Shown here: positions 1 through 64,000 of the stretch, in pieces | How the letters are laid out: the number at the start of each line of letters is the position of its first letter | Position numbering within the stretch: position 1 is the stretch's first letter | Assembly: GCA_025963635.1 (NCBI GenBank) | Contig: JAOQAK010000021.1 | Span: forward strand, 1 to 64,000 | From: Ferruginibacter sp. | GTDB lineage: Bacteria > Bacteroidota > Bacteroidia > Chitinophagales > Chitinophagaceae | Direction of reading: 5' to 3' | Length of the DNA: 64,000 bases | Program-made: the position numbers and the translations under genes | Notes under the pieces: model-generated | What the model saw: the letters and a program-made list of their open reading frames with translations, nothing else | The model's database searches: none | Told to the model about the DNA's origin: nothing

Positions 1-827
1 GCATCCTGATCACCATACCCCATTTGAAATGCGGCCTGGTAAGTAGCCAGTAAAGGGTTAAATAAAGGGGAATCCATCCCTTCATTTTTAACAAGCCTAA
101 GGTCCTTGGTGATGTGCTTCAATGCAAAGGCCGGTGAAAAATCATTATTTAAAATTGGTTGGGATTTTGCCCGGGTAACTCCGCTTCCTAAGGCGCTTTC
201 ATTTACCAGGTTGAGCATATCTGCTGTATCGATATTCAGGTACTGCGCAAATAGTACCGTTTCAGCAAGCCCCTGCATTGTAAGCGCCAAAAAATAATTT
301 AAACAGAGTTTAGCTGCACTTGCTATTCCTACCTCACCCAAATGAAAACTACGTTTCCCCAGGGTCTCAAATACTGGTAGTGCCAGTTGGTAATCTTCCA
401 TTGCACCTCCTGCCATTATAACCAATTGTCCCTCTTCGGCCGGTTTTACACTGCCTGATACCTTCGCTTCCAAAAAACGAACTCCCTTATGGCTGCAATC
501 CTTTGCCAGTTTCTTTGAAATCTGTGTACTTACCGTACTCATATCGATCATCAGCGTGCCGTGTACGGGGTTAGCCAATAAGCCATTAGGACCATTGTAA
601 ACCTGTTCTACGGCTTCATCATCCGTTACCATTGTAATCACCAACTCACTGACTTGTGATAAATGTTGAAGATCAGGAGCAGCCGTGGCCCCAAGGTTGA
701 TCAATTCTTTCTCTTTTTCCCTTGTTCGGTTATACACAGAAACCGGAAATCCTTTGTTTAATAAATTCCTGGCCATGGGTGTTCCTATAGCGCCCAAACC
801 TACCCATCCAATTTTCATCATAGTCAT
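1..827 (-). CDS. NAD(P)-dependent oxidoreductase, 3-hydroxyisobutyrate dehydrogenase family (C-terminus cut by window edge)
   Basis: An open frame reads leftward from ATG at 827 (in-frame ATGs also at 821 and 818) to the window edge without a stop, giving 275 visible residues. The N-terminus has the Rossmann motif GWVGLGAIG (GxGxxG, residues 7-15). A substrate-binding stretch of the VSGSVKPAEEGQL type follows. The family's catalytic lysine and asparagine appear as K173 and N177 in AAKLCLN. The visible end, GYGDQD, matches the usual position a few residues before the family C-terminus, so only a short tail is missing. It should oxidise or reduce a small beta-hydroxyacid or aldehyde with NAD(P) in the cytoplasm; the exact substrate cannot be read. 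It starts 23 bp after the aldo/keto reductase gene ends and is probably co-transcribed with it. Confidence 0.85.
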   Translation of the reverse strand, partial: MTMMKIGWVGLGAIGTPMARNLLNKGFPVSVYNRTREKEKELINLGATAAPDLQHLSQVSELVITMVTDDEAVEQVYNGPNGLLANPVHGTLMIDMSTVSTQISKKLAKDCSHKGVRFLEAKVSGSVKPAEEGQLVIMAGGAMEDYQLALPVFETLGKRSFHLGEVGIASAAKLCLNYFLALTMQGLAETVLFAQYLNIDTADMLNLVNESALGSGVTRAKSQPILNNDFSPAFALKHITKDLRLVKNEGMDSPLFNPLLATYQAAFQMGYGDQD

Positions 828-850
828 AGACTTATATTTAATTTGGCTAT

Positions 851-1867
851 TTAATTTACCGGTTCTCCTATTTCTTTATTTAACCGGAGCAGTGAAAGTT
901 CTTTGCTGATAAAAGCTAATTCTTCAGCCGATAAATCAATAGTAAGCGCCCAGGCATTTTCAACAGCCTGCTTTTCATTCCTGGCACCCGCCAGGGCAAT
1001 GGTGATTCCGGGCTGCTCAATTGTCCATCGAAGAACTAACTGGGCAAGGGTAGCCTCCTTTTCTGCCGCCAGAGGTTGGATTTTTTTCAGGAAGGCATTG
1101 GTTCTTTTAACATTTTCATCAGTAAAGAAATAAAGGCCCGCCCGGTGATCCCCTTCTGCGAAAACATAACCTGGTTTCATCTTTCCTGTCAATAGTCCAC
1201 GTTCTAAAGGACTGTAAGCTAAAATGGATGCATTGTTTTCCAAACAAAATGGCACTACATCTTCTTCAATATCCCGTTTCACCATACTATAGGGAACCTG
1301 GTTGGATACAATGTTTACATATTCTTGAGCTTCCTGCATTTGCGCTATGTTGTAATTGCATACTCCTGCGTGTCTGACTTTACCCTGTTTAATTAATTGG
1401 GCAACAGCCTCCATTGTTTCTTCTATAGGAGTGGTCGTGTCCGGCCAGTGTATCTGGTAGAGATCAATATAATCAGTGCCTAACCGGCGCAGGCTATCTT
1501 CACATTCTTTAATAATGCTTTCTTTGCCGGCGTATTTATAGATATCTATTTCTTTGCCTTTGGTATCGGCACTATGAAAAGCAAAATCGCCTTTAGCCAA
1601 ATCCCAACGCATCCCATACTTGGTCAATATCTGTACCTTGTCTCTCGGAAGATCTTTTATCGCTTCACCTACAATCTCCTCACTATTTCCCTGGCCGTAA
1701 ATAGGGGCCGTGTCGATTGAAGTAACTCCCAAATCATATGCGGCCCTGATCGCTTCGATTGCATCATTTCTTTCAGTACCACCCCACATCCATCCTCCTG
1801 CTGCCCATGCGCCAAAGGTTATAACTGAAACCTCCAGGTTTGAATTTCCTAATTTTCTGTATTTCAT
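851..1867 (-). CDS. Aldo/keto reductase
   Basis: This 338-aa protein has the normal length of an AKR-superfamily TIM-barrel oxidoreductase. The catalytic tetrad is visible as D52, Y57 (PIYGQG), K83 (LTKYG) and H140 (YQIHWPD). The C-terminal NADPH-binding segment includes LAGARNEKQ. It starts MKYRKLGNSNLEVS, a standard AKR N-terminus, so the ATG at 1867 is secure. It should reduce aldehydes or ketones with NADPH in the cytosol. It leads a two-gene unit with the downstream oxidoreductase. The shared direct-repeat element (2166-2196) lies about 300 bp upstream. Two degenerate copies of this gene's own 5' end and leader lie further upstream, showing that the gene was once tandemly repeated. Confidence 0.93.
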   Translation of the reverse strand: MKYRKLGNSNLEVSVITFGAWAAGGWMWGGTERNDAIEAIRAAYDLGVTSIDTAPIYGQGNSEEIVGEAIKDLPRDKVQILTKYGMRWDLAKGDFAFHSADTKGKEIDIYKYAGKESIIKECEDSLRRLGTDYIDLYQIHWPDTTTPIEETMEAVAQLIKQGKVRHAGVCNYNIAQMQEAQEYVNIVSNQVPYSMVKRDIEEDVVPFCLENNASILAYSPLERGLLTGKMKPGYVFAEGDHRAGLYFFTDENVKRTNAFLKKIQPLAAEKEATLAQLVLRWTIEQPGITIALAGARNEKQAVENAWALTIDLSAEELAFISKELSLLRLNKEIGEPVN

Positions 1868-2165
1868 ATTTATTTTATTTATTGTTAGACCTTATTAAAA
1901 TTTGTAATAACTGGTTGAGTGCTTGCTGATTTTCTGCACTGATTCCTTCTGTGCAGGTTAAAAAATTGGGCCGCATAGAAATGCAGCCCGTAACCAAAAC
2001 TAACTGCTTATGAAAAGTTTTCCATGGAATAATATCTTTCTTTGCTTTGCTGTTAACATGGGTGCATCACTGCAAATTTTTATTTAAAATGCTTTACTAT
2101 TTACATCATAAAGCTAGGTTTCCATTTTGCCTTTCAGGAATGCCATACGCCTGATAAGCTTTAAC

Positions 2166-2196
2166 TGTCGACGAACGGGCAAAATATGGCGGTGAG
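2166..2196 (-). promoter_or_regulatory. Direct-repeat element, copy A
   Basis: As written on the plus strand, half-sites TGTCGACGAA (2166) and TGGCGGTGAG (2187) are 21 bp apart, with GGCA fixed at 12-15 bases after the first. Same architecture as copies B to K. It lies 298 bp upstream of the AKR ATG at 1867, farther than most copies. Confidence 0.65.
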
Positions 2197-2260
2197 CATT
2201 TTAAAACTAATAGTATCCTGAACTAACAATCAAATCAAATGTGGAACAGTAGTTTGAATG

Positions 2261-2366
2261 GTTTATTTCTTCCTGTATCATCTCACATCAAGCCGGGTAC
2301 TGTCCGTGCGTTAAAACAAATTGCCGATACCGAAAGATCGGCGTTTCCTTATTTTCTGTATTTCAT
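2261..2366 (-). pseudogene. Ghost 5' end of an aldo/keto reductase gene, copy 2
   Basis: The plus-strand sequence ending in CTGTATTTCAT (to 2366) reproduces the first codons of the intact AKR gene (1856-1867). The alignment continues weakly through about 35 codons to the TTTCTT-CTGTA segment, which matches TTTCTTTCAGTACC in the intact gene at 1767-1780. The rest of the gene is absent. It is a dead fragment, recognised from position and similarity, with no usable reading frame. Confidence 0.6.
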
Positions 2367-2657
2367 GTTATTTTACTTACTGTTAGATTTTACTAATAAT
2401 TGTAATAATTGAGTAAGTTCTTGCCGATCTTCTGCGATGATTCTTTTCTTTGCAGGTTATAAAAATGAGACCACGTAGAAATGCAGTCCCATTCCCAAAA
2501 CTAACTGCTAAAGAAAAAACTTTTCCATAGGGTAATTATCTATCTTTTTGATTTGATGTTGTGCTTGTAACCTTTGATATAAATGTTTCACTATTAACAT
2601 CATACAGTCAGGGTTCCATTTTACTTCTCAGGGATGCTATACCCTGTTAAGGGCTAG

Positions 2658-2688
2658 TGTTAACGAACAGGCAAAAAATGATGGTGAG
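2658..2688 (-). promoter_or_regulatory. Direct-repeat element, copy B
   Basis: Half-sites TGTTAACGAA (2658) and TGATGGTGAG (2679), 21 bp apart, with GGCA in the fixed central position. It sits about 292 bp upstream of the ghost start at 2366, the same spacing copy A keeps to the living AKR gene, so it is a duplicated promoter without a gene. Confidence 0.6.
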
Positions 2689-2716
2689 GTTATTAACACC
2701 GAAGTGCCTGGAACTG

Positions 2717-2808
2717 CTTTATTTCTTTCTGTACCACCTATTCCCGTCGGCAGTTCTCCAATGGCCAATACCTTAACATCCGGAACTTATAAATTTCCTG
2801 TATTCTAT
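2717..2808 (-). pseudogene. Ghost 5' end of an aldo/keto reductase gene, copy 3
   Basis: TTTATTTCTTTCTGTACCAC at 2718-2737 matches the intact AKR coding strand around 1767-1782. The stretch ends in AAATTTCCTGTATTCTAT, matching the gene's first codons with the start codon lost. It is more decayed than the ghost at 2261-2366. Confidence 0.5.
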
Positions 2809-3128
2809 ATTCTACTTTTAAAAAGGCTTTTGTTTATTTTTCAAGTAATTATTTTTGTTTTTTAAAAACCCCTGCAAACTCCTTTTCCTCTATAACAAGC
2901 CGAAAATTCGGGTAACATTCTGGATAAAGTTTGGAGATAAACTGGAACATTTTTAGATTTTTTTAAACCCCGATGCAGCCGGGCCTTCGATTTCCATTAC
3001 CAGGCCGGGGTGGTTCATTAATGCCAGTTATACCGGCACTCATTTAAACTTAGTATCCTGCGGAACATTACGGAGAGCGGGAGCGAAGCTAAAAATTTAG
3101 AAAGCCGCTTACATTCTTAGAAAGATTT
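2809..3128. other. Non-coding spacer
   Basis: About 320 bp between the AKR ghost units and the MBL-fold gene. It is T-rich at its left end. I see no convincing gene, hairpin terminator or regulatory element. Confidence 0.5.
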
Positions 3129-3971
3129 TTAAGATCTGATCAGTTTATCGACCGAAACTTCCATCCCTTCTTTTGCAAATATTGAATCAGGAAATACGTC
3201 CTGGCACGCCTTCTCCATAGCGTCAAGAAAATCATCATTGTGGTCCGGATCATGGTGCGTAATAATAAGTTTTTTCACTTTGGCCCGGAGAGCTACTTCA
3301 GCAGCATGTTCCCATGAACTATGCCCCCAACCTCTGTATTTTTTGTACTCATCTGCAGTATATTGTCCATCGTGAATTAGTAAATCAGCATTCTTAGCAA
3401 GGTTTACAATATTTTCATCTATTCCGTCTATATGTTCTACATCAGTGCATACCACAATTGAGCCTGACTGGTCCTCGATCCGGAAACCGTAAGAACCGCC
3501 CATGAACTTATGATGTTGAGGGATAGCTGTCACATTTGCTCCGTAAAATGTTTCCTTGTCTCCATAAGTTAAAAACTCAAATTCAGCTCCCATATTATCA
3601 GGTCCTACCGGGAAGTATTCTTTCTGCATTTGCATAAAAAAGACATCTTTTAAATTGTCGATTCTTCTTTGTTTGCCCATTACCAGAATTCCAATTTTTT
3701 GATTGTGGTTATAAGCCGGCGCAAAAAAAGGAAATCCCTGTATATGATCCCAATGAAAATGAGAAAATAAAATGTTTATCACATTTTGCTTTAGTCCCAT
3801 ATTTATTAAATCCTTCCCCAAATTCCGAATGCCTGTTCCTGCATCAATTATTACAATTCTATTGACGTCTTCACGGAATATCTTTAGGCAGGTTGTATTT
3901 CCGCCATATTTTTGAAAATCTTTACCACATATTGGTATCGAACCCCGTACCCCATAAAACTTAATTTTCAT
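3129..3971 (-). CDS. MBL-fold metallo-hydrolase
   Basis: A 280-aa protein of the metallo-beta-lactamase fold. The metal-binding signature HFHWDH is at residues 71-76, and further ligand-type positions are visible in CTDVEH and in the late ITHHDPDHNDD segment. The N-terminus MKIKFYGVRGSIP is typical of the PhnP/RNase Z-like, cyclic-phosphodiesterase-like branch. It should be a soluble di-metal hydrolase acting on a phosphodiester or similar bond; the substrate is not readable. It lies 137 bp downstream of the AKR at 4109-5125 and may be the last gene of that leftward unit, or have its own promoter. Confidence 0.85.
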   Translation of the reverse strand: MKIKFYGVRGSIPICGKDFQKYGGNTTCLKIFREDVNRIVIIDAGTGIRNLGKDLINMGLKQNVINILFSHFHWDHIQGFPFFAPAYNHNQKIGILVMGKQRRIDNLKDVFFMQMQKEYFPVGPDNMGAEFEFLTYGDKETFYGANVTAIPQHHKFMGGSYGFRIEDQSGSIVVCTDVEHIDGIDENIVNLAKNADLLIHDGQYTADEYKKYRGWGHSSWEHAAEVALRAKVKKLIITHHDPDHNDDFLDAMEKACQDVFPDSIFAKEGMEVSVDKLIRS

Positions 3972-4108
3972 TTATTCAAATTTTATAATTATTGAAATAG
4001 AAAGAAATACATCGGGTAACCATGTTTCTATGATTAAATCCATAAAGCCGGTTGCCCTTGAATGGATTCTATTTTTTCACAAAAACAATTTAAATGAAAA
4101 TTTTACTT

Positions 4109-5125
4109 CTATTTAATCGGGGCTTCTTCTGAAATCAGTTTTTCAACTTTTAGTTCTGCCCAAAAATCACGGGGTATTTTTACTTTCATTGATCCAACAT
4201 CTGCAGTTATTTGTTGCGCTGTTCTTGCGCCACAGAGAACCGCATCCACCACATCTGGCATAGCTGCAAATTGCAAAGCAGCCGTTCTTAGATCTACACC
4301 ATAGGCATCGGCTATAGCGCTTAAATGATCTCTTTTCGCAATAAATTCTGCAGGCATTTCGTGGCCGTAATTATATCGGTGGCTTCCGGAGATAAAACCG
4401 GCATTCAATGCGGACCCAATTACAAGCCTGATATTTTTTTTTCTTACTTCCGGAAAAATATTTTTTAATGCATATTCGTGATCAATTAATGAATATTGCG
4501 AAGCCAGCAAAAAAATATTGGGATCGGCTACCTCCATCGCAGCCCATATTGGTTCGGGCCTGTTCACGCCGAGTCCCCAGGCTTTGATCAAACCTTCTTC
4601 ACGCATACGGCTAAGTTCAGGAAAAGCACCTTGTTTTGCTATCTCAAAATGTTCCAGCCACTTCCCATCAAGCCATTTATTGTCGGGTGATAAGTCATGA
4701 ACGAAAACGATATCCAGGCTATCGATGCCCAGGCGCTGAAGGCTGTCTTCTATGGAACGGCGCACGGCAGCAGCCGAATAATCAAATTCTACCATGTTAG
4801 GTGAACCAGCCAATGGGAAAAGATTTGATTCAATTGCTTTTTTTGATGCTTTCAGCAGCTTGCCTACTTTAGATGAAATGACATATGCTGACCTGGTTTG
4901 ATTGTGCAGGAACTGTCCAAAGCGCCGTTCTGCCAAACCTAAGCCGTACCAGGGAGAAACATCGTAATAACGAACACCGGCATTCCAGGCCGCCTCTAAT
5001 GTTTGCTGTGCTTCGATATCTGTAACTGCGGTGAATTCGTTGCCAATTGGCACACCACCAAGGCCAAAATTGTAAGGAAGCCGATAATGATTCGATGGTA
5101 CTGATATTGTTTTTTCCTGTTTCAT
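4109..5125 (-). CDS. Aldo/keto reductase, D-threo-aldose dehydrogenase-like
   Basis: A 338-aa AKR of a different branch from the one at 851-1867. The opening LPYNFGLGGVPIGN and the segment VSPWYGLGLAERRFG resemble D-threo-aldose 1-dehydrogenase and pyridoxal 4-dehydrogenase types. The likely catalytic residues are D55, Y60, K86 and H143 (FVHDL). It should act on a sugar or pyridoxal-type aldehyde with NAD(P). It is third in a compact leftward unit (DUF4136 lipoprotein, OsmC, this gene) with gaps of 42 and 49 bp, so it is probably driven by the element at 6311-6341. Confidence 0.88.
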   Translation of the reverse strand: MKQEKTISVPSNHYRLPYNFGLGGVPIGNEFTAVTDIEAQQTLEAAWNAGVRYYDVSPWYGLGLAERRFGQFLHNQTRSAYVISSKVGKLLKASKKAIESNLFPLAGSPNMVEFDYSAAAVRRSIEDSLQRLGIDSLDIVFVHDLSPDNKWLDGKWLEHFEIAKQGAFPELSRMREEGLIKAWGLGVNRPEPIWAAMEVADPNIFLLASQYSLIDHEYALKNIFPEVRKKNIRLVIGSALNAGFISGSHRYNYGHEMPAEFIAKRDHLSAIADAYGVDLRTAALQFAAMPDVVDAVLCGARTAQQITADVGSMKVKIPRDFWAELKVEKLISEEAPIK

Positions 5126-5174
5126 ACTATTACTGTTTTAGACCGTATTATTTACATAGCAAATCCTATTCCCA

Positions 5175-5600
5175 CTAATCAAAGGCACTATTAAAAAATG
5201 TGCGGATTTTGATATTATTCTCTAAAATTTTTGAGATAGGGCAATGCTTTGCAATTTCCTTTAACCCTAATTTTTGTTCCTCATTAATAGGGCTGAGAAA
5301 TATTAGATTCCGGTCGATGATGGTGGTGGTTTTTTCATCTTTTGTTTCCTGGTAATAATTTGCATTTACTGCAATCTGCGGGATATCCCAACCCTTGCGA
5401 TCAATAAATGTTCGCATGGTAATCAAGGTGCAGGATGCAAGCGACGAAAGCAAAAGTGAATAAGGATCGGGACCCAAATCTTTTCCTCCGGAAGTTACAG
5501 GCTCATCGGCAATAAATTTTCCCTTTCGCCACTCAATAGTACATTGGTATTTTTCATTGCCGATGATACCGTAAACGGGAACATTAAATTTGTATTCCAT
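5175..5600 (-). CDS. OsmC family peroxiredoxin-like protein
   Basis: A 141-aa OsmC/Ohr-fold protein. The two conserved redox cysteines are visible as C57 (LASCTLITM) and C120 (KHCPIS). The family helix around GPDPYSLLLSSLASC is present. Members reduce organic hydroperoxides or hypochlorite-type oxidants in the cytosol. It lies between the DUF4136 lipoprotein and the aldose-dehydrogenase-like AKR in one leftward unit, which fits detoxification of oxidised or carbonyl compounds. Start at 5600 chosen because it is the first ATG after the upstream stop. Confidence 0.88.
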   Translation of the reverse strand: MEYKFNVPVYGIIGNEKYQCTIEWRKGKFIADEPVTSGGKDLGPDPYSLLLSSLASCTLITMRTFIDRKGWDIPQIAVNANYYQETKDEKTTTIIDRNLIFLSPINEEQKLGLKEIAKHCPISKILENNIKIRTFFNSAFD

Positions 5601-5642
5601 TTAAGATGCTTTTTATTTTTTATTAAGATTGTTGTAAAACGC

Positions 5643-6233
5643 TTACGAATTTGCTTTAGGTAAATTAAATTTTTTGAAAATAGAGGTAACATCAGTCTGC
5701 ATTTCCCGGGTTGACACTGTTTTACTGCTTACATCGCCCTGGGCCGAACCTTGCCAAATCAATTTGTTTGTTTTAGCATCGATCATATTCACAGTTAAAG
5801 TGCCTTGTTTGAAGGGAATATTATAGGTGCGGTATCCTAACAGGTCATTGGGATAATACATATAACCCCTTCTATGCCTCCATCTGCTATAATAATAATG
5901 CGTATAGGGATAACTGTAAACTGGTTCGGACTCCCGGGTAACTTTCTTTTCCACCATAACGTTGTAATCCAGTATAACATCAGGTTTTTGGGTTGTTTCC
6001 TTCCATCCCTTATTTTCCAACTGTGTGGTGATAGCGTTTTTGATATTATTGTCCACAATGTCATTGTCAACGGTATCTTCCTTCCTTTCCCCATTGGCAC
6101 TTGCCCAGCCAAAGGTTTGGTAATTGTTGAAGTTCACGCCTGCAGCTGTTTCGGAGTGTGTAGTAACTGAACAACTGGTTAAAAAGATGGCAAATACAAC
6201 TATTGCAAATAAGCTTGAAAAATACTTTTTCAT
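5643..6233 (-). CDS. DUF4136 domain lipoprotein
   Basis: A 196-aa protein with a lipoprotein signal (FAIFLTSCSVTT, lipobox cysteine near residue 21). A DUF4136-type body follows: the opening NYQTFGWA, and a late WQGSAQGDVSS where these proteins have the pattern W.G.a.g. Its function is unknown; it should be anchored to a membrane facing the periplasm or surface. It is first in a unit with OsmC and an AKR, and its start lies 77 bp from the direct-repeat element at 6311-6341. A second DUF4136 gene lies at 8784-9425 with the same element. Confidence 0.85.
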   Translation of the reverse strand: MKKYFSSLFAIVVFAIFLTSCSVTTHSETAAGVNFNNYQTFGWASANGERKEDTVDNDIVDNNIKNAITTQLENKGWKETTQKPDVILDYNVMVEKKVTRESEPVYSYPYTHYYYSRWRHRRGYMYYPNDLLGYRTYNIPFKQGTLTVNMIDAKTNKLIWQGSAQGDVSSKTVSTREMQTDVTSIFKKFNLPKANS

Positions 6234-6310
6234 TGTTTTGTTTTTAATTGTTTAATAGAATTTGTTTGTGTTGTAAAATTAATTTGGCAATCATTTGTTA
6301 TTCATTGGAT

Positions 6311-6341
6311 ATCGCTGAAAAGGCAACAACTGTCGGTGGCT
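6311..6341 (-). promoter_or_regulatory. Direct-repeat element, copy C
   Basis: Half-sites TATCGCTGAA (6311) and TGTCGGTGGC (6332), 21 bp apart, with GGCA between. It lies 77 bp upstream of the DUF4136 start at 6233 and directly after the stop of the next gene upstream. Confidence 0.7.
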
Positions 6342-6883
6342 CATATCCTGTTAACTGGCGTATCATTTATCATAATAATGAAGAGTGAATTTGTGTGTTG
6401 GTCATCCAGGTTAAAATCACCTGGGCTAAATCGAATATTCATGGACAGATTAAAATCGCCATCCAGTTCAGTGCCGTTTGGCAATGGCATATATTCAACC
6501 ATAACCTGTTTAGTTGTTCCGTTCAATGTCAGAAGACCATGCGTAACAAAGGTTTTGGCAGATGTCAGGTACTCCTGTATCTCGTGTGGGTCGATATTAA
6601 TTTTAAGGTTAAATGAAAAGCCCGGGGATGAAACCCCGGCATTATCTGCCGGATTATAATTTATTAAATGGCTAGGAATCCTTAGTCGTAGGTTTAGCTG
6701 GGTTGAGTTATTGGGGAGGGTTAAAATGGCTCCCTTCAATCTATTTTCAACACGGGTATTTTCGTTCACTTGCAGCACTACTGCATCTGCTGCCTGATAG
6801 GTGTTATGATCCTGCGCATTGCTACATTTAGCTATTAATAGCAATACGAGGAATATCCATCTGCAATTGATAGTATGATTCAT
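6341..6883 (-). CDS. Secreted protein of unknown function
   Basis: 180 aa with a Sec signal peptide (hydrophobic IFLVLLLIAKCSNAQ, likely cleaved after NAQ). The body is rich in beta-type sequence. The segment HGLLTLNGTTKQVMVEY loosely recalls the 'substance that suppresses / transport' fold of YceI proteins (a stretch of the type G.l.l.G..k.v). I do not assign it to YceI with confidence. It is second in a leftward pair, 43 bp after the 168-aa gene, and probably shares the element at 7508-7538. Confidence 0.7.
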   Translation of the reverse strand: MNHTINCRWIFLVLLLIAKCSNAQDHNTYQAADAVVLQVNENTRVENRLKGAILTLPNNSTQLNLRLRIPSHLINYNPADNAGVSSPGFSFNLKINIDPHEIQEYLTSAKTFVTHGLLTLNGTTKQVMVEYMPLPNGTELDGDFNLSMNIRFSPGDFNLDDQHTNSLFIIMINDTPVNRI

Positions 6884-6926
6884 AATTTAAAATTGAACAA
6901 TAAAATTCCTTTAAAAAGTAGGTGAG

Positions 6927-7433
6927 TCAATTACTGTCATCATTATTAATTGTTTTGTAAACAGGCAGCTTATAATTTATTTCGCAATCATCAACCTGGT
7001 AATCATACAGGTAAAAAGTAATATCCCATATATGATGTGGAACTGTTTTACCGGACCAGGTTTTATCTAACACAATTAGTCCCGTACAGGAACTTCGATT
7101 GTTCCTGTCGTTAATTATGCCTTCCACCGGGCATACCAACCCATCGTTGTTATAATCATCCAGGTCAATAACGCCGGAAGGGTAAATGTCTGCCTCAACG
7201 GCGACTCTTCCAGTATGGTGCGGGAACCAGCTGGAAGATACATGCCTGTTGGACGCCACCAGGAACTGCCAGGCGCCCTCAAGAAAAAATTTGCCTTTTT
7301 CAAAATCAATGCAAACCCGCATCAGCGGCTGGTGCTGCGCAACCAGGGAATGTTCTGTTTCAATCATTGAAGCATAAAAAGCCGCAGGCATAATTGTATA
7401 TTCAAAACACTGGAGTAAATTATTCTTTTCCAT
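6927..7433 (-). CDS. Uncharacterised protein
   Basis: 168 aa, with no signal peptide and no membrane segment. It has several acidic turns (DLDDYNNDG, YQVDDCE) and five cysteines. I do not recognise a family. It heads a leftward pair with the secreted protein at 6341-6883. Its start at 7433 lies 74 bp from the direct-repeat element, which supports both the start and its membership of the group of genes sharing that element. Confidence 0.65.
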   Translation of the reverse strand: MEKNNLLQCFEYTIMPAAFYASMIETEHSLVAQHQPLMRVCIDFEKGKFFLEGAWQFLVASNRHVSSSWFPHHTGRVAVEADIYPSGVIDLDDYNNDGLVCPVEGIINDRNNRSSCTGLIVLDKTWSGKTVPHHIWDITFYLYDYQVDDCEINYKLPVYKTINNDDSN

Positions 7434-7507
7434 AACAAGTAATTTATTGTCAAGTAACCTGGTTGCTTATGTAAACCTACATTACTGTATAAATCTAAAA
7501 GAGGGGC

Positions 7508-7538
7508 TGTCGTTGAACAGGCATGTGGAGTCGGTGAA
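7508..7538 (-). promoter_or_regulatory. Direct-repeat element, copy D
   Basis: The clearest copy: TGTCGTTGAA (7508) and AGTCGGTGAA (7529) are near-identical 10-mers exactly 21 bp apart, with CAGGCA between. It is 74 bp upstream of the ATG at 7433. Confidence 0.75.
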
Positions 7539-7716
7539 TGGCGCTGACAGGCCATGATTCGGAAAGACATTCATACCGCTTCACCAGGGAAATAACAAAG
7601 GCTGATCCCGCCAGGATCACAGGCTATTTCTTAATAAAGAAAAATTGATTCACAGCGACAAATTGATTAGCAGTAAATACCATACAACAGAATCATATAC
7701 TCTCCAATTCCCCCCC

Positions 7717-7743
7717 AAAAAAAAGGCCGGATAAAATCCGGCC
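7717..7743 (-). terminator. Rho-independent terminator
   Basis: Perfect 8-bp stem GGCCGGAT/ATCCGGCC with a 3-base loop, followed on the minus strand by eight T. It lies 30 bp after the 189-aa gene ending at 7774. Confidence 0.9.
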
Positions 7744-7773
7744 CGGTTTCATAGAATTCAGATTAACCAAAAC

Positions 7774-8343
7774 TTACTTCATGTTTGCAAAGAAAGAAAC
7801 TTCCCCTGCTAAATCTACTCTAACTACTATCGCTTTGTTATCATTTTTCAGCTCAGCAAAATAGTTGTTTGCATCAGCAAATGCGGTTCCATACAAAATC
7901 ATATCGGCATCATTGCTTTCATTGTCGTTAAATTCGATAACTCTGTTAATAGTGTAGCCTGCATACTTTTTGAGTATTTCCTTTTGCGCATTTTCGGGCA
8001 AATCAACAAAATCTTTTTTCCATGTGGTGCCCACCAGGTTACTGGTATTGTCATAATAAGCCCTTAGCTTTTTCTTACCTTCCATAAAAGTCATTTCCTC
8101 GAAGTCTTTTGTTTTTACATAATGAACATTTGTAGCGTCCACAAAATCAATTGCAAACTGTTTTTTTGTAAAATCACTTACTTCGTTGCGATACTCCGCC
8201 CGGCGTACCATGCGATGTTCTTTCCTGGCTTCCCTTTTTTCATTCCTTGATTCTTTGGGGTCTTTGCGATTCATATCACTGTGCGCAAATGTTACTGTAA
8301 CAGCCATCATTATTATACCGGCTGTAAAAAAAATCTTTTTCAT
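7774..8343 (-). CDS. Secreted protein of unknown function
   Basis: 189 aa with a Sec signal peptide (FFTAGIIMMAVTVTFAHS). It then has a highly charged linker rich in K, R and E (about residues 25-50) and a C-terminal domain of about 130 residues. No family recognised. The C-terminal part (DFVDATNVHYVKTKDFEEM...KLRAYYD) could be a small alpha/beta lipid- or peptide-binding fold, but that is a guess. It is a single-gene unit: an element lies 73 bp upstream (8417-8447) and a strong terminator 30 bp downstream. Confidence 0.75.
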   Translation of the reverse strand: MKKIFFTAGIIMMAVTVTFAHSDMNRKDPKESRNEKREARKEHRMVRRAEYRNEVSDFTKKQFAIDFVDATNVHYVKTKDFEEMTFMEGKKKLRAYYDNTSNLVGTTWKKDFVDLPENAQKEILKKYAGYTINRVIEFNDNESNDADMILYGTAFADANNYFAELKNDNKAIVVRVDLAGEVSFFANMK

Positions 8344-8416
8344 AATTACTGATTTTATTTGTTCTAAAATAATTAAGACACAAAGGTATTTACCTTACGG
8401 GGCCTCACTATCCATC

Positions 8417-8447
8417 AGTCGCTCAACGGGCACTTTTCTTCGCCCAA
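8417..8447 (-). promoter_or_regulatory. Direct-repeat element, copy E
   Basis: Half-sites AGTCGCTCAA (8417) and CTTCGCCCAA (8438) are 21 bp apart with GGCA between. It differs from the consensus in the same way in both halves (TCGCxCAA), which supports a two-site reading. 73 bp upstream of the ATG at 8343. Confidence 0.65.
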
Positions 8448-8677
8448 AAGGCATCTCCATCCCCTAACCCGGCTTATTCGAAGACACTAAAAAGCCCCCT
8501 AAGGAAAGTTATTCGGAGGCTCCATTAAAAACTTAAAAATATTTTTATCGAACTTTTTTATTGAGGTGTATCATTTGAAAACCAAAATGGTACCATCACA
8601 CGCCATTAATAAAATACCAATTATCAATTTCAGTAAAATCCAGGTTTCTCCGCAGGGGCGGAGACAAGGGGTCTCTC

Positions 8678-8708
8678 CTCACCGATACTTATTGCCTTTT
8701 TGGCGACA
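8678..8708 (+). promoter_or_regulatory. Direct-repeat element, copy J (opposite strand)
   Basis: On the minus strand it reads TGTCGCCAAA and TATCGGTGAG, 21 bp apart around GGCA, so it faces the rightward gene. It is 75 bp upstream of the ATG at 8784. It supports that start over an in-frame upstream start at 8700, which would fall inside the element. Confidence 0.7.
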
Positions 8709-8783
8709 ACCTTAAACAAAAGATATTATGTAAAAGCATTTTTGTGTAACAAACGATATTCTTTTTCAACAAATTATTTAATT

Positions 8784-9425
8784 ATGAAAAAACTGAAATT
8801 TTCCTACCTGGTAGCAGCAGGATCCATAGCACTGATAACGAGCAGTTGCCGTAAAGATGTCACGCAAAATCTCAGTGATGCAGAATCAAGGGTATATATT
8901 ACCAAACACGACAGTACAGTCAACTTTGCCAATTACCAAACTTTTCGTATCGCGGATTCGGTAAGCGTTATTAAAGACGGACAGTTTGTAACGCATGCTT
9001 ACAATACTTACGACAGCACTATGATTGCTGCTTTGACGCAGGAAATGATCCAGCGTGGTTACCAGCTACAAACTGATCATGCGGTAGCACCAGAGCTTGG
9101 CATCAACATTTCCAGGATTATTACTGACTATACAGGCACCGTGAGCTATGGCGATTACTGGGGTGGTTACGGCAACTACTGGGATCCTTACTACTGGGGT
9201 TATGGCGGGTATGGTTATTATTTCCCTTATACATTTGGTACCTATACATTCCGTGAGGGCGCAATATCTGTGGATATCCTTGATCTGAAGAATCCAAATA
9301 CCAGCACCAATAAACTCAATACAATCTGGACTGGTTTAGGCCGCGGGACAGGCATTTTTTCTATTTCAAACGTTAACGAGGAAACGCAGGCGCTATTTAA
9401 TCAATCAACCTATATACAACAATAG
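8784..9425 (+). CDS. DUF4136 domain lipoprotein
   Basis: 213 aa from ATG 8784. It has a lipoprotein signal (VAAGSIALITSSCRKD, lipobox Cys about residue 20) and then the DUF4136 opening VNFANYQTFRI. The middle is rich in Gly, Tyr and Trp (YWGGYGNYWDPYYWG), matching the tyrosine-rich tract of the paralogue at 5643-6233. The late GLGRG segment is also conserved in this family. Function unknown. An upstream extension to 8700 is open but lacks a signal at its N-terminus and overlaps the promoter element. It is followed 28 bp later by an outer-membrane barrel gene, probably co-transcribed. Confidence 0.85.
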   Translation: MKKLKFSYLVAAGSIALITSSCRKDVTQNLSDAESRVYITKHDSTVNFANYQTFRIADSVSVIKDGQFVTHAYNTYDSTMIAALTQEMIQRGYQLQTDHAVAPELGINISRIITDYTGTVSYGDYWGGYGNYWDPYYWGYGGYGYYFPYTFGTYTFREGAISVDILDLKNPNTSTNKLNTIWTGLGRGTGIFSISNVNEETQALFNQSTYIQQ

Positions 9426-9453
9426 ACTTTCAACAATTTTAAAAATAAAAACT

Positions 9454-10074
9454 ATGAGACAGGTTATAAAAATCACCCTTTTCTTTGCCGCAGCAATGAT
9501 AATAACCCAGGCATCCATGGCACAAGAAGGTCTTCAATTGTCAGTGGGCCACAATGCCGCTACCCCATTGGGCTCTTCTTTCCGGGGCTATGTAAATAAA
9601 CCTTCCTTCCGGGGGCTGCAGGAGTCAATGTTGTTCGGCATCAATAATCATTTAAGGGTTGGGTTACAATCTTCTTACAACGATTTTTATCAAAAATATG
9701 AAAGACAAGTTTACAAATCCACCGATGGCTCGGATGTATCCACCGTACTCTCCAACTCACTGCAAACCGTGCCGGTGTTTGCAAAAGGAGAATATTCATT
9801 TTTTAATAAAGGGTTTTTGAGACCGTATGTGGGGTTGGGCACCGGTATTAATTTTGTGAATTACGATCAATTCCTGGGCGGTTTTGAGTATGATAAACAT
9901 TATACAAAAGCCGCCTTTACAGGTGATGCAGGGTTGCTGGTTCCATTGAGCAGAAAAAACAATTCCGGATTTCGGTTCAGCACTTCTTACAACCTGATGC
10001 CTTTTAATAAGGAAGGCGTTAAAAATCTTGACTCCTGGAATGTTCAAACCGGCTTCACAGTTCCATTGAAGTAA
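9454..10074 (+). CDS. Outer membrane beta-barrel protein
   Basis: 206 aa with a Sec signal (FFAAAMIITQASMAQ). Alternating hydrophobic/polar strands typical of small eight-strand barrels follow, ending in an aromatic-hydrophobic strand (NVQTGFTVPLK). Segments such as LRPYVGLGTGINFV and AFTGDAGLLVPLS are typical of OmpA/OprF-like barrels of Bacteroidota. It has no peptidoglycan-binding domain. It should sit in the outer membrane; its role is not readable. It is second gene of a unit with the DUF4136 lipoprotein, with a hairpin 30 bp downstream. Confidence 0.75.
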   Translation: MRQVIKITLFFAAAMIITQASMAQEGLQLSVGHNAATPLGSSFRGYVNKPSFRGLQESMLFGINNHLRVGLQSSYNDFYQKYERQVYKSTDGSDVSTVLSNSLQTVPVFAKGEYSFFNKGFLRPYVGLGTGINFVNYDQFLGGFEYDKHYTKAAFTGDAGLLVPLSRKNNSGFRFSTSYNLMPFNKEGVKNLDSWNVQTGFTVPLK

Positions 10075-10103
10075 GCAGCTATTCACACTCTATATAAATC
10101 AAC

Positions 10104-10138
10104 GAAACTGTCCCGGCGAAATGGGGCAGTTTCATTTA
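10104..10138 (+). terminator. Probable terminator hairpin
   Basis: Inverted repeat GAAACTGTCCC / GGGGCAGTTTC with an 8-base loop and one G-T pair. The following tract (ATTTAAT) is only weakly T-rich. It separates the barrel gene from the exporter gene. Confidence 0.6.
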
Positions 10139-10149
10139 ATGAAATCAAT

Positions 10150-11586
10150 ATGCTAAATAATTATACGGTTAATAAAAAAGCCTGCCTGCTTGTATTGCTG
10201 CTCGGCACTTCCATGGCTGCAATTGACAGCAGCATTGTAAACCTGTCATTACCGGTAATACGCCAGCAGTTCAGCAGCAACATTACGGAAGTACAGTGGA
10301 TATTGACTGCATATATGCTCAGCTTTTCTATTTTCGTTCCATTAACAGACTGGCTAAAGAACCGTATCGGCTTTTTTAATCTCTATATTGGCAGCACGGC
10401 TATTTTCACTATTGGGTCATTATTATGCGGCCTTTCTCCCAGCCTTCACTGGCTGATAGCAGCCAGGGTACTGCAGGCTGTTGGCGGCGGCGCCATTACA
10501 CCAACCGCACTGGCAATTATTGCTACCGTTTTTCCTGAAAAGGAAAGAGGCAAGGCGATGGGCATCTGGGGGTTGGGCATTGTAATGGGGCCTGCATTGG
10601 GGCCAACATTAGGCGGAATACTCACTCAACATTTTGGATGGCCTTCTATCTTTTTTGTTAACATTCCTATTGGCCTTGTTACCATATGGCTCTCCTATAA
10701 ACATTTACGGTTTCTTAAAGCAGAACAACCCAATAAAAAACCTTTTGACACAGCCGGCTTTATTTCCTTATCCGTGTTTCTTATAGTGCTCCAATATAGC
10801 ATTACAAAAATTGGAATTATCCCATTGTTTTCATTTACAGGTTTAACGCTAATGCTTTTATTTATTGGCAGTTTCATCTTCTTCTTTTATTCATCACGGA
10901 AACACCGCTCCCCATTACTTGACTTATCACTATTAACTAATTTCAAATTTGTAAACGGACTGGGTTTAACTTTTGTGCGTTCCGTTGCCATGTTTGGTGG
11001 ATTATTCCTGTTGCCCTTCTTATTACAAGATTATCTTGGTTATAGTGAAACAGCTTCCGGTCTTATTATTTTGCCGAATGCCCTTATGGTAGGTATTATA
11101 ATGCCCTTTGCAGGTAAATGGACTGATACACATGGATACCGTTCTGTTTCTATTGCCGGCTTAGCTGTGCTTGGAGTTTCTATGTTTATGTTTGCACAGT
11201 TGTACCCAGGCAATGCACTGTTCTTTGCCCTGTTAGCCATGTTATTGAGAGGAGCGGGATTCGGCATGCTGAATACACCGCTCACTGCTGCTGTCATCAG
11301 CGCTGTACCGAAGGAAAAAGTGGCGATGGCTTCTTCCATTAATACGTTGATCATTCAATTGAGCGGTGCTATAAGTGTTTCTGTAATTTCCTTAATTCAC
11401 CAGGTGCTTAATGATCGCTACATGGCGGAAGGGGCTACTGCAGCTCTTGCTGAGCACCGTGCGCTGCAAAATTGCTATTTGCTATCTGGTTTGCTTATGT
11501 TGATTGCGATTATCCCCGCGATGAAATTACCAGAAAAAAATAGAAAGCTTTTTAGTGGCAAACAAATACTAATGGATGCAGCCTGA
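10150..11586 (+). CDS. MFS transporter, DHA2 (EmrB/QacA) drug:H+ antiporter family
   Basis: 478 aa, with about 14 predicted membrane helices as in DHA2 exporters. The family N-terminal signature is visible as MAAIDSSIVNLSLPVI (helix 1). The A-type loop motif appears as DWLKNRIGFF, and the helix 5 antiporter motif appears as GIVMGPALGPTLGG. It should export toxic organic compounds across the inner membrane in exchange for protons. It follows a terminator hairpin and precedes the poxB remnant. No copy of the direct-repeat element was seen in the 75 bp upstream of it. Confidence 0.92.
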   Translation: MLNNYTVNKKACLLVLLLGTSMAAIDSSIVNLSLPVIRQQFSSNITEVQWILTAYMLSFSIFVPLTDWLKNRIGFFNLYIGSTAIFTIGSLLCGLSPSLHWLIAARVLQAVGGGAITPTALAIIATVFPEKERGKAMGIWGLGIVMGPALGPTLGGILTQHFGWPSIFFVNIPIGLVTIWLSYKHLRFLKAEQPNKKPFDTAGFISLSVFLIVLQYSITKIGIIPLFSFTGLTLMLLFIGSFIFFFYSSRKHRSPLLDLSLLTNFKFVNGLGLTFVRSVAMFGGLFLLPFLLQDYLGYSETASGLIILPNALMVGIIMPFAGKWTDTHGYRSVSIAGLAVLGVSMFMFAQLYPGNALFFALLAMLLRGAGFGMLNTPLTAAVISAVPKEKVAMASSINTLIIQLSGAISVSVISLIHQVLNDRYMAEGATAALAEHRALQNCYLLSGLLMLIAIIPAMKLPEKNRKLFSGKQILMDAA

Positions 11587-11633
11587 TCACTGGTTGAAAG
11601 TAATTATGAGTAAGAGAATTGAGCCTCCAAAAG

Positions 11634-11664
11634 GACAGCGATTGTTTTTGCCTGTTCGCCGATT
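11634..11664 (+). promoter_or_regulatory. Direct-repeat element, copy K
   Basis: Plus-strand CAGCGATTG, then TGCCTGTT at the fixed central position, then CGCCGAT. Read on the minus strand this gives the same two half-sites 21 bp apart around GGCA. It ends 69 bp before the ATG of the poxB remnant, so it survives in front of a dead gene. Confidence 0.65.
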
Positions 11665-11733
11665 TCGATTTGAATTGAAAATATGAATTGCAATCTTTGC
11701 AACTGAATTCGATACAAAACTCAATCTTATTTT

Positions 11734-12579
11734 ATGCCAACGACTATTGCAGAAAAATTTGTCGAAATATTGGTGCAGGCCGGTGTTAAACATATACACG
11801 GTGTGGTAGGCGATTCGCTCAATGGAATTACAGATGAATTACGTAAATCCGCTAAAATTAAATGGATACACTACCGCCATGAAGAAGCAGCGGCTTTTGC
11901 TGCAGGGGCCGATTTCACTTGCCGAAAAAATTTCATCACCAATAGTGCATGCCCTTAGGCCAGTGCTGATGCAATATTTACAACAGATGTAGGCACGCCA
12001 ACTGTTTGGGCGGCAAGGTACCTGGATATGAAAGCGGGAAGAAGGCTGATTGGCTCTTTCAACCATGGGTCAATGGCGAGCGCTATGCCGCAAGCTATCG
12101 GGCCACAACTGGCTTTCCCCGGAAGACAGGTAGTATCGCTTTCAGGCGATGGCGGTTTTGCCATGATGATGGGTGATATACTCACTATCTATCAATACAA
12201 TTTACCCATTAAAATTGTGGTGTATAATATTGGATCACTTGGTTTTGTGGCCATGGAAATGAAAGTAATTGGCATGCCGCCGTTTGGAACGGATTTAAAG
12301 TACCCCAACTTCGCAAAAATGGCTGAAGCCATTGGTATCATGGGCATCCGTGTAGAAAACTCAGAAGATGTACCGGTTGCAATAGAAAAAGCATTGGCAC
12401 ATGATGGCCCCGTTTTGATAGATGTGCTTACCAATCCCACCGAGCTGGCAATGCCACCCGGCATAAATATCGAACAGGCAAAAGGATTTGGAATCTACAT
12501 GATAAAACAAACCTTACTGGGTGATGGTGCTGAAGTTTGGGACACACTAAAAACAAAATTTTTTAAGCAAATAGATTAA
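11734..12579 (+). pseudogene. poxB: Pyruvate oxidase / pyruvate dehydrogenase (quinone) remnant, internally deleted
   Basis: Residues 1-60 match the N-terminal TPP-domain start of PoxB (AEKFVEILVQAGVKHIHGVVGDSLN, with the active-site glutamate in HEEAAAFAAGA). The frame then shifts. A short piece in another frame (LAEKISSPIVHALR) matches the central domain. A TAG closes the first frame at 11956-11958. From 11959 the original frame resumes with the C-terminal TPP-binding domain (TTDVGTPTVWAARY, GSFNHGSMASAMPQA, SGDGGFAMMMGD) to a normal C-terminus at 12579. About 320 of some 570 residues are missing in at least two deletions, so it cannot make a working enzyme. The intact family member decarboxylates pyruvate to acetate and passes electrons to quinone. 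Residual ORFs at 11734-11958 and 12028-12579 are pieces of this gene. Confidence 0.9.
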
Positions 12580-12718
12580 TAAAATAATTCCCGATTTATT
12601 TGTTATCATCAGCCCAATTTATTTTTTATTTGTATTGGGCATTGCCAATTACAGTCAGGTAATGCTTGTTTACGAGATGATAATAGAAGCAGGTCCGCCT
12701 GGTCCTAAACATTTTCCT

Positions 12719-13204
12719 TCAGCCCTTTCCGATAAACATTCCTGCCAGGAAAACAATCAAGCCACCTACCAATACCAGGAACAAGGTTTTTGCCAATGGA
12801 ATGTTCATATACTTGTGTCGTACCAGGGCTATTGCGAACAGCTCAACAGCTACAATAATAATTGCAAGTATCATAGCAACTGAAAATTGTGCAAATAAAA
12901 ATGGCAGTGTATGGCCGATGGCCCCGGCAAAAGTCATGAGGCCAGATGCAAAGCCTCGTTGCCAGGGATTACCACGGCCGCTCAGTTTGCCATCATCACT
13001 CAACGCTTCGGAAAAAGCCATGCTGATTCCCGCCCCTGCTGCAGTAGCCAGCCCAACAATAAATGTTGTATGTGTATTGTGTGTTGAATAAGCCGCAGCA
13101 AACAATGGCGCCAAAGAGGATACAGATCCATCCATCAAACCTGCAAGTCCTGGTTGAATGAGATGCAGCACCAAATTACGTTGGGTTGTTTCTTCAGTTA
13201 TCAT
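12719..13204 (-). CDS. VIT1/CCC1-family membrane protein (probable Fe/Mn transporter)
   Basis: 161 aa, almost entirely membrane segments (about 4-5 helices). The opening LIQPGLAGLMDGSVSSLAPLF matches the first helix of the VIT1/CCC1 family, close to the membrane half of MbfA-type ferritin-VIT proteins, where the conserved DG(S/A)VSS motif lies. No ferritin domain is attached. Family members move ferrous iron or manganese out of the cytosol, so a metal-detoxification role fits the stress-gene surroundings. Its start is 79 bp from the direct-repeat element at 13284-13314. Confidence 0.82.
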   Translation of the reverse strand: MITEETTQRNLVLHLIQPGLAGLMDGSVSSLAPLFAAAYSTHNTHTTFIVGLATAAGAGISMAFSEALSDDGKLSGRGNPWQRGFASGLMTFAGAIGHTLPFLFAQFSVAMILAIIIVAVELFAIALVRHKYMNIPLAKTLFLVLVGGLIVFLAGMFIGKG

Positions 13205-13535
13205 GGCGTCATTTGTTCTCTACGTTTGGCAATTATATATTTCATACACAAAAAAATTTTTATCCATCGCCCTGTAGTGAGCTTTTCGATAAAAAGGCAA
13301 AAAACTGTTAAACATATCCTGCAAGCGTAGCATTAAAAGGTGAGGTAATATAATAATCAGGATGTTCTTTCATGAAATCCTTATGAAAGTGGAGTGTTAG
13401 TCTTCCCTGCAAAGCCGCGTTATTAACATTTCACTGTAGAAGTGGCCTAACAAATCAATTAGCACCACAACTATTTTTTGTAACCAGTGTTGAGGTAAAA
13501 AATCACCAAAGCCTGTTGAGGTTATAAATATAAAA
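13205..13535. other. Spacer with element F, otherwise featureless
   Basis: 331 bp between the VIT gene start and the end of the hybrid kinase. It contains the element at 13284-13314. No gene or clear hairpin was seen elsewhere in it. Confidence 0.5.
13284..13314 (-). promoter_or_regulatory. Direct-repeat element, copy F (weak)
   Basis: First half TTTCGATAAA (13284) and central GGCA are in place. The second half CTGTTAAACA matches poorly, shifted by about one base. Located 79 bp upstream of the ATG at 13204, the same distance as the strong copies, which is the main support. Confidence 0.5.
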
Positions 13536-15746
13536 TCAATTTATGCCCTCCAGGTATTCTTTGGCCTCCCGAAAAGCCTGCATGCAAATTGTATTCACCA
13601 GCGCTATTTCGTCCTGCACGTAAATATTTTCATTCTGAATACCTGCATTGCCTTCAATATAATCCAGGTGAGGATCCATTATTTTTGTAAGGCCCATAAA
13701 TGATATAGAGGTTTTCAGGTTGTGTGCAATATGAGCAGCTTCAACATAGTTCTTTTTATTAAATGCTTCCTGCATGGCTTCTAATTCAGCAGGTACCTGT
13801 TGCAGGAATTGTTCTATCATGTTTACTTCAAATGCCTCGTTGCCACCGGAAATTTCCCTGAGGTAATCAAGATTCAGGAGTTTCACATTTTCACCAAGGT
13901 TGTCATCGTTTTCATTTCTTCTCCTAGTTGAACTACTATTACTTTTTAAAATGTCATTGACTATTTTAAACAATTCATTTTCACGGATAGGCTTCGAAAT
14001 ATAATCATTCATACCATAGCTTAAACATTTCTCCCTTTCTCCTGCCATGGCATGTGCTGTCATGGCAACAATAGGAATGTCATTTTTTAATTCATTCCTG
14101 ATTTTTTCTGTGGCACGATATCCATCGATTTGTGGCATCTGGATATCCATCAGTACCAGGCTGAAGTTTTTTTGCTTAAGCGCTTCAATGGCTTCCTCCC
14201 CATTACTAACAATATCAAAATCAAGATCCCAACCTGCCAGTAAATGTTTCATCAGGTTTTGATTCATGAGATTATCTTCAGCTACAAGTAATTTTATATT
14301 TTTTTTATTTAATTGTATTTGTTCTTTAGAAATAATTTGAAATTTATTATTCTCTGTTATCTCTTCTGAAATTATATAAGGAATAGTAAAAACGAATTCA
14401 GTTCCTTCGCCTGGTACACTTTTTACCCCAATCTTTCCTTTTTGCAACTCAACCAGTTGTTTAACAATAGCCAACCCAAGCCCCGTACCGCCATATTTAC
14501 GGGTTGTGTCTTCATCAACCTGCTGAAATCTGTCAAATATGGCATCTATTTTATTGCGGGGAATACCTATGCCGGTATCTTTTACAGCAAAAGCAATATC
14601 AATAGCCGCTTCCTTTTCACCAACTGTAGTTACCCGTATTTCAATAACGCCGGTATTAGTAAATTTCACGGAGTTATTTACCAGGTTCACTAAGATCTGT
14701 GTCAGGCGTATGGCATCTCCAATTAGTACATCGGGAATTGTATCTTCAACATTTACATTAAGCTGCAGGTTCTTTTGTTGAATTCTTGTCGCAAACATGG
14801 TTTCCACGGAATGCAGCAACCCCCGCAAACTGAAAGAGCTTGATTCAATCCGCATCATCCCGGCCTCTATCTTTGAAAAATCAAGTACATCATTTATAAT
14901 GGTTAGTAAATTTTCTCCGGAATTTCGGATTGAACTTACAAACTCTTTTGCCTTTTCATTTAATGGCTCTTTTTGCAACAAATTTGTAAAACCAAGAATG
15001 GCATTCATTGGAGTCCTAATCTCATGACTCATATTAGCCATAAAATTCTCTTTCATGATACCAGCTTCCCTCACTTTTTTTTCCGATTCATTTAATTGAT
15101 CATATAGTTGTTGTTGGCGTTTAATCTTTTTGCTGATATACCAAAACGTAAACATACATGTCAGCCCAGCTATAATAGCCAGAATAATTCCCCACTCTTT
15201 TGCACGATGGCCGCTTTTGTCAGCATCAATAGCCAATAGTGTTAGGTATTGTTGCCGCGGGCTGATCAATGAATCGATAGTGCTCACAATTTTCCCCATT
15301 GAGTTCCTTCCCTTCCGACTTTTGTACATCTCTTCTGCCGCAGATTGCCCTTTCATAAAAAGAGCAGCCAGGACATTATTGCCAAATTCCAGCTTCTCAT
15401 CAATCAACGAATCCAAATGCTGTATAAGACTTTTGGTACTGTCGGCTGCTATAAATGATTTCAGGTAAAAAAGTTCTGACCTGGCATTTTTCTCCTTATT
15501 CTGAATAGCCTTCAGATAGCTGGAATCTTCGCCAATAACTGCCCGGTGTATTTCGCTTTCTATATAAAGCATGTCCGTTTGCAATTTCTTCGTCGCACCA
15601 ATTATATGGAATTCGTTGATAAGCGACTCATTACCCTTTATGAGCTTATGGATATTGCGATTAGAATTATATTGAAGAAATACGATCAGTATAATCGTGG
15701 TAATAAAAATACCCATTAAATAAAGCATGAACCGTTTGTTGCGCAT
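13536..15746 (-). CDS. Hybrid sensor histidine kinase with receiver and HPt domains
   Basis: 736 aa. A membrane helix lies at about 8-25. A periplasmic helical sensor region follows at about 26-183, of the CHASE3/four-helix-bundle size. A second helix is at about 185-204 (WGIILAIIAGLTCMFTFWY). Then come a HisKA domain with phospho-acceptor H241 (MSHEIRTP) and an HATPase with N box LVNNSVKFT and G boxes DTGIGI and YGGTGLGL. A receiver domain has D534 (LMDIQMP), and a C-terminal HPt domain has H675 (AHNLKTS). It is thus a complete His-Asp-His relay that should hand phosphate to a separate response regulator. The small membrane protein gene lies 58 bp upstream and the pair shares the element at 16137-16167. 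The LytTR regulator at 17001-17696 is the nearest possible partner. Confidence 0.93.
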   Translation of the reverse strand: MRNKRFMLYLMGIFITTIILIVFLQYNSNRNIHKLIKGNESLINEFHIIGATKKLQTDMLYIESEIHRAVIGEDSSYLKAIQNKEKNARSELFYLKSFIAADSTKSLIQHLDSLIDEKLEFGNNVLAALFMKGQSAAEEMYKSRKGRNSMGKIVSTIDSLISPRQQYLTLLAIDADKSGHRAKEWGIILAIIAGLTCMFTFWYISKKIKRQQQLYDQLNESEKKVREAGIMKENFMANMSHEIRTPMNAILGFTNLLQKEPLNEKAKEFVSSIRNSGENLLTIINDVLDFSKIEAGMMRIESSSFSLRGLLHSVETMFATRIQQKNLQLNVNVEDTIPDVLIGDAIRLTQILVNLVNNSVKFTNTGVIEIRVTTVGEKEAAIDIAFAVKDTGIGIPRNKIDAIFDRFQQVDEDTTRKYGGTGLGLAIVKQLVELQKGKIGVKSVPGEGTEFVFTIPYIISEEITENNKFQIISKEQIQLNKKNIKLLVAEDNLMNQNLMKHLLAGWDLDFDIVSNGEEAIEALKQKNFSLVLMDIQMPQIDGYRATEKIRNELKNDIPIVAMTAHAMAGEREKCLSYGMNDYISKPIRENELFKIVNDILKSNSSSTRRRNENDDNLGENVKLLNLDYLREISGGNEAFEVNMIEQFLQQVPAELEAMQEAFNKKNYVEAAHIAHNLKTSISFMGLTKIMDPHLDYIEGNAGIQNENIYVQDEIALVNTICMQAFREAKEYLEGIN

Positions 15747-15804
15747 GGTATCTATGGTTTTTATTTTCTTTCTTTTTGTGCCGTAAGTTATTGCTTTAAA
15801 CAGG

Positions 15805-16011
15805 TTAGCTCATATACTTAACATACAGCCTGAACAGTGTAAAAATAGAAAATGCTGTCAAGATTATTAAATGAACAATAATAATTTTCAGTGCATGATA
15901 TTCAATTTCGTACAGTGTGAAATAAGTGAGTCCTATCATGACCAGTGTATTCAGAATAAATAATATGGTAAACTTTGTTTTCATAAGTTCCAGAACGGAT
16001 CGCATAGACAT
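15805..16011 (-). CDS. Small two-helix membrane protein
   Basis: 68 aa with two hydrophobic helices (FTILFILNTLVMIGLTYFTL and IIIVHLIILTAFSIFTLFRL) joined by a short loop with EIEYH. No family recognised. It lies 58 bp upstream of the hybrid kinase in the same direction and is the first gene after the direct-repeat element at 16137-16167 (125 bp). It may be an accessory of the kinase, but this rests only on position. Confidence 0.55.
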   Translation of the reverse strand: MSMRSVLELMKTKFTILFILNTLVMIGLTYFTLYEIEYHALKIIIVHLIILTAFSIFTLFRLYVKYMS

Positions 16012-16136
16012 CCAGTCCGTTAAATCAAAACAAACTGCCTATGCAAAAAAATGATTTTTTTAATATAGTATTGCTAAGTTTTCATCCGCCATTTTATGGT
16101 GTAAAATTGGATTATTAATATCATGCTACTGTTTAA

Positions 16137-16167
16137 AAACGACTAACAGGCAAAAAATGTCGTTGAA
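16137..16167 (-). promoter_or_regulatory. Direct-repeat element, copy G
   Basis: Second half TGTCGTTGAA (16158) is perfect and central CAGGCA is present. The first half is weak (only CG and AA kept). 125 bp upstream of the small membrane protein that precedes the hybrid kinase. Confidence 0.6.
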
Positions 16168-16270
16168 GAAGAATTATCTGCTGTCATTGTCATTCTGGCC
16201 GTTATCCTTATTTAATCATAGAGGGTCATCATATATTTTTTTCCGGCACTCGAATTGGATGATGCTTATC

Positions 16271-16537
16271 TCATTTCCGAAATAAGGTCCCGCAGCTGTA
16301 ACTGCCACGACTGTGTTCAGGAATTGCGGTATTAGAGCATGGAATGGTGCAACCTTCCGGAAGTGGCACCAACGAATAAAGAGCAGTGTACGCCTCTGTA
16401 ACTGCTGCATACCAGTTAGTAACACCTCCCACAAGGAATATTACGGTTGCTGTTGCTGCTGTAGTAAACACACTTCTACATGAAGTGTTCGAACCGAATT
16501 CTTTATTTCCTTTTGTTTGCTTGTTATCCATTTCCAT
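16271..16537 (-). CDS. Small uncharacterised membrane protein (tentative)
   Basis: 88 aa: a polar N-terminus of about 22 residues, one hydrophobic stretch (VFTTAATATVIFLVGGVTNWY), then a Cys- and Pro-containing tail with four cysteines. No family recognised. Two competing frames overlap it, so its reality rests mainly on an element-like sequence 59 bp upstream of its ATG and on the hydrophobic segment. The tail could be a frameshifted end. Confidence 0.4.
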   Translation of the reverse strand: MEMDNKQTKGNKEFGSNTSCRSVFTTAATATVIFLVGGVTNWYAAVTEAYTALYSLVPLPEGCTIPCSNTAIPEHSRGSYSCGTLFRK

Positions 16538-16596
16538 TCTTTTATTATTTTTTTATCATGGTTTGAAGGTAAAACTATCAAGACCTGTCTCCACCG

Positions 16597-16626
16597 AAAA
16601 ACGATTAGGGCATAACTGTCGCCGAA
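16597..16626 (-). promoter_or_regulatory. Direct-repeat element, copy H (weak)
   Basis: TGTCGCCGAA at 16617 is a good second half. GGGCA lies one base closer than in other copies and the first half is poor. 59 bp upstream of the ATG at 16537. Confidence 0.4.
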
Positions 16627-17000
16627 AAAGAATTCGGCCGATGATATCACCTTCCTGATTATCATTTGTCTTGGAATTAAAGAGGAGCCAATTACCTGTT
16701 TGTAATCTTCATATCGTTTGCAATACGATCTGTTCCCAGCCAGTACCTGCATCATAACATTATTATTGCTCTGCTACGGTCAGTTTAAATTCTATCTTTA
16801 TTAAGATCCAACTTACCAATATACCCGATGACATACAAGACCGCAGGAGCCGTTCCTGATACTTTCAGCGACAAAAGGTTTTAAATTGCATTTATTACTT
16901 TTGAGAAGTTTTTTTTGATAAGAAAAGTATAGCGCCAGCAAAGGTTAGGAGTCGCAAAAAGACGGATAGCGGAAATGGTAAAAAATGTATAGGAGTTGCT

Positions 17001-17696
17001 TTAGAGAATATTCAACTTTTTGTTCAAAGTGTTGCGATAAGCATCTGCCACGGGAACGGTCTTATTATTAATTACAATAGTACCTTCTTCAATTTTTTCT
17101 ATTTTATTAAGGGCTACAATGTAGGAACGGTGTACCCGAAGGAATTTATTAGGGGGTAATTTATCTTCTACATTCTTCAGGGTAGTATGTATAGCATGGA
17201 ACTTTTGTAGGGTAAATACTTTTACATAGTCACCCATTGCTTCCATAAAATGGATATCCTCTATCAACAATCGCTTTAGTATGCCATTATCCCTAATAAA
17301 CACAAATTCTTTTTCTTCCACTGAAACATCTACTTTATTGCTGTTGTAAATTTCCCTGGCCTTTTCCACAGCTTGCAAAAAACGAGGTGCTGTAACGGGC
17401 TTTACAATATAATCTGCCACATTCAATTCAAATGCATCTACCGCATATTCCTTTTTAGAAGTCGTAAAAATAATGACGGGTTTTTTATCCCCCAGGTGAC
17501 GGGTAAGTTCAAGACCGGTCATTTCAGGCATCTCTATATCGAGGAATAATATATCGACCGATTTCGCCTGCAGGAGGTTATAAGCCTCCATTGCATCGGC
17601 ACATTCCCCAACAACGGTTAAGTCCGTTACTTTCAAAATTAACTGATTCATGGCCGTACGTGCCATTTTATTGTCATCAATGATAAGACAATCCAT
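17001..17696 (-). CDS. LytTR-family response regulator
   Basis: 231 aa. A receiver domain occupies about residues 1-120, with the acidic pair D7/D8, phospho-acceptor D53 (LFLDIEMPE), T/S in FTTS and K in VKPV. A LytTR DNA-binding domain occupies about 130-231, with the typical FIRDNG, IHFMEAMGDYVKVF and FLRVHRSYIVALNKI. Proteins of this family bind two direct repeats about 21 bp apart as dimers. No LytS-type kinase lies next to it. The nearest kinase is the hybrid kinase at 13536-15746. Its domain type matches the repeat geometry of the element found ten times in 2-17 kb, making it a candidate regulator of that set; this link is inference. Confidence 0.93.
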   Translation of the reverse strand: MDCLIIDDNKMARTAMNQLILKVTDLTVVGECADAMEAYNLLQAKSVDILFLDIEMPEMTGLELTRHLGDKKPVIIFTTSKKEYAVDAFELNVADYIVKPVTAPRFLQAVEKAREIYNSNKVDVSVEEKEFVFIRDNGILKRLLIEDIHFMEAMGDYVKVFTLQKFHAIHTTLKNVEDKLPPNKFLRVHRSYIVALNKIEKIEEGTIVINNKTVPVADAYRNTLNKKLNIL

Positions 17697-18549
17697 GTAT
17701 TAAAATTAATACTTTTTGATGAATGTTTCCGGCCGTATTGACGGTAGGCTTACGCAGCGATGCGTACTATCCATTGCTACTTGCTCATAACCTGACAAAT
17801 CAGAAAATAGAAATATAGTGCCCGTTTTTTTTTAAATGAAATACTTATTAAATAATTATTGTTCTCCGAAAAATTTCCAATATAGCTTATTGAACCCGTT
17901 AGAAATTTGCATGAAAAATATATAATTAACCCAACTTTTCAGATAAAAAGAACATCGATAAATAATAATTTTTTGAGTTACCACACACAAAATTCAATTA
18001 CCGATGCTCCTCAGTAAAGGTTGTTCTTATGTGCGTAATTTGCTGCCTGGATACCTGAAACTACTGATCCTAAGTCTTCCATACTAAAGCTTTTTATGCA
18101 ACAAATCTGAATGTCTTCCATCCTTGTCTCTGTTATCCATAAAAAAGTACGCAATTCAAACGGTTATAAAAAGGCATCTAATTCTTCAAACAAAATAATT
18201 CAAAGTTTGACGCAATGGAAATACTATTTTCGCGCTAGTATATTCGGGTAACATGCAATCAGCTACTACTATTTCGATAATTCTACGCCAATATGTTTTG
18301 GTAAAAGAATTCACATGTTATCTCGTGAAAATACGAAATTTCAAAGTGGCGTATTATCCGAACGGATTTATCGCAATTGTCATTCGAAGATTTTAAAAGG
18401 GGTGATAGTCGCAAATTAAGCTTATTGCCAGGTAGAAATAAACTGTGCAATTATACGAGAATATAATACTTAGCTGGTGCGAGAAACTATCATTGGCAAC
18501 CATGTGAGTATGGATTGATGATGAATTACACGATAATCCGAAAATTGGG
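17697..18549. other. Long spacer without recognisable gene
   Basis: About 850 bp, AT-rich, with no convincing coding frame on either strand. I saw no tRNA, repeat or terminator. It may hold eroded sequence belonging to the decayed patch on its right. Confidence 0.5.
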
Positions 18550-18599
18550 TTGCCTACCTCATACCTTTACACTCTGGGTGGCTGGGGATGTTTGACTGG

Positions 18600-18869
18600 T
18601 CCCAATACGTTAGTTCAAGCTATGCCCTTTAGGGGCAAGGCTTTAGCTTCTACAAATCTAACCTACATTAGGGTATGGAAAACATACGAAAAGGCAGTCA
18701 TAGTATCCATCAATTGCATGTGCATTTGGTGTGGAGTACCAAATACCGTTACGAAGTGCTACGTGGCGATATCCAAATTCGCTGTCGAGATTTAATTCGG
18801 CAAACCTGCGACAGTTTGGTCAATGGTAAATCACTAGTACCAAAAAAACCAGACTCGCCAATAGGATAA
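18600..18869 (+). mobile_element. IS200/IS605-type insertion sequence remnant (left end and truncated TnpA)
   Basis: ATG 18675 opens a 64-codon frame whose first ~45 residues are the N-terminus of a Y1-type IS200 TnpA (the segment HSIHQLHVHLVWSTKYRYEV includes the HxH metal motif). After RQTCD (about 18808) the similarity stops and the frame ends with unrelated residues, so the catalytic tyrosine region is gone. Upstream, GCCCTTTAGGGGC (18624-18636) is the short imperfect hairpin typical of an IS200 left end. No right end was found. Confidence 0.8.
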
Positions 18870-19086
18870 GGTGGTAATATAAGCCGATGCCACACCTCAA
18901 GCTATAATGCGGTTAATTTTGACACCTTGCTGGAAGATATTCGTGGATGCAGAATCAATGGTTAATGGTTAATAATAAAAAGGCGGGATGGAGCCTGGCG
19001 CCTCTACGGCCTGGGCACATGTAGCTAGAGTAGTTGAATGTTTCGGTCTATAAATTAATACTCTGCTTCCAATACTTGAGAGTTAA

Positions 19087-19533
19087 TCATTTCTTTGTTT
19101 CAGAAAGTGCAATATTATATGCTTTTATATTCCTTAAAACTTCTGCAACCCTTCCGTTGTATAACGCAAAATGGGCTTTAGGGATGGGATGTTCTGCTAC
19201 TTCAATGTGAAGGTGCGGGCTCTTTTTATAAATTGAATGAGGTGTATCGTTCGGTTCACTTGTATCACAGTGAAGAAGTATATATTCAAACTCTTTTAGA
19301 TCATTGTTGTAGGTATACAAATGAAAATAAGATTTGTCCAAAAAATATCTATCATTTCCCATTGGCCGCCAAATTTCAAAATAGTATGCATTAATAATAT
19401 CCAAATTTGTTTGAAATCTCCAATCTCTAAAATTATTTCCATTTTCTATACCGTCCGATATCCCAAATATCAAACTGGTGGCAATGGGTGTGGGTTTGCG
19501 TTTTATTCGTGAACTGGAGCAAGGAAAAACCAC
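19087..19533 (-). CDS. Uncharacterised protein, 5' end probably replaced
   Basis: The frame is 148 codons. The C-terminal ~120 residues look like a real protein (ILLHCDTSEPND, SPHLHIEVAEHPIPKAHF), with several histidines. The first ~25 codons are the antisense of the hipB remnant (from about 19480), so the true N-terminus appears to have been lost at a junction near 19,480. I do not recognise the family. Confidence 0.45.
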   Translation of the reverse strand: MVFPCSSSRIKRKPTPIATSLIFGISDGIENGNNFRDWRFQTNLDIINAYYFEIWRPMGNDRYFLDKSYFHLYTYNNDLKEFEYILLHCDTSEPNDTPHSIYKKSPHLHIEVAEHPIPKAHFALYNGRVAEVLRNIKAYNIALSETKK

Positions 19534-19804
19534 TTTGAAAATGGATAAGGTGAATCAGGTGCTGGAACTTTTTGGCTATCAACTTAGGCCGGGTAAAGAA
19601 TTGGATCCGTATACCATCTACAGGAGCCATGTTAACAGACCAGTCAAGATATATTTAAGAGATAAGCGTTTACTATTTGGAATTATTTTACGGGCAATAA
19701 GAGAAAACAATGAAATAAAAGCATGGGATTTTGTTAGCAATAATAATGCAATCGCATATGAACAAAAGGGGAAAGGATTGATCACCGTGATATTGAGCGA
19801 ATAG
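19478..19804 (+). pseudogene. hipB: hipB-type antitoxin remnant, N-terminus missing
   Basis: The frame opens at GTG 19478 and soon reads GVGLRFIRELEQGK, the recognition-helix end of the XRE DNA-binding domain of Bacteroidota HipB proteins. The first ~30 residues of that domain (helices 1-2, usually ending LTQ.ELA) are absent. A C-terminal extension of about 60 residues (KIYLRDKRLLFGI...GLITVILSE) follows. Without a complete helix-turn-helix it is unlikely to bind DNA. It lies 15 bp upstream of the broken hipA pair. Confidence 0.7.
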
Positions 19805-19819
19805 AAAACATTTAAAATT

Positions 19820-20151
19820 ATGCGAAGATCCGGAAAGGTATATTTTAAAGAAAAACTGGCGGGAACAGTCTGGCAGGACGAAAATGGATACGGATTTATT
19901 TATAATCCCCTGTACCTTGGCCAGAATGATGCTGTGCCTGTTAGCCTTACGCCGCGGCTGCAGGAAAAAGCCTACGAGAGTAATACGATGATGGCTTTTT
20001 TTGATGGCCTGATACCGCAAGGATGGTTGCTGAATATTGCCGTGAAAACTGGAAACTGCATGAAAGGGATAGGATGGGCTTGCTATTAACCGTATGTAAG
20101 GATTGCATAGGTGCTGTAAGTATAATTGGTAACGAAGATCAAAATAATTGA
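19820..20151 (+). pseudogene. hipA: HipA N-terminal subunit, frameshifted
   Basis: The start MRRSGKVYFKEKLAGTVWQ and the segment FFDGLIPQGWLL are the N-1 domain of HipA kinases, which in Bacteroidota is often a separate small protein. After LLNIA (about 20,040) the frame shifts: the uninterrupted frame stops at 20089. Another frame continues with ENWKLHERDRMGLLL and CKDCIGAVSI to TGA at 20149-20151. That stop overlaps the ATG of the next part as TGATG, showing the original coupled arrangement. Confidence 0.8.
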
Positions 20152-21051
20152 TGAAAGAGCAGAACTGCTTATATTGTTATTTGCCACTGGCTACAGGTGA
20201 AACAGATTTTCATGCAAAATGCTGCAGGCGTTTTTTTGGTGTTTCTATTCCACCGCTTTTTTATTATACCAACCAGGAAATGCAGGAGCTTGCCCGGGAG
20301 ATCGTACTACGGAGTGTGGCAGTAACGGGTGTTCAACCAAAGCTTTCGCTTACGCTTAATACGGATCCCAGGGATCCAAAAAACAGCCGGTTCACTATCG
20401 TTGCATTGTGGGGAGATTATATTCTTAAACCTCCTACGAAAGAGTTTCCAAGCTTGCAGGAGAATGAAGACCTTACCATGCATCTGGCTCAATTGTATAA
20501 GACTAAAACAGCTGAACATAGTTTGATCAGGTTAAAGAGTGGGGAACTTGCATATATCACCAAAAGATTCGACCGCCACCAGGGAACTAAACTTGCAGTG
20601 GAGGACATGTGCCAGCTTACTGAAACCTTAACAGAGGATAAATACAAGAGCTCAATGGAAAGGGTTGGAAGAAAAATAAGGGAATTCTCTTCCGTACCGG
20701 GACTCGATAAGGTTAATTTTCAGCCTGTTAACCGATCCATCCGGCATAACAACTTTAGCTCCGGCTTACGATTTGTTATGTACAAAATTGGCATTGCCGG
20801 AAGACAAAGAGGAATCTGCATTGACCATTAACGCAAAAAAACATAAAATCAAAAGAAGTGATTTTGACAAGTTTGGAGAAAATCTTAAAATTCATTCACG
20901 GTCCATTGCGCATAGTTATGCAAGGTTAAAGCCATGGCAGGAAAAAGCGAATGATTTTATTATGCATTCATTTCTACCGGCGGAAATGAAATCCGGATAT
21001 AAAAAGATTATCCAGTTTAATATGAATAAACTTGGGATCGGCCTGCTTTAA
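20151..21051 (+). pseudogene. hipA: HipA kinase subunit, catalytic loop deleted and frameshifted
   Basis: The N-terminal half is intact: a zinc-finger-like CLYC...HAKCC start, the Gly-rich loop AVTGVQPKLSL, and the kinase-lobe motif YITKRFDRH. After VPGLDKVNF (about 20,720) the frame is lost. The second half resumes in another frame with LAPAYDLLCTKLALPEDKEE and runs to the stop at 21051. The ~30 residues that should lie between, holding the catalytic Asp and metal-binding Asn (family motif N.D.H.KN), are missing. The kinase that phosphorylates a tRNA synthetase in known HipA systems would therefore be inactive. Confidence 0.82.
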
Positions 21052-21280
21052 GTGTCTCTCTGCCTCCTATCATTCACCTCATACCTGGAATTGAATTTGT
21101 TTAATACCCAACAACTTTTACCGTCCGGATGTTTTAAAAGTGGTTGGCAATTCGCTCACTTTTGTCTGCCGGAAGTTATACGTAAATCAAAATTACACAT
21201 GCCGTGCATTTGTTTTGACTCACCGTTTTACTCACCAGCAATTTGATTTAGTTTGTATTTGTTTGATATGGAATGTGGAT

Positions 21281-21308
21281 AAAAAAAACCGCAAACCAAG
21301 GTTTGCGG
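21281..21308 (-). terminator. Terminator of tRNA-Pro
   Basis: Perfect 9-bp stem CCGCAAACC/GGTTTGCGG with a 2-base centre, followed on the minus strand by eight T. It lies about 30 bp beyond the 3' end of tRNA-Pro. Confidence 0.88.
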
Positions 21309-21338
21309 GCATTTAGTGTGTTTTGATACAGCGACCTG

Positions 21339-21412
21339 TCGGGATGACAAGATTCGAACTTGCGACCCCACGCCCCCCAGACGTGTGCGCTACCGGGCTG
21401 CGCTACATCCCG
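21339..21412 (-). tRNA. tRNA-Pro (anticodon GGG)
   Basis: 74-nt cloverleaf on the minus strand. The acceptor stem CGGGATG pairs with CATCCCG, with discriminator A. D arm GCGC...GCGC, anticodon stem CACGT/GCGTG with loop CTGGGGG (anticodon GGG), and TΨC arm GCAAG-TTCGAAT-CTTGT. CCA is not encoded. Its 3' end faces the decayed IS/hip patch. Confidence 0.95.
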
Positions 21413-21522
21413 AAAAACTAAATTTAGTCCTACCCTATATTAGGTGAGGGACGGCAAAAGTAATTGAAATTTTCAATTTTAAAAAGAACAACATCATGTA
21501 ACTTAGCGCAACTTTTTAATTC

Positions 21523-22809
21523 ATGAGGGTTTTAATCAAACAGGCCATTGTCGTTAGCGCAGATTCTCCATTTAACGGGCAAACGAAAGACATATTTATC
21601 GAGGATGGAATGATTGCCTCAATTGCCGATAATATTACAGAAAATTACGATCAGCTAATTCAGCACAAAGGCTTACATGTTAGTATCGGATGGATGGATT
21701 CCTTCGCTAATTTTTGCGATCCCGGATTTGAATACCGTGAAAGTTTTGAAACTGGCGCTGCCGCAGCTGCTGCAGGAGGCTTCACGGATATAATGATTAT
21801 TCCCAATACCAGTCCCGCAATATATACTAAGTCGCAGGTGGAATACGTGGTTCAAAAATCTTCCCTCACAGGCGTTACTATTCACCCCATCGGCGCAGTA
21901 ACAAAAAATGCCGGCGGGAAGGAACTGGCTGAAATGTACGATATGGCCAATTCGGGTGCTATTGCTTTTAGCGATGGTCTGCAATCAATCCAGGATGGCG
22001 GCTTGCTGTTAAAAGCACTCTTGTATTTAAAAACGATCGGAGCCACTGTGATCCAGTTACCAGATGATAAAAGCATTGGCAGCAATGGTTTGATGAATGA
22101 AGGAATTATCTCCACCCAATTAGGACTTCCGGGCAAACCTGCCATGTCGGAGGAATTAATGGTTGCCCGGGATATCAAACTCGCTAACTACGCGGAAGGT
22201 CGCTTACATTTCACCGGTATTTCATCCGCTAAAAGCCTTGATTATATAAAAGAGGCCAAGACCTCGGGAATCAATATCACCTGCTCCGTTACTCCTTATC
22301 ATTTGTATTTTTGTGATGAAGACCTGCAGCAATATGATACCAATTTAAAAGTGAACCCTCCTTTAAGAACCGGTGCAGACCGTGAGGCTTTGCTGGAGGG
22401 TTTACTGGACGGAACCATTGACTTTATCGCTTCACATCACAACCCGCAGAACTACGATAATAAAGTATGTGAATTTGAATATGCAAAAAATGGCATGATT
22501 GGTCTTGAAAGTTTATTTGGTGTGCTTGGCTCAGTGATAAATAATGCAAAGAATTTGCCCGTGAATGACTGGCCGATAGAAAAGCTGATCTACTGCCTTA
22601 GCATCGCTCCAAGAAAACTTTTCGGTATTACTGTTCCTGAATTAAAGGAAGGAGCAAAGGCTACACTTACCCTGTTTGATCCTGCAGCTGAATATATTTT
22701 TGATGAAAAATATATCCGTTCTAAATCTAAAAATTCAGCTTTTGTTGGCAAACAATTGAAAGGAAAAGTAATTGGCATTGTTAATGGCAACAAAATTCAT
22801 TTAAATTAA
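21523..22809 (+). CDS. Dihydroorotase-like protein lacking metal ligands
   Basis: 428 aa with the amidohydrolase plan of dihydroorotase: a beta-sandwich N-terminus (IKQAIVVSADSPF...DIFIEDGMI), a TIM barrel, and a late KEGAKATLTLFDP. The first metal motif, normally D-HxH in PG.ID.H.H, reads MDSFANFCDPG (D59-S60-F61-A62-N63), with no histidines. The catalytic Asp motif, normally (T/S)DHAPH, reads ASHHNPQ. It is therefore a pseudo-dihydroorotase, probably without DHOase activity. Catalytically dead homologues are known as partners of aspartate transcarbamoylase in other bacteria. Its stop overlaps the DUF4199 start. Confidence 0.85.
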   Translation: MRVLIKQAIVVSADSPFNGQTKDIFIEDGMIASIADNITENYDQLIQHKGLHVSIGWMDSFANFCDPGFEYRESFETGAAAAAAGGFTDIMIIPNTSPAIYTKSQVEYVVQKSSLTGVTIHPIGAVTKNAGGKELAEMYDMANSGAIAFSDGLQSIQDGGLLLKALLYLKTIGATVIQLPDDKSIGSNGLMNEGIISTQLGLPGKPAMSEELMVARDIKLANYAEGRLHFTGISSAKSLDYIKEAKTSGINITCSVTPYHLYFCDEDLQQYDTNLKVNPPLRTGADREALLEGLLDGTIDFIASHHNPQNYDNKVCEFEYAKNGMIGLESLFGVLGSVINNAKNLPVNDWPIEKLIYCLSIAPRKLFGITVPELKEGAKATLTLFDPAAEYIFDEKYIRSKSKNSAFVGKQLKGKVIGIVNGNKIHLN

Positions 22810-23312
22810 TGAACAAATTTTCGGCCACCCAAAAGGGATTGATTACCGGCGTCGCAATGCTATTGGTATCAGTTATTATTTATTATACAAAGGGCAATTT
22901 TGAGAACAAATTGCAATACATCACTTACTCGGTGTATGTGGCAGGAATTGTATGGACACTCGTGGAGTTTTCCAAATCAAATCACACGAGTAAATTCGGC
23001 GCATATTTTTCACAGGGATTTAAGTGCTTTATCGTTGTTACACTGCTGATGGTAATTTTTACAGCCGCTTTCCTATTGCTTCAACCACAGTTGAAAAATG
23101 AAATGGCGGTCATATATAAAGCCGAGCTGTTAAAAAATGGTAATTATACCATGCCGGAAATTGAGGATAAGATCAGTATGGCAAAGAAAAGCTTTTTCCC
23201 TTCCCTGGTAATGGGAGCAATATTTGGTTACCTTGTTATTGGCGCCATGGTAACCGCAATCACGGCCGGATTTTTATTGCAGAAAAACAAGCGCCAGGCT
23301 GAAGTACAGTGA
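22809..23312 (+). CDS. DUF4199 membrane protein
   Basis: 167 aa with four hydrophobic helices (about 10-26, 40-54, 72-92, 133-158) and a periplasmic-size loop between helices 3 and 4, the usual DUF4199 layout of Bacteroidota. Function unknown. The ATG overlaps the stop of the dihydroorotase-like gene by one base (TAATG), so the two are translationally coupled. Confidence 0.82.
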   Translation: MNKFSATQKGLITGVAMLLVSVIIYYTKGNFENKLQYITYSVYVAGIVWTLVEFSKSNHTSKFGAYFSQGFKCFIVVTLLMVIFTAAFLLLQPQLKNEMAVIYKAELLKNGNYTMPEIEDKISMAKKSFFPSLVMGAIFGYLVIGAMVTAITAGFLLQKNKRQAEVQ

Positions 23313-23475
23313 GGCCTGGAAGTGTTGCCCAAAGATAATATGTACAAGGGTGCGACGCCTATGAAGCTTAATTGGAATTCAGATGCCGGGCCCATAATAT
23401 TTTTAATAAATTTCAAGGAAAAGTTCGTTCAATCATCTACCCTGGCAAATCCGGAATGCCGCCAATATTAAACTT

Positions 23476-24420
23476 ATGGATATATCAATTATAGTTCCGC
23501 TGTTGAATGAAGAAGAATCGTTGCCGGAACTGGTTGCGTGGATTGAGCGGGTAATGCTGGCCAATCATTTCAGCTATGAAGTGATTATGGTGGACGATGG
23601 CAGCCAGGATCAATCCTGGGAAGTGATTGAATCGCTTCGTAGCCAGAACCAACACATTAAAGGAATAAAATTTCAGCGCAATTATGGCAAAAGCGCCGCT
23701 TTGAATGAAGGCTTTAAGGCAGCGAAAGGTGATGTGGTGATTACGATGGATGCGGATATGCAGGACAGTCCTGATGAAATTCCGGGCCTTCGAAAAATGA
23801 TCGTGGAAGATGGGTTTGATATGGTGAGCGGTTGGAAAAAGAAACGCTACGACAACAAACTTACCAAGAACTTCCCTTCCAAATTATTCAATATTACTGC
23901 CAGCAAAACTACCGGCATTAAATTGCACGATTTTAATTGTGGCCTCAAAGCGTACAAAAATAAAATGGTGAAATGTATAGAGGTATATGGAGAAATGCAC
24001 CGCTACATTCCCGTGTTGGCTAAATGGGCGGGCTTTAATAAGATCGGCGAAAAAGTGGTGGAACATAGGGCAAGAAAATACGGCATAACCAAATTTGGCT
24101 GGACCCGTTTTGTAAATGGTTTTCTCGACCTTGCTTCCATCATGTTTATGGGGAAGTTCGGTAAAAAGCCGATGCATATTTTCGGTCTGTGGGGAACCAT
24201 TGTATTTTTCGTGGGGATGTGTATCTGGCTATATCTTTTTGCCGCGAAGATATTTTTCTCTCAATTTAATATGACAGACAGGCCGTTGTTTTATGTTGGC
24301 ATCATTTCTATCGTAATTGGTACACAGCTTTTTTTAGCCGGCTTCCTCGGTGAATTGATTGCCCGCAATTCGCATGACCGGAACAGTTATCTCATTGATA
24401 AAAAAACCGGCTTGAATTAA
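23476..24420 (+). CDS. Family 2 glycosyltransferase, polyprenyl-phosphate sugar transferase type
   Basis: 314 aa. A GT2 domain at about 1-220 has the nucleotide-binding start ISIIVPLLNEEESLPEL, VDDGSQD, and the metal-binding MDADMQDSPDE. Two membrane helices at the C-terminus (IFGLWGTIVFFVGMCIWLYLF and LFYVGIISIVIGTQLFLAGFL) follow, the layout of DPM1/GtrB-like enzymes. These load a sugar from a nucleotide donor onto a lipid phosphate at the inner membrane. It precedes a GT4 gene by 2 bp and the heptose genes, so a role in surface glycan assembly is likely. Confidence 0.9.
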   Translation: MDISIIVPLLNEEESLPELVAWIERVMLANHFSYEVIMVDDGSQDQSWEVIESLRSQNQHIKGIKFQRNYGKSAALNEGFKAAKGDVVITMDADMQDSPDEIPGLRKMIVEDGFDMVSGWKKKRYDNKLTKNFPSKLFNITASKTTGIKLHDFNCGLKAYKNKMVKCIEVYGEMHRYIPVLAKWAGFNKIGEKVVEHRARKYGITKFGWTRFVNGFLDLASIMFMGKFGKKPMHIFGLWGTIVFFVGMCIWLYLFAAKIFFSQFNMTDRPLFYVGIISIVIGTQLFLAGFLGELIARNSHDRNSYLIDKKTGLN

Positions 24421-24422
24421 TC

Positions 24423-25610
24423 ATGCAAAATATCACTTCAAGCCTGCCACAGCCAGCACGCAAAAATATTATTCTCCTTGGTGTTGCTCATCCACTTCGT
24501 GGCGGCCTTGCATCATATAATGAACGGCTGGCAAGGGAATTCATCCAGCAGGGACATACTGTTAGCATTTATACTTTCTCGTTACAATATCCTGGTTTCC
24601 TGTTTCCGGGTACCACTCAGTTTTCTTCTGAGCCTGCACCCGCTGATCTTGACATCAGGGTGAAAATAAATTCCGTCAACCCGCTCAACTGGATCATTGT
24701 AGGCAATGAATTGAAAAAATTGCGGCCCGACATCATTGTTGTGAAGTACTGGATGCCATTCATGGGCCCATGCCTCGGCAGCATTGTACGTATTGTTAGA
24801 AAAAACAGGCACACAAAAATAATTTGCATTGCCGATAATATTATCCCGCATGAAAAACGGCTGGGTGATACTGTCTTTACAAAATATTTTGTGAAACCGG
24901 TGGATGCTTTTATTACGATGAGCGAAAAAGTATTAACTGATCTGAAACAATTTGCTCCGGGCAAACCGGCCCGGTTAGTAGCACATCCCTTGTTTGATAA
25001 TTTTGGAGAAAACATAAGTAAGGAAGCAGCAAGAGCGGAATTGAAAATTGGGAACGATGATTTGATTATTTTGTTTTTTGGCTTTATCAGGAAATACAAG
25101 GGATTGGACATGTTACTGGAAGCGATAAAATTATTGCATGAAGATGCCTTACATAGTTCTTTCCCAATGCCCAAACTACTGATTGCCGGTGAATTTTACG
25201 AGGATAGAAAAATTTATGATGAGCTAATGAAAACGCCGGGCATCAGGGAACATTTAATAATAAAGACCGATTTCATCCCCGACAGCGAAGTGAAGTATTT
25301 TTTGTGTGCAGCAGACCTGGTGGTTCAGCCTTACCGCAGTGCCACACAAAGCGGTGTAACTCCCCTCGCCTATCACTTCGAAAAACCCATGATAGTGACA
25401 AACGTGGGTGGCCTTCCAGACCTGGTACCGGATGGCAAAGTTGGGCTGGTAGCAGAACCCAACCCAGCTTCCATCGCTCAAAAAATTAAGGAATTTTACA
25501 AATTAGGCGAAGCCCACTTTTTACCAAATTTAATTGACGAAAAGAAAAAATATAGTTGGGATAAAATGGCATCAGCAGTTACTGAAATGGCATCGGGCCA
25601 GGATTTTTAA
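24423..25610 (+). CDS. Family 4 glycosyltransferase
   Basis: 395 aa, two Rossmann-like lobes. The N-terminal lobe has ILLGVAHPLRGGLASYNERL (the GG loop of GT-B enzymes). The C-terminal lobe has FFGFIRKYKGLDML and VVQPYRSATQSGVTPLAYHFEKP, the donor-binding region of GT4. It should transfer a sugar from a nucleotide donor during surface polysaccharide assembly. It starts 2 bp after the GT2 gene. Confidence 0.9.
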   Translation: MQNITSSLPQPARKNIILLGVAHPLRGGLASYNERLAREFIQQGHTVSIYTFSLQYPGFLFPGTTQFSSEPAPADLDIRVKINSVNPLNWIIVGNELKKLRPDIIVVKYWMPFMGPCLGSIVRIVRKNRHTKIICIADNIIPHEKRLGDTVFTKYFVKPVDAFITMSEKVLTDLKQFAPGKPARLVAHPLFDNFGENISKEAARAELKIGNDDLIILFFGFIRKYKGLDMLLEAIKLLHEDALHSSFPMPKLLIAGEFYEDRKIYDELMKTPGIREHLIIKTDFIPDSEVKYFLCAADLVVQPYRSATQSGVTPLAYHFEKPMIVTNVGGLPDLVPDGKVGLVAEPNPASIAQKIKEFYKLGEAHFLPNLIDEKKKYSWDKMASAVTEMASGQDF

Positions 25611-25740
25611 TTAATTTTTTAGAACTCCGTACTTGTTTTGAAATTCAATTTCTCCCATTTTCACATTTCCCAATTTTTACATTTTCACATTCGAATTAAC
25701 ATACCAGCACATTAGCTAATCAGCTAATTTTGTATTAATT

Positions 25741-26763
25741 ATGATCTATAGAAGTAAAGCCCCGTTACGCATCGGCCTCGCCGGTGGGGGCACAGATGTG
25801 AGCCCTTTTAGCGATGAATTTGGAGGCGCTATCCTCAATGCCACGATATCATTATCTGCTTATGCCAGCATTGAACCCATACCCGGCAATACCATCATCG
25901 TAGAAGCGCTCGATCGTAAAGAGCAACAACAGTTCGACTGGGCGCCCACTTTGCCAATTAATGGCCACCTTGACCTTCTGAAAGGTGTATACAACCGCAT
26001 CCAGACGATGTATCTTATACCCGCTGCCGGCTTTAGACTTTCTACTTTTGTAGATGCACCGGCAGGGTCAGGTCTTGGAACTTCCTCAACGCTGGTAGTT
26101 GCCATTTTAGGCGCTTTTGTAGAGATGCTCAAGTTGCCTTTGGGAGACTACGATATCGCACATCTTGCCTACCAGATAGAAAGAGAAGACCTTCAATTAG
26201 CGGGTGGAAAGCAGGACCAGTACGCTGCAACTTTTGGCGGTGTAAATTTCATGGAATTTTATGCAGGCGACCAGGTGATTGTTAACCCCCTACGGGTACG
26301 GCCTGAATATTTGCATGAGTTGGGGAATAATCTTGTGCTGTATTTTACTTCCACCTCAAGGGAGAGTGCCGCTATCATTAAGGAACAGGTAAAAAATGTG
26401 CAGGAAGGAAATGAAAAGAGCATTGAAGCCATGCACCAGTTAAAGGAACAGGCGAAGATGATGAAAGAAGCTTTACTAAAAGGCAAACTTCACCAGATCG
26501 GCGAGATCCTGGATTTTGGCTTTGAACAGAAAAGACGCATGGCACACAATATCAGCAATAGCAGCATAGAAGAACTTTATGAAGCAGCGAAAAAAGCTGG
26601 CGCAATGGGTGGAAAAATCAGTGGGGCTGGTGGTGGCGGATTCATGATCTTCTATTGCCCAGGTAATACGAGGTTTGCGGTAATCGATGCATTAAAAACC
26701 TTTGGTGGCGAAATACGGGATTATTCCTTTACTAAATATGGATTAACTACGTGGACGATATAG
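25741..26763 (+). CDS. hddA: D-glycero-alpha-D-manno-heptose 7-phosphate kinase
   Basis: 340 aa GHMP kinase. Motif 1: APLRIGLAGGGTDVSPF at the N-terminus. Motif 2 (ATP loop): PAGSGLGTSSTLVVAIL at about 106-123. Motif 3: GKISGAGGGGFMIFYC near 295-310. The GGGTDV opening is the sugar-kinase HddA/FkP type. Substrate assignment comes from context: gmhA, hddC and a heptose bisphosphate phosphatase gene lie just downstream. It phosphorylates heptose 7-phosphate at C1 in the GDP-D-glycero-D-manno-heptose pathway. A TAATTTTG box ends about 10 bp before the ATG, but a promoter there would leave almost no leader. Confidence 0.88.
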   Translation: MIYRSKAPLRIGLAGGGTDVSPFSDEFGGAILNATISLSAYASIEPIPGNTIIVEALDRKEQQQFDWAPTLPINGHLDLLKGVYNRIQTMYLIPAAGFRLSTFVDAPAGSGLGTSSTLVVAILGAFVEMLKLPLGDYDIAHLAYQIEREDLQLAGGKQDQYAATFGGVNFMEFYAGDQVIVNPLRVRPEYLHELGNNLVLYFTSTSRESAAIIKEQVKNVQEGNEKSIEAMHQLKEQAKMMKEALLKGKLHQIGEILDFGFEQKRRMAHNISNSSIEELYEAAKKAGAMGGKISGAGGGGFMIFYCPGNTRFAVIDALKTFGGEIRDYSFTKYGLTTWTI

Positions 26764-26868
26764 ATTTAGGTGCCATACCTATTGAAATTTACTTTTGAAA
26801 ATAATAAATTGTTTACATAATGTTTAGAGTGTATATTAGGAGAATTTAAACTTTTAATCTACCCTAAT

Positions 26869-27843
26869 ATGAAACAGTTTATACTTTCTATGTTTGCCTT
26901 TCTCTCAACCATCATTAGTTTTGCACAAGTCGGTATTGGCACCACCACGCCTGATGCATCTGCATTGCTGGAACTGTCTGGTAACAACAAAGGATTTTTG
27001 CCACCACGTGTGCAATTAACTGCTACCAACATAGCTGCACCGATAAGCAATCCCGCACCGGGCCTGCTGGTTTTCAATACTGCTACTTCGGGTGGCACAC
27101 CCACTAATGTTTCACCTGGTTATTATTATTGGAATGGCAGTAGCTGGTATCCGATCGTCAATAAAGGGAATGTGTCAGGAGATATGCAATATTGGAATGG
27201 CACAAGATGGATAATGATTCCATTAGGCTTGAATGGGCAAATGCTCACTATTTGTAATGGTATACCTGTTTGGGGGCAATGTGGGACTACACTTACATTA
27301 AAGCCGGCCAATAATCCTTATGAAGCGTTTGTAGACAGCTATTACCCTAATGGATGGAACAATATAGATACACAATTAGATATGGCTGCATGGACAGCTA
27401 ACGGGCAGTCCCTGGCACAAAGGACATTTATAAAATTTGATTATTCGGGTATTCCTACAGGCGCCGTTATTGACAGTGCGAAACTTTATTTATTTGCAAT
27501 GCCTAATCCTCATGGAGGCAATGGAATTGATGCGCATTTTGGATCTTCTAACGCATGCTACATAAATCGCATAACTTCAAACTGGACACTTGCTTCGAAT
27601 TTTACCTGGAGCAATCCTCCGGCAATATCAATGACCAATCAATTGGTCATTCCACAAAGTAACTCCGCCTTCGAGAATAGTGTTATCGATGTCACCCTTC
27701 TTGTTAAAGACATGCAAACGAACGGCAACAATGGATTTGCGATTAAGTTGCAAAGTGAAACCATTTATAACATCAGGCAATATGTTTCAAGTCATAATGC
27801 TGACGCAACCAAGCATCCTGCATTAGTAGTATCGTATCATTGA
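26869..27843 (+). CDS. Secreted DNRLRE-domain surface protein
   Basis: 324 aa with a Sec signal (SMFAFLSTIISFAQ). It then has the Bacteroidota surface-protein opening QVGIGTTTPDASALLEL and a Trp/Gly-rich middle (YYYWNGSSWYPI, MQYWNGTRW). The C-terminal half, from about residue 145, matches the DNRLRE beta-sandwich layout: RTFIKFDYSGIPTGAVIDSAKLYLFA, later VIDVTLLVKDM, and finally HPALVVSYH. No T9SS tail is visible. It has its own strong terminator downstream and interrupts the heptose pathway genes. Confidence 0.78.
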   Translation: MKQFILSMFAFLSTIISFAQVGIGTTTPDASALLELSGNNKGFLPPRVQLTATNIAAPISNPAPGLLVFNTATSGGTPTNVSPGYYYWNGSSWYPIVNKGNVSGDMQYWNGTRWIMIPLGLNGQMLTICNGIPVWGQCGTTLTLKPANNPYEAFVDSYYPNGWNNIDTQLDMAAWTANGQSLAQRTFIKFDYSGIPTGAVIDSAKLYLFAMPNPHGGNGIDAHFGSSNACYINRITSNWTLASNFTWSNPPAISMTNQLVIPQSNSAFENSVIDVTLLVKDMQTNGNNGFAIKLQSETIYNIRQYVSSHNADATKHPALVVSYH

Positions 27844-27865
27844 TATTAAATCAAAAGTTTCAAAA

Positions 27866-27896
27866 GGCGCTTTGGTGAATTCAAAGCGCTTTTTTA
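27866..27896 (+). terminator. Rho-independent terminator
   Basis: Perfect 8-bp stem GCGCTTTG/CAAAGCGC with a 7-base loop and a run of seven T, 23 bp after the DNRLRE gene. Confidence 0.92.
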
Positions 27897-27954
27897 TTGA
27901 TTTGTAGATACTTTTGCAAAAACCTGTCGAATGACAATGAAAGCATAACCAAAT

Positions 27955-28539
27955 ATGTCACAACAAATCAAAGATATCATCACCGCTTCTGTTGTCGTAA
28001 AACAGGGCATCTTAGCGGATCCACAGATACTTCAAACAGTGCAGGATTGCATAAACCTTATAACTGCTGCGTTTAAAAGCGGCAACAAAGTATTGTTTTG
28101 TGGTAATGGCGGTAGTGCAGCAGATGCCCAGCATCTTGCGGCGGAATTCAGTGGCAGGTTTTACATTGATCGAGAGGCGCTGCCTGCAGAAGCGCTTCAT
28201 TGCAATAGTTCCTATTTAACTGCTGTTGCCAACGACTACAGCTTTGACGCCATCTATTCAAGGTTGATCAGTGGCATCGGCAAGGAAGGTGACGTGCTGG
28301 TCGGCCTAAGCACTTCGGGCAATAGTAAAAACATAGTACGGGCCTTTGAAGTCGCCAAACAAAAAGGAATGATCACTATCGGCTTTACCGGCGCCACCGG
28401 AGGCCAACTGAAGGCCCACTCGGACTACCTCATCAATGTACCTTCTACAGATACTCCACGCATTCAGGAGAGCCATATTTTATTGGGCCACATCATTTGC
28501 CAACTGGTGGAAGAAAATATATTTCCAACGATTGCTTAA
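27955..28539 (+). CDS. gmhA: D-sedoheptulose 7-phosphate isomerase
   Basis: 194 aa SIS-domain protein of the usual GmhA length. Typical motifs are FCGNGGSAADAQHLAAEFSGR (about 48-68), GLSTSGNSKNI (phosphate-binding, about 121) and the C-terminal IQESHILLGHIICQLVE with active-site Glu and His. It converts sedoheptulose 7-phosphate to D-glycero-D-manno-heptose 7-phosphate, the first step to the heptose made by hddA, hddC and the phosphatase here. Confidence 0.93.
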   Translation: MSQQIKDIITASVVVKQGILADPQILQTVQDCINLITAAFKSGNKVLFCGNGGSAADAQHLAAEFSGRFYIDREALPAEALHCNSSYLTAVANDYSFDAIYSRLISGIGKEGDVLVGLSTSGNSKNIVRAFEVAKQKGMITIGFTGATGGQLKAHSDYLINVPSTDTPRIQESHILLGHIICQLVEENIFPTIA

Positions 28540-28556
28540 AATCACTGCTGACGATC

Positions 28557-29336
28557 ATGATAAAAGAAGCAATCATTTTAGCGGGCGGATTGGGAACCAG
28601 GCTGCGTTCTGCAGTAGCCGACCTGCCCAAGTGCATGGCCCCGGTGCAGGGAATTCCATTTATTCATTTTATTGTAACCTACCTGCAAAAACAGGGTATT
28701 GAAAAATTCATTTTTTCACTCGGATATAAACACGAACGGATCACTCAATATATTGACAAAACATTTGATGGGCTCAATAGAAAGTATATTATTGAAACAG
28801 AACAATTGGGCACAGGCGGTGCAATAAAAAAAGCCGCCCTTGCAACCGAAAGTGAAAATGTAATCGTAGTGAATGGCGATACCCTGTTCAATATTGATAT
28901 TGCTAACCTTGCTGAATTTCATGAACAGAGCGGCGCCGACTGTACATTGGCACTGAAGGAAATGAGCCAGTTCAGACGGTACGGGTCTGTTGAGCTGTTT
29001 TCTTCCGGTGTAATCAAGGCTTTTCATGAAAAAAAATTCTGCGAAAAAGGATTGATCAATGGAGGGATATATGCTTTGCACATTCCTTCGTTTTTAAAAG
29101 AGCCTCTTCCCGATGTATTTTCTTTTGAAAAAGACTTTATCGAAAAATACACCGCTGTCAAAAAGATTTGCGGCGCTGTTTATCAAAATTATTTTATTGA
29201 TATCGGCATACCAGAAGACTACCAGCGTTTCCAGGATGATTATAACAATATCATTTTAAAAAACCCCTCTGTTGAGAGTCTTGGGAATGAAACAACCTCA
29301 TCTTTTTTAAACAGCTTTTTTGACTTATTAGATTAA
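28557..29336 (+). CDS. hddC: D-glycero-alpha-D-manno-heptose 1-phosphate guanylyltransferase
   Basis: 259 aa nucleotidyltransferase. The start is set at ATG 28557 (MIKEAIILAGGLGTRL), because the earlier in-frame start at 28497 lies inside gmhA and precedes the universal NTP-binding start of the family. The signature LAGGLGTRLR (about 8-17), PKCMAPV with lysine 25, and VVNGDTLFNID (metal Asp) are visible. It activates heptose 1-phosphate with GTP to GDP-heptose. It starts 17 bp after gmhA. Confidence 0.88.
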   Translation: MIKEAIILAGGLGTRLRSAVADLPKCMAPVQGIPFIHFIVTYLQKQGIEKFIFSLGYKHERITQYIDKTFDGLNRKYIIETEQLGTGGAIKKAALATESENVIVVNGDTLFNIDIANLAEFHEQSGADCTLALKEMSQFRRYGSVELFSSGVIKAFHEKKFCEKGLINGGIYALHIPSFLKEPLPDVFSFEKDFIEKYTAVKKICGAVYQNYFIDIGIPEDYQRFQDDYNNIILKNPSVESLGNETTSSFLNSFFDLLD

Positions 29337-29340
29337 CACT

Positions 29341-29886
29341 ATGTCGTTGCCGAAGATTGATAAAGACTGGACACTTTTTTTGGACAGGGATGGTGTGATC
29401 AATGTTGAAAATCCGCTGGGATATATCAATACCTGGGATGAATTCATTTTTTATGAAGGAGTAAAGGAGGCAATTAAAATTTTTGCCGGCAGGTTCAAAT
29501 ACATATTCGTTGTCTCCAACCAGCGGGGTGTGGCAAAGGGAATTACCAGGCCTGGTGATCTTTCCACAATACACCACAACATGACGGTCGAAATTAAAAA
29601 AAACGGTGGCAGGATTGATAAAATATATTTTTGTACCGATATGGAGTCATCCAGCCCTAACCGGAAACCCAACCCGGGCATGGGCCTGCAGGCAAAAAAA
29701 GATTTTCAAAACATTGATTTTTCAAAAGCGATCATGGTGGGCAATAATATTTCTGATATGGAATTTGGCCGCAACCTCGGATGCACCACGATCTTTCTAA
29801 CCACCACCAACCCCGGAACCGGGCACGATGATCCCCGGGTAGATTTCGTTTACAATTCCCTTTTAGATTTTGCTAAAGCGCTGTAA
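29341..29886 (+). CDS. gmhB: D-glycero-D-manno-heptose 1,7-bisphosphate phosphatase (HAD IIIA)
   Basis: 181 aa HAD phosphatase. Motif I is FLDRDGVIN with nucleophile D15 and acid D17. Motif II is VVSNQRGVAKG. The family segment NRKPNPGM holds the motif III Lys. Motif IV is IMVGNNISDMEFG. It removes the 7-phosphate between the hddA and hddC steps; hddB is an equivalent name used for this branch. The family's zinc-binding cysteines are not complete here (only one Cys near ICT). It starts 4 bp after hddC. Confidence 0.87.
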   Translation: MSLPKIDKDWTLFLDRDGVINVENPLGYINTWDEFIFYEGVKEAIKIFAGRFKYIFVVSNQRGVAKGITRPGDLSTIHHNMTVEIKKNGGRIDKIYFCTDMESSSPNRKPNPGMGLQAKKDFQNIDFSKAIMVGNNISDMEFGRNLGCTTIFLTTTNPGTGHDDPRVDFVYNSLLDFAKAL

Positions 29887-29946
29887 CCTTTCGTTAAATT
29901 TGATTACCCGAGCTTTAAAACTAAAGTATTATTTTAATTTTAGCGG

Positions 29947-30945
29947 ATGAAGAAACTGTCGCTTTTTTTCTTGTTGAATACTGTTGTGTTAATGGCATTT
30001 GCGCAAAGTATCAAAAACAATAACCTGTTGATGCTGCAAAAAAAAGAAGATTCTTTAAAGGAGTATTCACTAAAAATGGTACAGGGAATCAATGCAGAAG
30101 CCCGGTTTACAGCAGATAGCATCTTCACAAAAATGTTTGTGCGTGCATTGCTCACAAAAAATTCTTTTAACTATCCATTTGAGTCGCTGGAAACCATTTC
30201 CAAGCTATATGCACCCGACAGCAGTTTCCGAATATTTACCTGGCAAATGGTTATCAATGATAATGTTGTTCGCCAACATGGTGCCATTCAAATAAAAACA
30301 AGCGATGGCTCTTTAAAATTATTTCCACTGATCGATAAATCGGACATCACTGTTCAACTTGCAGATACACTAGCGAATAACAAGGGTTGGATCGGGGCGG
30401 TCTATTATAAAATAATTGAAACAAAAAGCGGCAACAAAAGCTATTTTACTTTACTGGGTTTTGATGAAAACAACATGCGCAGTAACCGCAAAATCATCGA
30501 AACCCTGAACTTCAGTAATGATGAACCGATATTTGGCGGTCGTCTTTTTAGTTTTGAAGAAGATTCGGTAGCCAGGCCATCTGTTAGCCGGTACATTATG
30601 GAATACAAAAAAGGTGCAGGGGCCAGGTTAACTTATGATGATGACCTTGCCATGGTAGTGTTTGAACATCTTGAATCTGAATCGAATGAGCCCACTAAAA
30701 AATGGACCTATATTCCGGACGGGGATTATGAAGGTTTTAAATGGAAAAATGGGAAATGGATACATGTTGAAAAAGTGTTTAATCTCATTACACCGGAAGG
30801 CAAAGAACCGGTGCCCAACCCGGTAAAAAATGCGGAAGGCAACACGGATGAAGATAAACTTCAAAATAATAATCCTGTTGAAAATTTAGCTCCTGCTAAA
30901 AAGAAACCAACCCAAACAGTCCCAAAGAAGAAGGCGGCAAATTGA
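29947..30945 (+). CDS. Secreted protein of unknown function
   Basis: 332 aa with a Sec signal (SLFFLLNTVVLMAFAQ). The body has no cysteine. The tail (last ~50 residues) is a low-complexity Pro/Lys/Asn stretch ending in KKKPTQTVPKKKAAN. The body has segments such as RIFTWQMVINDNVVRQHGAIQI that recall conserved uncharacterised Bacteroidota proteins, but I cannot name a domain. It follows the heptose phosphatase by 60 bp. Confidence 0.75.
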   Translation: MKKLSLFFLLNTVVLMAFAQSIKNNNLLMLQKKEDSLKEYSLKMVQGINAEARFTADSIFTKMFVRALLTKNSFNYPFESLETISKLYAPDSSFRIFTWQMVINDNVVRQHGAIQIKTSDGSLKLFPLIDKSDITVQLADTLANNKGWIGAVYYKIIETKSGNKSYFTLLGFDENNMRSNRKIIETLNFSNDEPIFGGRLFSFEEDSVARPSVSRYIMEYKKGAGARLTYDDDLAMVVFEHLESESNEPTKKWTYIPDGDYEGFKWKNGKWIHVEKVFNLITPEGKEPVPNPVKNAEGNTDEDKLQNNNPVENLAPAKKKPTQTVPKKKAAN

Positions 30946-30984
30946 AGGTTGAACGCTGAAAATTTGAGGCTCCCCATTCAACAA

Positions 30985-31006
30985 AAAATCCGCTTAAAAG
31001 CGGATT
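30985..31006 (-). terminator. Probable terminator between convergent genes
   Basis: Stem AATCCGCTT/AAGCGGATT (9 bp, short loop) with a T-run on the minus-strand side, placed between two convergent genes. On the plus side the T-tract is poor. Confidence 0.7.
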
Positions 31007-31028
31007 GTATAAAATATAATTTCAACCC

Positions 31029-31409
31029 TTACAGGTTTACGTCAATCAAATAGGTACCCAGGTCAATTACCTCGCCTTCTCCCGGCTGATAATTTTCCAA
31101 ATAATTCGGATCTACATCCTCCATTACCTTGCTTTCGAAAACAGGTACTTTATTATCATACAAAACAAAATAAAAATCCGGCAATTTTTCCAAACTAAGT
31201 GCATTTCCAAATGCTTTGTGGCCAAAAATGATACACCCTTCACCTGCTTCATTTAGTTTACTTTCTCCCAGATAATCGTCTCCAAAAACATCTTTATCAT
31301 ATAATCTTACAACATACTGATCGCCGGATAACGGTGCATCGTTTCCCTTTGCAATGAAAGTAACCTTCACTTCGATGTTCATCTCTTTGTCTAATGATAA
31401 TTTGCTCAT
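31029..31409 (-). CDS. Uncharacterised small beta-rich protein
   Basis: 126 aa, acidic, without signal or membrane segment. The alternation of short hydrophobic strands (YVVRLYDKDVFGDDYLGESKL, FYFVLYDNKVPVFESKV) suggests a beta-sandwich, possibly C2- or transthyretin-like. I do not assign a family. It stands alone between convergent terminator and lepA. Confidence 0.65.
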   Translation of the reverse strand: MSKLSLDKEMNIEVKVTFIAKGNDAPLSGDQYVVRLYDKDVFGDDYLGESKLNEAGEGCIIFGHKAFGNALSLEKLPDFYFVLYDNKVPVFESKVMEDVDPNYLENYQPGEGEVIDLGTYLIDVNL

Positions 31410-31614
31410 AGCTGCTATAAATAAGGATGTAAATTTATTATGATGTTAGTAGGATGGTTTAATCCTTACAAATGAATATGGACGTTTAGCAAAGCATGTG
31501 ATTTGCGATCCCCATTGCTGAAAATGTACAAGTGAGTGACACAAGGATGCTTCATTGAAAAACAAATGCTGGTAAAAAAAGGCTCAAATTGCTACGGTGA
31601 TCACCATTCAAGTC

Positions 31615-33405
31615 TTAGTCATTCAACTTCAGCACAGCTAAAAATGCTTCCTGCGGTACTTCCACATTCCCTATCTGCTTCATTCTTTTCTTACCTTCTT
31701 TCTGTTTTTCCAATAATTTGCGCTTGCGGCTGATATCGCCCCCATAACATTTTGCGGTTACATCTTTTCGCATAGCACTGATATTTTCCCTCGCCACCAC
31801 TTTGGCTCCGATGGCTGCCTGGATAGCAATCTGGAACTGTTGACGGGGTAGTAATTCTTTGAGCTTTTCACACAATTTTCTTCCAAATTCATGCGACCTT
31901 GCCCTGTGGATCAAAGCGCTCAACGCATCCACTTTTTCACCATTCAATAATATATCCATCTTTACAATATCGCTCGGACGGTATTCAATCGGGTGGTAAT
32001 CAAAAGATGCATAGCCCCTGGTCATGCTTTTAAGCTTGTCGTAAAAATCAAATACGATTTCAGTAAGGGGCATATCAAATGTAAGTTCAACCCTTGTGGG
32101 TGTTAAATATCCCTGGTTTACCAGGATGCCTCGTTTGCCGATGCATAAGGTCATGATATTACCAATGTATTCCGGCTTGCTGATCATTTGCGCCCTGATG
32201 AAAGGTTCGTCAATTCTTTCTATCCTGGTAGGATCAGGCATTTCCGTTGGATTATTAACCGTGATTACTTCTTTTTTGGAAGTAGTGGCGATAAAACTTA
32301 CGTTCGGCACCGTGGTAATTACCGTTTGATTGAATTCCCTTTCGAGCCGCTCCTGTATAATTTCCATATGCAGCATGCCCAGGAAACCGCAACGAAATCC
32401 AAAACCCAATGCCTGCGAAGTTTCCAGTTCGAAAGTAAGTGATGCATCATTGAGCTGCAGTTTATCCATACAATCCCGCAGTTCTTCAAAAGCATCGGTT
32501 TCCACCGGGAAAATACCTGCAAATACCATCGGCTTTACATCCTGGAACCCCTTGATTGATTCGGTAGCGCCATTTACGGTGGTGGTAATGGTATCTCCCA
32601 CTTTTACTTCCCGGGCATTTTTGATGCCTGTGATAATATAGCCCACATCCCCTGCCCGCACTTCGCTTTTGGCTTCCATCCCAAACTTCAAAATACCTAC
32701 TTCATCGGCACCGTATTCAAGACCGGTATTGCTGAATTTTATCTTGTCATTTTTCTTTAAAGTTCCATTGAAGATGCGGTAATAAACGATGATGCCGCGA
32801 AAACTGTTATAGACGCTGTCAAATATCAATGCTTGTAAAGGTACATCCACATTGCCCGTAGGAGCAGGGATACGCTCTATAATGGCGGTGAGAATTTCTT
32901 CGATGCCGATGCCACTTTTCCCACTGGCCAGTAAAATATCCTCTGGTTTACAGCCAATCAGTTCCACGATCTGGTCGGTAACTTCCGGGATCATTGCCCC
33001 ATCCATATCGATTTTGTTGATCACAGGAATGATCTCAAGATTATTTTCTATGGCGAGGTAAAGATTGCTGATGGTTTGTGCCTGTATTCCCTGGGAGGCA
33101 TCTACCAGCAATAAAGCGCCTTCACAGGCTGCCAGCGCCCTGCTCACTTCATAACTAAAATCGACATGACCGGGCGTATCGATCAGGTTAAAAACATAAT
33201 CAACACCTTTCCATGTATAATTGATCTGTATGGCATGACTTTTTATCGTGATACCCTTTTCTCTTTCAAGATCCATATCATCCAGCACCTGTGCCTGCAT
33301 ATCGCGTTCACCAATGGTATGTGTAAATTCAAGTAAACGATCCGCCAGTGTACTCTTGCCATGGTCAATATGTGCAATAATGCAAAAATTTCTAATATTC
33401 TTCAT
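31615..33405 (-). CDS. lepA: Elongation factor 4
   Basis: 596 aa, the normal LepA length. GTPase motifs: [14 protein letters not shown] (G1, about 11-24), KGITIKS (G2), DTPGHVDF (G3) and NKIDM (G4). The LepA-specific C-terminal domain ([32 protein letters not shown]) is present. It back-translocates or remodels stalled ribosomes. A TAGTTTTG box (33432-33439) lies 27 bp upstream of the ATG. Confidence 0.97.
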
Positions 33406-33431
33406 CCCTCGTAAAATGCTTTTAAGTGCTG

Positions 33432-33439
33432 CAAAACTA
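33432..33439 (-). promoter_or_regulatory. Possible -7 box of the lepA promoter
   Basis: TAGTTTTG on the minus strand fits the Bacteroidota housekeeping -7 consensus TAnnTTTG. No clear -33 TTTG partner was seen 19-21 bp further up. Confidence 0.3.
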
Positions 33440-33596
33440 ACTGATTTCCGAAAGATTTCAGGTTTTGTTTATCAAGAACGGCAATGGCTGACACTTAGGA
33501 ATGGTACCCGGTTGAAGGGGAGGTAAGAAACGAGTTCATTGGTACCTTGAACATGCCCTGAAGAGGGATAACGAATCCATGCAGCGTGTGTACAGT

Positions 33597-34700
33597 TTAG
33601 ATTGCAGTTGGTACATGAGTTGCGGCCTGTTTATATCCAAAATACTTCTTCAAGCTTAATATCGGCTTTTCTATCAACTGCCATGAAAGCATTGATATAA
33701 TCAATAAAATAATAAAATTGAATGCAAAGAAAAAAAATGCAAAATGACTTTTAATTAAAAGCGGCAAATGATTATAAACAGCCCCCTCGATATTTTGCCA
33801 AACTATTCCCGGAATAAAAGTGTGATATAAATAAACACCATAACTTATTTTCCCAAACGACACAAGAAGGTTATTATTGAGTATAAAATTCAATAATGAG
33901 GGTAGTTTGATATGGTTGTACCCTGTATAAACGAGATAGCTGATAACGCCTAAGGAAATAACAGATATTTGGATACGAAATGGAATAATAAATGAATTCC
34001 ACACATGTATTTCGAAATAAAGCAAGCTGACGAACGCGATTGAAATTACCCCTGTGATTTTATAAAACTTTTTTAGAAAGGCGCGCCTGTAAACAGCTAC
34101 CCAGGCCAACAACGCCCCCATTCCAAGTGAATCAAAACATGTAAAGGGTAAAAACAATCCAAAACTGTTATCAAAGATCCATTCGGTTATTATTCCTATT
34201 GATATAAAAGTCAATATACAGGTTAGAAGATATCTTCTATTTATAAATAATACAATGAATGGCCATACCAGGTAAAATTGCTCCTCAACTGCGAGTGACC
34301 AGGTATGAGAAAAGTTTTCCATCCAGCTTTCAACGCTAAAAAAATAGAAATTAGATGTATAAGTTAAAAGATAGTAATACTCATGAAATTTTTGGTGAGT
34401 GAAAATTGCATAAAGAAAAAAAGGAATTACCAGTAAATAATAAATCGGGAAGATGCGCAATGATCGCCTGGCATAAAAATTTTTAAAAAAGACCTTTCTG
34501 CCGATACCGGTACGCTCAGCAGTATCGCTGCCTTCCAACAGGATTCTCGTAATCAGGAAGCCGCTCAAAACAAAAAAAATTACTACACCCGTGGATCCGT
34601 TAGGAAATTTATTGATACTATGTCTCGGCAGCCAATGCCAGATGATTACTAAAAAAACCGCGATGGCTCTGATACTATCTAAAGGTTTGATGTATTTCAA
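33597..34700 (-). CDS. Acyltransferase family 3 membrane protein (OafA/YrhL-like)
   Basis: 367 aa with about ten membrane helices. The family start LDSIRAIAVFLVIIWHWLPRH holds the R-x10-H pair needed for catalysis. GVVIFFVLSGFLITRILLE and SLAVEEQFYLVWPF are further Acyl_transf_3 signatures. It should transfer acetyl or other acyl groups to a surface polysaccharide or lipid from the cytoplasmic side. It stands alone, with no glycan genes beside it except the heptose cluster several kb away. Confidence 0.92.
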   Translation of the reverse strand: MKYIKPLDSIRAIAVFLVIIWHWLPRHSINKFPNGSTGVVIFFVLSGFLITRILLEGSDTAERTGIGRKVFFKNFYARRSLRIFPIYYLLVIPFFLYAIFTHQKFHEYYYLLTYTSNFYFFSVESWMENFSHTWSLAVEEQFYLVWPFIVLFINRRYLLTCILTFISIGIITEWIFDNSFGLFLPFTCFDSLGMGALLAWVAVYRRAFLKKFYKITGVISIAFVSLLYFEIHVWNSFIIPFRIQISVISLGVISYLVYTGYNHIKLPSLLNFILNNNLLVSFGKISYGVYLYHTFIPGIVWQNIEGAVYNHLPLLIKSHFAFFFFAFNFIILLIISMLSWQLIEKPILSLKKYFGYKQAATHVPTAI

Positions 34701-35552
34701 GCGTATAAAATTTCACTTGGTAATAAAGCGGTTAATTCTAAATTGAATATACCATAAAGAAATTACTTTTTTAAAGATCAACCTAATTATAAAATTTAGC
34801 AATTATTGATTTTAAAGAATAAATTTTTAACTGAGTAGCTAAGTGAATTGTAGAGGGCGAAGGAGCACAGCTTTCCAATTACAATTGACGTATTAAAGCT
34901 ACGCTTTGAATTTGACATGCATTAGTCCCGAATTCTTTCTTGGACAGAATTATTAATAAGAATACGCCTTATATAGCAACATTTCAAATTAATAAAGAAA
35001 AAAATATAAAAGAAATTGCGAAAATATTTTTTTTTGCTTAGGTTTACTTTTTATTCACAATCTGCGTTCTCAAACCACTTAGATAATCCTTAAATCACGA
35101 GAGTTGTATTCTTCGACTCAATTGTAAACTGTTCATCATTATTTAGAACAAATATCCTGCTTAGGTACTTAGTGATATGCCTGATTGCTTACTTTACACC
35201 TCTTTTAATTTAAAGTCAAGGCGAAATATTTGCCTGATATCCTAGTCCAATATTTTGATAAAGCTAACAATTGCATTACCGGCTTATTAACGATCCTATT
35301 GCTTAGTGTTGCTTTTTATCAATGACCAGCGCAGTAATTCGTACCGATATGATATCTTCTTCCTCCCGTCAAGTCTAGCGTTAAAAATTTCTTTTAAGCA
35401 ATCTGAATCGCAAGCTACAATGTGAAACGCATGTTTTATGAAGACGCGTGAATGGATGCATCCAAACTTCGATAAATTTTATATCTCTTTCAAGGTTATT
35501 TCTATAAACATATGTCTCATTACAATCAACGATTACATTAAAAAATTGCAAC
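34701..35552. other. Long AT-rich spacer upstream of the large surface protein
   Basis: About 850 bp with no convincing ORF of family character on either strand. It has long A/T runs near 34985-35045. No repeat or hairpin that I would call. Confidence 0.5.
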
Positions 35553-38500
35553 ATGAAAAAAATTAAACTTTTCGCTCACGACAGAAAGCAGTTCCTGTTT
35601 TCTCTACTAATGCTGCTTTTATTGAGCATTTCACTTTTTTCGTCAAAAACATTCGGACAGGTAGCTCCAGTTAATCCGCCTTCAGGCGGGTTTAATATTA
35701 ATGGTGAACTTAAAGCCGGCGCCATTTTCGGCGATTGGCTAGAGGGTTCAGGTGGAGGATTTGTACTAAATTCTGATGGAAGTCCTATTAATACGGCTAA
35801 GACTTTCTTTGTCACCGACCCTTTTAACAGCGGTAGTGACATCGTTTTTAAAGATGGCAAACAGGCTTTTGACTATATTGATAATAATTTAACATGGAAT
35901 ACTAAATCTGCGCCTGATAAAGATGATATTGGACACGGCTTATTTCATATTTCAAAAGATAACCTTAATAATACCTGGGTAATGATGGCAGGAGATATCT
36001 TTTCAGGAAATGGTAACACGTATGTTGACTTTGAGCTGTTGCAAAATACTGTAACGAGAATTGGCGGTCCAGATGCGGGAGGTTTTCAAACTGCTGGCCT
36101 TAACGGAGGAAGAACAATTGGGGATCTGCTTATTTCAGTAGGGTTTTCAGGTGGGGGGGCTAGCTCAGTTGACTTTTACCAATGGCAACAAACCGGTCCT
36201 GGTGTTTATACCTATGTACATATTGACAATACTGATCATCATCTTGATCCTTTCGCTTTTGGAAGCACAAATGGAGGTTATGCTGACGAAACTTATTTCG
36301 ATGGCTTTGATCCTTCCAACCCAAATAAATATGTGCCTGGTACATTCGTTGAGGCAGCAGTTAACATAACTCAGGTACTCAATGCAATTGAGACTGCAGG
36401 TTGCCCACCTGGTATTGGTGTAAAAACCTTATGGATCAAAACGAAAACTTCATCATCTGGAAATGGCACATTGAAAGACTTGTTGGATCCTGTACAATTA
36501 ACAACATTGAACATAGGTAAACCTTCTGCATTAGATGTTTCCAATTGTGGACCAGGTTCATTCACTTTAAGTGCTTCGGCAGACGGCAGTGGCCAATTTA
36601 CACTAGACTGGTATGATAGTGACCCTTCGGCCGGACCTGCTAATCGTCTCTCTACAGGGGCAACATACACAACCCCTACGCTTACTCAAACAACAACTTA
36701 TTACGTAACTCAAACTAATGAAAATAATTGTGTTAGTACAGCAACCCCAGTAACTGTAACAATTAACCCGTTACCAATAGTAAGCGCAGGACCAGATGTT
36801 GCGATATGTACCGGAGGTTCAACAACCTTAACTGCCACCGGGGCAACAAGCTATTCATGGTCACCTGGCACCGGCTTAAGTGCAACAACCGGAAGCAGTG
36901 TAACGGCCAATCCTGCAACAACAACTACCTATACAGTAACCGGCACTGATGACAATACCTGTTCAAATACAGCAACCGTAAAAGTAACCGTGAACCCATT
37001 ACCAACAGTAAGTGCCGGATCAGGTGTTGCGATCTGTACCGGAGGTTCAACAACATTAACTGCTACGGGAGCATCCAGCTATTCATGGTCACCTGCAGAT
37101 GGTTTGAGTGCAACAACCGGAAGCAGTGTAACGGCGAATCCTGCAACAACAACTACTTATACAATAACCGGAACGGATGGCAATACTTGTTCAAACACAG
37201 CAACTGTAATGGTAACCGTGAATCCTTTGCCATCAGTAAGCGCCGGATCAGACGTTGCGATATGTACGGGAGGTTCAACAACCTTAACTGCTACCGGGGC
37301 AACCAGCTATTCATGGTCACCTGGCACTGGCTTAAGTGCAACAACCGGAAGCAGTGTAACGGCTAATCCTGCAACAACAACTACCTATACAGTAACCGGC
37401 ACGGATGACAATACCTGTTCAAATACAGCAACCGTAAAAGTAACCGTTAACCCATTACCAACAGTAAGTGCCGGATCAGATGTTGCGATATGTACCGGAG
37501 GTTCAACAACATTAACTGCTACCGGAGCAACCAGCTATTCATGGTCACCTGCAGATGGTTTAAGTGCAACAACCGGAAGCAGTGTAACGGCCAACCCAAC
37601 AACAACGACAACTTATACGGTAACCGGTACGGATGACAATACCTGTTCAAATACAGCAACTGTAAAAGTAACCGTGAATCCTTTGCCATCTGTAAGTGCC
37701 GGATCAGACGTTGCGATATGTAGCGGAGGTTCAACAACATTAACTGCTACGGGAGCAACCAGCTATTCATGGTCACCTGCAGATGGTTTAAGTGCAACAA
37801 CCGGGAGCAGTGTAACGGCCAATCCAACTTCAACAACCACTTATACAGTAACCGGAACGGATGGCAATACCTGTTCAAATACAGCAACTGTAAAAGTAAC
37901 TGTGAATCCATTACCAACAGTAAGTGCCGGATCAGATGTTGCGATATGTTTAGGAGGTTCAACAATCTTAGCTGCTACCGGAGCAACCAGCTATTCATGG
38001 TCACCCGCCACTGGCTTAAGTGCAACAACCGGAAGCAGTGTAACGGCCAATCCTGCAATAACAACTACCTATACAGTAACCGGAACTGATGGCCATACTT
38101 GTTCAAATACTGCAACGGTAAAAGTTACAGTAAATACTTTACCAACACTCAACATTACAAACCCTGCATCGGTATGTGCACCAACTACAGTAAATCTTAC
38201 AGCGCCTGCAGTTACCGCAGGTAGCTCAACAGGAACATTAACATACTGGACAAACGCAACTGCAACGATACCCTTGGCAAATCCTGGTGCAGTAAGCACA
38301 ATAGGTATTAATACAATCTATTATATTAAGCTTACCAATTCATTCGGCTGTTTCGTTATTAAACCGGTAACAGTTACCGTTAATATTTGCACAGGCATCT
38401 ATCCAACTGCCACAGATTGTGCAGGGTTTAATTCAGGCACTATACAATTCCTTCCAAAAGTATGTGTTACCACATCGAAGAAAGGTACAGTAAACAGTGT

Positions 38501-39200
38501 GTCAAATGCAACCCCTGGCGTGTTCTTCTATTACACAAAGATCATTGCACCCGCTACTACATTTAGTGTTTACATTGACCAAACACAATGCAGTAACTTA
38601 AACAAACCTTTTGCAATTACTAAAGGGCAGGTATTTGCTTTTACAAATGGTTGTGCAAAAACAGCAGCAACAGGAGGTGAAGCATCTACTATAGGAGATG
38701 GTGTTATTACAATAAAGAATGTTAAGGTTGGTGATTTAATTATTATCAGCGTGAAGTACGATGTAAAATCAATGATTGGTGCAACAATCTCAGGCACACT
38801 GCCACTATCATGTACAGACAATTTTGTGGCAAAATTTGGAACTACAAATGGAGGAACTATAATAGGCAATACCTCTGCCAGTATCGTAGTTACCACAAAT
38901 TGTTCTGCAGCGCGAGCAGCTTTAGAAGAAAGCGTAACAACCCTTTCTGTAACAGCCTATCCAAATCCATTCACGGATAAAATTGAGTTCGTTATTGAAT
39001 CCCCGGTTTCAGGTCAGGCTTCTTTGGACCTATATAATATCTTAGGTCAAAAGCTTCACAATGTTTATCAGGGTTATTTATTTGCAGGAAGAAAACAAGT
39101 TATTAATTACAATGTGCCTTCAGCGAATAAGGGTAATTTAATATATACCTTAAAAGTAGGTAATCAGCAAGTGAACGGAAAAGTAGTACAGATGAAATAA
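35553..39200 (+). CDS. Large secreted protein with six tandem repeats and T9SS sorting domain
   Basis: 1215 aa. A signal peptide lies at about 1-36 (LLMLLLLSISLFSSKTFGQ). An unrecognised N-terminal domain spans about 37-325 (GELKAGAIFGDWL, DIGHGLFHISKDN). An Ig-like domain lies at about 330-404. Six copies of a 76-residue unit occupy residues 405-860. An Ig-like domain follows (about 861-950), then a further region, and a type A T9SS tail at about 1140-1215 (AYPNPFTDKIEF ... YTLKVGNQQVNGKVVQMK). It should be exported by the type IX system and anchored at, or released from, the cell surface. An adhesin role is likely but unproven. Terminator 16 bp after the stop. Confidence 0.93.
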   Translation: MKKIKLFAHDRKQFLFSLLMLLLLSISLFSSKTFGQVAPVNPPSGGFNINGELKAGAIFGDWLEGSGGGFVLNSDGSPINTAKTFFVTDPFNSGSDIVFKDGKQAFDYIDNNLTWNTKSAPDKDDIGHGLFHISKDNLNNTWVMMAGDIFSGNGNTYVDFELLQNTVTRIGGPDAGGFQTAGLNGGRTIGDLLISVGFSGGGASSVDFYQWQQTGPGVYTYVHIDNTDHHLDPFAFGSTNGGYADETYFDGFDPSNPNKYVPGTFVEAAVNITQVLNAIETAGCPPGIGVKTLWIKTKTSSSGNGTLKDLLDPVQLTTLNIGKPSALDVSNCGPGSFTLSASADGSGQFTLDWYDSDPSAGPANRLSTGATYTTPTLTQTTTYYVTQTNENNCVSTATPVTVTINPLPIVSAGPDVAICTGGSTTLTATGATSYSWSPGTGLSATTGSSVTANPATTTTYTVTGTDDNTCSNTATVKVTVNPLPTVSAGSGVAICTGGSTTLTATGASSYSWSPADGLSATTGSSVTANPATTTTYTITGTDGNTCSNTATVMVTVNPLPSVSAGSDVAICTGGSTTLTATGATSYSWSPGTGLSATTGSSVTANPATTTTYTVTGTDDNTCSNTATVKVTVNPLPTVSAGSDVAICTGGSTTLTATGATSYSWSPADGLSATTGSSVTANPTTTTTYTVTGTDDNTCSNTATVKVTVNPLPSVSAGSDVAICSGGSTTLTATGATSYSWSPADGLSATTGSSVTANPTSTTTYTVTGTDGNTCSNTATVKVTVNPLPTVSAGSDVAICLGGSTILAATGATSYSWSPATGLSATTGSSVTANPAITTTYTVTGTDGHTCSNTATVKVTVNTLPTLNITNPASVCAPTTVNLTAPAVTAGSSTGTLTYWTNATATIPLANPGAVSTIGINTIYYIKLTNSFGCFVIKPVTVTVNICTGIYPTATDCAGFNSGTIQFLPKVCVTTSKKGTVNSVSNATPGVFFYYTKIIAPATTFSVYIDQTQCSNLNKPFAITKGQVFAFTNGCAKTAATGGEASTIGDGVITIKNVKVGDLIIISVKYDVKSMIGATISGTLPLSCTDNFVAKFGTTNGGTIIGNTSASIVVTTNCSAARAALEESVTTLSVTAYPNPFTDKIEFVIESPVSGQASLDLYNILGQKLHNVYQGYLFAGRKQVINYNVPSANKGNLIYTLKVGNQQVNGKVVQMK
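36765..38132 (+). repeat. Six in-frame 228-bp tandem repeats
   Basis: Each unit starts NPLP(T/S/I)VSAG and contains DVAIC.GGST, TATGA(T/S)SYSWSP, and ends TVKVTV. Six units of exactly 228 bp fill the span without gaps. Substitutions between units are few (for example ADG or GTG after SWSP, DDN or DGN near the end). The high DNA similarity makes slippage or recombination between units likely. Confidence 0.97.
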
Positions 39201-39215
39201 TAAAATCGTATCAAT

Positions 39216-39253
39216 AAATAACAAAGGCTGCTCTCGGGCAGCCTTTGTTATTT
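39216..39253 (+). terminator. Strong terminator after the surface protein
   Basis: Perfect inverted repeat with a 16-bp stem (AAATAACAAAGGCTGC and its complement), a 6-base loop and T-rich 3' arm. It could work in both directions. Confidence 0.9.
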
Positions 39254-40080
39254 GCATATTTATATTAAACTACAGCTAACGAATGTTAAGCGCAAAATGT
39301 ACTATCGAACTATAGTACCCAACCTTCCCTTTGTACTAAACTGCGTTTGGACAAATAAACCATATAAACAATGTCTCTAAGACTATCTTAAGGTTTGAAG
39401 TACTTCAGATCAAAAATTTGTACCGGGTGGTGAGGCGATCGAAATCTGTATTATGTAATTGCAACAATAGAAACTTTGTGCCTGTGCTCCCGGTATTTAG
39501 ATGGAGCAAATCCGGTTTATATTATTGGAAACTATCGGGAAGTACGGATAAATATACCAGAAAAACACACTAAACATTACATCCACATACAACTCAGCTG
39601 AAACTGTCTTTCACGCTAATGGCTCTCCATTGTTCTCTAGTTGAAAGCATTTCAAAAGAACGCTTCAATGAAGTAAAATAAAGTTGGAAAGTCAATTTAA
39701 TTGATTCAGGTTTACTCTTACCATCCCCTAACCACCTGATGATTTCTCCTCTCTAATTTAATATCCCGTACACCATATTTTTAAAATTCGAACTGATTAA
39801 TTCGTTATTAATTCTATCCCATCTAATATTATTCAATCCTCTAAACGACTACCGCATCCCTTGCCTCAATGATCTTAAAGCGAATGGGGGAAAACAAGGC
39901 CTCCCTGCCCTCGAAGGAGGGTTCTTAGACGCTGAAAATTATGTCTCTTTTTATCAGTTTGCCATTTAATAGTATACTTTTAAAAACTCTTTTATTTAGC
40001 AGGGGCAAAGCGTCTCCTTTGGGGGGGTTGGGGAGGCCTCTCTTTCGCATGATTATTGTTTTTGCTAAAATAAACATGTC
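39254..40080. other. Spacer of about 830 bp
   Basis: No convincing gene. Around 39897-39925 and 40012-40047 there are C/G-rich stretches of the kind CTCCTTTGGGGGG and GGGGAGGCC. These resemble short interspersed elements found between genes of this group, but I cannot assign a family. Confidence 0.45.
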
Positions 40081-41028
40081 ATGAACCGGAGAATACAATT
40101 CCTTATCGTTTTAGTCGCTTTATCGTTTTACAGTGCCGCGCAGGTCAGTTATCCCTATCCTATTCAATATATCCAGATTACCGTAGAGCAGAAAAAAGTT
40201 AGCATGGCCTATATGGACCTCGCCTCTCCGCGACCAAACGGTAAAACCATTCTATTATTTCATGGCAAAAACTTCAACGGCTATTACTGGAAAGATATCA
40301 TTCCTGCCCTTATTGAAAAGGGTTACCGTGTGATTGTACCCGATCAGTTGGGCTGGGGCAGGTCGGATAAACCAGACCTGCATTACAGCTTTCACATGTT
40401 GGCAAATAACAACAAATTGTTGTTGGATTCGTTGAAAGTTGAAAGAGTTGCTGTTTTAGGGCATTCCATGGGCGGCATGCTGGCAATTCGATTTGCGCTT
40501 ATGTTCCCGGCAGTTACAGAAAAACTAGTATTGGAAAACCCCATCGGGCTGGAAGACTATAAAACATTTGTCCCCTACCAACCCCTCGAAAAAATATTCT
40601 CCAAAGAAAATGCGGCTACTTATGAATCCTATAAAAAATACCAGCAATCTTATTACCCACAATGGAAACCTGCCTACGAACAATACGTAGCGGCGCAGGC
40701 TGAAGCATTGTCTGATACAGGTTTTCATAACATTGCCTGGGTGAATGCCATTACTTATCAAATGATCTATGAGCAACCTGTAGTATATGAATTGAATAGG
40801 ATCGTGGCTCCTACCTTGCTCATCATTGGCCAGGCCGACAGAACAGTGGTAGGCAAGGATCTGTTAAATGATGCCAAAAAAAAAGAACATGGTCAGTACC
40901 CGTTACTCGGCAAAATGGCTCACCAGAGAATTGCGAACTCAATACTTGTAGAACTCAGGGGAATTGGCCATATACCCCATATACAGGCTACCGCTCAGTT
41001 TAAGCAGGCTTTGTTTAAATTTTTATAG
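40081..41028 (+). CDS. Alpha/beta hydrolase
   Basis: 315 aa with a Sec signal (FLIVLVALSFYSAAQ) and the alpha/beta-hydrolase fold. The oxyanion HG is at 61-62 (LLFHGKNF), nucleophile elbow GHSMGG has S129, likely acid D in IIGQADRTV, and His is in GIGHIPH near the C-terminus. Periplasmic location is expected. The substrate is not readable. The relatives are epoxide-hydrolase/haloalkane-dehalogenase-like. Confidence 0.88.
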   Translation: MNRRIQFLIVLVALSFYSAAQVSYPYPIQYIQITVEQKKVSMAYMDLASPRPNGKTILLFHGKNFNGYYWKDIIPALIEKGYRVIVPDQLGWGRSDKPDLHYSFHMLANNNKLLLDSLKVERVAVLGHSMGGMLAIRFALMFPAVTEKLVLENPIGLEDYKTFVPYQPLEKIFSKENAATYESYKKYQQSYYPQWKPAYEQYVAAQAEALSDTGFHNIAWVNAITYQMIYEQPVVYELNRIVAPTLLIIGQADRTVVGKDLLNDAKKKEHGQYPLLGKMAHQRIANSILVELRGIGHIPHIQATAQFKQALFKFL

Positions 41029-41335
41029 AAATCAAATGCTCTTTCAATGGGACTTTGCTTTCCTGCAATTCATACTCCTTTCATCCGTTTGAAATGTTTC
41101 TTCTTCATGAATTCGGGGCTGTTTTGGTAGCCAACTGCTTTTGAGTACCTCCCTATGCCTCGCTCACTTTTCCACATTTACGGTTCGGTGGCATAGTTCT
41201 TGATTTCCCTGCCGCAAATCTTTATTAAGGATGAATCCCTAAACGAACAGCAAATCATTTTAAATTTTAAATCGTCAGTATGAATAAAAGGTTACCTGTT
41301 TTTCAATCATTCATTCATTAATAAATTTAAAAAAC
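41029..41335. other. Spacer of about 300 bp
   Basis: No gene, hairpin or regulatory element that I would call. Confidence 0.4.
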
Positions 41336-41653
41336 ATGAAAAAGACCATTCTTAAATTTTGTTTATCAGGATTGGTTGTCCTTGGATTTACCGCGATGAG
41401 GGAAATTGCTCCTCCAACTATTACTGGCAAAATCACGCCTGCCGATGCCGCTGATGCCGTATGGGCTATTAAGGAATCAGACACAGTAAAAGCTACTGTA
41501 AGTTCGGAAGGAACATTCCAGGCGGAAGTGAAGCCAGGGACGTGGAAACTTGTGGTGAGCGCCAAATCACCGTACCAGAACAAAGAAATCGCTGAATTGG
41601 TGGTAACGGAAGATAAGGCAACAGATGTAGGTGAAATTAAACTGGAAAAATAA
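41336..41653 (+). CDS. Small secreted protein with carboxypeptidase-regulatory-like fold
   Basis: 105 aa with an N-terminal hydrophobic signal (FCLSGLVVLGFTAM). The body TITGKITPADAADAVWAI, VSSEGTFQAEVKPGTWKLVVSA and DVGEIKLEK has the strand pattern of a carboxypeptidase regulatory-like or CNA-B-like beta-sandwich, as in the N-terminal domains of many Bacteroidota surface proteins. It is here alone, without a barrel. Terminator 26 bp downstream. Confidence 0.75.
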   Translation: MKKTILKFCLSGLVVLGFTAMREIAPPTITGKITPADAADAVWAIKESDTVKATVSSEGTFQAEVKPGTWKLVVSAKSPYQNKEIAELVVTEDKATDVGEIKLEK

Positions 41654-41679
41654 TTGAGCCACCATATCATGTAACATTC

Positions 41680-41731
41680 ATATACAGCAATCTTTCATCT
41701 CATTTTTGTGACTGATTGCTGTATATTTTTT
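41680..41731 (+). terminator. Terminator with 13-bp stem
   Basis: ATATACAGCAATC and its exact complement with a 21-base loop, followed by five T. It lies between two convergent genes. Confidence 0.8.
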
Positions 41732-41787
41732 GACTTCTTTTATTGATAAGAAACCCCTTCAGGAAGGTAATCATATAAATAACTGGT

Positions 41788-42468
41788 TCATTTTACTAAG
41801 GCCAGCGCAAAATCCAATTGCTGTTGCATGCTCAAATTGCTGTTGTCTAATACAACCGCATCTTCAGCTTTACGCAACGGGCTCACTTCCCGGTTTGAAT
41901 CGATATAGTCACGCATCTCCAGGTTATTTTTAACTTCATCAATGGTGATATTCGGATTTTTATCGAAGAGTTCTTTAAATCTTCTTTCTACCCTTATACA
42001 GCTATCGGCTGTCATAAATATTTTAATATCAGCATCGGGAAAAACTGTAGTACCAATATCTCTGCCGTCCATTACGATGCCTTTATTTTCTCCCATTTTT
42101 TGTTGCTCTGCTACGGCAAATTCCCGCACAGCACGGATTGATGCAACATCACTTACCTTATCTGCAATTACAAGATCCCTGATCAGGTATTCAACATTTT
42201 CATCATTCAGAAAAATTTCTGATTGCTGTGATTTGAAATTAAAATGAAATTCGATATTGATGCTTTTTAACGCTTCTTCTACTTCGTTGTTATCTGTCCA
42301 GTCTACATGGTTTCTTAAAAAATACAGTGTAATGGCCCTGTACATTGCACCACTATCAATGTACACATAGCCGAGTTTCTTTGCCAGTTGTTTTGCCAAA
42401 GTACTTTTACCGCAAGCTGACCACCCGTCAATGGTAATAATTTTCTTTTTCATCCACGCAAAAGTCAA
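41788..42468 (-). CDS. cmk: Cytidylate kinase
   Basis: 226 aa with the P-loop GWSACGKSTLA at about 16-26. CMP-kinase features follow: YIDSGAMYRAIT, MDGRDIGTTVFPDAD, and the late RRFKEL and LDNSNLS segments. It phosphorylates CMP and dCMP in nucleotide recycling. A TAATTTTG box lies about 33 bp upstream of the ATG. Confidence 0.95.
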   Translation of the reverse strand: MTFAWMKKKIITIDGWSACGKSTLAKQLAKKLGYVYIDSGAMYRAITLYFLRNHVDWTDNNEVEEALKSINIEFHFNFKSQQSEIFLNDENVEYLIRDLVIADKVSDVASIRAVREFAVAEQQKMGENKGIVMDGRDIGTTVFPDADIKIFMTADSCIRVERRFKELFDKNPNITIDEVKNNLEMRDYIDSNREVSPLRKAEDAVVLDNSNLSMQQQLDFALALVK

Positions 42469-42500
42469 TTAAATAATTCATCTCTCAAAGAAAGCAGCGA

Positions 42501-42508
42501 CAAAATTA
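42501..42508 (-). promoter_or_regulatory. Possible -7 box of the cmk promoter
   Basis: TAATTTTG on the minus strand fits TAnnTTTG. A -33 partner is weak (TTTTC at about the right distance). Confidence 0.3.
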
Positions 42509-42684
42509 ACACTCTAATGCCTCTGGAAAATGCTATTAATAGTGAAGCCGCGCTTTTGAAAATACGGCAGAATTGAGTAAGCACAACGGTCGCCGCAAGG
42601 TGAACTTCCGAAAGATTCGAAGTCATCGATCAATTATCACCATCAAATCGGAAACACAAAAACAACTAAATATTATCAAAGTGA

Positions 42685-42716
42685 CAAAAAAAACCACCCG
42701 GAAATCTCCGGATGGT
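42685..42716 (-). terminator. Terminator of clpC
   Basis: 10-bp stem ACCACCCGGA/TCCGGATGGT with one mismatch and a 4-base loop, followed on the minus strand by eight T. It lies 22 bp after the clpC stop. Confidence 0.88.
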
Positions 42717-42737
42717 AGTATCTATTTTTGAAGTATA

Positions 42738-45290
42738 TTAAGCCTTTGATGGAGCAGCTTCTTCTTTCTTATCTTCAGCTTTTAGACTGAATGTAATCTT
42801 TTGCTTTGTCTCATCAAGGTCAGCTATCAAAATATCGCCTTCCTTCACCTGCATACTTAATATTTCTTCTGCCAGAGGATCTTCAAGGTATTTCTGGATC
42901 GCTCTGTGTAATGGCCTTGCTCCAAATTGTGAATCATATCCTTTTTCCGCAATGAAATCTTTGGCTTGTGCGCTCAACTCCATAGAGAAACCGAGGTTCA
43001 CCAAACGTTTCATGACACCCTTCATCAACAGGTCGATGATTTCAAAAATATTTTCTTTAGATAGAGAATTGAATATCACCACATCGTCAATCCGGTTTAA
43101 AAATTCAGGGCTAAATGTGCGTTTCAGCGCCTTTTCAATTACCGCCTTATTATTTTCATCCGCATTTTGCACCCTGGCAGCAGTTGCAAAACCAACACCT
43201 TCACCAAAATCTTTTAATTGACGTGCCCCAATATTTGAGGTCATGATGATCACCGTATTTTTAAAATCGATCTTCCTGCCCATACCATCTGTCAACTGGC
43301 CGTCATCCAATACCTGCAGCAAAATATTGTAGATATCCGGGTGCGCCTTTTCAATTTCATCCAACAGGATCACGCTATATGGTTTGCGTCTTACACGCTC
43401 CGTGAGCTGACCACCTTCTTCATATCCCACATAGCCTGGAGGTGCACCAATTAAACGGCTGACGGTGAATTTTTCCATGTACTCACTCATGTCTATCCTG
43501 ATCAATGAATCATCGTTGTCGAACATATACCGGGCAAGTGACCTGGCCAATTCTGTTTTACCAACACCTGTTGGTCCGAGGAAAATAAATGTACCGATTG
43601 GCTTTTTAGGATCCTTTAAACCCACCCTGTTACGCTGGATAGCTTTCACCACTTTTGAAATAGCTTCCTGCTGACCAACCACCACATTCTGCAGATCGTC
43701 TCCCATACGCCGAAGCTTTTCTGTTTCGGCCTGCACCATGCGTTTTACAGGAATGCCGGTCATCATGCTGATTACTTCTGCGATATCTTCTTCTTCTATC
43801 GGAAAACGTTTGTGCTTGCTTTCTTCTTCCCAATCATTTTTTGCCTTTTCTAATTCTTCCTGCAACCGCTTCTCGGAATCTCTTAGCGAAGCAGCTTCTT
43901 CGAACCGCTGGCTTTTCACCACCTTATTTTTTTCTAACTTAATGTCCTCAATCTTTTTCTCCAGTTCGATTACTTCTTCGGGTACATTGATGTTTTTAAT
44001 ATGTTTCCTTGCGCCCACTTCATCCATTACATCAATCGCCTTATCGGGCAATAACCTGTCGGTCATATACCTTTCGCTCAATTTTACGCAAGCATCGATA
44101 GCCTGTTCGCTATAGATCACATTATGGTAATCTTCGTATTTACTTTTAATGTTTGAAAGGATCTGGATGGTTTCTTCAACAGAAGGCTGCTCTACAATCA
44201 CCTTTTGAAAACGGCGATCCAAAGCGCCATCTTTTTCAATATGCATCCTGTATTCATCCAAAGTAGATGCACCGATACATTGTAATTCACCCCTGGCCAG
44301 CGCTGGTTTAAAGATATTGCTTGCATCCAGGGAACCGCTTGCGCCACCTGCCCCAACAATAGTGTGAATTTCATCAATGAACAAAATTACGTCCCTGTTC
44401 TTTTCCAGTTCATTCATAATGGCCTTCATTCTTTCTTCAAACTGGCCACGATATTTAGTACCTGCTACTAAGGCAGCCAGGTCTAACGAAACAACCCTTT
44501 TATCAAATAAAACCCTGCTTACTTTTCGCTGCACGATACGCAATGCAAGGCCTTCCACGATGGCGGTTTTACCCACTCCGGGTTCGCCGATCAATATGGG
44601 ATTGTTTTTCTTTCTTCTTGATAAGATCTGGGATACCCGTTCAATTTCGATTTCCCGTCCAACAATCGGATCAAGCGTGCCGTTTTCAGCAAGCCTGGTA
44701 ATATCCCTTCCAAAATTATCCAATACCGGGGTTTTGGTTTTTGGCTGGTTTGCCGCCCCGCCGCGCTGGGCCTTCTGCTGCTGGCTGTATTGCTTTCTTT
44801 CTTCGTCAAAATCATCTTCATTTTCGTCAGAAAATTCTGCGGCCGGGGGATTGCTTGTGACAAATCCCAATTCGTTTTTGAAAATATCATAGTCCACATC
44901 AAACTGGTTTAAAATCTGTGTGGCAATATTTTCCTTGTTCTTTAAAATTGATAACATCAGGTGCTCACTTTCCACCATTACACTTTTATGTGCTTTGGCC
45001 TCAAGTACTGTTATGCGTATCACTTTCTCTGCCTGTTTTGTTAACGGAAGCGAGTTTATATTAGCGATATTTTTACCTGTTTTATCTTTAACGGCTACTT
45101 CTATCTCTTTGCGTAGTTCATAGAGATCCACATTTAGCGATTTCAATATTTTAATGGCAGTATTCTCACCATCCCTTATCAACCCTAATACTAAATGCTC
45201 CGTTCCTATAAAATCATTCCCTAACCGCAAAGCTTCTTCCCTGCTATAGGAAATTATTTCTTTTACCTGTGCTGAAAAGTTGTTGTCCAT
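42738..45290 (-). CDS. clpC: ClpC-type AAA+ unfoldase of the Clp protease
   Basis: 850 aa. An N-terminal double Clp-N repeat lies at about 1-145, then a linker. AAA1 has Walker A GEPGVGKT (235-242) and Walker B ILFIDE (302-307). A middle UVR/M-type coiled coil lies at about 440-490 (SQRFEEAASLRDSEKRLQEEL). AAA2 has Walker A GPTGVGKT (572-579). The C-terminal D2 ends at about 835. It unfolds substrates for ClpP. Annotated as ClpC rather than ClpB because of the short middle domain. Confidence 0.95.
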   Translation of the reverse strand: MDNNFSAQVKEIISYSREEALRLGNDFIGTEHLVLGLIRDGENTAIKILKSLNVDLYELRKEIEVAVKDKTGKNIANINSLPLTKQAEKVIRITVLEAKAHKSVMVESEHLMLSILKNKENIATQILNQFDVDYDIFKNELGFVTSNPPAAEFSDENEDDFDEERKQYSQQQKAQRGGAANQPKTKTPVLDNFGRDITRLAENGTLDPIVGREIEIERVSQILSRRKKNNPILIGEPGVGKTAIVEGLALRIVQRKVSRVLFDKRVVSLDLAALVAGTKYRGQFEERMKAIMNELEKNRDVILFIDEIHTIVGAGGASGSLDASNIFKPALARGELQCIGASTLDEYRMHIEKDGALDRRFQKVIVEQPSVEETIQILSNIKSKYEDYHNVIYSEQAIDACVKLSERYMTDRLLPDKAIDVMDEVGARKHIKNINVPEEVIELEKKIEDIKLEKNKVVKSQRFEEAASLRDSEKRLQEELEKAKNDWEEESKHKRFPIEEEDIAEVISMMTGIPVKRMVQAETEKLRRMGDDLQNVVVGQQEAISKVVKAIQRNRVGLKDPKKPIGTFIFLGPTGVGKTELARSLARYMFDNDDSLIRIDMSEYMEKFTVSRLIGAPPGYVGYEEGGQLTERVRRKPYSVILLDEIEKAHPDIYNILLQVLDDGQLTDGMGRKIDFKNTVIIMTSNIGARQLKDFGEGVGFATAARVQNADENNKAVIEKALKRTFSPEFLNRIDDVVIFNSLSKENIFEIIDLLMKGVMKRLVNLGFSMELSAQAKDFIAEKGYDSQFGARPLHRAIQKYLEDPLAEEILSMQVKEGDILIADLDETKQKITFSLKAEDKKEEAAPSKA

Positions 45291-45565
45291 GTCTTGAATT
45301 TTGCTTGTTACAATAATAACGATTATTTAGTAGAATTAGTTGGCTGCCAGGACGAAATGTGGATATGTTGAAAAGTTAAAACATTAAAGAAAATGTTCAC
45401 GTAAACCGGTATCCAGCCTTTATTCTGTCAATTAGGATATTTCGATTCCAGTTTATTTTATCCCTGCAACTTGCCTGTCTACAGGTGGATTTTAACAAAG
45501 TGTAGAAACACAAATTTTTACTTTCTTTACAAATACAAATTAACAAAAACAAATCTCATCACAAA

Positions 45566-45604
45566 ATAATTAAAGTTAACCACGATATAATTAAAGTTAA
45601 CCAC
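45566..45604 (+). promoter_or_regulatory. 18-bp direct repeat with 21-bp period upstream of the STAS gene
   Basis: ATAATTAAAGTTAACCAC occurs twice, at 45566 and 45587, exactly 21 bp apart. The core TAAAGTTAA fits the 9-base half-site type reported for LytTR regulators (consensus near [TA][AC][CA]GTTN[AG][TG]). It ends 52 bp before the STAS start at 45657 and 276 bp before the clpC start on the other strand. Confidence 0.55.
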
Positions 45605-45656
45605 TTGCTGAAACTCATTCATTTCGACCCAACCCCTAATTCCATAACTTTATACC

Positions 45657-46034
45657 ATGAATGTCAAAATAGATACCAAAGAAAAATTCATCGTGTTTGC
45701 ACCTTTAACCGGGGAACTTACTGCTAATATGACAGAAGAATTGATCAATATGTTGCTTTCATACCTGCAAAAAGACATACCTCATATCGTTTTAAATATG
45801 TCGGTAGTCAGCAACATAGATCAAAAGTCGTGTGAAATGATTGCAAATGTTCAGCAGGAGTTTTATGAAAAAAATTGTTCTTTTGTCATCTGCGAATTGC
45901 AAAAAGATGTTGAGATGAGGCTGGATGAAATGGAACTGCTGGAACTTTTAAATGTAACGCCCACCCAAAGCGAAGCCTGGGATATTGTACAAATGGAAGA
46001 AATTGAAAGAGAATTGTTGGGAGATGAAGATTAG
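45657..46034 (+). CDS. STAS-domain protein (anti-sigma-factor-antagonist type)
   Basis: 125 aa single-domain STAS fold: strands about KEKFIVFAPLTGELT and HIVLNMSVVSNID, then helix QKSCEMIANVQQEFYEKN and FVICELQKDVEM. The usual phospho-Ser motif (D-S-S-G) is replaced by IDQKSC, so regulation by phosphorylation is uncertain. It lies directly before rnz, an adjacency I know from several Bacteroidota, though the functional link is unclear. Confidence 0.82.
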   Translation: MNVKIDTKEKFIVFAPLTGELTANMTEELINMLLSYLQKDIPHIVLNMSVVSNIDQKSCEMIANVQQEFYEKNCSFVICELQKDVEMRLDEMELLELLNVTPTQSEAWDIVQMEEIERELLGDED

Positions 46035-46281
46035 TACCCGTGAGCCAAACAAGACGGATGTGCTGTATTTATCTGTTGCTCAAATTGCATCAATTATAAA
46101 CAAGATTACCGCATAATACGATCCTTTAATTTGCATGGGAGAATGTAATTGAAATAATAACTCACATTCGAAACATTTCATGAACATCAATTGCCCGTTT
46201 ATCAATCCATTGTGCAGCATATTTGAACTGAAACCACTCTACGATTACGAACAGAATTTTTAACCCTATTAATCAACTATA

Positions 46282-47184
46282 TTGTTAGTACTAACCATTT
46301 TGGGAAATAATTCCGCGATCCCGGCCTTTGGGAGAAACCCGACTGCGCAGGTATTACAGATGGATGAAGAGCACTTTCTAATTGATTGCGGCGAGGGTAC
46401 TCAGTTACAGATGGCCAAATACAAAATCCGGCGAAGTAAGATCAATCACATTTTTATCTCGCATCTTCACGGCGATCATTATTTTGGGTTAATTGGGCTA
46501 ATTACCAGCATGAGTTTGCTGAACCGGACGCAGGACCTTCACCTTTATGGCCCGACCCCATTGGAACACATTATCAACTATCAATTAAACGTTGCTGCTA
46601 CAACACTTTCCTATCGACTTTATTTCCACGGCATTACTACCGAAGGGGTGATTGCCGAAGATGAGAAGTTTTTGGTTAAAAGTTTCGCAGTAAAGCACCG
46701 GATTGAATGTTGGGGATTTTTATTCGCACAAAAGAAGAATCCCCGGAGAATTGACCCCATAAGGGTAAAATCTTATGAAGTACCTTCCTCTTTTTATGAG
46801 AAATTACAAAAAGGAGAAGACTACATCACAAGGAAAGGCACGATTATACCCAACGAAGAATTAACCATTGCCAGTTCCCCCACAAAGAGCTATGCATACT
46901 GCGCAGATACTATTTTTGACGAAACCCTTGCCGAAAGAGTAAAAGGGGTAGATCTGCTATATCACGAAACTACTTACCTCAAAGAATCTGCTGATAAAGC
47001 AGCTGCCCGTTTCCATTGCACCACGGAACAAGCCGGAACCATTGCGTATAAGGCGGGAGCCCAAAAGCTGCTGATTGGCCATTTTTCTTCGAGATATGAA
47101 ACCTTGCATGAGTTTTTATCGGAGACCATGGAAGTTTTTGAAAACACCGAGCTTGCTGTAGAGGGAGCGTGTTACAGAATTTAA
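46282..47184 (+). CDS. rnz: Ribonuclease Z
   Basis: 300 aa with the RNase Z metallo-beta-lactamase motifs: HLHGDH at 61-66 and downstream ligands in AVKHRIECWGF, CADTIFD and IGHFSSRY. It removes tRNA 3' trailers. The protein begins at TTG (46282), because no in-frame ATG lies near and the conserved sequence starts immediately (LVLTILGNNSA). Its 3' end overlaps the convergent esterase gene by 4 bases. Confidence 0.93.
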   Translation: MLVLTILGNNSAIPAFGRNPTAQVLQMDEEHFLIDCGEGTQLQMAKYKIRRSKINHIFISHLHGDHYFGLIGLITSMSLLNRTQDLHLYGPTPLEHIINYQLNVAATTLSYRLYFHGITTEGVIAEDEKFLVKSFAVKHRIECWGFLFAQKKNPRRIDPIRVKSYEVPSSFYEKLQKGEDYITRKGTIIPNEELTIASSPTKSYAYCADTIFDETLAERVKGVDLLYHETTYLKESADKAAARFHCTTEQAGTIAYKAGAQKLLIGHFSSRYETLHEFLSETMEVFENTELAVEGACYRI

Positions 47185-48383
47185 TTCCCCTCGAGTTTGA
47201 TTACATTGTTGAAATTAGTTGCCAACACCCAGTTGTAAAATTCAGGGAACCATTTGCGCCAGGCCTTTTCATTATGGTTACCTTCCGGATCAACAATTAC
47301 ATAGATGAGGGCCGTGGAATTATCACCGAGTTTGTCGGTAATGACTTTCATGTCCTCCACATATTTGTCTCCCTCTTTTGCGCCGATGTAAAAAAACAAT
47401 GTTCCTTTTATATTTTTCCCGGAAGACTCAGTAAGCTCCCTTATTTTTTCTGCCGTCCAAAAAGCCGGCGAAAAGATGCCAGCTTTACCAAACACATCAG
47501 GGTATTTCAACATGGCATAATAAGAAATCAGGCCGCCCATGGAACTACCTGCTATAATGGTGTTCAGCGGATTGGTTAATGTGCGGTAATGCCCATCAAT
47601 AAAGGGCTTAAGCGTCTTCACAATAAAGTCGACATATTCGTCTCCCTCGCCGGCTCCAAAGGTTTTAAATTCGTAGGGATTGTATTCATTTAATCTTTTG
47701 GGACCGTTGTCGATGCCCACCACTATACAGGCGGGCTTACCCTTTTCGACCAGTGAATCGATACTTTCATCTACTCCCCACTCTCCGAAACCCGAAGTGT
47801 TGTCGTCAAATACATTTTGCCCATCGTGCATATACATTACCGGGTATCGTTTGCTGCCCCTTGCATAGCCCGGTGGCAAATACAACCATATTCGCCGGAC
47901 TCTTCCCAATTCAGGCATTAGGAAAGCCGTATCCATAATTTGCACATTGGAAGAAGCAGTATGCTTTTTCTCCAGGGCTATGAAATCATCTTTCCACGAG
48001 TTTATTGAAAACTTCAGAGTGGTATCTGAGTTTATTCTAACCGCACGGTTTTCAGCGTTTTCGCCACCAGTTTTACATTCCACTGATTGCCAGCTTCCCC
48101 TGGTAAATTTAAATTGATACTCTCCGGCAGCGAGACTATTGAGCTCAATAAAGGATAGCTTTTTCTTTTTAGAAAAGAACTGTCCATTTTTACCCGGGTT
48201 CCAGCCATTGAAACTACCGGCTACGAAAATCGAGTCAGGTAAATGATTGGGTGGCAGATCGACAGCCAGAAATTTCACTTTGTACTGTGAAAATCCGAAC
48301 AAAGAACAGAAGGTAAATATCCCCGGTAAAAACAGTGCCCATGCATTGCTACCAGGAAAACTCAGAATGCGATTACATTTCAA
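47181..48383 (-). CDS. Secreted esterase with N-terminal glycogen-binding-like domain
   Basis: 400 aa. A signal region lies at about 10-32. An E-set/AMPK-glycogen-binding-like domain follows at about 35-130 (SIFVAGSFNGWNPGK). A putative esterase domain has nucleophile elbow GSSMGG (about 279) and late acidic and His residues (DPEGNHNEKAW). The fold is that of esterase D / Fes-like enterochelin esterases and related acetylxylan/feruloyl esterases. The substrate cannot be fixed. It overlaps the dapA stop by four bases, so the two are coupled. Confidence 0.82.
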   Translation of the reverse strand: MKCNRILSFPGSNAWALFLPGIFTFCSLFGFSQYKVKFLAVDLPPNHLPDSIFVAGSFNGWNPGKNGQFFSKKKKLSFIELNSLAAGEYQFKFTRGSWQSVECKTGGENAENRAVRINSDTTLKFSINSWKDDFIALEKKHTASSNVQIMDTAFLMPELGRVRRIWLYLPPGYARGSKRYPVMYMHDGQNVFDDNTSGFGEWGVDESIDSLVEKGKPACIVVGIDNGPKRLNEYNPYEFKTFGAGEGDEYVDFIVKTLKPFIDGHYRTLTNPLNTIIAGSSMGGLISYYAMLKYPDVFGKAGIFSPAFWTAEKIRELTESSGKNIKGTLFFYIGAKEGDKYVEDMKVITDKLGDNSTALIYVIVDPEGNHNEKAWRKWFPEFYNWVLATNFNNVIKLEGN

Positions 48384-49267
48384 AGTGAATTTTTTAAATA
48401 TTCTTTTACACGCTGCTGTACGGATTCGCTGAGAGACGTTACCGGTAACCGGAGTACATTTTGGATCAAACCCAATTCAGTCAAAAATCCTTTTACACCT
48501 GCGGGATTGTTTTCTGTAAATAAAAGGTTGTAAACTTCTATGAGCGGATCATTTAATTTTTTGGCAGTTGTAAAATCATGTTCCAGCCCTGCACGCACCA
48601 TTGAAGAGAACTCCTTGGGAAAACAATTGGCAGCAACACTGATCACGCCATCAATACCACAAGCCAACTCGGGCAAAACCAGGTCATCATCACCACTTAC
48701 TACCAGGAAGTTGTCGGGCCGGTCCCTCAAAATTTGCATGCATTGACTGATGCTATTTCCTGCTTCTTTGATACCACCAATGTTAGTCACTTCACTGGCC
48801 AGCCGCAGGGTAGTAGCTGCTTCAATATTACGGCCGGTTCTGCCCGGCACATTGTAGATGAGCACCGGTATCGGCGAGGCTTCAGCGATTGCTTTATAAT
48901 GCAGGAAAATACCTTCCTGTGATGGTTTATTGTAATAGGGGCATGCGCTCAATACTGCAACGGCTCTTTCCAGCGGATAGCTTTTAACATTGCTGATCAC
49001 TTCTTTTGTATCATTTCCACCAATGCCAACTACAACCGGTACCCTGTTATTTATTTTATCAAAAGTGAAATTTATTATCTCGAGCTTTTCCTGTTTATCA
49101 AGTGTGGGGGTTTCGCCGGTAGTGCCCAGCGTGACTATATACTCTACTCCATTTGCAATAATGAAATCGATCAGTTTTCCCAGTGCTTCAAAGTCAATCG
49201 ATTCATCCGCTTTAAACGGCGTTACTATTGCCACGCCAGTACCTCGTAGTTGCTCACGTAAATTCAT
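48380..49267 (-). CDS. dapA: 4-hydroxy-tetrahydrodipicolinate synthase
   Basis: 295 aa TIM-barrel aldolase. Schiff-base lysine K167 (GIKEAG), proton-relay Tyr Y138 (IYNVPGRTG), and substrate loop GTTGETPTLD. It condenses pyruvate with aspartate semialdehyde in lysine and meso-diaminopimelate synthesis. Length and motifs are standard. Confidence 0.95.
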   Translation of the reverse strand: MNLREQLRGTGVAIVTPFKADESIDFEALGKLIDFIIANGVEYIVTLGTTGETPTLDKQEKLEIINFTFDKINNRVPVVVGIGGNDTKEVISNVKSYPLERAVAVLSACPYYNKPSQEGIFLHYKAIAEASPIPVLIYNVPGRTGRNIEAATTLRLASEVTNIGGIKEAGNSISQCMQILRDRPDNFLVVSGDDDLVLPELACGIDGVISVAANCFPKEFSSMVRAGLEHDFTTAKKLNDPLIEVYNLLFTENNPAGVKGFLTELGLIQNVLRLPVTSLSESVQQRVKEYLKNSL

Positions 49268-49649
49268 GTTATTTTTTCGGCGAAGTTATAATTATGCGGT
49301 GAGATGTGAAAACAAACTTGGAAGTGATGTTATATCGTAATTATTTAAAATACTTTCAGTAACGGGGATGTATTTCCCGTAAAGTCCGCAAATATTGAAA
49401 TGATTTAAGCGGAAATAATTCCATTCCAAAATATTAAAAATCCATTAATCCTTGAAAGTGAAAATGGGAACAGCAGAAGGGCCGTTGGCAATGGACGAGT
49501 TTAAAGATATTCACGCTCTTAACCTAAGTCTACCATAGGCAAGCGGGATTAAATAAAAAAACCGAAGTGTTATCTTATCCTGTAATTGAAACCCGATCTG
49601 ACCAATGAAACTGAACTGCCCGAATGAAGAATTTGTTTTTACTACTGCA
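49268..49649. other. Spacer of about 380 bp
   Basis: No gene, tRNA or hairpin that I would call. Confidence 0.4.
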
Positions 49650-50471
49650 TCAACCCTTTTGATTGAAAGCATAGGCAGGTGAAAAATTGGAAAAATTTGA
49701 ATTTAAAATTTTTGAATGGGCGAGGTATTTACTATCCGGACTAAAGATAAAAAGGCAGGTGCCATTTTTGATTTTATCGATAATCGACCTGTGCAAACGT
49801 GGAGGTACAGCCGGACAGCCCCAGCTCCGGCCAATATACCCCCGGGAACGGATTAGACTCTCATCGACATAATTTGCTCCATGTATCACAATATCCCGCT
49901 TGCTGGCATTATCGTTGATTCCTTGTTCAATGCCCTGCAATCTCAGCGAATAGCCATTCCCACCCATATAGGTACCCTCGGTTTCGTAAAAACCAAGACT
50001 ACTTTTATTGCTCTCAGGCGTATTGGAAAAATCATTGGCATATTCTCTCCCGGATTGTGAGCCGTGCGCTACATAGGTGTTAAATAGGACCTTGTAATTT
50101 TTCAGGTCTATAATAAATAACCTCTTTTTTGAGGAGGGCTTGCTAAAATCGACAATTGAAATAATTTGATCATTGCCAAGTTTACCCATTTCCTTCATGA
50201 AATTAAAACCCTGCATTGCATAGTCAAAAACCTGGCGTCCCAGTCCAAGAGAACCCAATCGCAAACTATCGTACACATTCGACTTGAAATCCGCATTTAA
50301 AACCCGGTTCATCAACGAAGTATCAGTTAAACAAATGGGTGTAGGACCCGATTTTTCCGAAAAAAGCTTGCTGATGGGTTTTGACTTTGCAAAAACAAAA
50401 GGAACGTGCAATACAAAAATAAAAACGGAGGAAAAAAATAAATAAACCTTTTTTAGACCAAATTTTTTCAT
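49650..50471 (-). CDS. L,D-transpeptidase (YkuD_2 type)
   Basis: 273 aa with a signal peptide (VYLFFSSVFIFVLHVPFVFA). The catalytic domain has HG (H197) and the active-site segment GRSWGCPAVP with nucleophile C219. The preceding GTYMGGNGYSLRLQG is typical of murein L,D-transpeptidase catalytic family PF13645. It should act on peptidoglycan or lipoprotein links in the periplasm. No LysM or other binding domain is attached. Confidence 0.88.
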   Translation of the reverse strand: MKKFGLKKVYLFFSSVFIFVLHVPFVFAKSKPISKLFSEKSGPTPICLTDTSLMNRVLNADFKSNVYDSLRLGSLGLGRQVFDYAMQGFNFMKEMGKLGNDQIISIVDFSKPSSKKRLFIIDLKNYKVLFNTYVAHGSQSGREYANDFSNTPESNKSSLGFYETEGTYMGGNGYSLRLQGIEQGINDNASKRDIVIHGANYVDESLIRSRGYIGRSWGCPAVPPRLHRSIIDKIKNGTCLFIFSPDSKYLAHSKILNSNFSNFSPAYAFNQKG

Positions 50472-50802
50472 AAATGTGTCTGGTGGATATGGTTAAAAAA
50501 ATATTTCGAAGTGCAAATTTCGGTTAAAAAGCCTGGTTGGTTTTGTTAAAACTGGAACCTTGAAATGCCTGGCTCCAGTCTAAAACGGATAACGCCTACA
50601 TTTTAGTATGCGAACTCATTGTTAAGAAATCGCTGTATTTTTAAAAGTAGCTAAACGGAGCAGGCGAAATTGAGAGGATATTGTACCAATATTTTCGAGG
50701 ACATGCTGAAATATAAATGAATATAAGCTTTATTTCCGGCTTTATCGACGTTTCCCTAAGATGATAAGCTAGGTTGTTAAAATTGCAGATAAAGCTAAGG
50801 TA
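50472..50802. other. Spacer of about 330 bp
   Basis: No gene or clear hairpin found. Confidence 0.4.
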
Positions 50803-52554
50803 TTAAAGATTTGGCTTTTTAGGCTTATACGGAGTTTCAAATGCATTTGCCCCACGAACATTTACCTTTCGCCGATACACTTTATCACCGCAGGACACAT
50901 ACAGCACATTAAAATCGGGGCCACCAAAGCAGCAATTAGAAACTTGCCCGCTAGGTACGGGAATAATCGCATTTACCCGGCCCAACTGATCAAGCACCTG
51001 TAAACCTATCCTGGAGGTTACATATACCCTGCCTGAAGTATCACATTTAAGGCCGTCAGGCCAGGCATTTTCACTTCCATCCGGCACATGCAACCATCCG
51101 AATCGCTGTTTATAAGAGAGCGTACCATCGGGATTGATGCGATAAATCCAAACCCAATGAGAAGCCGACTCGGTAACATATAATTGGGTTTGATCGGGTG
51201 TAAGTGCAAGGCCATTGGCATACTTAATTCCTTCATCTACCACCAATTTTTCCCCGTTGGGCCTAATAAGATATATTTTACTTGGCTTCTCACTTCCATC
51301 CGGTGAGGTGATATAAATGTTGCCGTTCTTTGCCACCACGAGGTCGTTTGAGGAAATGCTGTCTGCTATAATGGTCTCTTTGTCGTTTGCATCATAGCTG
51401 ACTATCTGCTTTGCGCCGCCGGCCGCAGTAAAACGTTTTCCATCTGCTCCAAAGCAGGTGCCACTTGCCCTTTTAGTATCCAGCGGTAATGCAGCCAATT
51501 TCCCATCCAAACCCACCTTATATGTTTTGGAATCAGGGATATCCTGGAAGAAAACCTCTCCTTTTGCATTTGCTGCTGTGCCTTCTGTAAACTTATAACC
51601 CTCTCCTACCAATTCCCAGTTTTGCCCCGGGATTAATATATCGCTTAGGTACTGGTTCTTAGTGACACTGGTGGTTATTGGCTTTGGCCAATCTTTCCAA
51701 AGCCAGCGCATGGCAGCGGGAAATATGGAGGTCCCCTGGTTTCCATTATGGCCACCCGCTCCCCAAACATGATTTACTTCGTATCCGGCAAATACAAGGG
51801 CCCGTTCCATTGCTTCATTCGCTTTCCACCAATCTCCCGCATAAATATTCAGGTCATTAGCGCCATCCTGCAAAAAAATCCGGATGGGTTTGGGTTCGTA
51901 TTTCCTAATGAGAATTGGATAACGGTCTGCTCCACGAAGCCCGGTATATGTACCAATTGCACTAAAAACCCGGGAAAATGCTGAAGGTCTTTCCCAGGCG
52001 GCAGTAAATGCACAAACAGCTCCGCTACTCGATCCGCCAATTGCACGGTCGTTCCCGTTTTGAGATAACCGGATCACCCGCCCGTCACTCGTTTTTTGCT
52101 TCTCTACAGCGGGCAAAATTTCTTCCAATATAAATCTTGCATATGCATCTCCTAATCCATCGTATTCGAAGCTGCGATTGAAACGGTCATTCGCTATGTC
52201 GCCATTGGCAGACAGCACCCGTCCGGGCGTAATAAAAACCCCAATAACTATAGGAATTTCCTTTTTATAAATAAGATTGTCGAATACTATGGGTGCCTTC
52301 CATTGAATACCATCCTGGTTAACGTATACACAGGCTGGCTTTTCCGGGCGATATTGTGCAGGAACATACACCCAATACTCTCTCGATGTACCGGGGAATA
52401 TGGCTGAATTTTCAAACGTAAATTTTAATATTTCTCCTTTGGGCACACCCGGATGTTCAACAGAAGCGGAATCAATTTCATATTTTTCTACCGGCGGTTG
52501 AGCAAAGGCCACTGTGTTCAACAGGATCAGTACCCATAAAAATAATTTACCCAT
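50803..52554 (-). CDS. Secreted esterase fused to an SMP-30/gluconolactonase domain
   Basis: 583 aa. Signal peptide (FLWVLILLNTVAFAQ). An N-terminal alpha/beta-hydrolase of the putative esterase family lies at about 45-300, with elbow GGSSSGAV near residue 171 and a late GAGGHNGNQG His. A C-terminal six-bladed beta-propeller of the SMP-30/gluconolactonase/LRE type lies at about 320-575 (GTCFGADGKRF, ANGLALTPDQTQLYVTES, WPDGLKCDTSGRVYV). The pairing suggests sequential action on esterified or lactone sugar acids, but this is a guess. Confidence 0.85.
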   Translation of the reverse strand: MGKLFLWVLILLNTVAFAQPPVEKYEIDSASVEHPGVPKGEILKFTFENSAIFPGTSREYWVYVPAQYRPEKPACVYVNQDGIQWKAPIVFDNLIYKKEIPIVIGVFITPGRVLSANGDIANDRFNRSFEYDGLGDAYARFILEEILPAVEKQKTSDGRVIRLSQNGNDRAIGGSSSGAVCAFTAAWERPSAFSRVFSAIGTYTGLRGADRYPILIRKYEPKPIRIFLQDGANDLNIYAGDWWKANEAMERALVFAGYEVNHVWGAGGHNGNQGTSIFPAAMRWLWKDWPKPITTSVTKNQYLSDILIPGQNWELVGEGYKFTEGTAANAKGEVFFQDIPDSKTYKVGLDGKLAALPLDTKRASGTCFGADGKRFTAAGGAKQIVSYDANDKETIIADSISSNDLVVAKNGNIYITSPDGSEKPSKIYLIRPNGEKLVVDEGIKYANGLALTPDQTQLYVTESASHWVWIYRINPDGTLSYKQRFGWLHVPDGSENAWPDGLKCDTSGRVYVTSRIGLQVLDQLGRVNAIIPVPSGQVSNCCFGGPDFNVLYVSCGDKVYRRKVNVRGANAFETPYKPKKPNL

Positions 52555-52718
52555 GTGAAGATTGTTTATTCATTAATGATTGGGTTAAAATCTATTTGTT
52601 TTTAACCTTATCTAATGCATAAATATAAATTACTTTATTTTGGAATGTACACTTAATTATCGCTGGTTCTGCTTCAGAATAGGATTATTTACAAAGATTT
52701 AGCTGCATTATGGCAAAT

Positions 52719-52756
52719 GAAAAAGTCACCCTCGCAGACTACAAGGATGACTTTTA
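52719..52756 (-). terminator. Probable terminator of the glutamine synthetase gene
   Basis: Inverted repeat AAAAGTCACCCT / AAGGATGACTTTT with a 13-base loop and T-run on the minus strand, about 43 bp after the stop at 52799. Confidence 0.7.
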
Positions 52757-52798
52757 AGTTAAGTTATTTTAAGGGAAAGGTAAATACTTACCTTTAAA

Positions 52799-53842
52799 TC
52801 AAGCCACTTTCATTTCGCTTTCACCGATTTTAATCTCGGCTGACTTGACTGTTTTAATAATTCGTGCTGCCACTTTATATGGATCTGCAGCGCTGTTAGG
52901 ACGACGATCTTCCAACCAGCCTTTCCATCCTCTTTCTACTGCACCAATGGGTATGCGTATTGAAGCCCCCCTATCTGAGACACCATACTTGAAATCATAG
53001 ATTGCGGCCGTTTCATGCTTACCGGTAAGGCGAAGATGATTATCAGGACCGTAGACTTCTATATGTTCTTTAACATATGGACGGAAAGACTCACATATCT
53101 CTTCGAACACTTCACGTTCTCCGCAGGTTCTTAGCACAGAGTTAGAAAAATTGGCGTGCATCCCGCTTCCGTTCCAATCGAGGTTACCCAAAGGTTTGCA
53201 ATGCCAGTTGATGGCAATGTTGTACTTTTCGCCAATACGCTCCAGTAAATAACGTGCGATCCATACCTGGTCGCCGGCTTCTTTTGCTCCTTTGGCAAAA
53301 ATCTGGAATTCCCATTGGCCGGTAGCTACTTCGGCGTTAATACCTTCAACATTAAGACCTGCTTCAATACAGGCGTCAAGATGCTCTTCCACCATATCTC
53401 TTCCATACGCTTTACCTGCACCTACTGAACAATAATATGGTCCCTGGGGCTTCGGAAATCCACCTTCGGGAAATCCAACAGGTTTATCGGTTTGCTGGTT
53501 CCAAAGGAAATATTCCTGTTCAAACCCAAACCAGAAATCATTATCATCGTCATTGATCAATGCCCGTCCGTTAGTTTCGTGCGGTCTGCCATCAGGCGCC
53601 AACACCTCACACATTACCAGGTAGGCATTTTTACGCTGCGGATCTTTTACAATAAAAACAGGCTTTAAAAGACAATCTGAAGATCCACCCTGGGCCTGCT
53701 CTGTAGACGACCCATCGAAACACCATGTAGGACAATCATCCAGGCTGCCCGAAAAATCTTTTTCAACTTTTGTTTTGCTGCGGAGGCTTTGTACGGGTTG
53801 ATAGCCATCAAGCCAGATGTACTCTAATTTTGCGACTGACAT
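52799..53842 (-). CDS. Glutamine synthetase, short eukaryote-like (type II) form
   Basis: 347 aa from the ATG at 53842 (MSVAKLEYIWLDGYQP), the typical start. A longer frame begins at 53890, but its first 16 residues look like leader. It carries the beta-grasp and catalytic motifs WCFDGSST, FGFEQEYF, GKAYGRDMVEEHLDACI, NWHCKPLGNLDWNGSGMHANFS and LTGKHETA. At this length it is of the type II class found in eukaryotes and some bacteria, not the 470-aa type I. It makes glutamine from glutamate, ammonia and ATP. Confidence 0.93.
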   Translation of the reverse strand: MSVAKLEYIWLDGYQPVQSLRSKTKVEKDFSGSLDDCPTWCFDGSSTEQAQGGSSDCLLKPVFIVKDPQRKNAYLVMCEVLAPDGRPHETNGRALINDDDNDFWFGFEQEYFLWNQQTDKPVGFPEGGFPKPQGPYYCSVGAGKAYGRDMVEEHLDACIEAGLNVEGINAEVATGQWEFQIFAKGAKEAGDQVWIARYLLERIGEKYNIAINWHCKPLGNLDWNGSGMHANFSNSVLRTCGEREVFEEICESFRPYVKEHIEVYGPDNHLRLTGKHETAAIYDFKYGVSDRGASIRIPIGAVERGWKGWLEDRRPNSAADPYKVAARIIKTVKSAEIKIGESEMKVA

Positions 53843-54428
53843 ATTGATTGTTTTATTATTAAGAATGAAAAGTTGCCTTCGAGTTTTCATTAAGGCAGCA
53901 CAGAATTAATGTGGTTTTTAGAATGATAAGTGGATTTTCGTGAATCTCCTTAACCTCCATCATTTTGAACTTATTTCTCTGTTCACGAAATAAAATTAGA
54001 AAAATTAATTCGAAAAAAAAGAATATTATTTTTTCTAATGTTTACTTATTCTCCAAATTTTCAAAAAAATGGAGGGCATTTGATCAAAATACCTTCAGTA
54101 TTGTGTGAATACGTATAAAACGCAATAACATGTCGTTAACAGATATAATAGTATAGTATTTATTAATATATAATGGCGATTAGCTAATGAAGAGAAAAAC
54201 CAAGCAAAACAGAATGTTGAGGTTGAATAGATTTATCGACTTAAGGAGCCTTAAGGAATTAGGCAAGGGAATAATGGTAATATAGGTAGCACGCTCAAAA
54301 ATTTATTCTATCACCTATGTGAGCGAAGGCTAATGGAATCAAAAATATATAGTAATCTCGTCAGCAGTTTTTAAAGATATGCCAGGTAATTAATCCTGAT
54401 TTATTGATGGTAAGAGTGCAGCTGTGGA
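53843..54428. other. Spacer of about 580 bp
   Basis: No gene found. An A/T-rich tract lies around 53990-54065. No terminator that I would call. Confidence 0.45.
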
Positions 54429-57353
54429 TTACATCAAAGCGTCATACAATACTTCAATAGTGTGTAATGCCCTTTTACCTGTTCCGTCTTTTATCTGGTG
54501 GCGGCAACTGGTACCCGGCGCCGCAATGATGGTATCTTCAGACTGGCTTCGGACGGCCGGCAATAAAACCAGTTCCCCGATCTTCATGGAAATATCATAA
54601 TGCTCCTTTTCAAAACCAAACGAGCCAGCCATGCCACAGCAGCCGGAAGGTATGGTTTCAACGGTATAATTTACGGGGAACGACATCATTTTTACAGAGG
54701 AAACTACTGAGGAGATCGCCTTTTGTTGGCAATGCCCATGCAATTTGACGAGTCGTTTTTCAGTGGTAAATAATGACTGATCAATATTTCCCTTATCAAT
54801 TTCAGCAGCAATAAATTCGTCTATCAGGAAAACATTTTTTGCCAGCTCTTTTGCCGCTACCAGGTGCTCCTCATCCGCTAAATCGATGTACTCATCCCTG
54901 AAAGTGAGGATGGCAGATGGTTCTATCCCCACCAAGGGTGACTTGGAAGTGATTATTTTACTTAATTGCAGAATATTCTTGTTGACGATCTTTTTTGCAT
55001 CCCTGATCAGGCCCTTTGACAACCATGTTCTTCCACTTTCGCCGTGTTCCGGGATGACAACTTCATAGCCGAGCCTTTCCAATAACTGGATTGCCTTGAT
55101 ACCGATTGCCGTATCATTGAAGTTGGTAAATTCATCGCAAAACAAGTAGACCTTTTTGCCAGTACCTTGTGTTGCTCCGGCTTTTTCGCTTTTCCTTTTT
55201 TTATACCAGCTCATTAGCGTAGTACTGTACAAAGTAGGCATGGACCGTTTTATACCAAACCCCACAAGACGTTTAATAATATTGCTTATCGCAGGTGTTG
55301 TCACCATAAAATTATAAAGATGGGGTGCAAGGGCGCCGAGTTTGGCGGAAGCAACGAAATTGGCAATCAGCTTTGAACGAAAGGGTACACCATTGGCGTC
55401 ATAATAATGTTGAAGGAATTCCGCTTTTAGTTTGGCCATATCTACGTTCGACGGACATTCAGACTTACAACCTTTACAACTCAGGCAAAGGTCCATCACT
55501 TCATAAATTTCTTTGTGATCAAACCGGTTGATCTTGTCAGAATTGGTTAAAAATTCCCTTAATACATTTGCCCTTGCCCTGGTAGTGTCTTTTTCATTTT
55601 TGGTAGCCATGAAGGAGGGGCACATGGTACCGCCTGATAACTCTGTTTTCCGGCAATCCCCGGAGCCGTTGCATTGTTCGGCGTGTTGCAATACATCCTG
55701 GTTGTGATAACGGAAAACCGTCTTGAAACCGGGCGTCTTTTGCCCCGGCGTATACCGAAGCATCGTATTCATTGGCGGGGTGTCCACAATCTTATTCGGA
55801 TTGAAAATATTACTAGGATCCCAGGTTCGTTTGATCGTTTTAAGCAATTCGTAATTCTTGGGGCCTACCATTTGCTTTATAAATTCTCCCCGCAACCGCC
55901 CATCTCCATGTTCGCCACTCAAGGAACCGTTGTATTTTTTTACCAACGTGGCGATCTCTTCGGCGATGGTGCGGAAAAGCCGGTTACCTTCTACTGTTTT
56001 AAGGTTGATGATCGGTCGCAGGTGTATTTCCCCTGACCCGGCATGCGCATAATGCACGGCGTGCAGATCGTATTTCAATAATATCTCATTAAACTCGGCA
56101 ATATAGGCCGGAAGATCGCCTACATCCACCGCCGTATCTTCAATTACGGGTACGGCTTTTTCGTCGCCTGGCAAATTACCCAGCAAGCCCAGACCGGCTT
56201 TGCGGAGTGTCCATATCTTCTTACTGTCTTCTCCAAACAGGAGAGGGAAATGATAGCCAAGTCCGACAGTACGCATAGCTGCTTCAACAGTTGCAGCTAT
56301 TGTGACGATCTCCTCCCTGTTGGATCTTGCAAACTCAATTACCAATATTGCACCGGGATCGCCGAGCACAAAGAAGCGGTTTTTGTTTTGCTCAATATTG
56401 CCTTTAGTACATTCTAAAATATAATGATCAATCAATTCACTTGCGCCGGGCCTAAATTGCATGGCGATGAGGTTCGCCCGCAAAGCTTCATTGATGCTGT
56501 TAAAGTGAACACAAAGCAACCCGATTTCCTTAGGGGGCAAAGGATTTACATGCAATTTAATTTCTGTCATGAAAGCCAATGTGCCCTCAGATCCGGCTAT
56601 CAGCTTGCAAAAATTGAAATCTTCGGCACCCAAAGTAAAGGGAGCAGATTCCAAAAGAACATCGAGTGCATACCCGGTATTCCTGCGTTCGATCGACTTC
56701 CTGGGGAACTCCTTGCGTATTTCTACCTGGTTATCGTAATTACTGAGCAAACTTCTTATAGATTTATAAATGTCCGCCTCCAATTGGTCGCCTTCACACT
56801 TTGCATGAAATTCTTCGGGATCAAGCGCCTTAAAAACCGTTTCGTTTCCATCGCTTAATAATGCATTCACTTCGAGTAAATGCTCGCGAACGCTTCCGTA
56901 GATCACTGAATTTGAGCCGCAACTATTGTTGCCCACCATGCCGCCGATCATCGCACGGTTGGCTGTGGAAGTTTCTGGTCCAAAAAAAAGTCCATATGGT
57001 TTTAAAAACATATTCAACTCATCGCGAATAACGCCGGGCTGTACACGAACCCACTGCTCTTCTTGATTAAGTTCAATAATTTTTGTAAAATATTTGGAAA
57101 CATCCACTACAATACCGTTTCCAACCACCTGCCCTGCCAGTGAGGTGCCTGCGGTCCTTGGTATTAAGGATGTATTTTCGGTACGTGCAAAATGAATAAG
57201 CTTTTTTAAATCATTGATAGACTTGGGAACAGCCACTGCGAGCGGCATTTCACGGTATGCGGATGCATCGGTAGCATACAATATCCGCATGGTGTTATCA
57301 AAATAAAATTCTCCCTCTAATTCTTCAGAAAGTGCTTTCAGCCGTTGATTCAT
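54429..57353 (-). CDS. FAD-linked oxidase fused to Fe-S (GlcF-like) domain
   Basis: 974 aa. An FAD-binding type 4 domain lies at about 35-200 (PRTAGTSLAGQVVGNGIVVDVS) and an FAD-oxidase C-terminal domain at about 230-530 (HAGSGEIHLRP; LSGEHGDGRLRGEF). A 4Fe-4S cluster is at about 620-632 (CLSCKGCKSECPS). Two CCG-type motifs follow (GHCQQKA near 870; SGCCGMAGSFGFE near 904). It resembles Dld2/GlcD-GlcF fusions that oxidise D-lactate, D-2-hydroxyglutarate or glycolate and feed electrons to the quinone pool. The exact hydroxyacid cannot be read. Confidence 0.9.
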   Translation of the reverse strand: MNQRLKALSEELEGEFYFDNTMRILYATDASAYREMPLAVAVPKSINDLKKLIHFARTENTSLIPRTAGTSLAGQVVGNGIVVDVSKYFTKIIELNQEEQWVRVQPGVIRDELNMFLKPYGLFFGPETSTANRAMIGGMVGNNSCGSNSVIYGSVREHLLEVNALLSDGNETVFKALDPEEFHAKCEGDQLEADIYKSIRSLLSNYDNQVEIRKEFPRKSIERRNTGYALDVLLESAPFTLGAEDFNFCKLIAGSEGTLAFMTEIKLHVNPLPPKEIGLLCVHFNSINEALRANLIAMQFRPGASELIDHYILECTKGNIEQNKNRFFVLGDPGAILVIEFARSNREEIVTIAATVEAAMRTVGLGYHFPLLFGEDSKKIWTLRKAGLGLLGNLPGDEKAVPVIEDTAVDVGDLPAYIAEFNEILLKYDLHAVHYAHAGSGEIHLRPIINLKTVEGNRLFRTIAEEIATLVKKYNGSLSGEHGDGRLRGEFIKQMVGPKNYELLKTIKRTWDPSNIFNPNKIVDTPPMNTMLRYTPGQKTPGFKTVFRYHNQDVLQHAEQCNGSGDCRKTELSGGTMCPSFMATKNEKDTTRARANVLREFLTNSDKINRFDHKEIYEVMDLCLSCKGCKSECPSNVDMAKLKAEFLQHYYDANGVPFRSKLIANFVASAKLGALAPHLYNFMVTTPAISNIIKRLVGFGIKRSMPTLYSTTLMSWYKKRKSEKAGATQGTGKKVYLFCDEFTNFNDTAIGIKAIQLLERLGYEVVIPEHGESGRTWLSKGLIRDAKKIVNKNILQLSKIITSKSPLVGIEPSAILTFRDEYIDLADEEHLVAAKELAKNVFLIDEFIAAEIDKGNIDQSLFTTEKRLVKLHGHCQQKAISSVVSSVKMMSFPVNYTVETIPSGCCGMAGSFGFEKEHYDISMKIGELVLLPAVRSQSEDTIIAAPGTSCRHQIKDGTGKRALHTIEVLYDALM

Positions 57354-57516
57354 TGATGCTTAGGTCTTTGATCTTAATAAAAAAAAGGTAAAATTAAACC
57401 ATTTCGGGTAGTTATAGCTGATGAAAGACCCGTGGCAGGAAAAAACCGGTTTGAAGTTGAAGCCGTCTGATGCTGATGACTAATGATAAATTTCCTTGCA
57501 GAAGAATAAGAATGAA

Positions 57517-57541
57517 GAAGCCCACTAAAACTAGCGGGCTT
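57517..57541 (-). terminator. Weak terminator after tRNA-Lys
   Basis: Stem AAGCCCACTA/TAGCGGGCTT with one mismatch and a short loop. The T-tract on the minus strand is interrupted. Confidence 0.55.
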
Positions 57542-57545
57542 AATG

Positions 57546-57619
57546 TGACCCCTCAGGGACTCGAACCCTGGACCTACTGATTAAGAGTCAGTAGCTCTAA
57601 CCAACTGAGCTAAGGAGTC
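57546..57619 (-). tRNA. tRNA-Lys (anticodon CTT)
   Basis: 74-nt cloverleaf on the minus strand. Acceptor GACTCCT pairs with AGGGGTC, with discriminator A. D arm GCTC...GAGC, anticodon stem ACTGA/TCAGT with loop CTCTTAA (anticodon CTT), and TΨC arm AGGG-TTCGAGT-CCCT. CCA is not encoded. Confidence 0.95.
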
Positions 57620-57800
57620 ATCTTTTTCGGACGGCAAAAATAGTGATAGATTTTTATTTAACGGTTTTATTTGAAAAGTTTACAAATAAATGTTTCAATT
57701 ATAATATAACCGATCGCCTGGTACTAAACCGACAACCGCTTAATCGGAGTCAGAATTAGATTACGTGTGTGCAATTTTCAAAAGAATCAATGATTTAGCG

Positions 57801-58652
57801 TTAGTTAATTAACTTGTTGTTTTTCATCGACCTGATGTATTTGATGATTTCATTTAAATCCATATCCGAAACATTTGTGACCGGAGGCATACGGCTATTG
57901 TACCGGTAGGATGCGGGATTTTTCACAAATGCCAGCATGTCTTCTTCCTTCCAATATTCAGTTATGTTCCTCGGGAAATTGAATTCCGGGCCAACGGTGC
58001 CTCCCACTTTATTTATTGAGTGGCATTTAAAACAATTTTCCCTGAATAAATTAAAACCTTTTGTAAGTGTTGTGTCTTTGTAAGGGTAAATTCTTTTGTA
58101 TTCAAGATTACCCGACATCAGTTTGAGGCCGGTTAATCCATAAGGCCACGTAAAACTTTTATCCTGTTTTTTGACATCGTCCCAGACTAAGTAATAGGGA
58201 GCGAATTTTTGGTCTACAGAATCGGGCCAGTTCCCCGGAAGACCATTCTCTAAATCTTTAAAGGCAATGTATCCTTTTGTATTCCCGTAAATTTTTGACA
58301 GGTCCATTACCGGTCGATAGCCGTCATTACATTCGAAAATTATAATGGCCCGGCCTGTATCAAAATCAACAGTTTTTATTACGGAATCAATTAATGGATT
58401 GATATAATAACCCCTGAATTTTTTGGATGTTTTAAAAAAAGGATCATACCTGACGTTTACATCTGTGGTTTTCCTGTTGGCATCTTTTGTCAATACCTTT
58501 TTTAAATCTATGTAGACTTCGTGCCGGTTTAGTGAAGTACCATGTCTACTACTATCTGTGGCTACCCTGCTTTCCGGTCTTTGATTGCACGACCATATTG
58601 GTGATATTATTATTAAGAAGCATACAAATATTACCATTGATCGTAACTTCAT
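57801..58652 (-). CDS. Cytochrome c lipoprotein
   Basis: 283 aa with a lipoprotein signal (FLIIISPIWSC, Cys22). The C-terminal third is a single-heme class I cytochrome c: CFKCH at 207-211 and a distal Met in SRMPPV (about 254). The N-terminal 180 residues show no motif I can name. It should carry electrons in the periplasm or at the outer face of the inner membrane. The partner enzyme is not visible. Confidence 0.88.
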   Translation of the reverse strand: MKLRSMVIFVCFLIIISPIWSCNQRPESRVATDSSRHGTSLNRHEVYIDLKKVLTKDANRKTTDVNVRYDPFFKTSKKFRGYYINPLIDSVIKTVDFDTGRAIIIFECNDGYRPVMDLSKIYGNTKGYIAFKDLENGLPGNWPDSVDQKFAPYYLVWDDVKKQDKSFTWPYGLTGLKLMSGNLEYKRIYPYKDTTLTKGFNLFRENCFKCHSINKVGGTVGPEFNFPRNITEYWKEEDMLAFVKNPASYRYNSRMPPVTNVSDMDLNEIIKYIRSMKNNKLIN

Positions 58653-58688
58653 TTGCTTACAAAATTTAGTTGTGTGTTTACAATAAAC

Positions 58689-60149
58689 CTAGCCTTTCTG
58701 CTTAATCAAAAATGTATTGAACGAATTCGCTTTAAGCAATGGGCTGAGGGTTTGCTTCCCCAGCTTTATCTGCAATTTTTTATCTGTGTCGCTCTCATTC
58801 TGTACTACTACAACGACTGATTTATCCGGGTTTATAAAGGCGAGCACGTTATTGAAGGTGCCACTTGTCGCAACACGTTGTGCGCCTGGCTTAACAAAAT
58901 GGCTCAGGTGTTTCATGAGGTAATACTCGTAATTGTACTTGTAAGTTTTGCTTATGGTGTCAACGCTCACCAGTGAGTTTTGCTTCCATCCCCAGGTGCT
59001 GATACCACCTTGCTTCAGGGAGGTATTCCAATAGGTGTAGACATTGGCGCCATTAGTGAGATAATGTTTCATCAATCCCCATGTATAAACACAATACTTC
59101 CAATCGTTTTTGCTATTGCCGCACTCCTGTTCCGTTTGATACAAAGTAAGTTCAGGATACTTTTTGTGAATAACAGCAATAGCACCTTTGCCCGCCCACT
59201 GAAAGCCTGCACCCTTCACATACTTGCTGCTTTCCTGGTCGGTTAAAATGGTGTCTAAGAGCTTTGCATTCTCCCGCTCCATTGTTCCGAAAAAAACTTT
59301 TACCCCAAGTTGCTGAACCTGTGGCCCGAGATATGAAATGAATTTGGCAAGACCGGCCGCCGTCCAGGTGCAACTCGGAAACACCTGGGCTGAATTGAAT
59401 TCGTTTTGCGGCATTACCATCTCGATATTGACCTTTTGTTTTCGGTAAGCCTCAATAAATTTGCTAAAATAGAGGGCATACGCCCTATAGTATTTTTCTT
59501 TCTGAATAAACATATCCGTTCCTTCTTTGCCTTCCTTGTCCGGCGTCAAACCATTGCTGATCCCTCTCATGTCCATTCCCCATTCTTCTGACTGGAAATT
59601 GCTGTTACCGAGCGCACTCCGTGCCGCATAATGATGATTGTACTTCATCCAGGATGGTGGCGACCATGGAGAAGCCCAGATCCGTAGAGAAGAATTGTAT
59701 TTGAGGGCATTTTTAATAAAGGGCACAAGCGTTTCCAAATCATTGGCAATACTGAAATTTTTCATTTCAAAGTCACCCTCTGTTTCATTGTATGAATACC
59801 AATTCCTGGAAAAATCATTGGCGCCAACAGGCATTCTGCAAATGGTAAAATTCGCTCCCACACCCGGCGAAAACAATTCCCGCAGGATGCTTTCCCGATC
59901 ACGGGCGCTTAACAGGTTTAAAGAAGTCCAGCCCAGTTCGTTAAAGCAGGTACCAAATCCCTCGATCCTTTGCTGCAATTTATTTACTTCTATCTCCACC
60001 ACAGGTAGGCCGGACACTTTAGCCGTGGTAAAAATATTTTGTATTTTCCATTGTTCTGTCGGAGAGGTAGCAACCCATTGTATATTGGTTTGAGCATGCA
60101 ATGACAGAACTAAAAGAATCAACACATGTAATGCAATTAGTTGCTTCAT
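58689..60149 (-). CDS. Glycoside hydrolase family 30 (glucosylceramidase-like)
   Basis: 486 aa with a Sec signal (LHVLILLVLSLHAQ). A GH30 barrel with its side beta-domain follows. The acid/base is E250 (MPQNEFNS) and the likely nucleophile E340 (YQTEQECGN). The family start QRIEGFGTCFNELGW is present. It should cleave beta-glucosides, beta-xylosides or related links in the periplasm or outside the cell. No linked polysaccharide-utilisation genes (SusC/SusD) lie in the window. Confidence 0.9.
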   Translation of the reverse strand: MKQLIALHVLILLVLSLHAQTNIQWVATSPTEQWKIQNIFTTAKVSGLPVVEIEVNKLQQRIEGFGTCFNELGWTSLNLLSARDRESILRELFSPGVGANFTICRMPVGANDFSRNWYSYNETEGDFEMKNFSIANDLETLVPFIKNALKYNSSLRIWASPWSPPSWMKYNHHYAARSALGNSNFQSEEWGMDMRGISNGLTPDKEGKEGTDMFIQKEKYYRAYALYFSKFIEAYRKQKVNIEMVMPQNEFNSAQVFPSCTWTAAGLAKFISYLGPQVQQLGVKVFFGTMERENAKLLDTILTDQESSKYVKGAGFQWAGKGAIAVIHKKYPELTLYQTEQECGNSKNDWKYCVYTWGLMKHYLTNGANVYTYWNTSLKQGGISTWGWKQNSLVSVDTISKTYKYNYEYYLMKHLSHFVKPGAQRVATSGTFNNVLAFINPDKSVVVVVQNESDTDKKLQIKLGKQTLSPLLKANSFNTFLIKQKG

Positions 60150-60425
60150 ATTTTATTTAACAAGAGTTAAAAATAATCGGCCGGCGGCCAAGAATGCGGT
60201 CATGGGACCTAAATGGGAAAGGCTTACGCAGTAAAGATACCCGTTTTAACCTTATAATTGTTGCGACCGAATTCTAATTCCTTTCACCATAATGAGCTGC
60301 TTGTGCACACGAGCCAAAGGGCCAAAAAGAGATATATTGGCTGAGTTATTGGCGAAATTCAATTAACGAAAAATGAGATCATCTGGTAGTAATCCCTGTA
60401 GCTATGACGAAGCAGGATGATCGTT
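60150..60425. other. Spacer of about 280 bp
   Basis: No gene or element that I would call. Confidence 0.4.
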
Positions 60426-60454
60426 AAAAAAAAACGCCCCAATTAGTGGAGCGC
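60426..60454 (-). terminator. Terminator of the DUF6565 lipoprotein gene
   Basis: Stem of about 6 bp (CGCTCC/GGGGCG, one G-T) with a 7-base loop and a run of nine T on the minus strand. Confidence 0.8.
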
Positions 60455-60478
60455 CTTATAAAAAATGTATGTTACTGT

Positions 60479-61171
60479 TTAACTCTTTGCTTTTTCGTTC
60501 TCCGTTATTTTGGTGCCGCCTCTATGGGTTGCTCTAATTGAAGCGAACCTTACTTTCTGTCCTGCTATTTTCAAATTATCAGAAGACTTAAGATCCTTTT
60601 CTACAACATTTTTCCTCGTATCTAACGCCTCATATAATACTTTAATCTCGTCCCAATCTTCCCTGGTGTAGTCGTTCTTATGATCAGATACTGCATCTAC
60701 AAATTTCTGATACACACCTAAAATATTATCGGCGGTAACGAATGCAAATTTCATATCGGATCCAATTCTACCTTCGCCAAATAACCTGTTTCTCAGTACC
60801 TGCCTGTAATCAGGTGTACCATTCTCTGCCTTTGCTATTTCGACCTTCGCTGCCGCTTCCTTTTCTTCCAGTTTGGCCTGATAGGTAGCTTTTAAAGCTG
60901 CATATTTCTTTTTACTTTCTTCAGCCTTTGCCTGGTCGGCTGCCTCGAGCGTAGCAAGCGTCTTTTCAGCAGTCAAGGCCCTTTCCTGGTAACCATTGTC
61001 AATGGCTGTCCAATTCTCTAAAGTATATACCGGGTGAAGGTTTTCAACTGAATCAACATACTGGGTTAGAACGGCAGAGTCTTGTTTGGCTGCATCTTTT
61101 GCAGAATTGTTACACGCTGTAAATCCGGTTAACACGATTGCAGCAGTAATCATTAATTGAGTGGTTCGCAT
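60479..61171 (-). CDS. Lipoprotein, DUF6565-like
   Basis: 230 aa with a lipoprotein signal (MITAAIVLTGFTACNNS, lipobox Cys20). A long helical body with coiled-coil character follows (about 70-125, Lys/Glu/Ala-rich). The segment QYVDSVENLHPVYTLENWTAIDNGYQERA fits the DUF6565 family of Bacteroidota lipoproteins, as far as I recall its features. Function unknown. It has its own terminator. Confidence 0.75.
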   Translation of the reverse strand: MRTTQLMITAAIVLTGFTACNNSAKDAAKQDSAVLTQYVDSVENLHPVYTLENWTAIDNGYQERALTAEKTLATLEAADQAKAEESKKKYAALKATYQAKLEEKEAAAKVEIAKAENGTPDYRQVLRNRLFGEGRIGSDMKFAFVTADNILGVYQKFVDAVSDHKNDYTREDWDEIKVLYEALDTRKNVVEKDLKSSDNLKIAGQKVRFASIRATHRGGTKITENEKAKS

Positions 61172-61673
61172 TTTTGAGGTTTTGTTTGCACCTGAAGGTC
61201 AATATCTATGCCACCACTCTTCTAATAGCTTTTACCTGTGCTTTTCGGTTAAAGTGCTGTTATGTGGGATAATTGCATGGTTGGGATTGAAATAAAGGGA
61301 TTGTTGGGTATAATTTACCCGATGAATTTAAAAAAAAACAGACATTTTCTTTATGCCAGAAATACGCGTTCTTCCACCCCGGGGCTATCATTCATCCATT
61401 TGCTAAAGTTTTATTCATAAGAGAAGAAGGCATGTTGGATCTGCAATCCTTAACTTATGTGCAAACATTCAATCGGCAGGGCATGCCTGTATGTGGTGCG
61501 TTTACCGCATATTTTGTAGAAGACCGTCAACAAGATAATACTATCTCTCCATCCAAAATCCACGAACAGCGCCGGTAACTCGTCTATTATAACTATAAAT
61601 AAAAAGTTCCGATTAAATATGTAGGATGGCAAAGGTTTTTCTATACAATGTGAAACATTTAAATCCTCAATTT
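61172..61673. other. Divergent spacer of about 500 bp
   Basis: It separates the leftward DUF6565 gene from the rightward Ser/Gly/Thr lipoprotein gene, so it should carry two promoters. No element was identified by eye. Confidence 0.45.
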
Positions 61674-62375
61674 ATGAAACGTATTCTTTTATGGGCTTTG
61701 ATAGCCTTCTCAATCGCATCCTGCGGCAATGCAGGTACGGACAACTCCGGTACCAATTCAAATTCCGGAACAGGAACTGACTCAGTCACCGGATCTGGTG
61801 GTACTGGTACCGGCACCAGTGGTTCAGGTGCTGGTGGAAGCAGTTACGACACAACCGCCACCGGAACATCAAGATCTGCGACAGACACCATGGGCAGCAG
61901 CTTATCCCGGGATGGTGGTGCAGTATCTACCGGAACATCCGGCACCGATACGAGTACTCCAGGCAGGACCAACAAATCAGGAAAGAAATCGACATCTGGT
62001 TCGGGCGCTACATCAGGGAGTGCATCTGGAGGCGGTACTTCAGGTAGTGCAGGTTCAGGTAGCGGTAGTCAGTTTCCGGTGGAACATCTGGCACCGATAC
62101 CAGTACCAGAGGCAGCAGGACTAACAAATCAGGAAAGAAATCTAAATCCAACTCCGGGTCTACATCAGGCAGTACATCCAGCTCCGGTTCTACATCAGGC
62201 GGTACATCCGGTTCAGCTGGCGGAAGTACAACTCCCCCTCAACCTCAAAAATAAACTGAAGATTGCTCCAAATCGGTTTGCAAACACATGGATCATGTAC
62301 CATCTTAAAAAAGAAACTGTCCTGAAAATTGAGACAGTTTCTTTTTTAAGATTACTCGAGTCAGAGTATAGTTGA
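61674..62375 (+). CDS. Low-complexity Gly/Ser/Thr lipoprotein, frameshifted near its middle
   Basis: ATG 61674 opens a lipoprotein (signal IAFSIASCGNA) with a Gly/Ser/Thr-rich tract. A block of about 150 bp (starting GTSGTDTSTPGRTNKSGKKS) is repeated directly after it, but in the next frame. From about 62070 the open frame yields an unrelated Pro/His tail and runs through the terminator hairpin to 62375. The other frame continues the Ser/Gly/Thr pattern (KSNSGSTSGSTSSSGS) and stops at 62252-62254. The ancestral protein thus probably ended there, and a one-base shift lies near 62,060-62,075. Confidence 0.7.
   Translation: MKRILLWALIAFSIASCGNAGTDNSGTNSNSGTGTDSVTGSGGTGTGTSGSGAGGSSYDTTATGTSRSATDTMGSSLSRDGGAVSTGTSGTDTSTPGRTNKSGKKSTSGSGATSGSASGGGTSGSAGSGSGSQFPVEHLAPIPVPEAAGLTNQERNLNPTPGLHQAVHPAPVLHQAVHPVQLAEVQLPLNLKNKLKIAPNRFANTWIMYHLKKETVLKIETVSFLRLLESEYS
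62307..62347 (+). terminator. Rho-independent terminator
   Basis: 15-bp stem AAAAAAGAAACTGTC and its complement with an 11-base loop and T-rich 3' arm, 53 bp after the ancestral stop at 62254. Confidence 0.88.
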
Positions 62376-62706
62376 ATGTTCCAGTGAAATTAGGAAAACA
62401 GTATTTCAATGATGAACAAAGTAATTGGCGTTAACCGTACTCGTTATATTACTACTTACAAAATCAGTTATCGTGTTATTATACGTAAACAGACCAATGG
62501 CAGTGCCAGGAGTGGTGAATAAGTGAACAAGCGAATTTTTCAAAATATCGCGATGTCTACAAACCAGTACAAAGCAACAAGCCTCGCTGATCACTCGTTC
62601 TAAGAGCATAGTAACAGTTGTTCGCTTCTAATTATTTATTTCCGTAATGGAGATATACGTATACCTTTGATAGCCTAACCCTTATCCCAACCCGCACCCG
62701 TATCCC
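62376..62706. other. Spacer of about 330 bp
   Basis: No gene found. It should hold the promoter of the next gene; none recognised by eye. Confidence 0.4.
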
Positions 62707-64000
62707 ATGAGAAAAGTTGTTCTCCTTACCCTGTCCTGCACATGTATATTTTTTTCAAATGTATACCCACAAGGTTGTCCGCCTAATATCGATTTTGAAA
62801 CAGGAAAATTTGATCACTGGGATTGCTTTGTAGGAACAACTTCTGCAAACGGAATACAAAATACGATCACCTTACTGCCTTCTTTACCACTCCCGAACCG
62901 GCACGAACTGATCTCTGGCAACAGTCCTCAACTCATGGACCCTTATGGCAATTTCCCGCAGTTGTGCCCCTATGGCGGCAACTATTCCGTGAAGTTGGGA
63001 AACAATAATATTGGTAAAGAAGCCGAAGGCATTTCCTACACCTTTAAAATACCTGCTGTTGAAGATACTTTTAGCTTTACCTATTTTTATGCAGTTGTAT
63101 TCGAAGATCCAAGCCATTCTGCCATAGAGCAGCCCCGCTTTTTTGTAACTGCATACGACGTAGCGACGGGTAAACTTATCAACTGTGCTTCCTATAATTA
63201 TATAGCCAACGGAGCCATTCCCGGCTTCCAGGTTTCGCCAAATCATCCGGGAGTACTTTATAGAAACTGGTCTCCGGTGTCAATACAATTTGCCGGTCTC
63301 GGCAATCATACGGTACGGTTAGAATTTAAAACCGCCGATTGCACACAAGGCGGCCATTTCGGTTACGCTTACCTTGATGTAGGTACTGGTTGTTCCAATA
63401 TCCTTGCTACTGCACCCTATTGTATAGAAACCAATTCTTTAATTCTAAATGCACCTTACGGTTTCCAGGCTTATACCTGGTACAACGAGAATTATACCGC
63501 CGTCATAGGAAACCAGCAGTCAGTTGTATTATCCCCACCACCCGCCACCAGCGGCATTTTCCATGTAGATATCGATCCATACCCAGGTTACGGCTGCAGG
63601 GATACCGTTAGTGCGATTGTATTACCCTTGTCTGTTCCGGATACGCCGGCAGCATCTGTTTATACTTTTTGCCAGTTTCAATCTGTAATGCCATTGACAG
63701 CAGTTACTTCACCACGCTGCGATCTTATTTGGTATAGTGTAGCTTCCGGTGGTATCGGCAGCCACCAGGCACCTGTGCCGGCTACGTCAGTACCTGGCAT
63801 TTTTAATTACTATGTTAGTCAAAAACTTTTGTTCGGCTGTGAGAGTTTACGAAAGAAGATTACGGTAACAGTGGTCCCAATGCCGGCTGCTTCATTCATC
63901 ATTAACAATACCCGGCAATGCCAGCAGGGTAACCTTTTCATATTTACCAGCACTTCCGGCAATTTACAAAATGCGGTACTTACCTGGAACTTTGGCGACG
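62707..64000 (+). CDS. Large secreted protein with PKD-type domains (C-terminus beyond window)
   Basis: ATG 62707 opens a frame that runs to the window edge (431 codons seen). It has a signal peptide (VVLLTLSCTCIFFSNVYPQG), a first domain of about 220 residues starting PNIDFETGKFDHWDC, then Ig-like strands (APYCIETNSLILNAP; VYTFCQFQSVMPLTAV). At the edge there is a PKD start (QCQQGNLFIFTSTSG...LTWNFGDD). This architecture is typical of long gliding-type or adhesin-type Bacteroidota surface proteins with a T9SS tail, but the tail is not visible here. Confidence 0.82.
   Translation, partial: MRKVVLLTLSCTCIFFSNVYPQGCPPNIDFETGKFDHWDCFVGTTSANGIQNTITLLPSLPLPNRHELISGNSPQLMDPYGNFPQLCPYGGNYSVKLGNNNIGKEAEGISYTFKIPAVEDTFSFTYFYAVVFEDPSHSAIEQPRFFVTAYDVATGKLINCASYNYIANGAIPGFQVSPNHPGVLYRNWSPVSIQFAGLGNHTVRLEFKTADCTQGGHFGYAYLDVGTGCSNILATAPYCIETNSLILNAPYGFQAYTWYNENYTAVIGNQQSVVLSPPPATSGIFHVDIDPYPGYGCRDTVSAIVLPLSVPDTPAASVYTFCQFQSVMPLTAVTSPRCDLIWYSVASGGIGSHQAPVPATSVPGIFNYYVSQKLLFGCESLRKKITVTVVPMPAASFIINNTRQCQQGNLFIFTSTSGNLQNAVLTWNFGD

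Follow-up and report, generated by a model that had tools for sequence, protein, structure and literature searches.

A direct-repeat operator phased with the -7 box marks a putative LytTR stress circuit in Bacteroidota

Analysis of a 64,000-nucleotide stretch of a Ferruginibacter sp. genome (contig JAOQAK010000021.1, positions 1 to 64,000; hereafter the window) revealed a 31-bp element, consensus TTCGgTGAAcaGGCAAAAnnnnTCGTTGAA, which is very probably the binding site of a REC-LytTR response regulator encoded in the same window, as suggested by its occurrence at the same promoter distance and beside the same regulator gene in several relatives. We are confident in reading it as operator DNA for a LytTR activator, which would be driven by a hybrid-kinase phosphorelay and control a compact stress regulon, with binding, phosphorelay, activation and stress signal all predicted from sequence. 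The operator has a fixed register, keeps an exact phase to a -7 box and co-occurs with the regulator gene, which is itself conserved in its pairing with the kinase. The general stress response of Bacteroidota is poorly understood, most of them not being known to have RpoS or sigma-B, and few transcription-factor motifs are known in the phylum, across which the combination of operator, regulator, kinase and targets defined here turns up patchily.

The original prediction had listed ten such sites, with direct repeats 21 bp apart in eight of them, had given their distances from start codons and had seen none by eye at 17-64 kb. We rescored the window with an independent matrix of 61 non-redundant sites from other named bacteria, containing zero window letters (Table 1). 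Seven of the ten sites scored 22.0-34.7 bits, against a next best of 11.3 bits in the 64 kb and a best score of 17.1 among 30 simulated windows, and the same scan found no further site at 17-64 kb, as predicted. The sites at 2166 and 2658 lie within one duplicated segment of ~370 bp, so the independent strong window sites number six. Of the other three, the site at 16597..16627 (+) was rejected, its repeat spacing and GGCA being out of register (-36.9 bits); 13284 is a half-site with the first repeat and GGCA present and the second repeat missing, giving a partial match (E 0.027) to model R2, described below; and 8417 is probably a real, degenerate operator, since it keeps GGCA and the exact -7 phase and has a strong counterpart in congener G092, where a 29.1-bit site occupies the same place before a gene similar to 7774-8343 (protein kinship judged by eye). 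In all seven strong sites the repeats stand 21 bp apart (TCG to TCG) with GGCA in register. Nowhere in the window is an exact TGTCG, the word that opens both repeats as originally written, followed by a second one at 21 bp. The motif and the gene it serves are on opposite strands, and the claimed distances were largely borne out, the first ATG ORF lying 69-79 bp from the motif edge for 8678, 6311, 11634, 7508 and 13284, 125 bp for 16137 and 298 bp for 2166; for 2658 there is no ATG ORF within 400 bp of the motif edge. The 8678 operator perhaps also serves the gene that follows DUF4136 ORF 8700-9425.

Table 1. Operator sites in the window, with their -7 boxes, and the regulator and kinase genes (bits for sites refer to the matrix without window letters; offsets are between operator and -7 box)
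Feature	Coordinates	Strand	Context or domains	Score	-7 box	Offset
Operator	2166..2196	+	Upstream of aldo-keto reductase 851-1867(-)	33.0 bits	TAGCTTTA, ~2116-2109	49 bp (28+21)
Operator copy	2658..2688	+	Diverged duplicate of 2166 operator	22.0 bits	No in-phase box	
Operator	6310..6340	+	DUF4136-OsmC-AKR unit, 6233 to 4109, minus strand	26.8 bits	TAATTTTA	28 bp
Operator	7508..7538	+	Uncharacterised pair 6927-7433(-) and 6341-6883(-)	30.5 bits	TAGGTTTA	28 bp
Probable degenerate operator	8417..8447	+	Secreted protein 7774-8343(-); GGCA kept	Only 1.7 bits	TACCTTTG	Exactly 28 bp downstream
Operator	8678..8708	-	DUF4136 gene, ORF 8700-9425(+), likely ATG 8784	30.3 bits	CATTTTTG	28 bp
Operator	11634..11664	-	Before TPP-enzyme (poxB-like) remnant, longest listed piece 12028-12579(+)	26.9 bits	AATCTTTG	27 bp
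Half-site	13284..13314	+	Before VIT-family gene piece 12719-13204(-)	3.9 bits		
Operator	16137..16167	+	Upstream of hybrid kinase gene	34.7 bits	AATTTTAC	28 bp
Hybrid histidine kinase	13536-15746	-	CHASE3-HisKA-HATPase-REC-HPt (Pfam)			
Response regulator	17001-17696	-	REC-LytTR (Pfam)	Response_reg 84.5 bits, LytTR 70.6 bits		

Read in the direction of the gene, the operator is TTCAACGAC-nnn-TTTTGCC-tg-TTCACCGAA, that is, two half-sites 21 bp apart with a TTTTGCC core between them. The 21-bp period also appears in the consensus of unique non-window sites, where the spacing is fixed by the matrix; a spacing of 21 bp in 11/11 overlapping matches was discarded, the matrix resembling itself at shift 21. 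The published LytTR half-site consensus is [TA][AC][CA]GTTN[AG][TG], which ATCGTTGAA fits only in part: aligned by eye in one way, it agrees at about 6 of the 8 fixed positions. A -7 box TAnnTTT lies at an offset of exactly 28 bp at 124 of 207 non-window sites and 44 of 81 non-redundant ones (183/207 and 59/81 for the looser.A..TTT), the chance of TA..TTT at any one fixed position being 0.0026 and other offsets up to 97 giving it at no more than 5 of the 81; here and below, counts of 175, 207, 215 and 199 sites include close relatives, and 61 and 81 denote non-redundant sets. Since the downstream edge of the operator lies 28 bp from the -7 box, the operator spans about -41 to -71, a class II activator position. 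TTG at -33 is rare (23/207 sites at the best offset). The operator together with its exact -7 phase provides a search pattern for Bacteroidota regulons.

The spacer GGCAAAA carries 1.2-1.95 bits per position among unique non-window sites. When the core columns were masked, GGCA was still present in 170 of 193 matches with a phased -7 box (187 at up to one mismatch), against 8 of 67 matches without the box, close relatives being kept in; core conservation is therefore more than an artefact of site-finding. To our knowledge the spacer between LytTR repeats is not conserved, from which the core here departs, and we know of no TTTTGCC-like core in known LytTR sites. What the element suggests is a LytTR operator whose two repeats enclose a conserved core. 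More tentatively, the circuit may be an undescribed Bacteroidota stress phosphorelay in which TTTTGCC serves as a third recognition element, read by LytTR or by a partner, in place of the -33 element. The enrichment of GGCA would also suit a LytTR protein that binds and represses, or that acts with a second protein reading the core, and position alone is no proof of activation. We nevertheless find this alternative rather doubtful, as the fixed 28-bp phase and the rarity of -33 TTG fit an activator replacing the -33 contact, and as the sites of Cnuella and Paracnuella keep the half-sites and the phased -7 box despite a changed core (two cases; the best sites of these genera and of Niastella score 17-19 bits).

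The element recurs well beyond the genus. Scanning 80 loci of named bacteria, fetched by the LytTR protein alone, with a matrix of eight window sites gave 175 matches of at least 20 bits, where the reversed matrix gave 0 (190 against 1 at 18 bits, 239 against 19 at 14 bits). Matches of at least 20 bits were found in 72 of these loci, from Chryseobacterium, Flavobacterium, Pedobacter, Sphingobacterium and Dyadobacter, and in the other eight there was none at that level. Of 215 sites of at least 18 bits, 206 had a downstream ORF that reads from the other strand than the motif, starting 60-89 bp from the site in 168 of the 206, and same-strand ORFs, present at 127 of the 215, showed no preferred distance. 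The system is patchily distributed from Chitinophagaceae to Chryseobacterium, which makes the circuit testable in a cultured type strain; in the class sample 4 of 295 genomes had a strong site, and the best two, G136 and G289, appear to be the genomes of L200 and L199, both sources of R2 training sites.

Model R2 comprises the operator and the -7 box and was trained on sites including three from the window, one from contig C50 of the same genome and others from six congeners. The genome-wide scan proposed with the original prediction, run with R2 over the 6.6 Mb of the genome at E<=0.05, returned 11 matches, of which the window holds seven, C50 three and C93 one, all of them outside likely genes (ORF lists read by eye); the 8678 match overlaps only the TTG-extended start of its ORF. 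Across 12 named genomes, 26 of 28 R2 matches at E<=1e-5 lay no more than 20 kb from the regulator gene, a count that excludes two rows at 1.1e-5 (G418, G408), takes G418:C153 as near the regulator, its sequence matching L133, and ties G408 to L131 by sequence, the other ten genomes being tied by coordinates only. The regulon in named relatives is mostly a local island. Looser searches were set aside: a scan of the own genome for the pattern, as many as 3 mismatches being allowed (79 matches vs 42 for the reversed pattern), a pattern search of 59 relatives (matches mostly chance-like), the window-trained model R1 at E<=1 (87 of 93 genomes matched, mostly by chance, its best matches alone being used) and R2 at E<=0.05 (50 of 93 congeners and 123 of 295 class genomes, many by chance). 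The cut-off adopted for R2 was E<=1e-5, with E<=1e-3 in one further class-sample test.

The original prediction had tentatively attributed co-regulation of these genes to the LytTR regulator at 17001-17696, and had named co-variation of the motif with a LytTR or other regulator as a check. Among 93 congeners, 12 had both site and regulator, 1 the site only, 3 the regulator only and 77 neither (Fisher p 1.4e-11, kinship ignored); with the own genome and the six R2-training congeners left out, the cells were 5, 1, 3 and 77 (p 9e-6, kinship ignored). The regulator-only cell includes G023, a partial match (67% over residues 28-160), and the site-only genome, G092, is 69% complete and carries a kinase homologue on its 5.9-kb site contig. 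At an orthologue cut-off of 45% and with the own genome excluded, 11 of 92 had both, 1 the site only and 7 the regulator only. With R1, the six best outside genomes all possess a regulator orthologue (p 4e-6), at a cut-off chosen on the list itself (E<=0.0194). Congeners that have no strong site commonly carry LytTR homologues of 32-43% identity; the motif tracks this LytTR orthologue, not LytTR genes generally. Outside the genus, 293 class-sample genomes, with sites at E<=1e-3 and LytTR homologues counted at E<=1e-55, comprised 7 with both, 3 with the site only, 30 with the homologue only and 253 with neither; weak matches near 43-50% LytTR homologues were picked by eye, with no control. The co-occurrence and the named LytTR loci strongly support the proposed co-regulation, in which direct binding by the regulator would be the connecting step.

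Another transcription factor, merely co-resident in the island, could bind the element instead: TTTTGCC is no usual part of LytTR operators, its positions are constrained as strongly as those of the half-sites, and some genomes with a regulator orthologue have no strong site (congeners G100, G082 and G023, regulator identity 52-67%, and class-sample genome G225, 63%). In G248 a strong site precedes a receiver-domain operon, and the only LytTR homologue, 44% identical, lies elsewhere. This explanation is unlikely, because the co-occurrence is specific to this LytTR orthologue, because among seven gene families checked the regulator and kinase alone were present in 80/80 named loci (fetched by the regulator), and because no second shared regulator was noticed in two loci read by eye (ORFs of at least 130 aa). 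LytTR proteins, according to the part of the source available, bind immediately above the -35 region to direct repeats of 9 bp separated by a 12-bp spacer (PMC6193735), which also speaks for the LytTR regulator.

A kinase homologue lies within 1.5 kb of the LytTR gene at 93 of 98 loci, and the DNA fetched for L083 and L084, which are among the closest congeners, and for L095 and L097 showed none. The hybrid kinase at 13536-15746 is likely the partner and phosphodonor of the LytTR regulator. With a LytTR activator as the preferred reading, the kinase would donate phosphate to REC-LytTR through its REC and HPt domains, upon which two phosphorylated LytTR monomers would bind the repeats head to tail; the bound protein would contact and recruit sigma-A polymerase at promoters mostly without a -33 box, and the genes so controlled, for Dps-like ferritin, cupin, OsmC, DUF4136 and the kinase, would make up a compact stress regulon. 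Solved structures for the LytTR domain yielded only one distant chain, 3d6w.

Operator, regulator and kinase very probably mark a small stress-response circuit. Dps-like genes make up 60 of 199 targets, and the six that head the list begin 79-83 bp below their sites; two loci read by eye have a Dps-like gene and then the regulator gene at 66-67 bp. Most named relatives carry a Dps-like ferritin gene followed by regulator and kinase, and also a cupin/hydrolase cluster. Of 18 loci fetched from the genus of the window, 17 lack the Dps gene, as does the window itself, and the own-genome targets, spread over three contigs, are OsmC, aldo-keto reductases, DUF4136 proteins and others.

The system resembles AgrA-type LytTR activators of Firmicutes (AgrA, PMC4227749; HdrR and relatives, PMC6193735), as described in the accessible parts of these papers: the LytTR DNA-binding domain is common to both, two direct repeats lie just above -35/-33 in both, centred at about -60 for AgrA and about -56 here, and the 9-bp repeats and 12-bp spacer of HdrR-type sites give the same 21-bp period. 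Unlike those sites, the operator here has a different half-site core and a conserved TTTTGCC block in its spacer, its partner kinase is a hybrid with HPt (and CHASE3 in the window), and its targets are genes of stress type, where those of the Firmicutes systems serve bacteriocin production or quorum sensing. In the same phylum, the 'LRS-like' LytTR operons of Bacteroides have direct repeats that begin with (T/A)CCGG and sit 11 bp above a promoter of the form TGTA-19-TATCTTTG, with presumed autoregulation; they differ in having 11-bp repeats, an 11-bp spacer and another sequence, and their LytTR protein has membrane segments and an NfeD/DUF2154 partner, with no response-regulator receiver described in the available portion of that paper (PMC6193735). 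In Flavobacterium johnsoniae LytTR mutations have been reported, the accessible text giving no target genes (PMC10197871). Our search of open papers, with subscription papers and preprints outside it, found no description of the operator or its regulon.

The -7 box TAnnTTT, at -12 to -5, is also that of Flavobacterium psychrophilum sigma-A promoters, as far as the excerpted source goes, except that the last base here is usually A, not G (PMC9723704). That base is A in 0.87 of 215 sites (59 A and 9 G among the 81 non-redundant ones), and the window boxes use both TTTG and TTTA. Sigma-A promoters of F. psychrophilum have a -33 TTG, which is mostly missing at the operators here. The prevailing A might make the element part of an alternative-sigma promoter, which is highly improbable, as the 28 bp between the end of the conserved block and the -7 box are too great a distance for sigma to make its -35/-33 contact there, and both endings occur among the window copies.

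The operator is conserved in other promoters, a check that the original prediction had set, with 74-90% identity against 22-58% in the flanks for four between-genome pairs (ungapped comparison). In L130 and L131, too, a site precedes the kinase gene, 84-90% identical to 16137 where the flanks reach 22-44%, and a similar DUF4136 promoter in G071 (L082) matches 8678 at 77% in the motif, 25% upstream and 58% downstream. The 6310-type operator also occurs in a paralogous DUF4136 promoter on C50 and in the OsmC promoter of L131, a pair not strictly orthologous because L131 is without the DUF4136 gene in front, and the 7508-type operator also precedes a paralogous gene pair on C50. A mobile or duplicated repeat with no regulatory role, to which the duplicated segment holding 2166 and 2658 and the 75% similar upstream flank of the C50 copy before DUF4136 might point, can in our view be set aside as already refuted by fixed phase and strand: the six strong window sites are alike only within the 31 bp, where pairwise identity averages 0.66 compared with 0.26 upstream and 0.29 downstream, the element is kept in the promoters of other genomes, gene strand and distance are fixed, and Rfam over 1-18500 gave no RNA family. 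A third half-site in register (+42) is present at 4 of the 81 non-redundant sites, each of the other shifts tested giving 0-1 of 81 and a shift of -21 none.

To examine the original prediction of ten 31-bp sites with two direct repeats (21 bp apart in the eight clear copies) and a fixed GGCA, a matrix was built from 61 non-redundant sites of named relatives with zero window sequence. Seven of the ten passed, scoring 22.0-34.7 bits, the next-highest score anywhere in the 64 kb being 11.3 bits and the top score in 30 simulated windows 17.1 bits; 8417 (1.7 bits) and 13284 (3.9 bits) failed, as did 16597 (-36.9 bits), which was dropped. Site 13284 retains one repeat and the core (GGCA, within TTTTGCC on the gene strand). 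Since the -7 box of 8417 stands at the exact phase, and congener G092 carries a 29.1-bit site at the equivalent place with a similar secreted-protein gene (protein kinship judged by eye), 8417 is probably a degenerate site. Sites 2166 and 2658 are copies inside one duplicated segment, and the window therefore holds six independent strong sites.

Judged by sequence, the element is evidently not a copied repeat. Mean agreement among the six strong window sites was 66% over the 31 bp; in the flanks it was 26% (80 bp upstream) and 29% (27 bp downstream). In ungapped comparisons between genomes, the motif and flanks agreed by 84-90% and 22-44% for kinase promoters, by 77% and 25% (upstream) or 58% (downstream) for the DUF4136 promoter, and by 74% and 30-36% for the OsmC promoter, a pair of genes that are not orthologues in the strict sense. 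On contig C50 of the window's own genome, the gene pair gave 58% for the motif and 30-41% for the flanks; at the C50 copy before DUF4136 the motif agreed by 81%, yet the upstream (75%) and downstream (59%) flanks were similar too.

In gene direction the element reads TTCAACGAC-nnn-TTTTGCC-tg-TTCACCGAA (the complement of the site consensus). On the opposite strand from the motif, 206 of 215 sites have a downstream ORF, starting 60-89 bp away in 168, and ORFs on the motif's own strand occur at 127 of the 215 with no distance preference. Of 207 non-window sites, 124 have a -7 box (TA..TTT) at offset 28 (44/81 after redundancy removal) and five have it at offset 49 (28+21), while each remaining offset up to 97 accounts for at most four; offsets 98 and 99 (9 and 14 sites) lie past most start codons. 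Its final base is A at 87% of 215 sites (59/81 non-redundant), and at loci L130-L209 the box mostly ends TTTAC, not sigma-A TTTG. A -33 TTG is rare (23/207 at the best offset). In F. psychrophilum the -7 box lies at -12 to -5 (PMC9723704); on that scale the element spans about -41 to -71. When the core was masked in the search, GGCA was found in 170 of 193 matches with a phased -7 box versus 8 of 67 without one; the core between the repeats is therefore truly conserved. Genuine third half-sites in register are rare (4 of the 81 non-redundant sites at +42, none at -21). Overlapping operator matches 21 bp apart were seen in L145, L146, L147, L150, L167, L172, L187, L188, L190, L193 and L204.

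Domain search identified in the window a REC-LytTR regulator and a CHASE3-HisKA-HATPase-REC-HPt kinase. A matrix of eight window sites was used to scan 80 loci of named bacteria, fetched with the regulator protein alone, which returned 175 matches of at least 20 bits versus 0 for the column-reversed matrix, and 239 versus 19 at 14 bits or more. A match of at least 20 bits was present in 72 of the 80 loci, including Chryseobacterium, Flavobacterium, Pedobacter, Sphingobacterium, Epilithonimonas, Dyadobacter and Chitinophagaceae. Of 98 loci, 93 carry a kinase homologue no more than 1.5 kb from the regulator; in four, none was found within the fetched DNA.

The predicted co-variation of site and LytTR gene was borne out in 93 congeners: 13 had a strong site, 15 a regulator orthologue (at least 51% identity, one partial match included) and 12 both, counting genomes as independent and ignoring kinship. 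Strong sites were called at E<=1e-5 with R2, a model of operator plus -7 box whose training included three window sites and one C50 site. The site-only congener, G092, is 69% complete, and its 5.9-kb site contig also carries a kinase homologue. R2 training sites came partly from six of the congeners; without these and the window's own genome, 5 had both, 1 the site only, 3 the regulator only and 77 neither. With the window-trained model R1, the six best outside genomes all had the orthologue, using a cut-off chosen from that same ranking. Across 295 genomes sampled from the class, R2 reached E<=1e-5 only in the window's own genome (G000), G136 and G289 (regulator identity at least 53%) and G248 (a 44% homologue); G136 and G289 seem to be the genomes of L200 and L199, both in the training set. 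Weaker R2 matches, picked by eye with no control, lie near 43-50% LytTR homologues in G179, G368, G372, G394 and G334. Counting against the link, G100, G082, G023 and G225 have the regulator and no strong site.

Behind non-window sites, close relatives included, lie 199 genes, grouped by shared 3-mers with one or two members identified per family: Dps-like (60; Pfam Ferritin, Dps being our reading), two-domain cupins that we read as like oxalate decarboxylase (53), a family without Pfam match (35), alpha/beta hydrolases (11), the kinase (4), peroxiredoxins (3, at longer distances of 96-260 bp) and others (33). One Chryseobacterium and one Pedobacter locus, read end to end, share an arrangement: a site stands first, and the Dps-like gene, the regulator and the kinase come next. 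Further genes follow, and then a second site, which precedes the cupin in Chryseobacterium and what we read as a peptidase-like gene in Pedobacter. The Dps gene is present in 66 of 80 named loci and in 1 of 18 loci of the window's genus. Of 28 strong matches in 12 named genomes, 26 fall within 20 kb of the regulator, so the regulon there is mostly a local island. R2 matches in the window's genome lie at seven places on the window's contig (C18), three on C50, before a paralogous gene pair, a DUF4136 unit and a cupin, and one on C93.

AgrA uses direct repeats near -60 (PMC4227749), and LytTR direct repeats of 9 bp with a 12-bp spacer are described (PMC6193735). Like these activators, the element has direct repeats above a promoter; the tested defining features of LytTR activators are found here, save the unconserved spacer, the core here being conserved, and the published half-site consensus, which is matched only in part (about six of eight fixed positions in one reading by eye). 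The LRS-like operons of Bacteroides (PMC6193735) have other repeats, another spacer and another type of protein. A search of the open-access literature yielded no description of the operator or regulon. The analysis establishes the operator (repeats, register and phase), its association with the regulator and the pairing of regulator and kinase. In the predicted mechanism, a phosphorelay would start from the REC and HPt domains of the kinase and reach the regulator, which would bind cooperatively head to tail and activate sigma-A polymerase from a class II position. Positive feedback would arise where a site stands before the unit of Dps, regulator and kinase genes or before the kinase gene. 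The input may be a stress signal, as suggested only by the kind of controlled genes.

Coordinates of the signalling genes and of further islands, remnants and operators
Feature	Sequence	Position	Observation
Regulator gene	window	17001-17696(-)	
Kinase gene	window	13536-15746(-)	
poxB-like remnant	window	12028-12579	C-terminal TPP-enzyme domain only; behind an operator
VIT-family piece	window	12719-13204	best stretch matches the final 84 of the profile's 214 positions; behind a half-operator
Second, paralogous stress-type island	C50 (L031)	2593-8426	three operators; gene pair, DUF4136-like, 2-hydroxyacid dehydrogenase, OsmC-like (by eye), cupin, DUF1275 protein
Operator	C93 (L262)	about 5188-5253 (G000:C93:98187-98252)	phased -7 box; no clear gene behind, nothing but a 34-aa ORF and, ~600 bp on, a sigma-70-type (ECF-like) gene; possibly serves a small RNA or small protein
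Strong operator and genes behind it	G248 (L264)	2926-6931	followed by four small genes of receiver-domain type (by eye) and a related hybrid kinase (38% identity), as though the operator had been acquired by a second signalling operon
Half-site pairs 21 bp apart	L137; L141; L143	6394; 4481; 13364	core altered, no phased -7 box; perhaps drifted operator versions in other lineages
HipA-like gene	window	19478-21051	split into several ORFs; small ORF before it has no Pfam match; looks like a decayed toxin-antitoxin-like module
HipA N-terminal domain	window	19820-20089	
HipA C-terminal domain	window	20148-20831
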